Source of the DNA: Branchiostoma floridae
Taxonomy: Eukaryota; Chordata; Leptocardii; Amphioxiformes; Branchiostomatidae
NCBI RefSeq assembly: GCF_000003815.2
Contig: NC_049979.1
Span: forward strand, 29,455,582 to 29,519,581
Direction: 5' to 3'
DNA: 64,000 nt
Numbering within the stretch: the first letter of the stretch is position 1; every line of letters starts with the position of its first letter. The notes below the pieces were generated by a model. That model worked only from the letters and a program-made list of their open reading frames with translations. It had not been told where the DNA came from and did no database searches. Position numbers and translations under genes: made by a program. Positions 1 to 64,000 of this stretch are shown one piece after another.

Positions 1-569
1 CATAGGAAAATGATGTACAAAAAGTGATGATCATCTTTAAATACAAATGCAAAAGGTTCAAAACAGCACATACCGTCTTTGAGATGACAAGTCGGGAATC
101 GTTCGTTCTGTGTTTTTGTTTTTAACCAAGAAACTGCAAGTCTGGAACTCGAGGTTATACCGACCAGCCCAGTTTGCGAGTTCGGAACCAATGCGGTTAC
201 CAAGGAAAAATGCAGAAAGACCAGATCGGGCAGTCTAGGGGCCCAGAGGCTGTCACCGTTGGCGCCTGCGCCCAGACCGGTGACTGGGCAAATCCGTTGG
301 TGTGTGTTTACATGTACAAATGAAAATCTGAACATTTGATTATCGTTTGGTCGTATTTGCCATCATGTTACAAACAAATGTGACAAAAGAAAAATGCAAA
401 AGAGCTGTCTATAGCTAGGTGTCCCTTCTTCGTAATTATTATGGAGATGTCGGTAATGTTTCACACAAAGATTTCCTCAGGCGATATGGGCGTTCTGTGC
501 TGAAGGTCCACTCTCACTACACTCGCGTCACGCTTGCGTCGCTTCGGGGTTCGACAACGCAGACGTAAC

Positions 570-725
570 CCCACGGAACCTAGAGGTGACGCGAGCGAAC
601 CTAGAGGTGACACAAGCAAGCGCGACGATTTTTTGAAAGTTAAAAAATAGCGCAAGTGGCAAGATGCCCCAACAGTAACCTAAGAGTGACCCAAGAGTGA
701 CACAATAGTGACACAACAGTGACGC
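570..725. repeat. Degenerate short tandem repeats
   Basis: Two versions of CCTAGAGGTGAC are followed by a run of AGTGACAC-type units about 10 bases long. The units are imperfect. No gene is associated with them. Confidence 0.55.
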
Positions 726-1904
726 CAACATGCTTTCAACAGTATCAAGGTTATATTTTGCCTATTTTGCACCAAGTATCAAAAGCAAACATCCCTTTGT
801 TACTGAAAAGCTATTTTGGATACATGGATACATTTTGGATTTTACAGCGGTTTTTGATTCAGTTACAACAGTGAGATTTCCACAAAACTTAACTTGTGTC
901 CGTATTCAGACTAACTTAAAGATATCTTTTGCTTTATTTGATTGGAAATAGGTCAGAATTCTATACTTGTAAACACCAAATAAGTAAGTCGGAATTACGT
1001 CAGATACCATCAACAACAAATGATGACTGATGATACAAACGACTGAATGACCATAAACAGATGAAAATCGCCATTAGAAAAATGGCGTTTGCCATGGCAA
1101 CCGGTGAACAGCACTTTACCCAAAACTTAGCCCATTTTTGTATGTATGACCCAATGCCCTACTGCTACCCCAAATGTTGAGAAAAATCAACATTTTGACT
1201 CGGCCACATGGATTAGTTTATAGACAGTCTCTTGGATTACCCATGAAGCATTGCGATATTCGCAGAAATTTGATAAAAAGTCCGTTGGGTGTAATTATTG
1301 AAATACTCGTAACTCCTGCTGGAATTGACGGATTTTGTTGCTTTAAAGCCCAAAATGTAGGTAAAGATGTGGCAAATCACGAAAACGTATCAAACAAGGC
1401 CCCATAGGCAGGCTAAATAAATGCCTGGTTTTGGAAAGTAAACAATGTAATTTTTACGCAAAAATTACCCCAAAAATCAGCCTTTAAAGATTCATAACTT
1501 CCTAAAGATGCTAAATACAGACAAAAAAATTAATACTTTGTAATTCTTGTGGTATTTTTCACATGTAAACCAATTTTCATTGGAAATTATTGAATGTTTT
1601 ACATATTTATCTCGTCCTTTTCAATAAATGACCAAACGGCCAGGTCAATTTGGATGACGTCACTTGGTCACGTGATTACAGTAGGAAAGCTGTGCATGAC
1701 AACTGGTTATCGTGGCTTAAAATAAACTTTGGTTCCTACTAATACAAAAAATCCATGATAGCACTTGTCCCTCTCGGTGGTACCAAAAACCCCTCTGGCC
1801 CATGGACTAAAAGGGTTACATTCTTATTATCGTCTGAAAGTTTAGTAGTCATACTATAAGTGGTTAATGAGTTAGCCTCCAAAGTTTGTTTTAAAAATTG
1901 CACA

Positions 1905-2117
1905 TTTTTGCTGGGGTCCGTTTGGACCCCAGAGTGACTGAACCCAAACCTTTTTTTATAATTTCCACATAATTGTACCCATCTTTGCGAAAACTTAGGA
2001 GAAGGTATAAGACATATTGACTGACAAATTCACGGAAGGATTTTTTCTTCAGATCAAAAATGTTCAAATGGCACTTCAAAATGTACGCCTGGGGTCCAAA
2101 CGGACCCCACTCGGGTG
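1905..2117. mobile_element. Small inverted-repeat element
   Basis: GGGGTCCGTTTGGACCCC near 1909-1926 is matched by its exact reverse complement near 2092-2109. The flanking bases (TTTTTGCTGGGG on the left, and the complement of GCCTGGGG on the right) extend the similarity weakly. The arrangement is that of a short non-autonomous DNA element. Its outer borders are not clear. Confidence 0.45.
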
Positions 2118-2226
2118 TTTGAGGGTTTTTAAGCACGTTAAAGATGCCACCACACTTCTGGAAAAGAATTAGGGTTTATTTACGGTGTGAGTGGTTCATA
2201 ACCATACAGTTTAATGGCCGAACCCG

Positions 2227-2310
2227 GGGCAATTGTGGTATTGAGGTCATCTGAGTGGCGCGCCGAATGGCAGCTCGCTCCAGACCCTTGCGATTCAGCC
2301 GCACTGATGA
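2227..2310 (+). repeat. Dispersed repeat, copy 1 of 3
   Basis: This copy shares a series of blocks (GGGGCAATT, ATTGAGGTCA, AATGGCAGCTCGCTCCAGAC, TTGCRATT) with 19692-19841 and 31804-31940. It is shorter than the other two and lacks their 3' half. The nature of the family is unknown; it could be a SINE body or a DNA element fragment. Confidence 0.55.
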
Positions 2311-2333
2311 TAGTCGGTCCTAAACGCCCCGTA

Positions 2334-2359
2334 CCCCCCCCCCCCCACCCCCCCCCCCC
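2334..2359. repeat. Poly-C tract
   Basis: A nearly pure run of cytosines is interrupted by a single A. It is a low-complexity sequence and a likely site of assembly error. Confidence 0.9.
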
Positions 2360-2920
2360 GTGCTGTGCTGTACTGTACAACAGCGTTCTGGCAGGTGATA
2401 TTCTGTCAGCCCAGCTGCTCATCTGGGGTAGACATAGACAAAGAAGGAGGGTAACATTGTCACACGTCACCCAGTCCTTTTCCGGATGTACAGTTCATCA
2501 CCGAATCGAATGTGGTCAACTGTCGGCACATATTGAGTAGAGCAATGCACTCAGTCTAGTTTTCTTATCCTAAGTTGAAGAGGAAGGACATGCAACATAA
2601 ATTTATTTTCATCGCCCAATACATTATTTTCCATTAATGTATCTGTTGTGTATATTGTACAATTTGTTCGCGATATGGGCCTATTAGAGACCGAAATAAA
2701 GAATAGATAAATAAATTGATGTGTCAAAGTCTGCGCACTCCCAACAAATTTAATTTGAAGAAAAAAGACACGGCAGTAGATTTGGATGTACAAAGGTATC
2801 TTGTAGCATAGTCTGCTTCTTTGCGCCCTAAAAAGTAATAGTGTTACGGTCAAAGCAGCTATCATGTTATTGCAGTGTGTATCTATGTCCACTCTTAATG
2901 GCTTCCGTTTCAATCTTTCA

Positions 2921-3929
2921 CAGAAGGAGTTCAGAGGATCACATTTGCATCTTAATCGTCCTGGAATTGCGTACAGAATGGTGTTGTCTACGAAGAGGGA
3001 TTATCTTGACGAAGATGCCAGTGATGACGACAAGAAGGCATCTCTGAAGGCGGCAAGAGGACCCCTGCTTTCCTTGGGAGCAGCGATTCTCTTCGCCATT
3101 TCCGCGGAACTCACGGCCCTCAGTAGCAAGGGCGGAATACCGGGTTTCCAACTCCTTTTTTTCCTAAGACTGGCCCAGCTTTTGGTACTTCTAGTTTGCT
3201 TCCTGATCTTACGTCCAAAACTGACGGCAGAATTTCCTTTTGTTTCTTCACTCTCTCAGCCACAACGTCGCTACCACGCTGATGTACTTGTCCTTCACCT
3301 ATGCTGCACCCGGCATCGCGTTCGGCATCATCCAAGGATCCATGCCACTCTTTACGGCCTGCATTGGGTTCATATTCTTGAAGGAAAAAATCGGCATCAT
3401 ACCTTGGTGTGGGATTTCAATCAGCGTTATTGGGGTAGCTCTGGTCAGCATCATGATGGCAAACCAGTCAACAGACTCCACACATGTCTTGGTAGTGTCC
3501 ATTGTCCTCCCTCTGGCTACTGCCTTCGCCAAGGGACCAGGCATGGTGGTAGCACGCGCTATCGTGAAGGACATGTCAGGCATTACAATGCTGTTATATA
3601 GTACATTACCAGGGACTGTAGCTCAGCTCATACTAACATACTCATTCGAGACTCCCGTCTGGGTAATGTCGACAGAGACAGCCGGGTACGTAGCCGGGCT
3701 GGGCTTGTCCAAGGATTTAGCCATGTTGTTTTTCGTGGCAGTACTCACAGTTGAGAAGGCAGCCATTGCCGTTGCACTGCGCACACTTGTCATACCGCTC
3801 ACCATCCTGCTGGACTATCTCATCCTGTCAAAGGTACCAACCGTGCTGAAATGGGCAGGTATATTTCTAGTGGTAATCGGGACAATCGTGGTCGCCATCC
3901 ATACTTGGTGGACACATCATGAGGACTAG
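2921..3929 (+). pseudogene. DMT-superfamily (EamA/SLC35G-like) transporter, reading frame broken
   Basis: The encoded protein is a multi-pass membrane transporter of the drug/metabolite transporter superfamily; the substrate cannot be read from sequence. The first frame contains an ATG at 2978, an acidic leader (DYLDEDASDDDKK) and two hydrophobic segments ending LVCFLILRPKLTAE near 3232. It then runs into unrelated sequence. The family match resumes in another frame at about 3260 (SHNVATTLMYLSFTYA) and continues through the remaining membrane segments to a stop at 3929. That part includes LKEKIG and the C-terminal EamA repeat with VEKAAIAVALR. Roughly 15-25 residues of the loop between segments 2 and 3 are missing. 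Bases 3233-3259 look like a polypyrimidine tract plus AG, that is, the 3' end of an intron, but no GT upstream gives the required phase. I infer a deletion or assembly gap that removed an exon end and its donor. The 5' end is uncertain; TTTCACAG ending at 2924 is a candidate acceptor. Confidence 0.7.
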
Positions 3930-4102
3930 AAACACAGGGATCTTCTGAAAAGGATGGATTTTTCTCCTCAGCAAACTAACAATGAGTAAGTCTGTCTCAT
4001 AAGGAATTGGTATACAATATTACTGACATATCACTGATGATGATAGTAATTCTCTCCCAACGAATGTAGATCACATAGTTTTCGTTAAAAAAACGATCCA
4101 CA

Positions 4103-4108
4103 AATAAA
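4103..4108 (+). promoter_or_regulatory. Candidate polyadenylation signal of the DMT-like gene
   Basis: AATAAA occurs about 170 bases after the stop codon at 3929. It is the first canonical signal downstream on this strand. Confidence 0.4.
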
Positions 4109-4179
4109 ACAGCAACTGTGATTTATCAACAGAACAATATTTATAACAATATTAAGTATGACAGATGTTTGTCTTTCTC

Positions 4180-4325
4180 ACACAGATATTGATATGGGTC
4201 TCTCACACACGCAGAGGTATGGCTCTCACACAAGTATTGAAAAGCGTCTCACACACACAAACAGAAATTTTTCTCTCTCACACAGTTGTTAGAAAAGGGT
4301 CTCACACACTGTGACACACACGATC
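4180..4325. repeat. Degenerate tandem repeat with CTCTCACACA units
   Basis: Five or so imperfect units of about 30 bases each carry GTCTCTCACACA or a variant. No coding potential is evident. Confidence 0.6.
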
Positions 4326-4385
4326 TCCAAGCAGATCCTACGATGACATAAGATAGTATCATGCATAAGCTAGCAAAGGTGAAAT
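4323..4385 (+). repeat. Partial copy of the element family ending CTCCAAGCAGA
   Basis: The order CTCCAAGCAGATCC, ACGATG, ATAGTATC, AAGCTAGCAAAGG parallels 13308-13360 (CTCCAAGCAGACCC, ACGGTG, ATAGTATC, AAGCTCGCAAAGG). It looks like a single end of that repeat family. Confidence 0.5.
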
Positions 4386-4734
4386 TAGTGTAACCAGCCT
4401 AGTGGTGTTTATTCGTTGGCCACCGAAGGCTACACAACTTGGGCAGCCTTTACGATCCTTTGCCACCGGTAAATCTGCCTGGAGATTAGAGTGCAATAAT
4501 GTCTTGCTGAGTGAAACATCCAATGTATGTAACAGATCCGTTTTTTTATTACAAATTGTCGAAAATTCTGATTTTGATACTCAGGGAGTAGAAGCGTTTG
4601 ATGTATACTTTTTTTTATATCAAAATCAATATGTGAGTGCAATGTTGATCCCTTTGTGTATTTGTTACCAAATCAATTGTCAGAAATATGATACATCTAC
4701 ATGTAAGTTCATCTGTGATGGTAGTCAACATTAT

Positions 4735-5045
4735 GTTGCAATTTTAAGACTTTATATCCGTACACAAAATAAAGCACTTACCAACAAGCTTTCGATCAGT
4801 CCTCTGATCCTTCTCAAGTTGAAATGACCCACAGCCTAAGTCACACATCCGGAACAGAAGTGTGACGTCAGCAAAGGGTCAAGAAGCCTGGTAGTCGGTA
4901 TCGGCCCCCGTCTCGGTTTAGGGAAGGTCGGATGTGTGACTTAGGTTTGGGGTAATTTCAACTTGAGAAGGACCAGAGGACGGATTGAAAGCTTGTTGGT
5001 AAGCGCTTTATTTTGTGTGCGGATATAAAGTGTTAAAATTGCAAC
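4735..5045. mobile_element. MITE with 117-bp terminal inverted repeats
   Basis: Bases 4735-4851 and 4929-5045 are long, well-matched inverted arms (outer end GTTGCAATTTTAA, inner end near CACACATCCG) around a 77-base centre. It has no coding capacity and would form a long hairpin. The apparent 141-codon frame at 4402-4827 runs into the left arm and is not taken as a gene. Confidence 0.85.
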
Positions 5046-5308
5046 ACACATGTACATATATTCAATTTGAGTTCAGTTCCAAGGAATAGTTCTACAGGTC
5101 TGGTGCTCCATTTGCACAAGTCATGTATTGTATCAACTTCAACCAAATGTACATGGCAAAGCTAGCATAAAACCATACGTACATGGTCAATACACAAATC
5201 TTCGTAGAATGCATACAACGTAATTCCAATAATTTACTAAAATGTGGAATAAAATTGTCACATGATTTGAATCATTTGCAAATTCCACAGGGACATTTCT
5301 TATCGGTA

Positions 5309-5459
5309 AGGCCACAGCAAGTAAATCTTATGGATGACATCACCGTAAACATTGATTTAGGGGCTTTTGATCTTTTTCCCACCTTGTGTTTTCCAAGGGC
5401 TTGCATAAGATTTGGGGGCCAGAGAGCATGTCATCCATAAAATATACTTGCTGTGGCCT
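5309..5459. mobile_element. MITE beginning AGGCCACAGCAAGTA
   Basis: AGGCCACAGCAAGTA followed by ATGGATGACAT at the left is mirrored by ATGTCATCCAT and TACTTGCTGTGGCCT at the right. The total length is about 150 bases. The terminal AGGCCACA is shared with the larger element at 24222-24583, suggesting the same transposase recognised both. Confidence 0.8.
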
Positions 5460-6236
5460 ATAAAATAAACAATACCAGAGAGTGAATCATTGCTTCCTCT
5501 CTCATCTTTGATTGACTAGTACAAACTTTTAGCAGAATTGCACAAAAAATGAAAACAAAAGGAATGGAACTTAGTATTTTCACGTTTTACTGTATTCGTT
5601 ACAAAGGTAATACTGTTACAGTATCACTGTTGTATACAACAAATATTGAAGCTCCAATTACAAGTTCAATTCCATGCCACAAGATGACAAAATACTGTTA
5701 TCATATCTCCGATGATCTTTTCGTTTCTGACATCTTCTATCTAGCATACTTATCACTGAGGAACTAAATCATTTTTTTCAACAACAACCTGTGACTTGAT
5801 ATTAAAAAAAAATTCTAAATTCTAAATAGGAAAAAACTTCCTACAAAGCAATATACTGTTTACTATTTCATTGTACTCATAGTAAAATTGCTATAGACTT
5901 ATTAAATGTGTATTATTTTCAGTTCATACTCATAGCTTGTTGTTGATGAGTACACATTTTGACATCTGCATGTTTGTTACCACATAGCATAACATGTGTA
6001 CCTGTGACTGATGCAGATGACTATAGTGACTAAGTTTCCCTTTCCAGTGATTGGAATAGATCTCTCTGACATTTGCTACCTCTTTTATATAAGATCATAT
6101 CAAGAGAGGTAGATAAACTACTTGTTTTGACTTGAGTATGAAACAATAAAAATCAAGCTATCAACAGCTGGATACTTTTTTTATCAATGAGTTGCTACGA
6201 GTTTACTATTCCTGTAGTGTCTCCTGGTGCCTTCTC
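5460..6236. other. Spacer and probable 3' UTR of PPP1R21
   Basis: The stretch is AT-rich with no recognisable exon. The part nearest 6236 is presumably the PPP1R21 3' untranslated region, on the minus strand. I could not fix its cleavage site. Confidence 0.4.
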
Positions 6237-9200
6237 TCATCTTCCTTTCCCTTTCTTGCTTCCCTGTAAAACAACAAAGCAACATTGAGTCAACATCCAA
6301 AGGCAGAAGATTCCAGCAGCTCCAAAAATACCAAGACAGCACTGTACCCAGAAATTCCATTAAGTTCATGATCCAAAAGTCTAAACACTTAAATACAGCT
6401 TGGCTTAGTCTGTGTGACACAAATTCTGCTGTCCAGGGCTGTAACTGGCCACTCCCCACAGATCTAGAGACCAGCCGGATGTTGGGTGTGCTGCTATAAG
6501 CGAGATTCAATCAGGCTAAGCTTGGCTTGGAAGTGTTGGTTAGGATAAAGGGTAGTATTCTTTCATACAGTCATTTACAAAAACATTGATGAACTTTCCT
6601 GCTAAGATCAAACGTACCTTGTTGCTGAGTTTGAGCGCGTCGATCTCGTCCCTCTGCTGAGTGAGCTTGTCGTTCATGCTGCACAGGTGCTCACTCATCA
6701 TGCTGAGCTGGCTCTCATAGTTACTGGTGGTGGTGGTCAGCTCGTCCTGCAAGCCAATCATTCTATTTAAGATCATCTTTATTGAATCTTGGACAAAGAT
6801 ACACAAATTATAATTCTAGTTGTTGAAATGTCAATGAACGGCCTGTACTGAATATTGAAAACAGCTTAAACAGAGATTGGAATGTGACTGTCACAGCAAT
6901 AACAACTTCCTCTGTTCTGCTGAGTACAGAAGGAACAAACCCTTCTATGTTGCTCTGAAACAAAATTGGCCTCTGCAGTTACAAAAAAAGCTTCCAGGGG
7001 GCTGAAACCTGTGCACGACTTACCCTATCCTTATCAAGAACTATCTACCATATAAATATCATGACCATAGCATATCCAAAACACAAAATATCAAAACTAG
7101 AAGTTCTGCTGCAGTACAATAACATGCTCTTAGGGTGCCCAAAATCTTATCATTTTGAGCCTTCTCAAGCTATTGTGTGGACAGACATCAGCAGTACAAA
7201 CAACAACTACTTCAGTCTGTTTCCCGGAAGTTATAACAAGGGTGCCTAAGCATGTACACGAATCCTTTGGAATAGTAATATCAGAAACACTCAGAAACAT
7301 GCCAATGTAGCAGAAGCTACCAATTTACTTAAGGTTCGTGTGTATCTCATAAGGTTTGTATGTATCTCATAAGGTTTGTGGGTACCACATAAGGTTCGTA
7401 CATTTTCACAGTGATTTGTGTGCTTTTCATACAATTCCTACGTTTTCGCATACTACCAGTATATGCATTTCTCATAAAATTAGTATGATTTTCATAAACT
7501 TCACGCAAATGCTTAGGCAACCCTGTATAACATTTTTGGAACTGTGTACATGGGAAGGTTTAGACACACCTGCAGCTGAGCAATCTTCTGCTGGGCTGTC
7601 TGCAGCTCTTCCTGGAACTTCTCTTTAGCTTTTTCTGCCAGGCCAAGTCTCTGCTGAAGGGCACGGCACTGTTGGGGGACAACACAAGCTTCTGTTAATG
7701 TCCACACACATTCGGATTCTCCTGTCGAATTTTTCACAGATGAGCAGGCAAACAGGCATTTGCCGGTGGGTTTGGCAACCTGTTTGGACTAGGTGAGGTG
7801 AGGTGAGGGTTGGCAACCTGTATGCCTGACCTGCACATGACTTTTTCTTGTGAAGGAGAGGTGTGCAAATCCTTCTCGTCTACTGGCGCACTAACTAAGT
7901 CTCACAGGGACAGAACTGTATGACACGTGTGAGACGGCCCCACCAGATGCAGGTTTGTTGTTCGGAGTATCCGTCTCCTAGGAGTACTCCGACCAAGGAT
8001 GTAAGCTAAGGGGTTCCTCCTACCCCTGATTCGTGTACAAGCGGATGCCTCATGCCCGAACATGCCCTTAAGGACTGTCACTGCCACAAAGGCCTGTCAC
8101 TGATATAAGCCGAAGCAAGGTACCACACGCATGCACACAGATTCAAACACAAAAACATACACACTGACGCACACATACACATACACACACGTGCATACAC
8201 ATGCACATACACACACGTACACACACACACTGCCACTAGTTGAGCTACAGGAACACCCTTCAGCATATGGCATATACAATGTACCATAATGATTCCAGAT
8301 GTTTTGGGTGGATAATTTATTATAGCACTATTACTAAATTCTGTCTGATAACATGCTCATCCCCAATCTATCCTCGACACTTATACATTGTACCCAGTAG
8401 AACTGATCCCATAGCCCCTCCTACTTTAGTCAAAATCTGAAAAACAAAATTAAAATGTAAATGTCAGATGCAAATATTTAACTGCCATGAAGCTACTCTC
8501 TCATTGGTCTGGCCAATAATTGCCATGTCATCATTGGCTGAACTGCTAATTGTGACAGACAGTTAGGATTGGTCCATTGCATGACAGACAGATAGACACA
8601 GCACATAGACAGCAGCGATGAGATCATCACCTCAGAGTGGAAGTTGACAGCCTTGCTGTCTGCCTGCTGCAGCTGTGTGGTCAGCTCTGTCACTCTGCCG
8701 GTGAAGTGGGCTTTGATCAGCTGTTCCCTGGTCTCCGACTCAGAACTCTGGCACAGAAAGGTAAGAACTAGATAAGTTTAACATATATATGCAGCTCAAT
8801 AAATGACTTGCTCTGCAGCCTAGTTCAAGTATGTAAAAATTCTATTGGTCTGAACCAACATTTCAATGTCACTAAATTTACTTGATGTTGTTACAGTATT
8901 TCTATATATATAAATATTTGCAGCAAATCCTTTTATATTTGAGGTACAAAAACACTTTAATGCATGTTACAATGTGTTTTAAAAAGTTGTTCTATACAGA
9001 TCTTTTCAACGGAAAACGTGTTAAACTCACCTCATCTGCCACAGAGCTTTCCAGCTTCCCGAGCTGAAAGAAACCAATTATATAATTGTTACCTTGAGTG
9101 TATTCAGTGTCTATTATGGTTGAATTCAACTGTTAAAATCATTCAAACATGAGGTAAATATGGCAGTGGTCGAAATACTTTTTTCTGGTGTTCTGCAATA

Positions 9201-12200
9201 CTGCAGATTTTCACAATTTTCTTCTGCAATTTGGAAATACTTTCTGCAAATGCACAAGCCTCCAAACATCCTTCTCAATCTAATAATTTCTTGCATTTAG
9301 CTTTGCAATGCATAGCATTACTGTGATTCTTTATTCTCTCAATCTATTTTTAACTTCAGTCTGCAAAGATGATCCTTTTCTGCAGGGAAGTTATAATTTC
9401 CTGATACCACCATAGGTGTTTTATCCACCTCGCCATGACACTACGGGCTACTACAGCTTGAATTATACCAATTAATTTATAAATGTGCAATTAGTTACTA
9501 ACACACCTAGGCCTACTTCCACACAACATACTTTCTTCTGCAATCTTGAAAATCCTTCTGCGAATTGCAGATTGCAGATGGGTATTTCGAACACTGTATG
9601 GTAATGACCAATAACAAATACAGCAAAAGTGCCTGAAGGAGTAAAATTAAAACTCTCACCAATGAAGTCTCCACATCTGATCCTACTGATTTTCTGTCTC
9701 CAGGAGATGCAGTTTGTGTCGCCTCCACAGGGGGCGCTGGTGTCACCACCTGGCCTGCCTGCAGCTGCCTGAGTTCTACCTCCAACTGAGACACTCGCTA
9801 TTTATTTAAAAAAAAATGGAAGGACTTGTTTCAATATTCATTTTAACAAGAAAAGATTATACTATTCATATCAATCGTAAATACTGGATGCCATCCCATT
9901 TACTCTCACTCTATTGATATACCGTTGCAAATACATTGGCAATAGTTCACCAACAAACACCAACTGGTCGCCTCAAATGGCAAATTTTTTTGGACAATAA
10001 AAGAAAAAATATCGCAATTGGCAAAATGTCAGAAATGGGCAAGCACTTGACATGAATGAATTGTCAACAGGTGCAATCACTGCAAATCTCTTTTTAATGA
10101 ATCTTGATCATCGTACATTGCTTTATATTTCAAACACAACACTTTGATATCCAATAAAGTTATCTTATATCTAATTTGGGGCTGAAATTGAGGTGGCCAT
10201 TTTTGTTTGTAGAGGTCAGTACTATACCCCATGTGTCGCACGTCAGTGTGACCTCAAGGGACTATTGGCCCAAAATTTGCAAAGTTGCTGTAATAATTCA
10301 TCTTCAATATAGCCATGTGAAACACCCGTTTGTCCCAGCATGCACGCATGTGGGCTGGGCAGTTGTGTGAAGGGTTCTAGCTGTATACATTTAAGACCCG
10401 TGCTCTCCCAAAATCCGTGAACTGAACATGAGTCTGTAACAGTTCACCTGGATCAAGAAGAGTAACACCAACTGGTGCAGACCTGTGAGGTGCCCACTTA
10501 AGGCCTATATGTCACTGGGGCCCGCATTCTGTGAGGTGGCAATCGAACGTCGTACATACAACTCACCAACCGTTCGTGACCAGACGTTGTTTGCAGACCA
10601 CATACTTACACCTTATGCAACCGTGCTAGAGACATGCATTGAGCTGTACTCCCTCCCTGCTCTTGCCATTCCTTCCCCACGTTTTCAGAAAAAAGTGGCG
10701 GACATGGCCTCCCAAAAAACGTATGGACAAATAACACGTAGGGTGCTTACTAATAGGAAGCAACTGTAAACTCGGCAGGATGGTACAGAGGTTACCAGAT
10801 CCCAGCCATACCTTAGTCTCCTTCTCCAGTCGGACCTGCAGCAGTTGTGCCTCCAACATCCAGTGTTCCTTCTCCTGCTCCAGACCTCGCATCTTCTCCT
10901 GGGCAGTTGTCAGCTGGAAGGCATTAAAGACTCTATCAGGGAGTTTTTAAACATTCCCTTGCGTAAAAAGGACATTCTTAGATGTACTGTAAATCTACTT
11001 AAAGCTTACGGAACTTGAATTTGTCTCAGCGTAGCAAAAATTAAGAATTCAATATGTCTTTGAATACAATGGGGCAGCCAAGAATTGGCCAATATTGACC
11101 ATTAAATTTTTCTCAGCATAGCAAAAATCAAGAGTTCGAGGTGTCTTTGAATTAAAGGGTCATTAGCTATTATCTCACTCTAAAGGTAGCCTTTTTTGAG
11201 AGTGTAGGGGCAGTGGGTTGCTATCCACTGCACAAAGGACACAGTATTGGAAGCCGGAGCCCAACCTTTTTCTTCCACTGCCTTTTACCTCCCCAACCAA
11301 AGTTAAGTACTAGTACCCATTTTTACACCTGGGTGAAGTGAGGAAAATCATGTGCCTTTTGCATCAGTGGACTTCTGAGCCACATATGCCACATGACACC
11401 ATCTCTACTCTCATTGACTATTACAACAGATGCCACATGACACCATCTCTACTCTCATTGACTATTACAACAGATGGCAATATCCCCCAAAAAACAAAGG
11501 AAGTGTGTGGTTCACCTGTTGTGCTAGCCCCTCCCTACTCTCTGTGGAGCTGAGTAGAGTTCTCCTGTTCAACACTGCTGTCTTATAGGGAACAGACTCT
11601 GGGCAGGGCTGTGGAGAGAGGGGCATCCTTTAGGTCTTATTATATATGTCATTGGTGAGGCAAACATAGACTTCTCTTTGTGTACAATAGTTACATCATA
11701 TGTAAAGAAATGCTTGAAGACCATTTGTGCATTGCAAGCTATAAAAGCTATTCAATAGACGAATTTGAACAACATATAATTGTTCTTGTCATATGGGGGG
11801 GGGGTGCTCGCCAACTGTCCATGTCATTGTGTATGTCTGAAAATAACAAAACAAGTTTGAACAACATTCCCTGAACCCGGAAGAAGCCAGTCTTTGATTA
11901 CCGCCCTGACTGATTTCCAACATGTAAGTAAACACAAAAAAATGAATTTTCTATGACTATGGTATTTTATGAAAATGGGGAAGGGGAATAGTCATTGTCA
12001 TTGTATAGAGATATCAGGAAACATTTTCCTGCATAAGTGCAGGTACTGACCCGGTGAAAGTGAATACCCATGCGATGGCTAGCTACGAGACAGTGGTCGG
12101 GTTTGGGGAATGTTGAATGTGCGAACGCGTGCTATTATTTACGGACATGCCCCAAGACAAAGACAGTTTCTGAGCAAACTCACCCTATGGCAAGTTCATC

Positions 12201-15200
12201 TTTTAGATTAAAACAGACTCAACCCATAAAGATTAGTCCCACCCTCTTGAGCCTGCTGACGTAAGAGGTGGCTCGGTCCCTAAGGTCCGTCACCACTGGG
12301 GAGGACACGGGCCCGTCCGTGTCACGACACAGGCTCACGCCCCGCGTACGGTACCCCGCACGGCTCACGAAAAACTCCAGGTGGCTGCTGAAGAAGGGGG
12401 CGAGCTGTGTGTGGGGAGAGAACGATCATGCAGAGAACGTGTCATTCACTATGTATTGTATCTACTAAATACATAACACTAGTTCACCTTTTTCCGCTGG
12501 GTAACCTATATTCGTTGTGTTTAACCACACGGTAATAAGAGATATCAACTCGACAGACGGTGGTTTCAAGTTGTAATATGTTCAAACTTTTGTAGTTTGA
12601 GAATATCGTCCGTCGACGTGATACCCCTAACTACTCATTTTTCAAACGCAACGGATATAGGATACCCTGCGGATAAAGGTGAACTAGCGTTAGATAAGTA
12701 CAGCAGTTAAAACCAGTTCCAAGACCATTGCATCTACATATCACCTTTCGACCTTGATTGTTACCATAGATAGTGGAAATGCATTTGAGTGCGGTAAGCA
12801 GAATAATTGGAATGTTCATGGCTGTTTCAAGTTCAGTTTTTAACAAATTAGTTGAATAACAGTAAATCTAAACTAATAGAAACCCTGGCACCAATGCAGA
12901 CAGCCAGTTGTTAACAACCTACTTATTAAGTAAGCAGCTTGGCAAGGGTGCTACAGATGGACAGCAAAGTTGCCTCCAACACATCATGATATGTACAAAC
13001 TCTGCTACGTACATGTGGACAAAGAGATAGACGGGCAGAAGAAAAACTTTCGTGGTGGTTTTGAGTTTTCGTGGTGACCAATTATTATGAAAATGAAACT
13101 TAAAGCCATAAGTTTTCCAGCACCTACCTTGCCTGTACATGACACCAGTGCCACCAAGGATGACACCACACATTCATCAGTTGTCTTCAGCTTCTGTTGA
13201 GGAAACAGACAGAATTTCTCTACACGATGTCTGCAAAATACTTCAGTGAAAACAATGTATCTGCATCTGTATCTGTATCTACATGTATATAGCCGGTATA
13301 ACCTAGTCTCCAAGCAGACCCAACGGTGCCTTAGAGATAGTATCAAAGCTCGCAAAGGAGAATAGCCGGCCAAAGGGAGATAGCCGGCTAAGGGAGTCAA
13401 ACGGGCACCTGGTGCCGCTATACTTAGTCCCTGGCCAGCTTTGATACTATTTCTAAGGCATGGATGCCTCTGTGAAAATTCAAGCGTCCGAAACTGCCCG
13501 GACGGCGTCTACAAGCGTCCAATGGCGTCCGAGCGCGTTTCAGACGTTCTGGACGCGTTCATTGCCGTCCGAAACGGCCGCGGACACATCGTGAGCGTCC
13601 GTGCCGTTCTGTCAGTTTTTATGGTGAACGCCCGAACGGCTGAAAGACCTTCCATTGCCGTCGGAGACGGCCACTGATGGGGCTATAAAATACTTAGTCA
13701 CCAGACGCCGGCAGACGGCTGCGTCTTTTCTTATGATCCCCACGGGAAACATGACGTTTTAACTTCTGCACATGCGCCAATTTCAGCGGGTGAATTCGAA
13801 TTTCAGACCGTTGAACACTCCGGCGGTTGCAGGACTTATGTTCAGAAGGTGACTATTTCTGTGGATTTCATGTCCGTTTGTTAAATTTTGCGCACTTTTG
13901 GACCAAGGACTTCACGTCTAGACGTAGCAGCTGATGTTTGTACGACATTGTGCTGAGGTTGGGTTTACGGCGATGACTGTATCCGTTATTTATACTAAAA
14001 AGAATGTACAAAAATTATTTGTCGTGCGCCGACAAGGGGGAAAAATTATTAATACTACTTACTCGAAGCAGCAAACCTTGGACAGCAGAAATCACAGATG
14101 TGACAGACGTCAAAAGAAGCAGCGGTTCTTCCGTTAGCTGATTGTTGATACTTTGCAGGCGCCGGTAAGTGAATACTTCGCATTTTATTCTAATTTTTTG
14201 TACATTCATCTGTTGCAAAGTTTACCGACGACTTGTTGTTACGGGTGCCCTCCCCACATACGCGAAGAAATGATAAAATTTAGGATCTTGCTTTGATGCC
14301 ACAAAATAAAAAGAATTATGAACACGTTGTAGAATACTTGTCAAAAATATCTGTTGTTTCTATTAAGAATGATAATGCTGTTAAAATGTAGATTTAGACA
14401 ACAGATAATGAGATAGCACCTACCGATTTTGCCGGTGCCAATCAAAATCTTAGTCGGCTCTTCCAACTACTTGGGGTTAGGAACTTATGAAACGGAAGAC
14501 TTTATTTCGCTACCTCGAAATAAAAAAAATGACTTATGATCTTTGTAGAAAATTTAACGTTATTTCACATTTATATATCCAGTCTTTAGCAAATACTGGT
14601 GCAATTAAAATTTACGATAGAAAATTTCAAACGTCCTGTATTTAATTTACCCTTGATGTTATGTGGGCTCGTCCATTCTGATGTAACGTGTCGGCACGGC
14701 GGCACAAAAAGCCGCGGACACGATTGAAGGCCGGATTGAATTTCGTACATGTAGCAAAGTTGATTAAACGCCGCGGAGTACGTGTAAACAATTTACGAAG
14801 AAATTTGTTCAAGTTGTGTTTGATTTTAGCTAAACCTGACGGCCCGGTGGTGGGTGGTCTTCTACAATTCACTGCCTGGCTGAATATTTGTTTGTTTGGT
14901 ATGTGGGAACGCTTATCCCTAGAGGCCATAAAATCATAGCCGTGACCGGACGCCGTCAGAAACGGCGTCCGGACAGCCGTCTGCACACGTTCCAAATTAA
15001 ATGCACCGGCCCGTTATGAGTTTCTACTGCACTGCCTGACTAACTAAAACTGTGTCTTGAAGAAAAAATATTTTGCTAGGAGTTTGGCCCAGATATTAAC
15101 CTTTAATAATATAGCGATGACTGCCTCTTGGCCTTTCATTCCATTACTTCCATTACTTACTTTCATTCCATTTTCTGTCGAATTTTACGATCTGTAGTCC

Positions 15201-18200
15201 CCCCGTGGGAAGGCGTGGTGGAGGCTACCGCCCGTACCAGCGGCCTGGATTACGCCGTTTATGCCCGTCGCAATCGGCGTCCGATCCGTCCCAGCAGCCT
15301 GGATTACGTCATTTACGTCCGTCGCAATCGGCGTCTGGTCCGTCCGCAGAGACGTCTGTTCCCAGCGGGGGGCCCGCCCGACGGAGCGCGGGAGCGTCCG
15401 GCTGCCCGCTTTCAGACGCCGTCTCGGACGTCCCGAACGTCCGACCGGACGCGTCTAAAGTGCCAATCTAGACGCGTCCAAGCGTTTGTTATGCCGTTCG
15501 GACCGTCTTGGACGTTTCGTCGGGCGTTCAAAAGCCCGTCCCATGCCGTCCGCCGCCGTAACCGTCCAAAGCGTCCCAATAATTTAAGACGCCTTGGACG
15601 GTTGTCGCAAACGGCGTTTCGCCGTCTGAGACGCTTGAATTTTCACAGAGGTGGGTCTGCTTGGAGACTAGTTATAACTGCCTTATGGCGTAACACACCA
15701 GCAACTGTTATCTACAGTTGGTACTTTTAAGAATTCCTCCCTGGCTAAACTGGCATTTTGACCTTTCATTGTATCCTCATTAATTACTTAAGGCAGAATT
15801 GTTTTCACCTAATAAAAAAAGAGAATTATGACAAATTTTTCAGTTTGATATAGGTAAGAAAACCAAGGTTCTGACCTGTGTTGCTGTGGGAAGTTGATGT
15901 TCCAAAGACACCTTTGTGTTGTAATGCTTGGAGATCTCTGTGGAATAAAGAAAAATCATGTCACTCAAGGACAAAAGAAACAAGGTAACAGTACAAACTA
16001 CATGTATGTTTTTGCCTGAATGTGAAATTGTCTATGGTATCCTATTAGAAAATTTAATTTTAAGACAAACCCACCTTTTAACACCTCATGAAGCTGGTTG
16101 AGTCCTGCAGCCATTTGAGTGAAGAAAGCTGCCTGATTGGTCCGTGGGTGTTCCCTGGATGACTTACCTGCACAGGTGGAATAAATATTGTCAGCTTTGT
16201 ACATGTGTGGATAGGGCCATATAGTTCTTTACACCAGCACATATACATTGTAGTTCTTTTTTGTTTCTTAGCTATCTTTAAATAACTATGGGTTTGCAAT
16301 GCTAACAGCTACAAACTTAAGGACTCAAGACAAAAAGTAAGACTGTTTTAAAATTTAGCAATTTCAGTGCAAGTTGTGACTTAATGCAATCTTAAAATAA
16401 AATGACAAATGTGCACTTATTTGTCTTAAATTGACACACATAATGCACATATTAATATTCTACCTCCTCCATTCTGTGTAATGCAGTTAACTGGTCTAGA
16501 TCAAGAAAAAGATGACTTCATAGCAGGGGTGAAAACAAGGAGACTTGTATGACACCTACTTGCAGCAGCTATAAGTGAAAGGTAGTTGTCCAGTTTGGAC
16601 AGGGTGGCGGTGAGTTTCGGGAGCGAGGCGTGAAGTTCCATGTTCCGTGCCTCCAGTGTGGCGGAGCAGGTGGACACGGCACACTCCTCTTCCAAACTAC
16701 GCGGGAAAAAATCATGATGGAACAATCTAACTAATAAGGTAATGGCATGGTCACTACCAACGGTATGCTGTTGTAATGCTTAATATTGTATAATTTTCAA
16801 GAAAACTATTGTAAATGCATTTATATTTACGTGGATTTAATTTCTCAGTAGCGGGAAAAAGGACTATTCGAGAAGGTTTAATGTTTGCGGTTACCGTAGC
16901 ACCATGCACTTGTAGTCTCTTACTGCCATGGAAAAAAATGTTTGCAGTGGTTTTAAGCTACGGTGAAGTGTCCACCACAAAAAACACGAACATAAAACCA
17001 CGTGAACATTTCAGCATTTACAGTACGACAGAAACAAATGCCGCAAAGGATCTAAGACGCCCTTTTGGTAACAAGTCAGCTGGATTTTGTACGACGCATA
17101 AATGACTATGCCAAGAATACCACTAGTTTGTGAACGTACAACATTTGTACAAGAAATGTGCCCTAGCATGTTATGACTGTTTCACTCTCAAACTGTTGAC
17201 AACCGACATCTCCAACTGATATATGAAATTAAATGCACTGCTGATAATGATAGGCACGATGAAACATAGACAGCCATAATGGCTGTGAAATTATCGTGTC
17301 AGTAGGCACCAATGTCACACAATAGCAACAACAACATCTACAGCATTAGGATAGCGTTAGACACTTTCATAAAGGCTTTATGAAACTCATCTAGTAATCA
17401 AGAAGAAAGTCTTTTGTGCTGAAAAGATGCAATCTTATTCATTTTTTGCAATATCAACATCATAACAACATACCTTCTAAGCTGGTATGGGAGGAGTTTC
17501 TCCATGTAGGCAACAAATGAGTGGAACTTCTCTGAAAAATCCTGTATCCCTGTCGCAGTTTCCTAGCAAACAGAGAGCAACATGCATTAGGGAAGAAGTG
17601 CTGACTGGACAATATTTGTAAGTCTTTTTCACACTCACTCACTCCGGCAAGCTCGCTCAGAATCTCTAACCTCCATAGCAGGCTCTCTAGGGCCTTTTGG
17701 GGCTCATAATACACTTTTGCTGGCCATTACTTTTTGTACTGGGTCGCTGATGGCTGGCCTTTTCTGACTGCCGGCCCTGTCGAGCCTGCATGGAAACGGC
17801 GTATGAAAGTGATATTAAAAACGATTAGCCATTCATGGGCTTTATTAACACACACGTTAGGAATAATTCACAACTCAGTGAGAGGCAATTCGCAATCATT
17901 TTACAACTCGGGCTTCAGATGGGGAAACCCCCATATGTCACTCGCTACGCGCTACGCCCAAGCAAAGGCATCAGACAGGCCGAAAGAACGTCGAACTGGT
18001 AAGTTTGCGCTTCTGTATTTTTAAAAAGCCGTTTGACCCTGAAACCAGTAGAGAATTGTCGGGTAATTGCACACGGGGCGTGACAGCGCTCTGTCCGGTG
18101 GAGATGCGTGTAGTTTACTAACCGTCCACAGGAGGCACCTAGGCTGGAAATTCACACCTCCTAGTTAATTGCCCTACTATCACTTTCATACGCCGTTTCC

Positions 18201-21200
18201 ATGCAGGCTCCACAGGGCCGGCAGTCAGAAAAGGCCAGCTATCAGCGACCCTGTACAAAAAGAAATGGCCAGCAAAAGTGTACTATGAGCCAAAAAAGGC
18301 CCTAGAGAGCCTGCTATGGAGGCTACAGAATCTCCACGTTACTACTTTCCTTCACCCCTCTTTGGCATCCCTTGCTGCGGGAAGTTGCTGCAGGTCCAAA
18401 CTACTGTCTTTAGCAAGCTGCTTAATGTAATACTATGACTTTTGCGGTCTTCCCCTGCCTCTGTGATTTGGATTCCACGGTAACAGTTTGCTTACTACCT
18501 CATCCTTTTTTCCTCCAGCAAGTCTTCTTACATGTACATGACAGACAATCAACTGATCTCACAACTGTCTTCTAGCTAGATTTTGTACCATAATGTTAAA
18601 AACTGTACTAGGCATTGAAGAGGATGGCTGTCCTTCTGCAATATTCCCAAAATAGTGAGGCATATGGAATAAACAATATTAAAAATTTTGTATCTATTTC
18701 GTTCGTATCCTCCAAACTATTCTGGCCAAATTTACTACGTCGAATTGTTTGGGAAAATTGACATGAATTATACTCCTTTCCACATACATGTACAACAATG
18801 ACATCACATAAAAATGTAACGGCCTTACCAGTGTGGTCAGGGCATCCTCTCTCAGACCCTCGTGGAATGAACGGAAGGACTGCTCTATTGGTCTCAGATG
18901 AGAGGCGTTCTCATGGAGATATTGGCACAGCTGAAGAGTATGGTCAAAGGATTACCATTGAGAAGGCTATCAACATTTTATATTGTACAGTTTTATATTG
19001 TACAGTTCACATAGGATGGAACAAGATACGAGTCATCTTGACCAAATAAACTCAGTATGTAAGGTGTACATCTAATGTTGTCAATTTCAGGTACTGTAAA
19101 TGCAGAAACTTTTGCGGTGGGTCTAATGTTCATGGTTTTCGCGGTGGACGCTTCACTGCGAACTCATACCCCCTGTCAAAGGTGCGATGATGCTAGGAAG
19201 GTCCGGGGGTCTGCTATCTGGGAAAATGTTAAAATCTAGACCCTTGAAACACTGTTTCTTTAGTTTGAGGGGCAAATTTTGATGGAAGACTCGGCTTGGT
19301 TCAATGAAAATTCTTAATGCCAATTTTTGTCTATCACAGGGGATGGAATAGGCAAAATTTGTGTCCATCCCCAGCAGCAAAATTCAGTCAAAGGACGGAA
19401 GGAGGGACGCTGCCTAGAACCCTGGTCTTCTTTAATGTGGGAACACGTAGCGCAGCGGCAGCGTGTTTGGCCCGTGAGGTTGCACGATCGAATCTGGCTG
19501 CCGTGTTACCGATCTTGTGCCCTTGGGAAAGGGACTTAACACGACTTTCCTCACTCAGGTGAAAATGAGTACCTAGCTTCGGCTAGGGCTGCCCCTCGGA
19601 TAGGACGTCAAATGGAGGTCCCGTGTCTGGGGAGAGCCATACCCAAGGCACATTCAAGAACCCGCCACACGTGGTACCTGGGGCCGCACCTGGGGCAATT
19701 ACTGTCATATTGAGGTCACCTGAGTGACGCCAAATGGCAGCTCGCTCCAGACACTTGCAATTTAGCCCCGCCTATTGTAAGCTCCTCGCAATTCAGCCCC
19801 TGGCTGTAAAGAGTGAGTAGTCAGCCCACCCAATAACAATAAGCACAAACCTGATATGTTACGCTGTAAGGCATTTTACTAGGTCTGCAATACAAACAAA
19901 CAAACAAACATGACTAACCCTCCTGTTGACAGGACTGAGGGGTTCTCCTGTAGAGGAGTCCATAGGGAAGATCTGACTCCTCTGTTCTGCATACGTCAGG
20001 TAGTTGGACATGCCCGACACCAGGTCACCTATGTACCCCAGGGCCTGGCCTATCAACTCTTTTGCCTTCACCTGTAAGTGGGAGATTTACAGTTTCATAC
20101 ATACTGGAGAGGATGACAGAATCTGAGATGCACTTGTTGGAGAAAGAAGGCTGTATGGATTAGAAAATCAGCTCCTGTCATAAACTGTGAAAGGGGGGGG
20201 GGATAAAGACTCAGTCATGCTTGGGGCCGCATAACTAGCAGATGACAATTATGTTGTTGCACAGTTATCACTGTTACTTGCTAACTTTTATAAATGTATG
20301 TCATAAACTCCTTTATGTTTGGGACCACATTGTAAATACTACATTAGGTATCTATGTCTATATTTCTTTAAATTGGGGACTGCACTGTAAGCAGCAACAC
20401 ATAATTCTGCAGTGCAATATGAACCAGTCATGCTTAAAGGCTTATCACTGGTTATAAAAAACAAACAAACAAAGAATAGAAGGTGGCATTTTTTAAGGAT
20501 CTGAATCTTACCTGGTGTTTTCTGTCATGAGTTGGCACATTCAGTACATTTAGTTCTTGATACTCTGAAAAAGAGACAGTGAGATCATTCTAAAAAAGTT
20601 GAGGTAATTTTAAGAAGTGATGATTGAGTAGAGTCTATAACAGGCCACCAGGAGGCCAAAAACAACAATAACACCTACCCGCATACCAAATATCATTGCA
20701 ATCTATCCAGAGGCTTTTCTATCCAAAGACTCTTAGGATATTCTGACAGATACAGATACACATGCACATACAAGAAAGGTACAAAGTAATACCTCCATTT
20801 TTTATGGAGGTAAAGAAACATGACAGAAACATTGACTTTAAGAAGAAATGTTCTCCACTTACTGGTGTCGTTAAAGATGACCTTCTCCTGAATGACCTTT
20901 GTGGAGTCATCCAGCCTGGAGCTGAGGTCGGCATGGACTCTCTTCAGCTGCTGTTGACTGGAAGGAGACACGGAATAAAACAAGACATCAAAAATCTCAG
21001 TTTTCTCATTTTTGTAAATTTCTTTCTATTTTAGAACTGTGTATTCTACCAATCTTAGACAATGGCACGAATATTGTTATGTGAGACCATGCTCATTTTG
21101 TCATTGTAAAACACTGTGTCAGTGATAACTGCACATTTCAGGTCCCAAAAGTTATACATGGGAAATTCCCTTATTCAAAATGAGACAAACAATATGAAGC

Positions 21201-24200
21201 AAGGTAAAAAGGATGAATCTTCTGTCACTTACCAATGGTCAGCTATCCTTTTAGAATCCCTTACATCTGTTTCCTGTTTCTGTAACTTAACCTGTGGGTG
21301 GGAGTGGTCATTACAAATTTGATTTATCAATCAACTACATAGAACGGATAATGTATATTAACAGAATAATAAAAGGTCCAAATGTATGTATGTAGAGGGT
21401 CCAAAGCAAGGTATATTCACGTGGTAAATTAAAATACATGAACTTCTTTTACTAGTGGGTAAATCTAGTTTTCAAAGAACAAAAATAAGACAGATGCAAA
21501 GCTTAACAAAGCCAACTATTCTTTATTAAAGACATCAAAATCTTATCAAAGAAAATCATTATGCTGTCATAACAGAGTATCAGTCCTCCATGCTCCCAAA
21601 TAATGTTGAGCAGATGTCAAAATATGGATTATTATCGACAGTAGTGAAATGTCACTGAATCTGTTCCTAAAGCTAGCAGTCATCACACAACACTGCCAAA
21701 GTGTGAGAAAGACTTCTTCGTCTTTTTAGTTGATTCTTAAAAAGTGAATAAATTGAATCATACTAATTATAAAAGGTATAGAAGAATACTTACTATGTAT
21801 GGTATAGCAAAGTGGTCTTTCCTTAATTATTTCATAACACATGTAGCATCTCACTGGGCCTCGCTTATTAGCAAAAATTACTACAGCAAGTTGGTAAACT
21901 TTTGAAAATTTTCCCTTGCGGTCACACTGACGTGTGACACTTTAGGGTAAAATACGTGACCTCTATAAACAAAATGGCTATGCCCAGAATGTCACATCTT
22001 TTCAGCAAATCTTTCTGAGCTGACCTCACCTCTAACATGGCTTTTTCCTGCTGCAGCTTGTCCACTAAGGCCTTGTGGTTGAGGTGGATGGAGTCCAGTA
22101 CCGACTGGTGCTGACCAGCTTCCTTCTCCAGCTGCTCCAGCCGCACCTGCAGGCTGGCCACCACCTGCCGGTGTTCCTCCGTCTCTTGGTGCACCTGGGG
22201 GGATGTGAGGCGGGTGAAAATGCAGCTGTGCAGGTGTTGTTGATTGTAATATACACTGGCACAGTAAATTTGCACTGGTCTTCATTGTGAAACAGGAGGT
22301 GAGTAGAAACAGTCTCCTGGCTCCCGGGAATCAAACCCTCGCCCGTCTGTTCACAACCCAGTGCCGCTAACCACTATGCCAAAAGGGTCAATATCATTTA
22401 GAATGGTCAGTTGGTGGCACTTGAACCCCCTTCGTCCCTTTTACAATTGTACAATCAAATAGATGTATTCTATCGATGGCAAAGTAAATCCGCTATACTC
22501 TGTTGAGGTGAAGCATGATGCTTTTTTAAGAGGATCAAAGTGGTAGGAAAATGCAGTTTCGCTACAGCTCACGTTTTTGGCCTGGTGTAAGAAAGGAGTA
22601 GGAACAGAAAGAAACAATATCCTGGCTCCCGGGATTCGAACCAGCGCTGAATCCGGGCCGCCAGATCACAAACTCAGATGCTAAACTATTATGCCAAAAG
22701 GCCTAAAGCCATTTGGCATAGTCGGCTGGCAGTGCTTGAACCCCACTGTTACACCAGCACACTTCACTCTTCTTCATGAGTGTAAGTGTGTCTGATTCTT
22801 TTACGTGCATGCAGAGGTTTGATGTTTTAGGCTAATGGCTAAAGCTCCAGCATACAAGGCGCTAATGGTTTTACATCCCCATCAAAAAGGACAATGTAAC
22901 TCTTTTCCTGTTGCGTGTACACCCTGGCAGTGAACTTGGCTCTTCAGAATTGGAACCAGATGTGGCAAGTGGCAGAGTGCACATCATCATCATCATCATC
23001 ATCATCTGTCGTCCCTGGTGGGCAGGGCAAGACGTCACACAACGTCTCTCCATAGCACTCAATCTTTCATCGCTGCTCCCAAATGCTCAGTGACAATCCC
23101 AGTGTCTCTGGAAATGGTTGCTGGGTAGGTGAGCTTTCTCAAGGAGGTCTTTATCTTTGGCCTCCAGAGAATCAGTGAAGAGATCACTGCGAACTGGACA
23201 TGCCAGAGACTTTGGGTCACTCGGGGAAGATTACCATAGATGGTCTTGATAGATGCATGTTTTGCGACTCAGGATGCACAGACCTGTACACCATGCAGAC
23301 AGATGTGTTATCAGTAATATTTACAATATGAGGCTTTTCATCACCTACCTGCATGTGAAGTCTCTCATTTTCCTGAATCTTCTTCTGTAAGTCCTCCCCA
23401 AACACACTGGTGTCTGCCACCACAGGGGCTGGCTCTACTGGGCCTTTTGTCTGTCAATAAAAAAACATTGTGTCATCACACAATACTAGTACAAGGGGTG
23501 ATCAAGAAGTTCTGTCTCTCACCAAGAAATAAGGTGCATAACCATCGGTAAAATCTTGGGGCATAATCATATAGTATGAAGGTATAGAATTATCAAGCAA
23601 ATTCAAATCATTGTACTTTTGTAGTCATTACTTTACAGTTGACATCCTTTTGAAAATCGGACGGTAAGTGTTGAGAAAAACAAGGGTGAAGTGTCAGGGT
23701 TGTTTTCCTCATGCCATGAAGTCTTCTAAGACTTTCTCAAAAAGTTTGCTGACTGTTCCCTTCATATTATTACTAGAAAGAAAATTAAGGGAATATTCCA
23801 CTGACAGCTCTACCTACCGCAGTCCAGTAGTGGTCACAATGATTTTTTGTAATTGTAGACATTCATAGCTTTAGAATTAATAATGATGCCCCAATTTGAC
23901 GTGCCCCTTATTTCTTGGTGAGAAAGTTTTTCTCACTACTCATAAATACACATGCAATGCATTCATATAACCTTGTGTTGCAATACCATGAGACAATAAA
24001 GAAGTATACCATCACCACTTTCTTCCCAAGTAAAGGTTGAAAAAATCCCATGTCTTTTATGCAGCCAATTCCCACCATATACTAGAGGCAGTCAAGACAA
24101 AGCATAGAATTACATATTCCACCAGATCATGAGATACTAGGGGTGAGTACCAGTACAGAAAATTCAGGTACAGGTCCAGTCCAGGTCCAGAGGATCAGGT

Positions 24201-27200
24201 CCAGACCTGAACCTGGACCTAAGGCCACACCAATTTAATTTGTTGGTTCACGGATTTTTTCATTAAAAATATGGAGCGAGAGGGCGAAATAAAAATAAAA
24301 ATTGTAAAATGGTTCGGGTAAAGGTAAGGGCTAATCCCAAACATAAAGAAAAAAAGTTTTCAGCTTGAAAAAAGTACAAAAAGACTATTACTGTACAGTA
24401 ACAGCACCTGTTCGTTGAAAATTACAAAAGTAGTGTCAGTTTTTATGTTTGCTACACCAGAAAGTTGGTGAATGGTTTCATTAATGGTGAAAATTTGCTG
24501 AGTGGTAATTTTTATTTTTATTTTTTTCCCAAAAAATAGGAGCGAGCGAATCTGTGAACCAAGAAATTAAATTGGTGTGGCCTTATTGCCTGTAAAAATT
24601 GTTAATCTGCAATACTCAAAAACAATGGTCCATTTTGCAACAAAGGAAGTAGTTTTAGAGTCTGACTTTCACTAGCATCTTCATGTAAGCAACTTACACA
24701 AAGTTTGACTGAGGAGATTTGACTATCAACTCTCCTCTACTTCACTCTTGTTATTTTCTTGGTCTGGTAAGCCCCAAACACTTGCCAGTATATTCTGTTC
24801 ATTTTCTAATTGGTCGAAAGTCTGGTCCACGTTTCTTTCAGGTCCGTTTTTTCTAGACCGGTCCAACAAGAAAAATGGTTGTACCGGTACCAACCCCTAC
24901 CGGATACTGTAAATCTGGGCTCTAGCCAGCTCGAAATTTTTTCCCGTCAGCCAATTCCCATTGTCGCGAAAACACTATTCCAGGAGTTAGAGAGACTGAA
25001 CTGAGACCTTGAAAAACCGGTTTTAATGAGATTATCGTATGTGAAAGGGCACTGACACACATTGTCAACAATCATAACAATAGCAAAACAGACAGTGTGT
25101 GGCTTTTACGGCCGTGGATGGCGTCCCCAAGCAGCCTGTAGCTTCCACCAAGGAGCTTTTATCAGATTTTTGTCCGTCAAGGTTGACGGATTGGTTTTAA
25201 AATTTTTCCGTCACACACAGCAAATTTCCGACAATTGACGGAAAAACGGGCGCTGGCTAGAGCCCTGCTGTAAATGCATGGCGGGTTTATGTTTGCAGTT
25301 TTTCAAGTAACCCCATCACCACAGATCACCACAAGCATTTACAGTATGAAAACAGTGTCAGTGCAAACGTTCAAATGCAGCCCTGCAGCATAACCTGTTA
25401 GGGGATAGAACAAGCCATGAGAGTGAGATGTAGGACTGTGGATAATGTGCAAGACAACCTGACACACATACCGACCAGTCGGTAGTCGATCGCAGTGGAG
25501 CGAAGAACTGAAAAAAACCCATGGATACAAGTTCTAGAGTAAGTACGCTTAAAATTTACTGACGGAGATTGAGAAAATTGTCAGTACAGCAATGCAAATG
25601 TTCTGTACCAGGTATTTAGGTAGGAGGGCATCAAGGCATCTCAAGGATACTCTAAAAAAATAAGAAATTAGACACCCTCTTATCCCATAGGACCCCCAAC
25701 GGATGACCTGTGCCCCTTGTAATTAAAATGTACAGACATATGTGTTGCTTTCTTTCTGTTGAGACGCTGGAACAGCTTGCAATTTGATTGACACAGAAAG
25801 CTACTATGTAATTTTTTTAATCCATACAGCCTATTGGAGGAACTCTAGTTCAGACAGGGAGAAAAAAGAACCCAAGTTGAATTGTTGATAAAACAGTTGT
25901 ACTCACTTTTGAAAATTTATAAAACATATTATAAAACCGGCAGTTTTTAGTACTTCAAATGCTCATCTAGCAAAAGTCCTGTTACACCCCTCCTCCAATT
26001 GCGGTCAGCCTTTTTACCGGAAAACAGAGGAAAACACAGTTAAACACCAGAAAACACACGAAGGAGTGTATAATCTACTGAAATACAGTATGTTTTGATG
26101 AGTAAACATGACAGGTCGCTATGTTTTGCCACAGAATAATCTACATATGTGCCTGGAATGAAGCAATCGTCAGAAAATGCATGAGACGACGGGCCGGACC
26201 GCCGCCGCCACCCGGCGGACTGGACGTGCTGATTGTGCAAAATTATGTAACGTTGACGGCTAGAAGAAGCAAGCTTTATTAAGAAATACAGAAAACAGAT
26301 TCTTATCACAATCCGAGTAGATTCATATATATTATATTTATGCCAATATATAACAGATTTTTGCACTGAAGTTCGGTAGGTATCAGCTGTCTTGTTGTGA
26401 AAGTATCAGACCCCGCTAAACAAACATGTCTTCTGCAATGAAAACAAACATGGCCGCTGGGTGGCGCGGCGGTCCGGCCCGTCGTCTCATGAATTTTCTG
26501 ACGATTTCTTCATTCCAGGGCCATATGTAGATTATTCTGTGGCAAAACATAGCGACCTGTCATGTTTACTCATCAAAACATACTGTGTTTCAATAGATTA
26601 TACACTCCTTCATGTGTTTTCCGGTGTTTAACTGTTTTTTCCTCTGTTTTCAGGAAAAATACTGACCCCTCCAATTGGATGCCCTAAATCCTAGCTATAA
26701 AAGTCTGTACCACAAAGGATAATCAAGATAGTCTACGAAGTGTTCACCTTGTTCTTTTTCTTGACGGCTGCAGAGTCCAGCTCGTCCTGTAAGACGGTGA
26801 CACGTTTGGCCAGCTGCTGGTTACGGAACGTCAGGCTGTCAATCTCCTGCTCAAACTTCCTGATGGACAGGTCCTTCAGCTTCACAGACTCCTGTACACA
26901 GTTGTGATTTAATAAAGATGTGCAAAATTACAAAATGTGGATTCTTTTATCAGTTTTCAATTTGTTATATGTTTCTGATGATCAATGAGAGAAAAAGGTG
27001 CATAGCATGGAGGCCACAACTAAAAGATCATTATATCATTATAGTAATTTTCATATAGAATAGACTGCTACTGCTACTGTCAATCAGTCTATGCAGACTA
27101 TGAGTATGACACTTACGCAAGGACAATGGAGACTCCAATACAAAAATATAGAATAGAACTGCCTAAAAAAAGCCTCATATAAATTTTTCTCCTTAAGTTA

Positions 27201-28934
27201 AAATTTTCAGTAAGATCAGTCAACTTACCGTAAGTTCTGCTACTTTTGACTGCTCATCAATGACAGCTTTCTTCAGCACAGAATGCTGGGACTTCATCTG
27301 TAAGGTGGGAAGAGACAGTTTATAGTAAATCAATATTTAATATTGATATTTAGCGGTAAGCGGTAATATTTAACTAATTTTTAGCCTGGATGCCAGACTG
27401 TTTCCAGGGCCTACACAGAATGAGTTAGACCCTGTACAATACATTTTGTGATCAGATCAGGCTGGGAGCCTGGGACACAGGAATGCAGATTTTTTAGTCA
27501 AATTCTTAGGATCATTTAAGGTTTGCACTATCGCACACCAAGGCATGCCCTTACCCTTTTTCGAAAAGTGTGGTGTGTTCTTAAACGTGCATGAGGTGTG
27601 GCACTCCTCAAACACAGGACCTCCATTTAAGGTCCTATCTGAGGCACTGCCCTAGCCAAAGCAAGGCACTTAAAAGTATTCACTTTCACCAGAAAAAGGC
27701 ATGAGAACGGCGGCACGGCAGAATTCAAACTCGAGACCTCTCGGTCCTGAGCCAAACACTCTGGAGCTGTCCACAGTAAACTGAGAAATGGTCACAGAAA
27801 AAAGAACTTTTGGTCCCCGAGTTGCAGCCGCATAGTGTCTTTCCAGGATTTGAACCAACGAAAGACAGGAGCTAATGAGCTACTGTTGCAAACCCTGGAA
27901 AGCACGGGCAAACCTACCTCATAGGCCCTATCAGAAGTTGGTGGGGTCACGTGGTCTTTTGGTTACGTGTGCAACGCATGCCGAGTGCGTGCCCTCAGTC
28001 GGTTTTTGTCGCAAAATCGCACTTCGGGTACCTTCCGCATCCGTCGGAAATCACCGTCGGAACTTTCCGCTCTCACTCGGGTTCTTCGGGTCACACACGG
28101 AACACCGACCCGGGCGCTTCAGCACGGGCGATCCGACAACAATACCTTGGCCTACCGCCCAAGGGCTGACCGCACTCTCGGACCTCTCTCTCATTTAACA
28201 AAAGTGGTGTCGACGTGCGGTTTTCGGCATCATATTCGTCACTAATCTACCTACCCGGGAGATTACTGTGATTTTGGACACCGCTTTCGTTTTTATTTTT
28301 ATATCATCTCAAAGTTGGGACATACAAACATGGCGAACGTACCTTGGAAAGTGACCTTCTTTCAGTGAAATTTCTAGAAACCACACCGACTGACAAAGAT
28401 GGCGCCTTCCTTTTACGCCGCTCTAACGTTTCCGCATGGAAAACAATTTACGGCGCATGTTTGGACATGTCTGAGAGGCAAAGTTTCGCCGAAATTTTGA
28501 ATCGGCAAATCGAGCCGCCATTTTCCCAAATGCCGCACATGAGGCGTTTTGTCGTAAATGGACCAGACCAAATTCTGACAGGTGTGTGCCCGTGGAAAGG
28601 GCATGCTTCTCTGTCGGGGTTGCACCCCGTCTTTCGGTAGGGAAATAAAACGGGGGTCCCGTGTTCGAGGAGGTGTCTCATTAGCACTTTAAATAGGATA
28701 GGAATAAAAGATATTCAACAAAAACTTACAACTCGTCAAGTCTACGAAACGACTGAAAACAAAGATGTGGCACTAACAGTTACTGTATTTTGTCAAAAAT
28801 CTATGAAAGAGCAAAAGTCAGCAGGTGTCCTTCCTGTTTCAGAAATCGAAATGTCACAGATGAAAACATGGCCGTACCTTGGCGTACTCCTGCGCCAGCC
28901 GCTGGTACTTGTTCTGGATATCTCCCGACGCCAT
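6237..28934 (-). CDS. PPP1R21: Protein phosphatase 1 regulatory subunit 21 (KLRAQ / FERRY subunit Fy-2), 24 exons, complete
   Basis: In vertebrates this coiled-coil protein binds PP1 and is a subunit of the Rab5-associated FERRY complex on early endosomes. Coding exons, 5' to 3': 28934-28878, 27297-27229, 26891-26748, 23450-23349, 22194-22030, 21291-21233, 20957-20863, 20564-20512, 20071-19919, 18930-18829, 17562-17474, 16696-16560, 16167-16075, 15937-15876, 13193-13128, 12404-12243, 11608-11516, 10913-10812, 9797-9660, 9063-9031, 8747-8631, 7668-7570, 6746-6618, 6263-6237. All have GT/AG borders and the phases close to 781 residues; human is about 780. Recognised blocks: MASGDIQNKYQRLAQEYAK (residues 1-19), FGEDLQKKIQENERLH, VIFNDT, LNVPTHDRKHQ, AEQRSQIFPMDSS, QYLHENAS, EISKHYN...LPTATQ, LLSSTESREGLAQQ, LEQEKEHWMLEAQL and DELTTTTSNYESQLSMMSEH (from residue 731). 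The basic tail GSKKGKGR precedes TGA. The eponymous KLRAQ reads KMKSQ here, and TTKRSYEDQ reads TTTSNYESQ. Confidence 0.97.
7330..7500. repeat. Degenerate tandem repeat, CATAAGGTTYGT units
   Basis: Four near-copies of CATAAGGTTTGTATGTATCT-type units start near 7330. They decay into TTTTCATA-containing units toward 7500. The block is in intron 22 of PPP1R21. Confidence 0.6.
8137..8231. repeat. CA-rich microsatellite
   Basis: An impure (CA)n tract is interspersed with TG and CG. It generates cysteine/valine-rich frames on the minus strand that are not genes. It lies in intron 21 of PPP1R21. Confidence 0.85.
9164..9596. mobile_element. hAT-like MITE, TIR CAGTGKTCGAAATAC
   Basis: CAGTGGTCGAAATAC at 9164-9178 is mirrored by GTATTTCGAACACTG at 9582-9596. 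TATGG flanks both ends directly (9159-9163 and 9597-9601). The interior has repeated TTCTGCAAT motifs. The terminus resembles hAT-type ends, but only 5 bases of duplication are visible. It is in intron 19 of PPP1R21. Confidence 0.75.
10165..10320. repeat. Dispersed repeat with CAGTGTGACCTCAAGGGA
   Basis: The stretch GTAGAGGTCA...CGTCAGTGTGACCTCAAGGGA...GCAAAGTTGCTG is repeated with divergence at about 32800-32885, and in reverse orientation at 21885-21970. Three copies in one window suggest an interspersed element. It is in intron 18 of PPP1R21. Confidence 0.5.
11386..11473. repeat. Perfect 44-bp tandem duplication
   Basis: Bases 11386-11429 are repeated exactly at 11430-11473, beginning ATGCCACATGACACC and ending TTACAACAG. 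The identity suggests a recent event or a copy-number variable site. It sits about 40 bases beyond the 3' end of coding exon 17 of PPP1R21. Confidence 0.95.
13304..15670. mobile_element. 2.4-kb foldback-like DNA element with GGACG/CGTCC sub-terminal repeats
   Basis: TAGTCTCCAAGCAGACCCA at 13304-13322 is mirrored at the right end (to 15670). Beyond it, CTCTGTGAAAATTCAAGCGTC at about 13469 also matches in inverted orientation near 15635-15655. Both arms (about 13485-13720 and 15215-15640) are dense in short imperfect units such as CGTCCGAAACGGCG. The centre is AT-rich with no recognisable transposase; the longest frames (117 codons on minus, 83 on plus near 14690-14990) are unfamiliar. Imperfect 9-base flanks (GGTATAACC and GTTATAACT) could be a decayed target duplication. 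The left end carries an extra 140 bases absent from the right. It occupies intron 14 of PPP1R21. Confidence 0.8.
13323..13464. mobile_element. Palindromic insert in the left arm of the 2.4-kb element
   Basis: TGCCTTAGAGATAGTATCAA at 13327 is mirrored by TTGATACTATTTCTAAGGCA ending 13460. Removing 13323-13464 restores continuity with the right arm of the host element (ACCCA joined to CCTCTGTG). A related sequence occurs at 4323-4385. Confidence 0.6.
16807..17025. mobile_element. MITE with TRYTGTAAATGC ends
   Basis: ATTGTAAATGC at 16808 is mirrored by GCATTTACAGTA at 17014-17025. Fragments of the same family appear at 19092 (TACTGTAAATGC) and at 24905/25268-25346. It is in intron 11 of PPP1R21 and is non-coding. 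Confidence 0.6.
17667..18325. mobile_element. Mutator-like MITE with 9-bp target duplication
   Basis: The terminal inverted repeats (TAACCTCCATAGCAGG at the left, complement TAGCCTCCATAGCAGG at the right) extend about 145 bases on each side (17667-17815 and 18178-18325). The exact 9-mer CAGAATCTC lies outside each end (17658-17666 and 18326-18334). Long TIRs plus a 9-base duplication are the hallmark of Mutator-like elements. No transposase is encoded. It is in intron 10 of PPP1R21, about 105 bases before exon 11. Confidence 0.85.
19437..19685 (+). mobile_element. tRNA-derived SINE
   Basis: A pol III A-box-like sequence TAGCGCAGCGG (19448-19458) and a B-box-like sequence GATCGAATC (19487-19495) are spaced as in a tRNA. 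They are followed by the body TTGTGCCCTTGGGAAAGG, AGCTTCGGCTAGGGCTGCC and GGAGGTCCCGTGTC. The same body occurs in reverse at 27541-27730 and in part at 28580-28675 and 50098-50150. It is in intron 9 of PPP1R21. Confidence 0.75.
19692..19841 (+). repeat. Dispersed repeat, copy 2 of 3
   Basis: This copy aligns along its full length with 31804-31940, including CCTATTGTAAGCTCCTCGCA and CCCACCCAATAACAATA. Its 5' half aligns with 2227-2310. It directly follows the SINE at 19437-19685 and could be part of a composite unit. Confidence 0.7.
22318..22383 (-). mobile_element. tRNA-like SINE head, first of a pair
   Basis: On the minus strand it reads GGCATAGTGGTTAGCGGCA ... GGGTTTGATTCCCGGGAGCC. That is an A-box region followed by a B box at tRNA spacing. 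It shares flanking modules (TTGGTGGCACTTGAACCCCC) with the second copy at 22619-22745. It is in intron 4 of PPP1R21. Confidence 0.65.
22619..22745 (-). mobile_element. tRNA-like SINE head, second of a pair
   Basis: On the minus strand it carries CTTTTGGCATAATAGTTTAG and the B box GGTTCGAATCCCGGGAGCC. It resembles the copy at 22318-22383, in the same orientation 300 bases away. Loss of tRNA cloverleaf pairing argues against a functional tRNA gene. Confidence 0.65.
22980..23005. repeat. (ATC)n microsatellite
   Basis: Eight or so consecutive ATC units lie in intron 4 of PPP1R21. Confidence 0.9.
23495..23930. mobile_element. Inverted-repeat element with CTCACCAAGAAATAAGG arms
   Basis: TCTCACCAAGAAATAAGGTGC near 23517 is mirrored by CCTTATTTCTTGGTGAGAAA near 23907. 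Weaker terminal matches extend to both ends. The size is compatible with a Tc1/mariner-type non-autonomous copy, but no target duplication is clear. It is about 45 bases upstream of exon 4 of PPP1R21. Confidence 0.55.
24137..24900. mobile_element. Possible outer element enclosing the TA-flanked MITE
   Basis: The left flank has AGGGGTGAGTACCAGTAC followed by GGTCCAG repeats. It is loosely mirrored by the right flank with GGTCCAAC and GTACCGGTACCAACCCCT. If real, the MITE at 24222-24583 inserted into an older inverted-repeat element. Confidence 0.35.
24222..24583. mobile_element. TA-flanked MITE, TIR AGGCCACACCAATTTAATT
   Basis: Arms of about 80 bases (left AGGCCACACCAATTTAATT, right AATTAAATTGGTGTGGCCT) are bordered on both sides by TA. 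AT-rich inner arms (AAATAAAAATAAAAATT) also pair. A TA duplication is typical of Tc1/mariner-type targets. It is in intron 3 of PPP1R21. Confidence 0.8.
24915..25267. mobile_element. hAT-like element with 8-bp target duplication, nested in another MITE
   Basis: CTGGGCTCTAGCCAGC at the left is mirrored by GCTGGCTAGAGCCCTG at the right. The exact 8-mer CTGTAAAT flanks both ends (24907-24914 and 25268-25275). Removing the element and one 8-mer rejoins a MITE with TACTGTAAATGC ends (24905-24914 plus 25276-25346). The interior has several CCGTCA/TGACGG motifs. A second family member is at 34034-34289. Confidence 0.85.
26002..26668. mobile_element. Long-armed Mutator-like MITE with 9-bp target duplication
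   Basis: The arms (about 26002-26215 and 26450-26668) are over 200 bases with strong identity, containing GGAAAACAGAGGAAAA, AATCTACATATG and GACGACGGGCCGGACCGCCG. The exact 9-mer CTCCAATTG lies on each side (25993-26001 and 26669-26677). No transposase is present. The right end is about 80 bases from coding exon 3 of PPP1R21. Confidence 0.85.
27541..27860 (-). mobile_element. tRNA-derived SINE, reverse orientation
   Basis: Read on the minus strand it has a degenerate B-box region (TCGAGTTTGAATTCTGCC). It then has the body AAGTGCCTTGCTTTGGCTAGG, CTCAGATAGGACCTTAAATG and GAGGTCCTGTGTTTGAGGAG. The body matches the SINE at 19437-19685. It is in intron 1 of PPP1R21. Confidence 0.65.
27930..28680 (+). 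other. CpG-rich stretch in PPP1R21 intron 1 ending in a SINE 3' body
   Basis: The region is rich in CG dinucleotides and includes ATGGCG-containing motifs at 28326, 28395 and (complement) 28514. Bases from about 28575 to 28675 (GTGTGCCCGTGGAAAGGGC, GGGGGTCCCGTGTTCGAGGA) match the 3' body of local SINEs. No exon or protein similarity is evident. It may combine promoter-proximal sequence with an old insertion. Confidence 0.45.
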
Positions 28935-29839
28935 TTCGGACTCTCCTTGGTCCAACTGGCCGCCTTAAATTTGTCAAAATGAAAAGTTTTTATTGTTGTG
29001 CGATTTTCTTTTCTTTCCCGGTAGCCATCTTGGAAGAGTTAACTCTTACGAAGGGTTTTAGTCAAATCTCTATGTTGGACAAAAAGAATTATTGAAAGCA
29101 TTACCAATCATCCTTTACAATTCTAAACAAAGGTATATAATTCCATACATGAAAAATCGTTTTCATTTATTTTGATTATATTTACGCGTTAATAGATTGA
29201 AATTTTAGAAACAGGTACAATTTGATTTTTAGCACAATGGACTGATCCATTGAGATCCCGTGAAAGTGGGCGTGTCACTCGGTGCACACTGGGAAGGGAA
29301 AATGGCTGCGCCCATGTGAGGTGAGCCGGTTCTGTTTTGTGACTTTTGTCGTGTGTTTTTGTACAAATATTCTACGAATAGACATTGCAAGCTCCGTTTC
29401 CATGTCCATCTTCCCCTCTTTTTCTTCAAATCGACGCCTGTCCCCATGTCTTTTTTACTCGTATAGTAGCAGACACTTTTTCCCTGTTGTGTTAACAGAA
29501 TAAATTTGCATTATGTAGGAAGTGGCAGGATAGCTGGAGGGGCTGGTCACAGCATAATCTTATATCAATGTATTTGAGTGATAATATTAATACAGAGCAG
29601 AAGTTAATTAGGCTAGACTGTACTAATCCATATTAGTTTTACATTAAGCTGCATTAGTTGGATTACATGTACTTTGGGATAGGTCTAAAAAAAATTGCAT
29701 ACCAATCATATTAAATCTTTTCAGGATCATAACTGGAACCCACAACATTTTTTTCAGGCCTAACAATGATGATTACAATGTTTTTCTCCCCAGACTGTTA
29801 ATCTCCATCGGAACTACCAAATCTCACCTCCATCAGAAG
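28935..29839. promoter_or_regulatory. Shared head-to-head promoter region of PPP1R21 and TMEM223
   Basis: The two start codons face away from each other across about 0.9 kb. On the plus strand, 29290-29320 looks like the end of a 5' untranslated exon of TMEM223: it contains AAAATGGCTGC (a YY1-like motif) and a GTGAGC donor at 29321. A polypyrimidine tract plus CAG at 29780-29793 would splice it to the coding exon. The putative first exon contains a five-codon upstream frame (29302-29319). Bidirectional use is inferred from arrangement only. Confidence 0.5.
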
Positions 29840-31401
29840 ATGGCCTTTAGACTGCTCACAGTATTTTCCAGGACTTCTCTGATGAAGCCAATGATCTACA
29901 GTGAGACGTTTCAAACCTCTGTGTGTAAACAGAAGCACTCTGCAACATGGTGGTGTAACCAGCGGACAGTTTCTTCACTCTTGTCCAACAACAGAAGATT
30001 CTACGACTCAAGAAGACAATATCAGACGGATACGAACATTTCCAAGGACGTGACGTTGTATCACTATGAACGGGCGGGTTACTATCGTCGACTGGGCATA
30101 TTTGGAATTGCGCAGGTGGTGTTCTGGGTGTACCTGGCACACCTGACATATACCACCTGGAGACCGGAAAGACCCGAGGGTAGGGAGAGACAGAAGGACC
30201 CAGCGAGGGAGGGTACTGTACCGAAGGAAACCTTCCTCCGCAGACGGCTGGAGAATATGTCTGGGTATGTCACGGGTAACAAGTGGAGGAACGGCATCAT
30301 AGGACTTTGTCTTGTAGCAGGTTTGTGAACAATTTGCTTTTTTTATCACTTAAAGTGCTTATGACATGTCACCGTAAGTCAACATTTCCTGATAACATTC
30401 TGCCACATTCTACGAACAAAGACGTTTGTGCAAATTATACACCCTGCTGATGTTATTCAACATCCAATTTTGCACATCTTACCAGTTTTTGATTCCTGAC
30501 ACCTGCTAATCAAGTTAGTTTCTGCCCGTGATGTCATAGTTAACACGGCAATACCTTGAAACCTAGCACAGACTCATTGTGACTCAGAAACAACACTCTT
30601 TATTTCTAAAGCAAATATTATGAAACCTTGCCATTGCTGCATGTACTTAGTGATTGCCAGTTACAGTACCAAGTTCAGCATCGGCTGCCATGTTTACTAT
30701 GATGTCACAGGTAGAACTTATACGTAACTTGCTTAGCTGGCGGCAAGAATCAAGAGCTAACACTGGATGATTTATTAGATTCTATATTCCATAACATCAG
30801 AAGAGAGTGTATTTTACATTATACAAGTGTCTTGTAATGAGGCACTGTTGTATTTTTGTGTCATTGGTGGCATAACGACTTTCAAACATGTCAAAATTTG
30901 TTTTTAGGGTGTGTAACACTACTTTTACTATTGATATCCTTGTTGCAAAAATATGTCCATCAAACGTCACATGACAGAGAAACTCCAAGATGAGACCTCT
31001 GATTGACAAAGAGTTCGTCTCGAAAGCTTCCCCTAAGCTAATTGAAAGTTGTGTGTATGTTGTTTAAATCTTTGTCAAAAGTATGTCCAAATCATTTTTT
31101 CACTCCAGGATCAGCGATTACCTTCCTCTGTTTCGTGTTCCCCTTGAGAGCCGTCAACCGTGTTGTTCTCCAGCGGGGGGGCCAGAACGTCAGGTTCCTG
31201 ACCTACGCACCCTTCGGCCTGACACGGGCGTTCACCGTCCCCCTGGCACACGTGTCGGCCGCACAGGGCCGAGGGGGGACCCCCTCACAGATTCCTGTGA
31301 AGGTCAAGGGTCACAGCTTCTTTTACGTGCTTGACAAACAGGGGAAGATCAGCAACACTCGCCTGTTTGACTTTACTATTGGAGTCAGTAGGACGTTTTA
31401 G
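29840..31401 (+). CDS. TMEM223: Transmembrane protein 223, two coding exons, complete
   Basis: TMEM223 is a mitochondrial inner-membrane protein. In human cells it has been linked to mitoribosomes and respiratory-chain (cytochrome oxidase) assembly. Exons are 29840-30320 and 31109-31401; a GT/AG intron splits a glycine codon, giving 257 residues. The N-terminal 60 residues are rich in Arg, Ser and Thr with few acidic residues, fitting a mitochondrial targeting sequence. Two hydrophobic segments follow: about residues 86-107 (LGIFGIAQVVFWVYLAHLTY) and 152-173 (GIIGLCLVAGSAITFLCFVF). The C-terminal domain has the family signature: VVLQRGGQNVRFLTYAPFGL, FTVPLAHVS, PVKVKGHSFFYVLDKQGKIS, NTRLFDFTIG. 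It is about 55 residues longer than human TMEM223, mostly in the leader and in a charged loop between the two segments. Start choice rests on exon context. Confidence 0.93.
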
Positions 31402-31741
31402 GACTCAATGGGTTTAAGGCCAGACAAAGAATACTCTTCAGATTACTAGGAACCTAAAATTGTGTTGATGGCAATGCTGATTAAACTGTATTTTTCTAGG
31501 TAGTCGTTGACCATTAAATTTTTGCCTTAACTTACAGTTCTACTGATATGCCATCGTATTAAATTATGTTTGAGTACAACATTAAAATTGTTTGATATTC
31601 AAAGAATGATCCACTGTGGTTTTTAATGCGGTTAGGCCATGTTGTTCAATTATATGGATGATAACCTCAATTATATGAACCACAGAACTGATGTAAGGGA
31701 AAAAAATGTTTGGCCTAAGAAATTGAAACCCAACTGGTTCC

Positions 31742-31747
31742 CAATAA
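31742..31747 (+). promoter_or_regulatory. Candidate polyadenylation signal of TMEM223
   Basis: AATAAA lies about 340 bases after the stop codon. Several weaker ATTAAA variants occur closer, near 31480, 31512 and 31558. Confidence 0.35.
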
Positions 31748-31803
31748 AATCGAATTGATCAGGAACTTGAGGAAGGTTGAACAAAAAGCACAATTTTGTT
31801 ATA

Positions 31804-31940
31804 CCTATTGAGGTCACTTAAATGGCGCCAAATGGCAGCTTGCTTCAGCCCCTTGCAATTTAGCCCTGCCTATTGTAAGCTCCTCGCAATTCAGCCCCTG
31901 GCTGAAAAGACTGAGTAGTCGGCCCACCCAATAACAATAT
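31804..31940 (+). repeat. Dispersed repeat, copy 3 of 3
   Basis: It is nearly collinear with 19692-19841, sharing AATGGCAGCT, CCTATTGTAAGCTCCTCGCA, ATTCAGCCCCTGGCTG and CCCACCCAATAACAATA. Confidence 0.7.
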
Positions 31941-34900
31941 TCTTTTTTGAGATTAGCATTCTGCGACATTAGCAGCTCAATAATATTGTGCAATTTACAG
32001 CATATATTTTGCAGCCTCAAGGTACAATTTTAGTATGTTTGAAAACGACTCGAAAATTAGATGTGTGTATAAAAGTCATCCTTGCAATTTAATCAATGTC
32101 CTGATTGTCCCTAAACTCTACATTGACTTCACCCGTCTTTATTTTTCTTGTTACATCTTCAATTTCATTTGCATCATCAAAACTTTTCTAGGTTTATCTG
32201 CAACATGACTACATGTTGGTGACCTACCAGTCAGGAAAGAGGGCCATCGAAAACTGCAGTACTCTTAAAACTGTTAGGTGGTGCCTTTTCACCATGTGGC
32301 TCACCACCCTGCTGTTGTAGGGCTTCAGCATCAAGTTAGTATTGGTTAGAGGGTTAGGCATATCTTTGGGTGTTGAGATTTTCCATCCTAAAATGGACCA
32401 TCATGTTACTACCATTGTGCTTGTCAAGTAACACTCATTTGTCGAACTTGAAACTACATGCAACATTGGACTTTCCTTTCAAGACTACAGGGTTAAAATG
32501 TAGTGACAATTCTGTTGGTTGATCGTACATTGCAATGCCCTCAAGACTACCATTTTACTACACTGAGTTTAGATTTTATTATAATTAGAAGGTATATCTC
32601 ACTGGGCTGCAGCTGTTTCTAAAATTCTGAAGAGGCAAATTTGAAAATGGGCATAAACTAGTCACCAATAGGTACAATCATTGCTAATGACATTTTAATG
32701 AATTTTAAACATTGCACACTGGTCTTGAATTCAGTGACAATTATACCTAATTTTGGAGCAAAAATTACAATCAAGACACTCTTGATGTAGCCATTTCTTT
32801 GTAGAAGTCACATGGTTTACAAGTGTCACATCAGTGTGACCACAAGGGAAATTTGGTGAAATTATAGCAAAGTTTCTGCAAGAATTTGTCAGCAACTGAT
32901 GTGACCCAAAGAGATACCTGCTTAAACAATGGACCACCTAAAGAAATCACACAGAGACAGGAGTCGAAGAGAACCTTTATTGTCCTTATACATCGCTGTA
33001 TGCTCCTAGTGCGTAACTATTTGCACTTAGTGCCCAGGCCCGGGACTGCACAAGTAAAACCATCAGTTGCCGACACCACAATGAAGCATTTTATTTCACT
33101 GACTCTCACTGTGGAAGAAGAAATAAGAATTTTCTTTCAAAATTCATCACAAAAAACCTTCTGCCCACATTGCTTCGACAATGGTGTTTTAATAAAACGT
33201 TGAACCCAGAATTCTGTTTACATTTGAATTTTATTTGAAATTCATTGACTTTGAGTTCTTTCAAGCAGAAGCCTCATGTTTAAAAGAAATGAAATGTAAA
33301 AACAATTCATTGTGCTGCAAGAGACTATAAAAATATGATGATAAAACTTGTCAGTTTTCCTTCCTATGTCGCATACAGCATTGCTATCTTTCCTGCCCTT
33401 TGGGACAATCATTGGTAGCGGATGTACAGAGACACTGCAACAAGTGCAGTTCTGAAACTTGCCACGTTTTACAGCTACTTTTTCAATAAATAACCCTCAT
33501 GATAGGGGGAAAGTAGGTCCAACGGGACCCTTAAAACATCCATCTTGTACGAAATATGTTTGGCAGAGAACTTCAGTGTGTTGTGGGGGACACGGGTTCA
33601 ACGAAACATGGCACGGCACCTCTCTTGACGAACGCCATGGTTTTATCATATCTTGCACAAACAGCATGGTTACTTCATAATCACATCTTTCAGATCAAAA
33701 TATGTTTGACATACAATTTGATATAGAGTCATTTGTTTGGTTCAATCAATTGCATATGTATAGATTTGTGCCAATTGCAACACAACTTCCCGCGAGTCCA
33801 CCGCACCATGCCGAAGTTCTACCGCCCTGCAACACAAGCCGAGGGACCAACTAGGGGTGGCAGCAGAGCATGTGGTTTAAACACAACCAACTATCGTCAC
33901 CATTCCTGACTGCTGCTGCTTTGTTTTTGCTTTCACTTCCACATAGCAGTTCAATTTGGAATCGTCTCCTAAACAGCCCTTTAGAGTATCCGTATCCCCA
34001 GGGAGGTGCATGCAACAATCCTAGCCTGCAAGGAAAGGGCTCTCGCCAGCTTGAATTTCTTCTCCATCTTTATTCTCTTTGACCAAAAATTTTTCTGGTC
34101 TATGCGTATAAATTTCCACTATTGTCCAATTCCCAAATCAGTATTTGGGCATTGTTTATTAAAATTTTGGTATTTCAATGTCCTTAACCAATTATTTTTG
34201 TTCGTCAAGATTAGCACAATAGTTCTGAATCTTTCCACCACACACGGGCAAAATTTTGTCCGGAATGACGGGCACCGGCTACAGCCCTTCTGCGAGGCTT
34301 AGGTTTACATTTCATTATAACTTTAAATACAACGTCAGATCAACTTTTTTTTCTGCGATGCACACGATCTCCCCTCCCCCGCCAGTCCCTGGCTTTGTTA
34401 ATCATGTGATCCAGAAAGAACATGATGAGCCCAAGTCATGTGACCTGGTTAGCCTACAGCTAAAATAAATAATTTTGCTGGGTCGCCTCTGTGGCGACCC
34501 TCCACAGGTCCTGCCTTTCAGGAAACCCTGGAATCTAATCTCATTCAAGGTTTTGCATTTTTTGCTTCAATCTCTACATCTTGCTTTGTTTATCGTTGAT
34601 GATAGCACTGGTATCATACAGTCTTTTTTATGAAAATAATATTGCCATAATGCATCATTACAGTAAGAGGTACAAGACGCAACCCTTCTACCCCGCTGAA
34701 TGTACAAAATTAGAGTCCTCTACATTATGGTAGCCTATTATTATAACCTCAGAACCAAGATATAAAATAACTTGAACATATTCCCTACTTATTCTACTGT
34801 TACCATGTGTTCTTGACTAATCTCATATAACTTAAAGGAGATTCGTCTCCCTTGCTTTAATGGGAGATATGTTACATCGAGAACAAGAAAAATAATCTGC

Positions 34901-35509
34901 CATGTCTATATTCAAGAATAGATGCTTATTTTTTTTTCCTAGTACATATGACATAGTTCTCTGTCCCTGAACTTAACAATCTGAAAGACCCAAACCTTAA
35001 AACTTTGACACTTTCTCCTTACTGGGTAACTCCTGTGTCCAAAACGAGACTTTGGACGACAAGTCAAGTGGAAGCTCTGTTGGTTTTGCCGTTGCCAGTA
35101 AAATAGACCCAAGCGATGCCGAACAATTCCCCGATCCTGCCCGTCATATGGCTGCTACAGGTTGATTCTTTTGGCCCCTCAGTTCAGCACTTGCCACCGT
35201 TGAAGAGCAAAGTGCGACCACAACCCTGGTTTATATGGCTCATAGTAAAACATATAGGATACTGCATTGCACTCGGCTGTAATGCAGACGTGCTCATGAC
35301 ACGTAACAGAACACCTCTTTGGCCTTCAGCCAATCTTGCTGCTCTTAAACCTCCCAAACTTTTGTCATGGCAATAAAACCAATTTCGTCTTGACCGCCGG
35401 CCCTGAAGGCCGGCACGCTCTTGCACACAATTTCTTAAAATGTCTTTTCTACACAGTCTTCTGTACAGGTACCAACTACAGCTCTGATGTGCTGGGACCG
35501 TCACAGTCT
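31941..35509. other. Spacer between TMEM223 and FoxN2/3
   Basis: No coding exon is recognised. The stretch contains a diverged dispersed repeat near 32640-32885 and the hAT-like element at 34034-34289. A GC-rich hairpin near 35396-35417 (GCCGGCCCTGAAGGCCGGC) lies just past the FoxN2/3 stop, presumably in its 3' UTR. A minus-strand AATAAA (TTTATT near 34150) could end the FoxN2/3 transcript, but this is weak. Confidence 0.5.
34034..34289. mobile_element. hAT-like MITE, second copy of the GGGCTCTAGCCAGC family
   Basis: AAAGGGCTCTCGCCAGC at the left is mirrored by CCGGCTACAGCCCTT at the right. The flanks CTGCAAGG (34026-34033) and CTGCGAGG (34290-34297) are an 8-base duplication with one change. 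The inner sequence GAATTTCTTCTCC...GACGGGC parallels 24915-25267. Confidence 0.8.
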
Positions 35510-38500
35510 TCAGCTGATCTTTGCTTGAGGAGGAGTGTCGGAGGATGGGTGATTGGGGTCCTCGGCAGGTTTGGGGGACATGCTGTTCTCGCTGCCCATG
35601 GGACTGATTGTTCGTAGGGGGATAATGGAGGCAGTCTTGATGCCCGCCAGGTTGAGCAGAGCGTCTGCCCCCTGCACCAGTTTCAGGTCGTCTTCATCCT
35701 CCAAGTTCAGCTCGTGCGGGCGCTTCTTGGGCAGGACGTCACCGCCGCCCGGCTCCTTCTTACCGTACTCGTCCCCGAGGAAGCCGCTATCGCCCAGGCT
35801 CTTCCGCAGGACCCGCCCGTCGTGCTCCATCTCCTCGTCGTCGTAATCGCTACTCTCGTCGCTACGGTAACTATCGCTATCGCTGGCGTTCCCGTACTCG
35901 TACGGCCCGTCGATGGAGGAGGTAGGTGAGGTGCTGCCTGAGCGGGAACAGGAGTTGGAGCCACGGGAAGAGTTGCAACTGTAGTTGTGGTCCTCACTGG
36001 GGCTTTTACTGACGATGGGGTCGCCCAGGGGGCTTCTCCTCCTCCTGTGTCGGTGCCTGTGTCTGTAAGGAACAGAGGAATAGCCAAGATCACTTACAAG
36101 CATAGAGAGAGGTGCAACACACACAATCTATCCACAACTAACAGCCACTACGAGGTGGAGGATTGCACGTGTCCGGAGCACGTTGAGCGGAAGTGGGATG
36201 GGGAGAGCACGGTTACATGACCGGAACGTCTACACTCTCCGACCCTCACGACACACCACGCCACACAGGATAGGCACACGTGAGCGATTCATGTGACTGC
36301 TTTACCTTCGTTTAACCCGTTCTTGTAATTTCCACTTCACATGATGACACCTGAAGAGACATGGCAAGACCCACTCTCAGAAATTCACATGATGGTTCAA
36401 CAACTTACTTGGGCAAATCCCTACTCAAAGACTGAGTTCTGCCTACATACAATGCAACTACTCGATTAACACTTACACAGCCAGCATTAGCTTAACTTCT
36501 ATATGATGCAGCAACTGTACCAACCAATTTCACACTCTGCCTAGTAGTTTTGTTTGAAATTTATCTATGCAAAAGCTAGAAGTAATGCTTCAGCTTCCAT
36601 ACATTCAAAAGCACACTTGATATGATGGTGCATCCATGAAATATTGTGGGAATGAAAGAATCCAACATCTTGAATTTTTTTCTCTCTCCCTATTTAAAAA
36701 GACTGACACGTACCTGACTTTTCCCTCGGTATGGCCATACGAGTGCTCCCCACCAATGTTTATTGCACCATTGCCCGGCCTGTACAAGTGTGGGGTCCAG
36801 GTACGGAAACCTGGCACATTTGGCAAGCTAGCAGGGGTCCAGTGACGCTCTCCTTTCATTCTCACAGCTGTGAGGGTACAAAAGAGGGTAAACGTTATCT
36901 TTTGTGAGTGGAGATGAATTAAGCTGTGAGACAGCTGCTGCATTTTCGTAAAGAAGTCATGCTGAAACAAGTATTTATTGAAGAGTTATAACGCATTCCG
37001 CAGATATTTATGAATACACAAGAGATACACAGGTGCAAATAACTCTGGGCTCGAAATACCACCTGTATATGCAGATTAGTGCAGGTAAAATTGGAGCTGT
37101 GCAGGTATCTCTGGTGTCTACCTGCACTAGTCTATGCACTTGGTTTATACATAAATGATGTAGGTGTATATGGATTGTTATTAGCTGCATTCTTTTGATA
37201 AAGTACAAAAGAAAACATAGCAATGGTTCCTGAACAATTTTAGTTTGATTCATACTTCAGAGTGGTGCAGGTAAGATTTGTCCGGTGCAGGTAATTTTCA
37301 ATGTTTCCTGCACCAGTGCAGGTATGCAGAAAACAGTATATCAAGCCCTGCAACTGTAAAACACGTTTGTATCTTACAAACAGAACACCTACCTTCTGCA
37401 TGGCTACTAGCACCTCCAGACTTCAGTGTCATCATGGCTTGAGCTGCATCCACTTCTGAATCTGTAACAGAACAACGTCGTTAACATCCGTGGATACTTT
37501 TCTCTTTCACCATGTCTGGCCTAACCCTTACATACATGTACACCTTACAGCCAGAAGACAACATGTGCGGGGTCACTTGCATAATCCCTTGAAGTTCCCT
37601 CTGAAATGTGCATGGAGAATCCGAGCATAGTTCCTGGACAGTGTTGTAAGGGCACCGCCTGTAACCAGAATGTTAAGCAGCCCCCATAATCAGTCATCCC
37701 TCACTCTCCAAGTTGAAAGGTTAGGCAAATGTCAGCCATGGAAGCTTTCCATGGACCATCGAAAGAATGCTTCCTTTCACAACCGCCCCCCTCCCCCAAT
37801 CACCATACACACAGCCAAGCATGGGGTACAGTTAAGTAAAGATAGGACAATTACCGATAACGTTGATAGCTATTATACTGAGTAGAGAGTTCCTTAGCAA
37901 AACCAACAAAGTAGCTTAGTCACCAATGACGATGTAAGCAAGCAGTGCTACCTAGAAGTAGAGCACTAGTGCTGGTCAAACAACTGATTCTTTCTTTATG
38001 TACATTTGTAATACAAGTCTCTTAAGCTCTTAAGACGTTTTTGTTCCTTCTAAGAAGCTAACGCAAGGACACTGGAGAAAACTTCGACAAGTTCCTTCTC
38101 TAACATATCCACAACATAATCGATACCAATAAATCCACCACCAAGCTGCATAATTCATGCGCAACAAAAAGGGTTTGGGCCACATGATGCAAATCCATTT
38201 GTTAACGAGCAAACGTACGACTTAGGATTAGATTTTAATGGTAGAGCTTGCTTTGAGGCACTTTTGCAGCACTACCGTCCGTAAAAACCTCAGTCTATAC
38301 TATCTTTTTTACGTGCTACCTTTTATTGACTAACTACAGAAGACTATCTATACTTGTCAGACTGTAAACTCCTTTGTAAACATTCTCTGACCAAAAGCTG
38401 GACACAATGTCTTGAATGCAGTAAATGGCTGACCTGACCTACCGTATTTCTTCTAATAAACCGCGCACTTTTTTGACATTTCAACTTTGAAGTTGGTGCT

Positions 38501-41500
38501 TCAGGTCAAAGCCAAAGTCGGGGTGCGCGCTTTATTTAGGGGTTGTCTCAAGAAAAATCACGTAACAAGCCAGAAAGCCAGCGATTACGCCGCGAGGTAT
38601 AGCGCTGAACATCGATAATTTATGCATTTGTCTTTCGTTTATTATTTACAAGATAACAATGTTAACGTTATATAGACTTAAAATTACGCATGCTTATGTT
38701 ATTCTTTGTATTAAAACTAATATAGTTGTAATGATATTTATAAGAATGATATTATAAGAATGACTTGAAAAAGAAAAACGGAGACAATCGTCCGACTTTT
38801 TGCAGCGTGCTGGGGCTGGCATAATTTGTTAGTTATGTTACAAATATTTTATCCCCGAGGCATCACGCGGCTGCACGCCGGCACATCGTGTATTATCCAC
38901 GAGCATGACCCAAAACATAATTGCTATGATCAGAAAATGTTGCAGGGTTCTTCTTTGCAGGAGTTTTGTTTTTGTGTGACGAGAAAAATGCGACATTATA
39001 ATTTTTCGGGGTGTTTGGAAACCCACGCTAAGTTTCAGCACACTTACGGCTGCATCGAAACCCAAAATTACGCTAGAGACACCATAAATTCACATATAAA
39101 AGCATGTTTCCACGGAAGGTTCTTTGTATTATGCATATCTTAACTAGAATGGTGCAATGTAATCGTTGAAAATAGCGTTCTTTTGCGTTTCAAAAATGTA
39201 ACTCTGATAATCAAAATGGCGGCAAGCTAGCTGCAAGCCGCGGGAAAGCTCCCATGATGCACCGCTGCAACCAATCAGAGCGCGAGATCGCCGGGGATTC
39301 CCCGTCATTAGTATTCAGTTGTTGTTGTTGTGGTGGCTTCAACCAATCAGAGATGCGTATTTCCGATCCTGCAGACGCCGCGTTTCGTGCCGCGCTGTCC
39401 AAAAGTACGTATTTCTCGGGAAGAACAGCGGGCCACGATGTTTTATTATGACAGTAAATGTGTTTTTTTTTAGTTTATCATCGAAAAGCCCGGTAAAATT
39501 TAACGTTTTGATGTCTGCTCACTCGATATAATGGCATCTTGTAGCATGAAAATTCTCATCGCGCTGCGTGAGCAAGCCGCCGATAAATTATTGGTAGAGT
39601 GAATTTTCTCTACGTAACTTTACAAGTGCGGTGCCGATCCAGAAATTGTATCATTTTTCTAAAAGTTTCATAGGAAATTAGGCGAATAAACATCAAAGGG
39701 TGCTGCGCTATATGAGGGCGCGGCCAAGTTTTGAGGGTAACGTTACCCCCGGTGCGATCGTCAGCAAAAATTAGGTGCGCGGATTATTGAGGGGTTTCCC
39801 TTGACTATCTCAGCTTGCGTGTAAGGGCACACGATGAGCCCCAAATCGGGGGTGCGCATTTTATTTGGGGTGCGCGGTTTAATGAAAGAAATACGGTACT
39901 GATCTTTTGTACCTCCCAGTTAGAACTTAATCCTTATTTGCTGTACAAAGTGTGCGGCGGGGATCCAAAGACCTAGTCTCAGAGGTTACGTGATGACCAG
40001 GCTCTAACAAGCGATTCCTCCCATGGACAAATATTGTTTCACGGCCATATCTGCAAATATGCACAACCCTACTCGGACATCAAGGCATGGATACAGACCC
40101 TTACCCTAGTTTTAGACATTTGATGATTTTGTTGGTCTGATTGAGAGGGAGCTTCCGGCTTCAAAAACAGAAATGCACATCACCGATAACAGTCGTGCCT
40201 ACCAAAATTCAACAACTTGCTGTAAATTCGGACATTTTGGTGGTGGTACTACGTTCAAAGTTTTAGCAGCTATGCACTTGTATAGTAAGACTGTGTACTA
40301 ATTATGTCTGGAGGCAGCTGATACGGTGACAAGGTACGAATTCTAACAAGGCGCATTTGAACACCGGTACTGTAGCACATGTATATACATCAGTGACAGT
40401 TGATCACACCAGCACTGCCAAAAGCGACTGGTCGATCTGTATGTAGTACCTTTGCCGAGTCACCATAGCTTGGTTTCCAACTTGCTATCCGGTATTTCCC
40501 TGTGACTGTAGCTCAACTATTATTTCAACCAGAACACAAAACCACCACGAACACCATTTTCTCCCTACCATGAAATTAAATCCCTGCAAACTTAATGCAT
40601 TTCCAGTATTCATTGTATATGTTTTATGAGAACATGTCCAGCATAGGCTATATGTGATGCAGAAAGAGCCCCACTCCCAGAATTTTTTTTTAAATCAGAC
40701 AAAAGAAACAAGGACTGACCTTGGAAGATACTGGCACCAACTGGAAAAGAAAAAAAAGTTTGGGAAAATAAAAATAAAAAATAAGAAAAACAGCTGGGTA
40801 TGTTGCAGATTATAAGACCAACGTCTTAACGAATCCAAAGCAATATCTCATATTTATATCATGATTGTGGAGTTTCATGTTGCCATTTTTATGCATAAAA
40901 TATATCATCCACAGGTCACTTCCTTGATACAAAATATTTCTGAGATTATGACTTACAATTCATAATTTAGTCTAATATTATATTACGCTGAATAAATGTT
41001 TTATCAAAAAAACATGCCAGTTGCATTATTCCTGAAAGTATGACAGGTCCCACTCTAAAACCTACTACTGTATTCCAGGCATTATTAGATATAGACATCA
41101 CATATTGAAGTTGATGGTTAGAAAGCCTTTAGTCAGAGGGTTAGGTAGTAAACGACACCTGACAGCATGGCTTCTGTTATACATGTTATTCCCCGCAGCA
41201 CATTTTTATTACAAGCCCCGCTCAGTATGCCGGCAGCGTGCGATGAAAGGCCCATCACTATGACAACGAGATGCAGAAACTGCTCGTTATAGCAGAAATT
41301 TAATCCACTTTGGAGATTACGGGTCACGTAGCAGGGGGAAGTCACGGGAGGCAGACACCGAGGGAGCTGGGAAAACTGTCGGGACTGATTGCATATTCAC
41401 AAACCACCAGCAAATCAGCTTCCCAAACATGTTAGATCTAAATGCCACAGCCACATACCCGCTAGCACACCAACAACATCACAGGCCGCAAACGCTGCGT

Positions 41501-44500
41501 TTATGCTATCAGGTTCCCTTCTCCTCTGCACTAGCTACATGCTTATTTTGCAGGCAATGGCTAGAATCCATTAGTTGCAGGTCATGCCTGTTAGTTTTGC
41601 TGCTACAGCTATTTACCTACAGAGCAGAACATTACTACGCCACCCTCATCTAACCACCATTCCTTCAACAGTATGAGGAATCGTCTATTCGACATCTCTA
41701 TCTTTGTCCAAGCAGAAAACTATGGTATACTCTAAGTGTAAGTGATGTAAAGGAAATTCAGTTCAATTTACAACAATCTATGGAATACTGTAAGTATAAC
41801 TATAAGTAATGTTGAGGAAATTGAGTTCAATCCACAACAATCTACAAATGCATCACAATTAAGTATGTATTGTCTACCTCTCTAGTATGTACACTAAGAA
41901 GAATATATAGTCTCTTCTATGTATATTATGTGCAATAATATAGGACCATGACAGTCAGCACTTGTTCCATTAATTATTGCTAAGCTATATGCCACGTAAA
42001 AAATAGAGACATCGTATTGTAATAAATTACCACAAAAAACAGAAAGCAAGTGTCTTTGCAATAATGAGTGCATCCATTAGAATAGACGTGTTAAAGTTCA
42101 CAATCTAGAATCTGAAGTCAGCTTTTGTGTTCTAGGCCATGTCAGCGATTCATTACTTGGGCCTTGTCACAAACTGTCTCATGGGTCAACAACTAGGAGA
42201 AGAGGTCAAATCTACATGTAGTCTGGAAGTAAACTGTCTAATTGTGCCCCCCTCCCCCTTCTGAGATCAGGTTTTCTGCAAACATACCTCCACAAGAAAA
42301 ACCTACAATTGGCCATTTGCATCTTAGCTGATTTCCGAGGGAAAACATTTTCTATAAGAAATTTCAATAATGGTAAAAGGTAGAAGCACTGAAGTTCATA
42401 CTATGAAATTTGGATATATAATACATATCATTTTTGCCATATTCACAGAAAAGTTTATCTTTGAGGTAAAAAATGGCTTTTATGAAGTATATAGCGGAGT
42501 AGGTGGACTTGGAAAATATGCTTTTTGCGGAAGAAAATGTCAACGACCTCTTTCGTAACATGCGTAAGTGAAGGGTCCCTATGTTAAAGAATAAACTACC
42601 TGCAATCAAACAGAACCCGGAACCAAAAATATCTCTCTTACTGGCTTCCCACAGATGATGCTGACGCACGCAGAAATTGAATCTCTCCCCCTTAACGCCC
42701 TCTTTCAAACAACGCTAATCCAGAAGCACATAACTACACTACGTTAGTGCTATAAAAAAATCAACTTTCCAAGAAATCTCACGCTGATACGGCCTCCTAA
42801 GGGCAGCTGATACTTCTCTCTACTCATGTGTTGACGCAAGTGCGACGTCAGATGAAAAGTCTCCCCACAGAAGTTGTGTTGGCTGCAAAATTAGGTTACC
42901 CGAGGAGGCCGTACCAGCTTGAGATAGCAAAGGTGTAGGCTTTGTGTTGAGCACATTATGTTTGTATGGATCAATGGCTGACTAAACAGGTGGTAATACC
43001 TGGATCAATGTTCTCCGGTGTAGACAGCCTCTGAAATGGGTAGGCTTGGGGATGATACCCTGAAACAAACATAACACTTGTTAGGTTAACCATGCGGACA
43101 AGATTGGTACATTCTGTGACATTCTTCACATTCTCTGACAAAAATTTGGTTATCTCAGGACAGTTTTTAATCTGTATGCATCAAAGATATAAACAGAAGA
43201 ACCTGAAACTATGTCAAAGATCATGTTGGCATTGTATCAAGTTCAGTGACCCAACCATTAACCCGTATATTGATTGTTCTATCAATGTGGCCAAGGATGT
43301 AATGGACACAGCATTAGTCTGAATGTTGAAAATATTCCTACATCTAACTTTCTATATTGCAGATAGCTTTTATAGTGGGGGGAGGGTTCACTACTGGAAT
43401 AGGGGTCAAATCATTCAATAATTCTTCTGTTCTTTGTAAAACAATTTTTTCTCAATAAAAGTATGCCCTTGAAAATTCAAAAGGTGCTGCAAGTTGTTGC
43501 CATAGGTGTGTACTTAATTTGAGTTTATTGAACGGATATATGGAAAAGGGAAATCGAGAGCAAGATGATGCGACAGTTTTATGATGGATGCTAATCCTCT
43601 TTTTCGGTGGGTAGGGATTTTCTTTCTTATTTATCTTTTTTTTAATGCTCGATTTCAGCCGAGACGATCCTAAAAATACTGGTAATTTCAACATCATATT
43701 CTAGTTATGCAGAATGATTATTATACCCATTGCATCTGTTGTACAAGGCTTCAATTTTCTATTTCTACTGAAATGAGAACACATTGGAAAAAGGTTTTAT
43801 AATGTTTTTGTCATTTGAATATGTCAGATGAAAAATTTTATGTCCCTCGCCAATGCTACCAATCAACCCAAAATAAAACTGGGTTAGGCAAGTTTTGGCT
43901 AAGGGTCATTCGGAAACAAAACACAGAAATGTGGGTGTTGTTGCCTGTAATTCCAGGTCTAAACCACCCCAGCTGTTACCTAGTTACTCTGACAACTGGA
44001 AAATGATACCCAGACACACCATGAAGTAGATAATCAACCCATTACTGCTCCATAATGCCTACCCTTACAAAAATCAATACATAAAATCCCAGGACACCAT
44101 CTGTGTGCTGCACTTTGGCAGCCAGAATTTTGTAACTGCCCTCTGTATCACCTCTCAGGCTGATCTAGGCTTGACCCTGGACTTTTATCTAATACAGCCT
44201 TCCTGCGTCACATCACTCAATTAGTAAACGATATCAACAACTGGAAATTACATGATAGCATTTTCCATGACGACAAATTCTATCAACCAACCTATCCAGC
44301 AGAAAACAATTCCGTCAGCTAACGATTTAGTAACGAGAAGAAATTGAATGCTTTGGAAAACATGTCCACTTTTAGGTGTGCACAGTTCTGGTGCGTAGCT
44401 GCAGTTAAAACGTGCCTAAGGCAAAGAAAAACACTTGGCGAGTCTAAATAGCTGCTGAATACAGGATCTTGTCGAGCTATTCACACCCAAAGTGGACACA

Positions 44501-47500
44501 ATGTGGCCAGGACAAACAAGCCAGAAAATCAAAACTACTGACCGGCGTATGTCAATAGCTACACGCCACCAAACAGTCCTGTAACCAATCAAACAACACC
44601 GCTATCCTGTATCACCCCATCTTTGTTCGGCCGGACAGTTTACAATCGCCATGGAAACAGTGTACATATCGCCGTGGTGACAGACTCGGTGGGCATGGCT
44701 ACGGAGACACACTTCCTTGTCAGGTGCCCCTGCAAAGAGACCTCATGCATACAGCCTCCATGTCTTTGAACTCCTTTCAAGCATGGCGACTAAAACGACC
44801 ACATTATGACTTGAGACAAATATACTCTCATGCCACTCTTACTTAACCCTCACAGAAAGCATACAACATTTTACAGCCATGAATTTCCACAAAGTAAACG
44901 TTTTCTTCAATTTTTTGACACCGTTTTCCCAAATGCGACGGACAATACACCGACGTCACAGCTTGTGCTAAACTTTCATCCATTGTAAACCACACCTTTC
45001 TAATAGAGTCCAGTGGGATTAATCACGACAATATAAAAGGCACCTGCACCATATGGTAGTTGTGTAGGCACAGCCTAGATAATGGAGTCCTTCAGACTAC
45101 TTTTCAAGATTGAATCTATTCCACATGCCCAACACCATAGAGACCCAACAAAAACACTGGTCTCTCTGGCCAACAGGTAAATATTGGGCCCCTTGGTTTG
45201 ATAAAGATCCTTTTTAACTCGTGAATAATTACACCATTGCAGGGGCACTTTCAAACATCAAGAGGTTTGGGAAACTGGGCAAGTACAAAATATTTGGCAA
45301 TGGATCAACTATTCGCAAATTTCAGATGACCTGGAAACCAGAGAAAACCATGTCCTGTCCAACAATTTTTTATCAGTTATGATTTACCCTTCAAAAATAA
45401 AATGAAGGTTGCAGAGTACCATATTTGTAAACAAACCCCAAAACTTTAAACTCCAATTTTTGAGCGATATAAGAAACAAGAAGGAAATGTATATGGGGGT
45501 TCTACAATGAATTCAGGAGGAGTATAAATTCTATGTGAAACATTCAACTTTCTTCCTAAGCAACAATTTGATGTTGTAGTACTATAGTACGTCATGTTAA
45601 ACAGTGAGTTATTGGACAAGATGACTGAGAAGCTTGCATACACCTGACCTTTATAAAAGATTACATCAAAGTTGACACAACAAGCAAACATGGGCCAGAC
45701 CTTTTTCTTTTCTTTCACAGTCGATAGGCTTCCTTGCCGCAATGTTGTTAGGTATTCATTGCATTCCTTACCTGTATGAATTGCCAATGCCACTCAGGGA
45801 GTTCTATAAAATGTCCTTGCTAAATTTGTAAAAATGCCAATGACATTGTCGCTACAAACTTGTATAAATGCTACTGACGTTGTCTCTAAAAACTTGTGAA
45901 AACACCTACAAAATAGTTCTGAATCAGTGAATAGAAGAACTGTTGTCCACAAAAACAGTATGTATAGTTTTGCATCCTTTCTATAACTGTAGCACCACAT
46001 TGCTCTTGTTTTTCCCCCATGCGTCCGTGCAATAATCTCAAGTATGCACTTCAACGTTAGCAACAATTTGCAGCACCTTTTGAATCTTTAAACAAATATT
46101 TCAGTTTATTTGAGAAAATGTAGTAATAAGACAAAAACCTTCAGTAACAAGTTTGCTTTCATTCTGCAACAGTACCAGCTTTCAGTCTAGTATCAGGATG
46201 TTGACATGTTTACATAAACAAATCTGGGAATACGCCAGTGATGACCCTTAACTCTGCCACGTTTTCCTCCTGTTTGTATTTTCACACCATGTGATCAAAA
46301 ATGTTTCTCATCTTTACCACAATGAAATCTCGCTTTTTTTAACTTTTACTCTTAGTTTCTTTAACTGTACCAGAGAAAATAAACAATTTAGTATGATCTA
46401 CACCACTTTGTATCTAGATCTGGCATTCTCTCCATTTGTCAAACAAAAATATGGTTTGTACTATTGTAGTTGTAAGAATTGCACACATACCTGCAGCTCC
46501 ATTGTTGCTGATGTATAGCCCTGTTGGGTATGGGCCCGTCCTGCAAGACCACACAAGACAACAAACATGTCAGCAAGAAAACTTCCTAACGCCTATGCCC
46601 CAAGGGCGAATCTACACAACTCTTGTTTTCTTCAACCAAAATGTCCATACAATACATTCAAGGATATGTTAACATTTGGAATGTACTGCTTTCAATGTTA
46701 ATTTTGCAGCAATGTTAACATACTATGGCATATCCAACTTCAAACAACTTACGAGGAACTGCGGAACCTATAGTCTATTGTTGACTCTTTTGATTACATT
46801 ATGTAACAATACAGACAACACCTGTTCCCTTTGAAACTTGCGTTCTTTCCATTTTTACGTGTTCTTTCTTCTTCTATGCATTCTTTCCTTATTCTTGGTT
46901 CAACCTGACACTATATGGTACATACACTGTCCAACATGTTGTAAAATCAAATCAATTCCGTTCCTTGATTAAAAGTGGGATCTTTCTTTCCTGAAACCTA
47001 ATCCATGAACAGACATAAAGAAGAATTGGGTGGGGATAAATGCCCTATGTTTACCAAGTCTGGCTTGAGTGATTGATTGATTGATTAACAGCACTTGTAC
47101 TGTACAAGTAGTGTCCTACAGTTAGTTAACTGATAGCTTTCAAAAAGACAATTTTTAATCTTCCTCTCCCTAGCTATGCTGGTTTACACTATTACAGCCT
47201 TTATCATACCGTTGTCACTTGAACCCCCATTCCTTTAAAAACTTTCCGAAACATCTCTGCAATTTTCAGAGCATGATGCGCTCTTTGAGAGTTATGTAAT
47301 TAGCTTTCTGGTGCTTTTAGGGGAGGTATTTTCAGGGCGCATTCTTCTGGATGGATATGGCAACTGACATGACAAGACAATACCCATCTCTTGCCTGCAG
47401 GCGTGTTTATACAGAGACAGTTTACACGCTTTTCTGCAGATGAAAAAACGCACAAGCTTTCAAACAAAAACTCACCCCAAACTAGACTAAAACAATGTAC

Positions 47501-50500
47501 TTCACGAAATAGAGGGTAGAATGCAAATTAAATTGACAACTTTTTTTTCAGGCTTAAAAGACGCTGTTTAACTCTAATACAGAAAAAGACTTCTTATAAT
47601 ATTTTCATGATATTCAACCTCAACAAAGAAGCATAATAAAGAGGAGTGTTATTACTTTTCAGAGGTCATTGGGTCACCTATCTAGAATTTATCTTCAGTA
47701 TTTTCTAATACACAGCAATAGCAAATTTATTGATAATACCAAACAACTAACATACAAAGAGCTTGTCTACATAATGCTTTGGCCGGTAGCCCATATTTCA
47801 GTACCTACTGAATACTGTCATACCCTCTTGAAATACTTGAGTGGTGGGAACCCCATTTGACTTGTCACCTTTGACCCTGGTACTGAATAACATGAAAGCA
47901 AATGCCAGCCTTCACACCCAGAGGGCAATGCACTGTAATAATTTCTAACCTCTTTGTCAAGACGTTGCTTACAAGTAAATGTTGATGACATAATGATATA
48001 TCATCATCTGTTTGATGATATAATGATATATTCTTTTACGTCAAAATCTTTAAGGGTTCAGACAGAAAAAAATACTCACTTCGCACCAGCATGACACTGG
48101 CTCTGTGCTACAAACTCAAAATCTTGAAGTTCCATTTAAATTGCACGCTGTTTCCGCAATCGTCAGTAAGACACAATTTACTATTTGGAAATGCCAAACT
48201 GCATTTAATGCGGAGCATTTAGCCACTTATAAAAAGGCATGTGCCCTAAATTAGTAGTTCTTTCCCATCCTTCCAAATGGCCAGGCCCAAAAGCAGCACT
48301 AGTGGATGCCTCAAATGGTGCGAAGAAATCAATACAGAATATAGCCCAACATTTTCCCAATCAATATGCTGGCAGCGAGAGGAAAGCGTGCGTGGGTTTC
48401 GCAAAACGACACGATAGCGGCGAAGAATCGTCACACACTAAGCTAGAATAGACACCATACTAATACATCGGAATGGGAGTCATTATATCATAAACCATGT
48501 ATTTGATTGAATGATTCATATGGTATCTAAAAATAAGTCATTTATCCAAATTTGTGATCAATATAATAGGGTGAAGCACCATATTTGAGTCCTAAGACCT
48601 ATACTGAATTAACAAACATGACAGGTCAGAATTAAACTGCACAGAGTGTGACCATGTTGGTGACCATGTTGGAATGTGAGGGACTCACCCCGAGTGTGGC
48701 AGCTGTTGTGGGGAGGGGGGCGGTGTGGTGAAGATGTGGTGGTACGGGTGGATGGGTGTCTTCTTCAGCGCCTGCAGTAGGTTGGGTCTGTAGGCTGGGT
48801 CGATCATCCATAACGATCCCTTCCCAATGCTCTGTAAAAGATTTAACAGACAGTCCAGTTAGTAAAATATACAAATTACGGTGCACTTCTTCTGTTGTTG
48901 TACTGCATACCTGTACACAAGAGTCAAACTCGTTCAATTAAAAAATAAATCACCTAAACATCAGGAACCTTTTACAGACTTGCAAAACCTTTCCCTGACT
49001 CATAGCCTGCCTTTTCTTCTAAACGATCGAACCTTCCATAGATTGTGAAATTTGTGCTGGAAAAAGCTGTTTTGAGTTTTCTATTGCATTGGGCTTTTGT
49101 GTTTATTACTGGATATATATAATTTTTTGCCAACATGCAATTTGAAATGTAAAACCCCAAAAAAATATTTCTCGTAAACATACAACAGAGAGTAGTACAC
49201 AATAGCATATGTAACTTAAAGTAAGCCAAATTAGTTGCTAAAAATTTACATTTCATTCAGAATTCCTGAAGCTATCATAACTGACATAATTCTTGGCTCC
49301 ACAGTGCTGCCTGGAATCTACAATCCAGAAATGTTTCCACAGCAGTGCTTTTTAAGAAAGTCAGTCCTTGGATTTAAACTAAGTTAATCCCTGCTGTCGG
49401 CTACCCGAGTTAATCACTATTGGCAGATGATTTCTTAAGCAGATAATTTCGTTGGCTTCTGGTAAACAAAGCTGATGTGGTTTCTTACCTTACCTGCTGT
49501 CACAAATACAGTAAGACAACCTTTCCTTTTCAAACAAAGTTGGACTTACAAACTTCTTAACATGCTAATGCTATAATGAACCTGCACAAACTGTTAAGCT
49601 TGTGTTTCAAAATAACATAATACAATGCAATTAGTGGTTACCTAAAAAGTAGATTATGTACAGGAGGTGGATTAAAGTAATTGAATGTTTGACAGAAAGG
49701 AAAACAATGTTGCCCCCCCCCCTTATTCAACCAAAGTATTTTCTTCCACACAATGCTATGTGCTTGTATAACAGACCAGAACTTGACTTCTAAAAATGTT
49801 TAAACTGACTTAACCTGGTTGACTACTGTATAAAGTTTTGCATGTACAATTTTTCAAACAGCATGTAACATTCATGCCATCGTGCAAAAGTATTTCTGAT
49901 TTGCCATGGATTTAGGTCTGGACCTGAACATGAATTGGTAACCTGAACCTAGTATTACGGCCGTGTGGCTCGTTGGATACACCCAATCCCTTGATCTCGA
50001 AGTTAAGCAACGCATAGCCCGGTCAGTTCTTGGATGGGAGGCCACACAAGGACCATCGAATGCTGTAGCCTGACCAAAAAATTCCACGAAATCATTTTCC
50101 GGGAGAGACGTAAAACTGAGGTCCCGTGCTCGAGGAGGTGCCTCGACCACGTTAATCAGCCTCATTACTCAACACATTGGGTATATACTGGCTGCAAATA
50201 CACCCGATATTATTATTATCATTATCATTATTACAGAAGTCTCACATTGGGTACATACTGTCTTGACTTCAAAACTACAAACTCTGGTACTTCTTGATAT
50301 AAAATTGTGCTGAATAATTGATACATCAAAAGTGCCTAATCTCCTTATACAGCATTAGCTTCTGCACAACAGGATGTGGTACGTTCCTTGGGACAGACAC
50401 TCTGACCTCCAATATAGTTATCCTGCTTTTCTGGCATTTAGGGCTTCTAATTTGGGTGCAATCCAAGACATTCACTATGTTTTTTGGGTGTTCGCCAGAT

Positions 50501-53500
50501 GTCAATAATGTAAACATTTGAGGCGTTCACAAAACATGGGAGGGCAAAAATCAGTATTTCTACACAGTTCATTTTGAAAGTGAAAAACGTAGGCAAAGAC
50601 AAGAAACAATAGTAGTTGTAATAGACTTTTTTTACTGTTCTGTCAGTACTATCGCAAATAAAACATGCACAGGATTTGTTTACACTGTCTTCCTTGTTGG
50701 GACACAGTTTTGGGTTTCATTTTAGTGACTGCCAACAAAGTGCGCTACAAAAAAAACACACCTAAGGTATCTAATTGTAAATCAACACTCCTTCTCACCT
50801 AACCTTGCTACTCCCCACCCTTTTGAAGATGTCCTTGCCAAGACATGATGAAGTTGTTTTTGTCTAGCTTGCAATCCGTCTACAAACAGCCAAAGATCTT
50901 TTTTCAGTCTAACAGCTTTAAATGCCAGATATTCCGCAGTTATAACATCCAGTCCCTAAAAACCAAACATGGAGCATACCAAGTGAACCTTGTACTTTCT
51001 CTTGTGACCTTAAAAATAGAGAACAAGCAAGACCCTTGTTTCGGTGGGGTCAAAAACCTCAGTAACAATGGGCAACAAGTATCCATTTCGACACCGCAAA
51101 GCTATCATTTAACCTGAGTGGTCTCACGAAGACACTGTTACAGTAGATATAGCTGTTGTCTAAACCCTTATCTAGACTGTGATTGTCTATCTTTTTCCCA
51201 TGGATTTTTCTGGTGATAACTTTGTGGTGGGTAATCATACCACACCCAACTTATAGGTAGTCCTTGGGCTTGTTGCAAGACAACACTCTCTTGCAACCTT
51301 GCGACATCAATTCCAGTATACATGATCTCACGTTACTATGAATAAGGGCGTTAAAATATAGCCTTTTTGTACATGCCCAGTTTTTTGTCAGATACAGAGC
51401 ACTGTCCAATATTTCCAATACGAAACCATCATACTGTTACAAAATAAACCTAGAACTTTTCATTTGGTAGTGTTTGCCAAATAAGCATACCAAGTTGGAG
51501 TATCCTGTTCCCGAGAGATAGCACGCTGTAATAACAAACAATGGGACGACGTATTTTCTTAGGACTTTTGCTGTTTGTTTCAGACTACGCCTCTTACGTT
51601 TGAAATGCCCGCTATTATCTAAATATATTACTTTATCTACCTCTCATACCCATGTCCCTCAATTTTGGAAGTATAGTTTAGTAACAACTAAATCTGTATC
51701 AGATCTATTTTTGGTGAGAAAATACGAAGTGCCCTTGCCACTTGAGTTCTGTACTTTCAAGTTAACTCCCACGAATATCTTCTTCTTCAGGCAAGTGTAT
51801 GTCAACTTCAAACTGTCATCCTGTCCTGACTCCTCTGCCCCCTGGCACACATGATGTTGTCCGACCGTGCCACGTTGCACCCACATAATTGGCACCTTTG
51901 CCGTTGCCATAGCAACAGGATGCCACGACCTTCTCCGTCACCCTGACCCTCCCAGCGTTTGCTGGCGCCCCTGTTCCGGGCCTCCACTCCAAACCCTCCT
52001 GATTTATAGTCTCACCCTATGTAAACCCTTTCCTAGAGGTTATCTATTCCCTACAATGGAAGGTTAACAAACGTCTGGAGGAGGCCCCAGATATTGGCCG
52101 ACTGTTTGTCTGGTGCTGACCTTCCCCACTCAGAGGGTTCACCTTTCATCAACAAGCTTAGTTTTACTCACTTACAAGTAGGAACTGGACTCATGCACAC
52201 TGGACATTCAAATATATCTTATAACCTGAAACCATGGACCATAGAACCAAGGAAACCTTGCTGAAACATCAGTTTCACGATCGTTTGCTCACAACATTTC
52301 AGATAAAAATTTTGGCTATCACACCAGAATGTCAGTGACGACAGGAATTTATGACGCTGTGTCCGAAATCATTTTCAAACATGAAAACACTCTTGTATGA
52401 TGAAAGAAAACACTTCATCTTCACACCATGCGCATCAAAACTCAAGATCAGATAAGCCGGCAGCCATCTTAGAAGCAAATAACTACAAAATTAGTAATTA
52501 AAAACCAATTTTTGTAAAGTGCGATTACGTGATTTCACGAGCGACTTGAGAAGAGCACAAACATCATTACCTACGCGTTTCGGTACATTAATGAGACCAT
52601 TGAGACACTCGACTGAAATTTCCAACTGAAAATCATCTCTGTGGGATTGCATGCGTGCTTGAGAGCATTTTATTTTTCTCGAGGACAGCTCTCTGAAAGA
52701 TAGAGGCTGATTTTGTTTACATGTCTGAGTCCAAGCCTGGGAACTGTTAGTCTAAACATGACTAACTAGCTATGCATTGATCCTTGGGACAAGCTGAGGG
52801 CTGGGCAAACAACCACCATCTGCAAGGAGATGTTAGGAGACATCTGATCCCACCTGGTAGGGAAATTTACTGGGGAGTTCACAAGGCCACTGGCTTGGAT
52901 AGCAGCCAGGTTACCTCCATGCCTGTCAAAGTCTGGTGTAAAAACTGTGGTCATTATTAGGTAAACCTGTAATGGCATCAAAATAGCAGACCAACAGTGT
53001 TTGTCAGGACTTCTAAATGTTTTAAATTCAACCATTTTCGTGACATGTTTTTGTTTGGTTGCTCTAACCACGAAGTCAAACAAAAAAGCCGTATCTCACA
53101 AAAGACACCCAACAATTATGGCATCAAACGCGAGTAAATCGACTATGTCAGACTGACGGAAGACATTTTTGCCTGCGGCAATTTAACGGCTGGAAAAAGA
53201 TAGAACGCCGAACAATGACATGCCTATTCTCGGAGACAATCCGACAGACTTTACAAAAATCCGCCGTAACCCCCACGAGATCTCTGGACTCTTGACGCGA
53301 ATGTCAGTTGACAGTCTGGGCTGTAACTGCGTCAAACTGGTGTGTCATTAACGTCAAATTCTATTCACCTTTAAAACTGTCACTTCTGTCCAGTAGCTCA
53401 ACACTGTCATTATAAAAGATAGATTACTGACTAATTAACACAGCAGGTTTAAGCAAAACCACAACGATAACACTTACCTTCAATCAACACAACCTTTTAC

Positions 53501-54116
53501 AATACAATAAAATAAAAAAGGCACACACTAGACTCACCTGCCCTTTTTCCTTTTCCACTTTCTTGAAGCACTTATTCAGGGATAGGTTGTGCCTAACAGA
53601 ATTTTTCCACCCCGTCGGTGCGTTCACAAAATAGGGAAAGTGCTCCAGAATCCAGTTGTAGATTTCCTTGACTGGCAGTCTCTTACTTGGCGAGTCCTCT
53701 ATAGCCATGAATATTAGACAACTGAAGGAGTAGGGAGGTTTGCTATTTCTGTGCTGGTGCGCGTCGTACGGTATGTCCGCCGGGGTGGGCAGCGACGCCG
53801 TGGTGTGGTTGCTGGGTTTGAGGGGGCTCATGGTCCCCCCCATCTCTCTGGTGGGGCTGCCACACAGGCCGCCTCCCGTTTCCACATTTACAGACTTCAG
53901 CACGTCGCTGCTGTGAAGCCAGTTCAAGTTTGTCAGTTCGTCGTCGTCGATTGCACCTTTCTCTAACGAGATCGCGGGAAAGCAGCTCATGTTCAAGTCC
54001 AGGTCGGGGTTCTGTAGCGCCTGGGCGAGGGTCGTGCTCGGGCAGCTCTGACTTAGAGCGCTGCCTTCCAGGGCTCGCCGGATGATGGACCCTTCTGGCT
54101 TGCGATCCGGTGGCAT
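35510..54116 (-). CDS. FoxN2/3: Forkhead transcription factor FoxN2/3, eight coding exons, complete
   Basis: This is a nuclear DNA-binding factor, the single invertebrate counterpart of vertebrate FOXN2 and FOXN3 (CHES1). Coding exons, 5' to 3': 54116-53538, 48831-48689, 46540-46491, 43059-43000, 40740-40720, 37461-37393, 36867-36714, 36062-35510. All borders are GT/AG and phases close to 542 residues. The first coding exon begins at 54142 and has an in-frame TAA 15 bases before the ATG, which fixes the start. Landmarks: [18 protein letters not shown] (residues 58-75) and the forkhead from about 126 ([20 protein letters not shown]) with recognition helix [16 protein letters not shown] (169-184). 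The forkhead continues across the intron as [20 protein letters not shown]. Conserved C-terminal blocks are SEDHNYS, STSPTSS, SLGDSGF, PKKRP and DALLNLAGI, matching human FOXN3 GDPKEDHNYSS, DSLGDSGY, PLKKRR and GSLLHLAGI. A 5' untranslated exon must lie upstream and was not located. Confidence 0.96.
37047..37345. mobile_element. MITE with GGGCTYGAWATAC ends and GTGCAGGTA motifs
   Basis: CTGGGCTCGAAATACCACCT at the left is mirrored by GTATATCAAGCCCTG at the right. The interior holds repeated GTGCAGGTA/TACCTGCAC units in both orientations. The end resembles the hAT-like element at 9164-9596. It lies between the sixth and seventh coding exons of FoxN2/3. Confidence 0.65.
38440..39898. mobile_element. 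1.46-kb DNA element, TIR TACCGTATTTCTTC, GTGCGCG sub-terminal motifs
   Basis: TACCGTATTTCTTC-TAATAAACCGCGCAC at the left is mirrored by GTGCGCGGTTTAATGAAAGAAATACGGTA at the right. Extra GTGCGCG/GTGCGCA plus TTTATT units occur just inside both ends (about 38522, 39771 and 39850). The interior encodes no recognisable transposase. It contains AAAATGGCGGC and CpG-rich blocks near 39200-39420. It is in a FoxN2/3 intron. Confidence 0.75.
40720..40740 (-). CDS. FoxN2/3: 21-nt micro-exon of FoxN2/3
   Basis: The exon is flanked by TTTTCCAG and GTCAGT and keeps the frame between the exons at 43059-43000 and 37461-37393. It adds seven codons with GASIFQ at the core. Its length is a multiple of three, so skipping it would not shift the frame and alternative splicing is possible. 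Confidence 0.75.
41720..41842. repeat. Imperfect tandem duplication of about 60 bases
   Basis: CTATGGTATACTCTAAGTGTA...TTCAATTTACAACAAT at 41720 is followed by CTATGGAATACTGTAAGTATA...TTCAATCCACAACAAT from 41778. It is intronic. Confidence 0.8.
42783..42920. mobile_element. Small MITE with TACGGCCTCCT ends
   Basis: GCTGATACGGCCTCCTAAGG is mirrored by CCGAGGAGGCCGTACCAGC about 140 bases away. It is non-coding and lies about 80 bases from a FoxN2/3 exon. Confidence 0.6.
47070..47088. repeat. (TGAT)n microsatellite
   Basis: Four consecutive TGAT units lie in a FoxN2/3 intron. Confidence 0.8.
49955..50165 (+). mobile_element. 5S rRNA-derived SINE (SINE3 type)
   Basis: The head is a diverged 5S rRNA copy: TTACGGCCGTGTGGC, GATCTCGAAGTTAAGCAACG (internal A-box region), CCCGGTCAGTTCTTGGATGG (C-box region) and GAATGCTGTAGCC, in the order and spacing of 5S rRNA. 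The body GACGTAAAACTGAGGTCCCG, TGCTCGAGGAGGTGCC follows. It is similar to the 3' body of the tRNA-headed SINEs at 19437 and 27541. Mutations and the fused body show it is not a functional 5S gene. An (ATT)n-like tract follows near 50207-50235. Confidence 0.85.
51903..51916. promoter_or_regulatory. RFX X-box-like palindrome in FoxN2/3 intron
   Basis: GTTGCCATAGCAAC differs by one base from the perfect RFX palindrome GTTGCCATGGCAAC. Binding is not shown. Confidence 0.5.
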
Positions 54117-56076
54117 GTCTGCTCGTGTTTACTGTCTGTCACCTGAGGGAACAAGAGAAAACACCATGAATTATGCATCCCACAATCAACCGCCGCGCTG
54201 ATTAGCAAATGAGAACCTGACGGTGGCGTCACCGCCATGGCAACGGCCGGCGTGGCTTCATCAATTACCATGCCAACGGTGGGTGGGACAAGATAACTCA
54301 AGTGCTAAGTATGCCTTTCCTTTCACGGATGAATCCTTGAATCGTTGACCTATGATTCCAAATTGTGTAATGGCTGTGTGACGCACCTACAGTTGCGTAC
54401 CAGCCTCTGGCTACTAGAAAGACAGGAACAACCGGGATAGAGAGGGACTACACAATACAGAATGGAAGCCCCACAATGTAAACAACCTTGTAGTTTATTT
54501 ACACTTCTACCAAGGCCCCAAAACCTTGTCACTTCAGAAGCAATTCAGAAGGTTACTCAAATAGGAATTGTTATCCTCTCAGTCAAGGAGAGGAAAACGC
54601 AAAATATACGAAGAGCTAAGAAATGTGAGAGCGCTGAGTGAGAGGCCATTTCAGGCTGTGTGTAGACCACACGAAGCTCATGCCCGCATGGGCTGACTGC
54701 ACGTTACTTAAGTTTCATCTGCCTGACTGAGCACGCAAGTGTGCTCGCTGTAATACCCAGAACAAAGCTTCCCATGGCTCAAATGTCCGCAGACAGAGCG
54801 GCCACATGTTGCGGTGCATAATTCACTCATGTTTACATCAGCTATTAGAATACATGGACGTTACTACAGCATGGAACTCGACAATACGCACATGTTTCAC
54901 TCAGGTGGTGACAGTACTTCAACATAGAAAACAGCATCATTAGCCACCCACTCCTTTGTCTACTATGTGCATAGTATCAACCTACATATCAAAGAATGCT
55001 TCAACAATAACATTTCCCACAGAATCAACAGTTTGAATAAGCTAACGCCAGCTTTAAGTCAGGAATCACTGACGTCGGCAGTCAAATCACATTGCCCAAA
55101 TTCCTTCATGCATTGTCTTTAGTAGGGTTGTTCCCAGCTTTAATTCTTTTTCCAGTCCAATTCATTGTTTAGAACTATAGTTTCCATGTATCATTTTGAG
55201 CTTACTGAAAGTAAAATACATTTTCGTCAATTTCATGTCATGAAGTTCCGATTTTTTCAGATGGACGGGAATGAAATTTTTGTCCGTTTCGACAAGAAAA
55301 TTTCTGTCCCAGGACTGTTGGACAGGTCCTAGACTAGAAACTGAGTGTCTATTGCAATAAAAACTTCTCTTAGCATCTGGTATTTGTCAAATTTTTTTTT
55401 ATAAGTTAAACTCAATGCCAAGCTAAAACTGCCTTAGAAACCCGAACCAGTTTGATAAAACCAGGATCAAACAAACCTATCTGGATAATCTTAACTGGGT
55501 TAGAGACAGCACATATAGCGGAATTTGCGGTACTTTAGCTAGAGTGTAGTGGTCAAGGGTGACAAAGTCTACAGAAGCCAACTACAGAACAAACAGCACA
55601 AGTCAACTTCAATGGGAAAAGCTAACAACCCACACAGCTGGCCAGGATTTGCATTAGACATTGTTTTACATCACTTGTGTTGGTCTGTGTGACGTACTTG
55701 CAATGGAGGAGTTAATACTGTTGAAGTTATTGCTTTCTAGCTGCTACTTCAGTGGCATTTATGTTCCAACTTACAAAACATCAACTGGGCACAGAACCAA
55801 CTTTGATCAAAAAGTGAGTACATTAATTCTCATTCAGTACTCTTTTCTGGCCCCTTTCATAGAAGAAAGTTCTTCAACCATTAAATGCAATGGTGGAACA
55901 TATATCTAAAGTCCACCAGTCATAATCATTACTATGGGCCTTAATAAAAGTAACTTGAGAAAAATTAGGATACCACTGGCAAGTCTTGAACTTATCAACC
56001 ACAGGTACAATGTACAAAGATAATCTTTTTCTATACAAGACATGAATAGGGAAGAACGTTTTTTCTCCAGATGTAC

Positions 56077-56188
56077 AATACAACAGTGTATTCTGTATCA
56101 CCCAAGGTACCAGCCAGATCACTGGACATCTAATCTAACCCACAGGAGGGCTAGGACCAGGGTGATGCAGAATACACTGTTGTATTTT
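56077..56188. mobile_element. Short hairpin MITE
   Basis: AATACAACAGTGTATTCTGT followed by ATCACCC is mirrored by GGGTGATGCAGAATACACTG and TTGTATT 85 bases later. It is a compact foldback sequence with no coding capacity. Confidence 0.75.
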
Positions 56189-57042
56189 CTCAATCCCATA
56201 CCCAACCAAAGAACCACACATTTCAGTGCGAAGTGTACCAAGAGTTGATATGAACAAGAAATTGTAACATCAATTCCAAATCTGGTATTCAAATCCTAGA
56301 CTCGTAGTTAGAGCCGAGATTATTCCACGAAAGTCCTTGTGATTACAGCAGAAAACAAAGTTATCATCAAGTCCTGAGCACCTTTATCAAGCATAATCCT
56401 AGCCTAGGTAGGACACAAAGTTATATTAGTTTTTACCTCACTGAGTATGGGCATCCGCATAGCAATGGAACACTAGTTTTAAGCCTAAAGCCAAAGGGTC
56501 TTCCTTTCCTAGATTAGTATCTGCTTCAATTCATGGAAATGGAATATGGCATATCAAGAAAAGGTCGGACTATTTTATCTGCTGCCCAAAAGAGAAAGTG
56601 AACATATCTAAATGAAATTTCTGACACACTACTAACTTAGACCAACATACAAATCGGAGCTTGGCCTTAGTCTTTCCTGATGAAAGCAACCCACATGCAC
56701 AATTCCTTTACATTATCCAATCTGGCCTTTATATTACTACAGCTTTGATACGCAGAGAATGTATCTAATCCTGATACAAATGCACCCCACCTTTAGAAAG
56801 GACGCACATTGTCATTGATGGATCTGCAACATACTTATCTCAATCCAGATGGTGTGATGAGATTGTAGTCTTTCTTTGAAATACCGTAAGAATCTAAACA
56901 GAGATAAATTCTAGTACAGCAAATGCATCTCCAAAGTAGCTATAGATTTTGACTGGTGTATGTATGCTGCACCCTCCAAGACTGAACTGCTAAATTATTT
57001 CCTGTCTCCCTCACAGTTGTTCCACAAATGTCTGGGTTGTCG

Positions 57043-57055
57043 GTAACCTAGCAAC
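57043..57055. promoter_or_regulatory. RFX X-box-like site
   Basis: GTAACCTAGCAAC fits the X-box consensus GTNRCC-N-RGYAAC. It is about 2.9 kb upstream of the FoxN2/3 start codon. Confidence 0.45.
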
Positions 57056-58821
57056 CAGGCATCTCACCCCCACCAGGGGCCAATGAGGAGGAGAGTTTAA
57101 AATTAGCAGCAGATGCGCCGTCATGGCAACCACCCCTCACAGCAGGGCCCTGCATACTCTGACCTTGTGAAAATATAGAACCTGATATCTACAAACAACT
57201 CTTATCAGCCATGTACAAACACACTTCTCTCTCTAACAAAGGACAGTTTACAAGAGATACATGGACTCTAGCCATAATAATTCTCATTTGACCAAAAAAA
57301 CACTCAGAGACAATTTGCAAATGGTAGACTGGTAATCGCCAAGCAAATACTTCTAGGGTGATAACAGGGTGATATTCACACCTGAAACCCGACTGCTTCA
57401 CAGCTTGTTTCCGGCGTATGGAGGACCGAGCTTTCGCAGATATCACCGGGATGGAAGATGGCGAAATTTACATTCCAGCATCGTCACGGTGACGCGGAAG
57501 CCGCTCGGCAAGACTAATCCCCGTTTTCGAGTCCAGCAGTTTCCAGCGGTGACATATTCTGTTCAGCTCCACTCCAAGAGGGCTGCATTGAAATTCAGGC
57601 CACATGACGGGGGTATAGGTAGCACTGACATCACTCCAACGTGCATAATAATTCTGGCGATGGGCAACACCAAGAATGGAAGTGCAGAGCGGATCTTCAT
57701 TCAAGAAGTACTGAAAATTATCAATCACTAACTAAAATTCTGGAAAGAAAATTTAATTATGTTTACTTTGCAATTGTAGTACAGTACCCTAGGAAAAATT
57801 GTCATCCAAATTATTTGACAGCTTAATTGGAAACAAGGTAATCCTGTCAAGAAAATGGTCCTTTTATATAAGGATCAAAATCCCTTTTATACAAGGATCA
57901 ACAATACTCAGTACTTTGTAATAGGAAGCTATGATAACTAATCCATGAAACCAGAGCTTGGCTGTCCATCCTCACATGCAAATACACTGTGTCAACCACC
58001 ATGAAGGGGACTTGTGCTAAGCGGTCACATTATAGCCACTATTATGTCTTCCATGTAATTTTGATTCAGCCTGGTGAAACATGGCCACAAGGAAAACACT
58101 TCAACTGTCTCCTACTAGGCCTAAGTAAAAAAATGTTGCGTTTCTGGTTCCCCGACAAAAGTGAGCAAAAACCTGCTGGACTTTTTTGTCGAAGGCCAGC
58201 ACTGGCAAGGGACATAAATTTTTTGCTAACAATTAACATCTCAGTGATGAAAATGTTGTAGAATCGTTCTCCTCAATTCTGTGAAAATAGAAAATTGTGC
58301 TTGTGCAACATACTATTTGTATAGTTACAATGTGATGCTGAAAATCCAGTATCCTTAAGCATTTCAGTTTATACATTGCTTTACAGTATGGATCATCTGA
58401 AAATAATTTCATCAGGTTGGTCATAAGAACTTTTTTATTGAGATCATAGGAGATAGGAGTTTTCTTTTACACAACATTTTTTGCCCAGGTGGTTGTGCAA
58501 AAGAAAATCTTATGTAGTACGGATCATATGGATTATGTGGTATGGATCATATTGGCTAAAATCCCTCTAAAAAAAGAAGAAGAAAAGAGGAGTAACAACC
58601 CTAATTTTTTTTACGGCCGTAATCGGAAATGACATTTTTCCTAGGCCCTGTTTGTTCCATACAAGGGGTACAGGCGACCATATTGCTGTAGCACCCGAAT
58701 ATAATTACAGTGCGCACTTGGTCTCAAAAGCAGGCCATCAGCTATCCTGGGCAGATTTGCCGACTACAATTATATCCCCCTGTATATTCATGGCTCTTCC
58801 TCACCACCATCCTACATCACT

Positions 58822-58835
58822 GTTGCCATGGCAAC
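58822..58835. promoter_or_regulatory. Perfect RFX X-box palindrome
   Basis: GTTGCCATGGCAAC is the ideal palindromic RFX-factor site. It lies about 4.7 kb upstream of the FoxN2/3 start codon. Confidence 0.55.
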
Positions 58836-59059
58836 CGTATGCCCACACCATGAAAACCAATTTGCAGCACCAATCATTTAATGAGCAGGTCGTCCTGAAA
58901 TAATCCAATCCAGACACGCACTGGTCGCATAATCACAACATCACCCATGGACGCCTCTGGCGCTAGGGAGAGGTAATAATATTCATGTACAAATATCAAT
59001 TTTTTCCTATCCCGCTGCTGGCAGAATAACCATTCACTATAGCAAAGTCTGGGCAAAGC

Positions 59060-59445
59060 AAATGTTTGGACATGTCACAAGCCTTCGCTTAAACCAAAGT
59101 GACCACGGAAGAACAATCTTTTTAATCTTTCAATGAATATCTACCACATCAAGATAATCAACCTATTCCCAATATGGAGATTGCTAAACTGATCACAAGA
59201 AATGTACAAGAGCAAAACAGGTTTATCAAGGCTTCTTCACTTCAGTTCTGAAAATCAAATGTTTGGACATGTCACCACTAGCCTTCGCTTACCAACGTAA
59301 CCACAAGAGGACAATCCTTTTTATCTTTGAATATCTGATACATCAAGATAATCAACCTATTTCCTATATGGAGATTGCTAAACTGATCACAAGAAAAGTA
59401 CAAGAGCAAAACAGGTTTCTAAAGGTTTCTTCGCTCTTAAAAATC
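59060..59445. repeat. Tandem duplication, about 197-bp unit
   Basis: AAATGTTTGGACATGTCAC opens both copies (59060 and 59257). Long shared stretches include ATCAAGATAATCAACCTATT and GAGATTGCTAAACTGATCAC. The copies differ by scattered substitutions and small indels, so the duplication is not very recent. Confidence 0.9.
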
Positions 59446-60649
59446 TCGGCAACACAATGCTTGCATGTGACCATGTATTAAATGACCTTCACAAGAGGAG
59501 CTTTCCTTACCCCTGCCATCGTGTTGCCAGTAAACCCCAGTCTTCAGATACAGCCCAATAATGGCCTAATGCTCGGAGAGTAGACGACATAAGCACCGGA
59601 TCAGCCTTCTCCTACAGAACTGCCGCTGAGATGGTGAGCTGATGGAGATAGCCCTAAAACCCAATCACAGAGGAAACCCAAAATTGCACCACATCCAGAT
59701 GCGCAGCCAGCCGACAGTGTGGCCTCATCTGTTGCTATGCAACAAATGCGGAGGAGAACAGCTGGCCAATGAGAGGAGGTTCTGTGGAGGGCGATACATC
59801 CCCATAAGGGAGGCCCAGAGTAAAGCGCAATCTACGCCAGGCATGCATAATTCGGTGCCATCTGACAGCCCGTGCTGGCATGATCCTGTAAGTAATGCCT
59901 CCAGTGCGTCAGTTGCTTAGTAACCATTGATTCTGTGTGGTACAAGCCACACATTACCCACAGTGGGAGATGGAGAACACTTGTCCCAGGCCCTGTAATT
60001 TCTCCTCCAACCTCTAGGCACTATGTGCACTTGCTTGGAGAATATTACCTCCTCCATACACGGCAAGATCAAAATAGAAACCAGAATTCCGGCAGCACAT
60101 CGCTTCCAAACAAGCAGAGTAGAGCACCTCACATAGCAAACAGGGCAGATGTTTATATTTGGGGAGGCTATAGCCCACATTTGGAGTGCCTCCTGCAGTT
60201 GAAAAACCCTTTGACCTTTGTTCCTTTAGATCAATGCCTGCACATGGGTCCCCCATCAATACCTGTACCCTGACAGCCCCATCGTGCTGCAGCCCTTCAA
60301 GTAGAACTGAGTTATGAGACCCAAGAATCAGCTTATTTGCACAACAGAACACATTCAATTAATGGGATTTTCCACACACCGCAACATTTTTTGAAATATG
60401 TTATTTGGGGCATCATCATCAAATCAATTATTCAGCAGAAAAGATAAGGTGCATGTTCGCACTGATTATGCATCACATGGTTTTTGATAACAGGAACCCT
60501 AGAAAGAAAAGGCAGAAGGCATCCCATCCATCATTTTTGAGGGGAGGTGTCACATTGATCCTAACATAGACCAACTGAGCAACCATCCTTTACCACAGGG
60601 AAAATGGTTTCTAATGCTAGACATCTTTGAGGTACACCTCAAGCATTTT

Positions 60650-60875
60650 TTCCTGAAATGAGGGTCTGCATGGAGGGACCCAACATTTTATGCTCAATTC
60701 AGAAGAACCGATATTTATTCTGCTGACGTCAAGGTAAGAAATTACGAAAAAATTTGGCCGCCTTGCTACGAATTGTACGAAGAGGGCAGCTTTCCCTACA
60801 AATTTTTGGAAAATCAAAAATAGGCTGCCAAGACCTTATTAAAAATGGGCATGCAGACCCTCTGAAATGACCTGT
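60650..60875. mobile_element. Probable MITE with GAGGGTCTGCATG arms
   Basis: TGAAATGAGGGTCTGCATGG near 60655 is mirrored by GCATGCAGACCCTCTGAAAT near 60850. The interior is AT-rich and non-coding. No clear target duplication was seen. Confidence 0.55.
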
Positions 60876-61264
60876 GATGCTTCATCATGTTATCTATATA
60901 CCATTAATGGCTCCCTGTTTGCTGGTCTAGAGTTACAGTTGTACTGTACTCAGGGGGCCCATGATGAAAACTGGGAATGATGAAGGTCAGGAAAAAAACA
61001 CCATGTCCCATCCACATCATGTAAACAGTGCAGCCCAGGATCCTGGTGTATAAACACACCCCTCTCTGCCTGCCAGGAGCCTGGCATACTTCATCAAAGC
61101 TGTCCATATGTAGTCAGCAGGGCTGCTTATCTTACCACTTCCTGTGGGGAAAGGCACAACAGCCTGCTGTCTGTGGATGGGCCAGGGGAAACAGAACACT
61201 GCTTATCAGGAACTGCTGGGGGAGGTTACTCTCTAAGCAGAGGTTCGGCTCTGGCTGTTTTTAC

Positions 61265-61460
61265 GTGTTTTAAAACATGAAGAAAACAGTACAAAACAGA
61301 TGAAGATGTCTAAAAACATGTCAAGAAAACAGTACCGGCAATGTCAGTATCCTGAATTGAAGAGCAGTCCAAGCTGGAGAGGACACTCCTACCAGGCTGG
61401 AACAATTCTACTCTACTCTAGTACAAAACAGATGAAAATGTCTAAAAACATGTAAAAAAA
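61265..61460. repeat. Two direct copies of an ACAAAACAGATGAARATGTC unit
   Basis: ACAAAACAGATGAAGATGTC followed by TAAAAACATGT near 61291 is repeated with one change near 61421, separated by unrelated sequence. Confidence 0.7.
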
Positions 61461-63348
61461 AAATAAGTAGTAGTCAAACATCTGCTTGGAGAGTAGGAGA
61501 AGGTTGTAGATGGCATCAAAATGCAAAATTAACTAAATATTAGATCTATAGCAGATAAATCAAAACCTACATGTCATATGTTCACAAGTTTTTTTTTAAC
61601 TCTGTCAAACGCCAATTAAAAGGATATTCATTAATTCACCCAATCATTATCCGATCATCATCCACAGAACAATAACTAAAGATATATCATACTTTATATA
61701 TCAGGTTGCTTTTATGGTTGCATGATCTTACAGAGTCAGAGTGTCCTTCTGCCATTCACCAGGCATGTTCTGTTCGAAATTAATCACTTGGATCAAAAAC
61801 AAGTTCAAGTCCTGTGGTTGGATAATTTGCAGAGATTTCCCTTTGTTGATGTTTTTTTCCAGGGCTTGGAGCTTCATTATTTGACTTGGCAAACATTGAT
61901 TATTAGAACCTTTGTGCGTCCTGTTTTTGAATGGACCAGTGACACTGAGCCACATCAGCTGTTGTTACTGCCTGTACCAGTAACATCGTGAATGCTCGTC
62001 AACCGAGAGGGTCATCAACAGTGTCTGTGTCAGTAAAGCTAACATCGTAACTTCCATTCAGCCGACAACAGTACTTATTCCTACTGAAAAACTAACGTTA
62101 GCAAGAAGCAGTCTTTATCAACAAGCAGTCTTTATCGTTCTCGCTGCAATTCAAAAACACATTGTTTTGCAAATCAGGTCAAAAAGAGATTAAAAATAAA
62201 TAAAAAGACAGTTTCCACACATACGTGCAGTACTGTGAAGTACCAAGGACAATCGCCTTGCCTTTTTGTGACAGGGTTGTTACAGGGATACGAAAGTGGG
62301 GTGGAAATACAAATAAGGGCCCATTAATCAGTTGACTGCCACTGGACCATAAAACAATAAGGGAGAACTAATGAACTTGAGCAGAGAAAGGAAATGATAC
62401 TTTGTTCCACTTGATAACACCCGATCCACAACACCACAAAGGAAAGAAGTGTTTTTCTTTTGTTCCATGCGCCCGTAAACAACCGAACAATGAAACTACA
62501 ACCACAGGTTTTCACACAGCAGATAGGGTGATTTGCATAAGTCTGATACACAGATAAAGGGTTGACAAGACTCATGCTGAGTTGGACTGCAGGAGTTTGT
62601 GCGTATAACGTGTATAAATTCTGGTACCAGTCAAGGAGAAACCGCCATCTGACTCGAGTACTACAGTTTTTACCCTGAGGGCTGAAATAATGACTGGATT
62701 GTCAACAGCTGAGCTAAGAACTTAGGCTGCAAGCATTAGTACAAATGTGTTGGTATTACACATTGAATTTCCCTACAAGCCTGGTTGAAAATGTTCAAGA
62801 AATTCTGCATAATGGTTTCAAATTATGTGAGGTTTACAGAAAAAATTACATTTCTAAAGAAGGCACTCCATGTCCCATGGACCTACTTTCTAAGTTGAAC
62901 TCAGGTACCCCCCGAGCTGAATACAAAAGGCGATGATGGAAAAACTTGTGGGAGTCAGAACAATACGAGCAATCGCTGTTATTGTTTACATCCGGGGTAT
63001 TCGGCGCACGAGCGCTGACTGGTAGGCAAAAAGCGTTAGGAGATCAGATTACTAATTAGCATACCGGCGCGGAAGCAGATCGTACTGTTTACGCGAATTT
63101 GCGCATTTTCAGCCACGTTTTTATCGCATCCATGGGATTTTTTCAGATTTTGTATTTTTTTCACTACTTCTTAGTCTTTTTTTTTTTTTTCTTGTGTAAT
63201 ATTTTGGGAGAAAATGACCCTTGCCCTCTTGACTTCCGTCATGTGTTTCCGGTTGTTTTGATTTTCCCGCCGTACGGGCTTTCTGTCATCCTTTCCGGGC
63301 TGTTATATTTCTGTTCCTAATGTGGTTTAATTAATACGTTTAATCAAT

Positions 63349-63899
63349 ATGAGTTCTTCAAACAGCTACATTAGCTCTTTGGAGCCTAATGACCGAACCA
63401 GGTATTTTGAGAAATTAATGGTAAGTGTCGAAGACGCCGGCGATAGTTCAAACCCGGAAGTGACTGGTTCGGCGGTGACTGGTGACGGTGTACGCCTACC
63501 TGACCCATACAGTCTGACAGGTGAGGATCATGTGTACATGTGTTTCTAGATTTTGATAAGGTAGATTTTTGTGTCAGATAAAGGTTACAAAACATGAGTA
63601 CGTGTAAATGTGTTTGTTGCTAATCTCTAGAAATTCTGGCTACGTAACGTTATGTTTATTATCATTTGTATGTTATACAGGTTGGAAGGATGATTTGAGC
63701 CTCTGGCCAGATACGGACTATGGGTGCATCTACACCTACCTAATCGAGGCTCCAGGTCCGTTTAACGGAGAAGCCATGAAAGCCTATAAATCCCTGGAGG
63801 CGTACAATCTCTTTATAAGTGGCCATGTGAGGGAGTGCAGGTACCACCCTATTGGAAAAAATGTGAAGGTCTGCTTCCTTAAGGCCAAGGTTGTGCCAG
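63349..63899 (+). CDS. Partial gene, SWIM/YqaJ-type uncharacterised family (5' two exons)
   Basis: Exon 1 (63349-63520) starts with ATG after an in-frame stop-rich leader and ends with a GTGAGG donor. Exon 2 (63681-63899) follows a TTATACAG acceptor and ends with a GTGGGT donor. The junction glycine codon is in phase. The translated part has a Ser/Asp-rich start (MSSSNSYISSLEPNDRTRYF), then LPDPYSLTG-WKDDLSLWP, DYGCIYTYLIEAPGPFN, MKAYKSLEAYNLFISGHVRE and VCFLKAKVVP. The combination of a YTYLIE-like stretch and AYKSLEAYN-F-SGHV resembles the N-terminal part of animal proteins of unknown function. In those, a SWIM zinc finger and a YqaJ-type exonuclease domain usually follow. The rest lies beyond the window, so neither domain can be confirmed. 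Such genes are often multicopy and may be transposon-derived. Confidence 0.65.
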
Positions 63900-64000
63900 G
63901 TGGGTGTTGGAGTGCATTGGAACAATATTTCTACTTACATGTACCTGTAGTGAGAACTCTTGAAGATGAAGAATGAGATGCGTGATTAGTATTTAACTGT

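What the first reader, a model, noticed from the sequence alone, without database searches (positions are those of the whole stretch)
6237..54116. FoxN2/3 - PPP1R21 microsynteny shared with human 2p16.3
On the minus strand FoxN2/3 (54116-35510) is followed by PPP1R21 (28934-6237) in the same orientation. From memory, human FOXN2 is followed by PPP1R21 on chromosome 2p16.3, also in tandem. Retention of order and orientation since the chordate ancestor suggests a constraint, for example FoxN2/3 enhancers inside PPP1R21 introns. TMEM223, unlinked in human, sits between them here.
Basis: partly seen in the sequence, partly recalled or inferred. Interest (0 to 1): 0.75.

Follow-up and report, generated by a model that had tools for sequence, protein, structure and literature searches.

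The report
Ancient FBXO11-FOXN2-PPP1R21 gene neighbourhood
Three genes that sit side by side in people (FBXO11, FOXN2, PPP1R21) also sit close together, in matching order and directions, in this lancelet-like animal, which suggests that something has held them together since early chordates.

Summary
On the minus strand FoxN2/3 (54116-35510) is followed by PPP1R21 (28934-6237). TMEM223 lies between them, but on the plus strand. The window is C1:29,455,582-29,519,581 of a 513,431,437-base assembly, a size that fits Branchiostoma floridae (recalled).

Beyond the window's right edge (window coordinates 106826-124937, plus strand) lies an FBXO11 orthologue. So FBXO11-FOXN2-PPP1R21 is shared with human 2p16.3; a paper places SNPs between human FBXO11 and FOXN2, and human strands are recalled. 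Gene order is otherwise scrambled: GTF2A1, PPP4R3, TTC7 and TDP1 are on C1 but 5.6-15 Mb away, and no MutS match is on C1.

Shared descent is well supported and chance very unlikely. Cis-regulatory constraint (a genomic regulatory block) is the likeliest reason but untested here; enhancers inside PPP1R21 introns are neither shown nor favoured over the FBXO11-FoxN2/3 interval. Neutral retention is the main rival. A new member of a known kind.

The parts
35510..54116 (-). FoxN2/3 gene: exon 1 54116-53538 (forkhead), exon 48831-48689 (forkhead wing), tentative exon about 37462-37418, last exon 36062-35510 ending in a stop; a middle stretch of the human protein was not mapped
   Evidence: Pfam Forkhead 9.3e-31; PDB FOXN3 2.1e-41; tblastn with recalled FOXN3/FOXN2; splice sites read
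29840..31401 (+). TMEM223-like gene, two exons 29840-30320 and 31109-31401; head-to-head with PPP1R21 (905 bases between the ATGs), tail-to-tail with FoxN2/3
   Evidence: Pfam PF06979 5.8e-11 and 1.2e-26; tblastn with recalled TMEM223; splice sites and stop
6237..28934 (-). PPP1R21 gene: 19 coding exons modelled plus a last exon 6263-6237; three stretches of the human protein (about 183-200, 486-532, 600-660) not mapped, and the model's borders next to them were forced by the script
54117..64000 (.). Window part of the divergent interval between FoxN2/3 and FBXO11. The FBXO11 orthologue lies outside the window on the plus strand: first mapped exon at window coordinate 106826, last at 124937
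   Evidence: flank loci L015-L021

Best explanation
The window holds part of an ancient three-gene neighbourhood, FBXO11 - FoxN2/3 - PPP1R21, inherited from a chordate (or older) ancestor in the same order and orientation as human 2p16.3, with TMEM223 also lying between FoxN2/3 and PPP1R21 here (shown for this genome; human order partly from papers, human strands recalled). It most likely works as a genomic regulatory block: FoxN2/3 is the target, its long-range regulatory DNA lies in the divergent interval towards FBXO11 (at most about 53 kb) and perhaps in introns of FBXO11 and PPP1R21, and a break between the three genes would part FoxN2/3 from enhancers, so such breaks are selected against (inferred, not tested).
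For: All three genes are identified by domain and by collinear exons; no second copy of PPP1R21 or of a 73-residue FBXO11 exon was found in the assembly. [quoted passage not shown] In chicken FOXN2 and PPP1R21 stayed together although STON1 is 1.17 Mb away (PMC12108394, passages). The rest of the chromosome is scrambled: 4 of 5 neighbour-gene families that were answered are on C1 but 5.6-15 Mb away (GTF2A1 14.4, PPP4R3 16.1, TTC7 19.2, TDP1 35.1 Mb), and the fifth, MutS, has no match on C1. Order within amphioxus-vertebrate syntenic units is reported as largely scrambled (PMC7269912, passages). Human hints of distal regulation: ovary Hi-C arcs link FOXN2 to the rs13405728 locus (PMC8264658, passages), and SNPs around FOXN2/PPP1R21 are eQTLs for both genes and eight others (PMC10888713, passages). 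Random-placement estimate for the triple 2-5e-7.
Against: No conserved non-coding element, open chromatin or contact could be tested. The number of neutrally retained neighbours to be expected is unknown, so retention alone does not prove constraint. A survey of 49 animal genomes found that the vertebrate ancestor inherited only 70 blocks of three or more genes, fewer than the 110-124 seen in shuffled genomes under its loose definition (PMC8851819, passages), so such blocks are not by themselves evidence of selection. In the Hi-C paper the TAD of rs13405728 is listed with STON1, LHCGR and FSHR, not FOXN2 or PPP1R21. PPP1R21 introns here are not notably long. TMEM223 lies between FoxN2/3 and PPP1R21, so the interval tolerates gain or loss of a gene. 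FoxN2/3 is not clearly a patterned developmental gene: reliable localisation was not detectable in the hemichordate Saccoglossus (PMC4077281, passages). The FBXO11-FoxN2/3 interval holds stretches that look like transposable elements, by eye. The human eQTLs are not specific to FOXN2.
Confidence: 0.55

Rival explanations
1. Neutral retention: the three genes are neighbours by descent, but no selection keeps them so; rearrangement breakpoints happened not to fall there.
For: Some old neighbours must survive by luck, and whether microsynteny is functional or neutral is described as unclear (PMC8851819, passages). The block is short (about 119 kb from 6237 to 124937). TMEM223 lies inside it.
Against: Both junctions are kept with matching orientations (human strands recalled) while four tested gene families on the same chromosome lie 5.6-15 Mb away. 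In chicken FOXN2 and PPP1R21 are still together.
Confidence: 0.37
2. Co-expression: the genes are kept together because they share promoters or are expressed together, not because of FoxN2/3 enhancers.
For: PPP1R21 and TMEM223 start 905 bases apart in opposite directions, compatible with a shared promoter in this animal.
Against: TMEM223 is not part of the human neighbourhood (recalled), and the three conserved genes do not share promoters: FoxN2/3 and the first mapped FBXO11 exon are about 53 kb apart. Expression was not tested.
Confidence: 0.05
3. Chance: the orthologues came together independently in the two lineages.
For: A pair alone is expected 4-7 times per 10^4 gene pairs under random placement on one chromosome. 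Loosely defined three-gene blocks do arise in shuffled genomes (PMC8851819).
Against: The triple with matching order and orientation is expected about 0.002-0.005 times per 10^4 triples.
Confidence: 0.02

Closest known systems
Genomic regulatory blocks (target gene plus bystander genes kept together by long-range enhancers)
   Same: A transcription factor gene flanked by unrelated genes with a large divergent interval, retained in order and orientation over a long time.
   Different: No conserved non-coding elements or enhancer contacts have been shown for this block; FoxN2/3 is not a well-established patterning target.
Ancient metazoan microsyntenic pairs and blocks, such as wnt7-atxn10 (described in PMC8851819, passages)
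   Same: Neighbouring unrelated genes retained over long evolutionary times despite general scrambling of gene order.
   Different: Presence of this block outside chordates was not checked. Whether it is in the published list of Irimia et al. 2012 could not be checked (not held).
FoxL1-FoxC-FoxF-FoxQ1 cluster (described in PMC4077281 and PMC9539403, passages)
   Same: Deeply conserved linkage that involves Fox genes.
   Different: That one is a cluster of related Fox genes; this is a single Fox gene with unrelated neighbours.

Membership tests
Conserved microsyntenic block | Three or more orthologues, each separated by at most five intervening genes (definition used in PMC8851819) | tested here: met
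   FBXO11, FoxN2/3, PPP1R21 within about 119 kb of C1; between FoxN2/3 and PPP1R21 only TMEM223 was found, between FoxN2/3 and FBXO11 only uncharacterised or transposon-like ORFs by eye; human neighbourhood from PMC4456164. No gene prediction was run on the interval.
Conserved microsyntenic block | Same order and orientation in the compared lineage | tested here: inconclusive
   Order and strands shown for this genome; human SNPs 'between FBXO11 and FOXN2' in print, human strands and exact order recalled
Conserved microsyntenic block | Orthology, not paralogy | tested here: met
   No second PPP1R21 or FBXO11 exon match in the assembly; forkhead nearest to FOXN3 in the PDB, 145 against 99 bits for FOXN1. 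No gene trees were built.
Genomic regulatory block | Cluster of highly conserved non-coding elements spanning target and bystanders | not testable with these tools
   No second animal genome could be searched
Genomic regulatory block | Long-range contacts or enhancers of the target inside bystander genes | not tested
   Only indirect human data from papers
Genomic regulatory block | Target is a developmental regulator | tested here: inconclusive
   FoxN2/3 is a forkhead gene; a paper reports endodermal expression in an annelid, another no reliable localisation in a hemichordate

The most novel reading that the evidence does not exclude
FBXO11-FoxN2/3-PPP1R21 is a regulatory block at least as old as chordates, present before the vertebrate genome duplications, whose regulatory core is the FBXO11-FoxN2/3 gap (at most about 53 kb here, at least about 230 kb in human) with bystander introns on both sides; loss of FBXO11 and PPP1R21 from the FOXN3 copy (recalled) would then leave FOXN3 with the regulatory DNA alone.
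Probability: 0.4. Interest if true: 0.55.

Novelty: new member of a known kind. Interest (0 to 1): 0.42.

Why it matters
Gene order between amphioxus and vertebrates is largely scrambled, so a three-gene block kept in order and orientation marks a place where regulation may constrain the genome. It points to where distal control of FOXN2, and perhaps FOXN3, could be sought, and the FBXO11-FOXN2 gap carries SNPs associated with human Addison's disease (PMC4456164).

Tried and rejected
Rejected: that the linkage is only a pair (FBXO11 extends it); that the block is wider, as far as I could read. To the left are an EamA transporter (in the window, 2807-3926), then a sulfotransferase-like, an arylesterase, a PGAP4-like, an LRR (DRC5/TCTE1-like) and an RPAP1-like gene; right of FBXO11 are a rhodopsin-type GPCR, CILP-like genes and a sulfatase. 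Of these, EamA and arylesterase, LRR and GPCR rest on Pfam; the others were recognised by eye, and the RPAP1-like and PGAP4-like ORFs gave no Pfam match. None is a human 2p16.3 gene as far as I recall. The flanks hold masked or unknown bases (4,347 N left; 5,160 N right), only ORFs above a length cut were printed, and parts of the listing were cut.

Led nowhere: Rfam (0 matches); tRNA scan (0); one FBXO11 ORF without a Pfam match (protein 2); PDB search with one FBXO11 beta-helix exon (0 matches at 0.001); the F-box exon matched other F-box proteins only among 33; viral-contig scan with an FBXO11 exon (11 pattern matches, none confirmed). Nine answered paper searches, read as listings: 14 of 14 shown; 12 of 13; 5 of 5; 20 of 22; 13 of 13; 15 of 92; 15 of 15; 15 of 81; 12 of 34. 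Of the 15 papers holding two of FBXO11/FOXN2/PPP1R21 none is about synteny by title; I read passages of six of them (PMC4456164, PMC12075139, PMC11048332, PMC10888713, PMC12108394, PMC8264658). An FFKRNG peptide match is on the plus strand in a stretch with stops.

Not reached: searches for PF02207, PF02453, PF03451 and PF21636 did not complete.

Full report
What was claimed.

What is there. FoxN2/3 begins at 54116(-) with a forkhead exon (Pfam 9.3e-31; best PDB match FOXN3) and ends with a stop at 35510. Further exons are at 48831-48689 and 36062-35510, and tentatively at about 37462-37418 (E 5.7). PPP1R21 begins at 28934(-). Eighteen tblastn hits with E below 0.01 run in order on the minus strand. 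A 19-exon model has GT-AG borders except one GC donor after 21979; borders next to three unmapped stretches of the human protein were forced by the script and are not reliable. The nineteenth exon has a GT donor after 6618 and a last exon 6263-6237 follows. Pfam and PDB support the gene. Its PPP1R21_helical domain gave 4 matches in the assembly, all exons of this gene. TMEM223 (PF06979; TMEM223 rather than its relatives by alignment to recalled human TMEM223) lies between on the plus strand, 29840-31401.

Where it is. The window is G000:C1:29,455,582-29,519,581; the assembly has 513,431,437 bases in 431 contigs and C1 has 35,335,272 bases. This fits the B. floridae chromosome assembly, whose size I recall; the species is therefore inferred.

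I fetched 60 kb to the left and 170 kb to the right. On the right, plus strand, lies FBXO11: an F-box exon (Pfam 2.2e-19), beta-helix exons and the C-terminal UBR-like tail, collinear with recalled human FBXO11 in 20 places from 106826 to 124937, at 53-93% identity each. Its N-terminal exons were not mapped, so the gap to FoxN2/3 is at most about 53 kb. A 73-residue exon of it gave 2 matches in the assembly, both in this gene. FBXO11 and FoxN2/3 are divergent, as in human by recall. A paper on Addison's disease places five SNPs spanning 230 kb between human FBXO11 and FOXN2 and names MSH6, PPP1R21 and STON1 in the same region of extended LD (PMC4456164, passages). The block here is therefore FBXO11(+) ... 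FoxN2/3(-), TMEM223(+), PPP1R21(-).

Is it more than chance? Five families of human neighbour or paralogon genes outside the block (choice recalled) were answered: TFIIA/GTF2A1 at C1 14.42 Mb, PPP4R3 at 16.1 Mb, TTC7 at 19.2 Mb, TDP1 at 35.1 Mb, and MutS on C2, C4, C9, C15 and C17 but not C1 (14 matches). Chromosome-level linkage is kept in 4 of 5, at 5.6-15 Mb from the block, in line with the published statement that order within amphioxus-vertebrate units is largely scrambled (PMC7269912, passages). A rough estimate assuming random placement on C1 gives 4-7e-4 for the pair and 2-5e-7 for the triple. It assumes 1,442-2,404 genes on C1, extrapolated from an eye count in the 294 kb read, and at most two gene slots between neighbours, which was not established for the FBXO11 side. 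Against too strong a reading: in a survey of 49 animal genomes the vertebrate ancestor inherited 70 blocks of three or more genes, fewer than the 110-124 in shuffled genomes, under a definition that does not require order (PMC8851819, passages).

Vertebrate side. In chicken, one 112 kb region of GGA3 (9,487,340-9,599,796) holds FOXN2, PPP1R21 and COMMD1, while LHCGR, GTF2A1L and STON1 are at 8,224,869-8,317,160 (PMC12108394, passages). In cattle, FOXN2, PPP1R21 and FBXO11 appear in one candidate-gene list without order (PMC12075139, passages). Human strands are recalled.

How it most likely works. Shown: a three-gene block here that matches the human neighbourhood. Inferred: FoxN2/3 is the target of distal regulation and its neighbours are bystanders. 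Indirect human support: FOXN2 has Hi-C arcs in ovary to the rs13405728 locus, which by recalled coordinates lies beyond PPP1R21; but that paper lists rs13405728 in one TAD with STON1, LHCGR and FSHR, not with FOXN2 (PMC8264658, passages). SNPs around FOXN2 and PPP1R21 are eQTLs for FOXN2, PPP1R21 and eight other genes (PMC10888713, passages). These are not specific. Against: no conserved elements or contacts were testable, PPP1R21 introns are ordinary in size, and hemichordate foxN2/3 showed no reliable localisation (PMC4077281, passages). Neutral retention stays a serious rival.

Known or new. Blocks of this kind are well known. I found no paper on this one in nine listings, some of them capped, but the key catalogue (Irimia et al. 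2012) was not held, so it may already be listed there.

Noticed in passing
right flank, window coordinates 124657-124788 and 124821-124937 (L021): FBXO11 seems to have two tandem copies of its last coding exon (84% and 74% identical to the recalled human tail), possibly alternative C-termini.
   Followed up: no
28934-29840: PPP1R21 and TMEM223 start codons are 905 bases apart on opposite strands, a candidate bidirectional promoter absent from the human arrangement by recall.
   Followed up: no
right flank, window coordinates about 117382-121798: Long ORFs with reverse-transcriptase-like and tyrosine-recombinase-like stretches, by eye a DIRS-type retrotransposon, inside an FBXO11 intron.
   Followed up: no
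2807-3926: EamA-type transporter (Pfam 9.4e-17 on 3225-3926) whose reading seems to continue from the frame of 2807-3598, which gave no Pfam match; an intron or a frame break.
   Followed up: no
right flank, window coordinates about 136949-140065 and 207133-209670: Two CILP-like long ORFs, very alike by eye, about 67 kb apart on opposite strands, perhaps a recent inverted duplication.
   Followed up: no
left flank about -10384 to -9857 and right flank 195708-196331: Very similar sulfotransferase-like ORFs on both sides of the block, about 206 kb apart, same strand, by eye.
   Followed up: no
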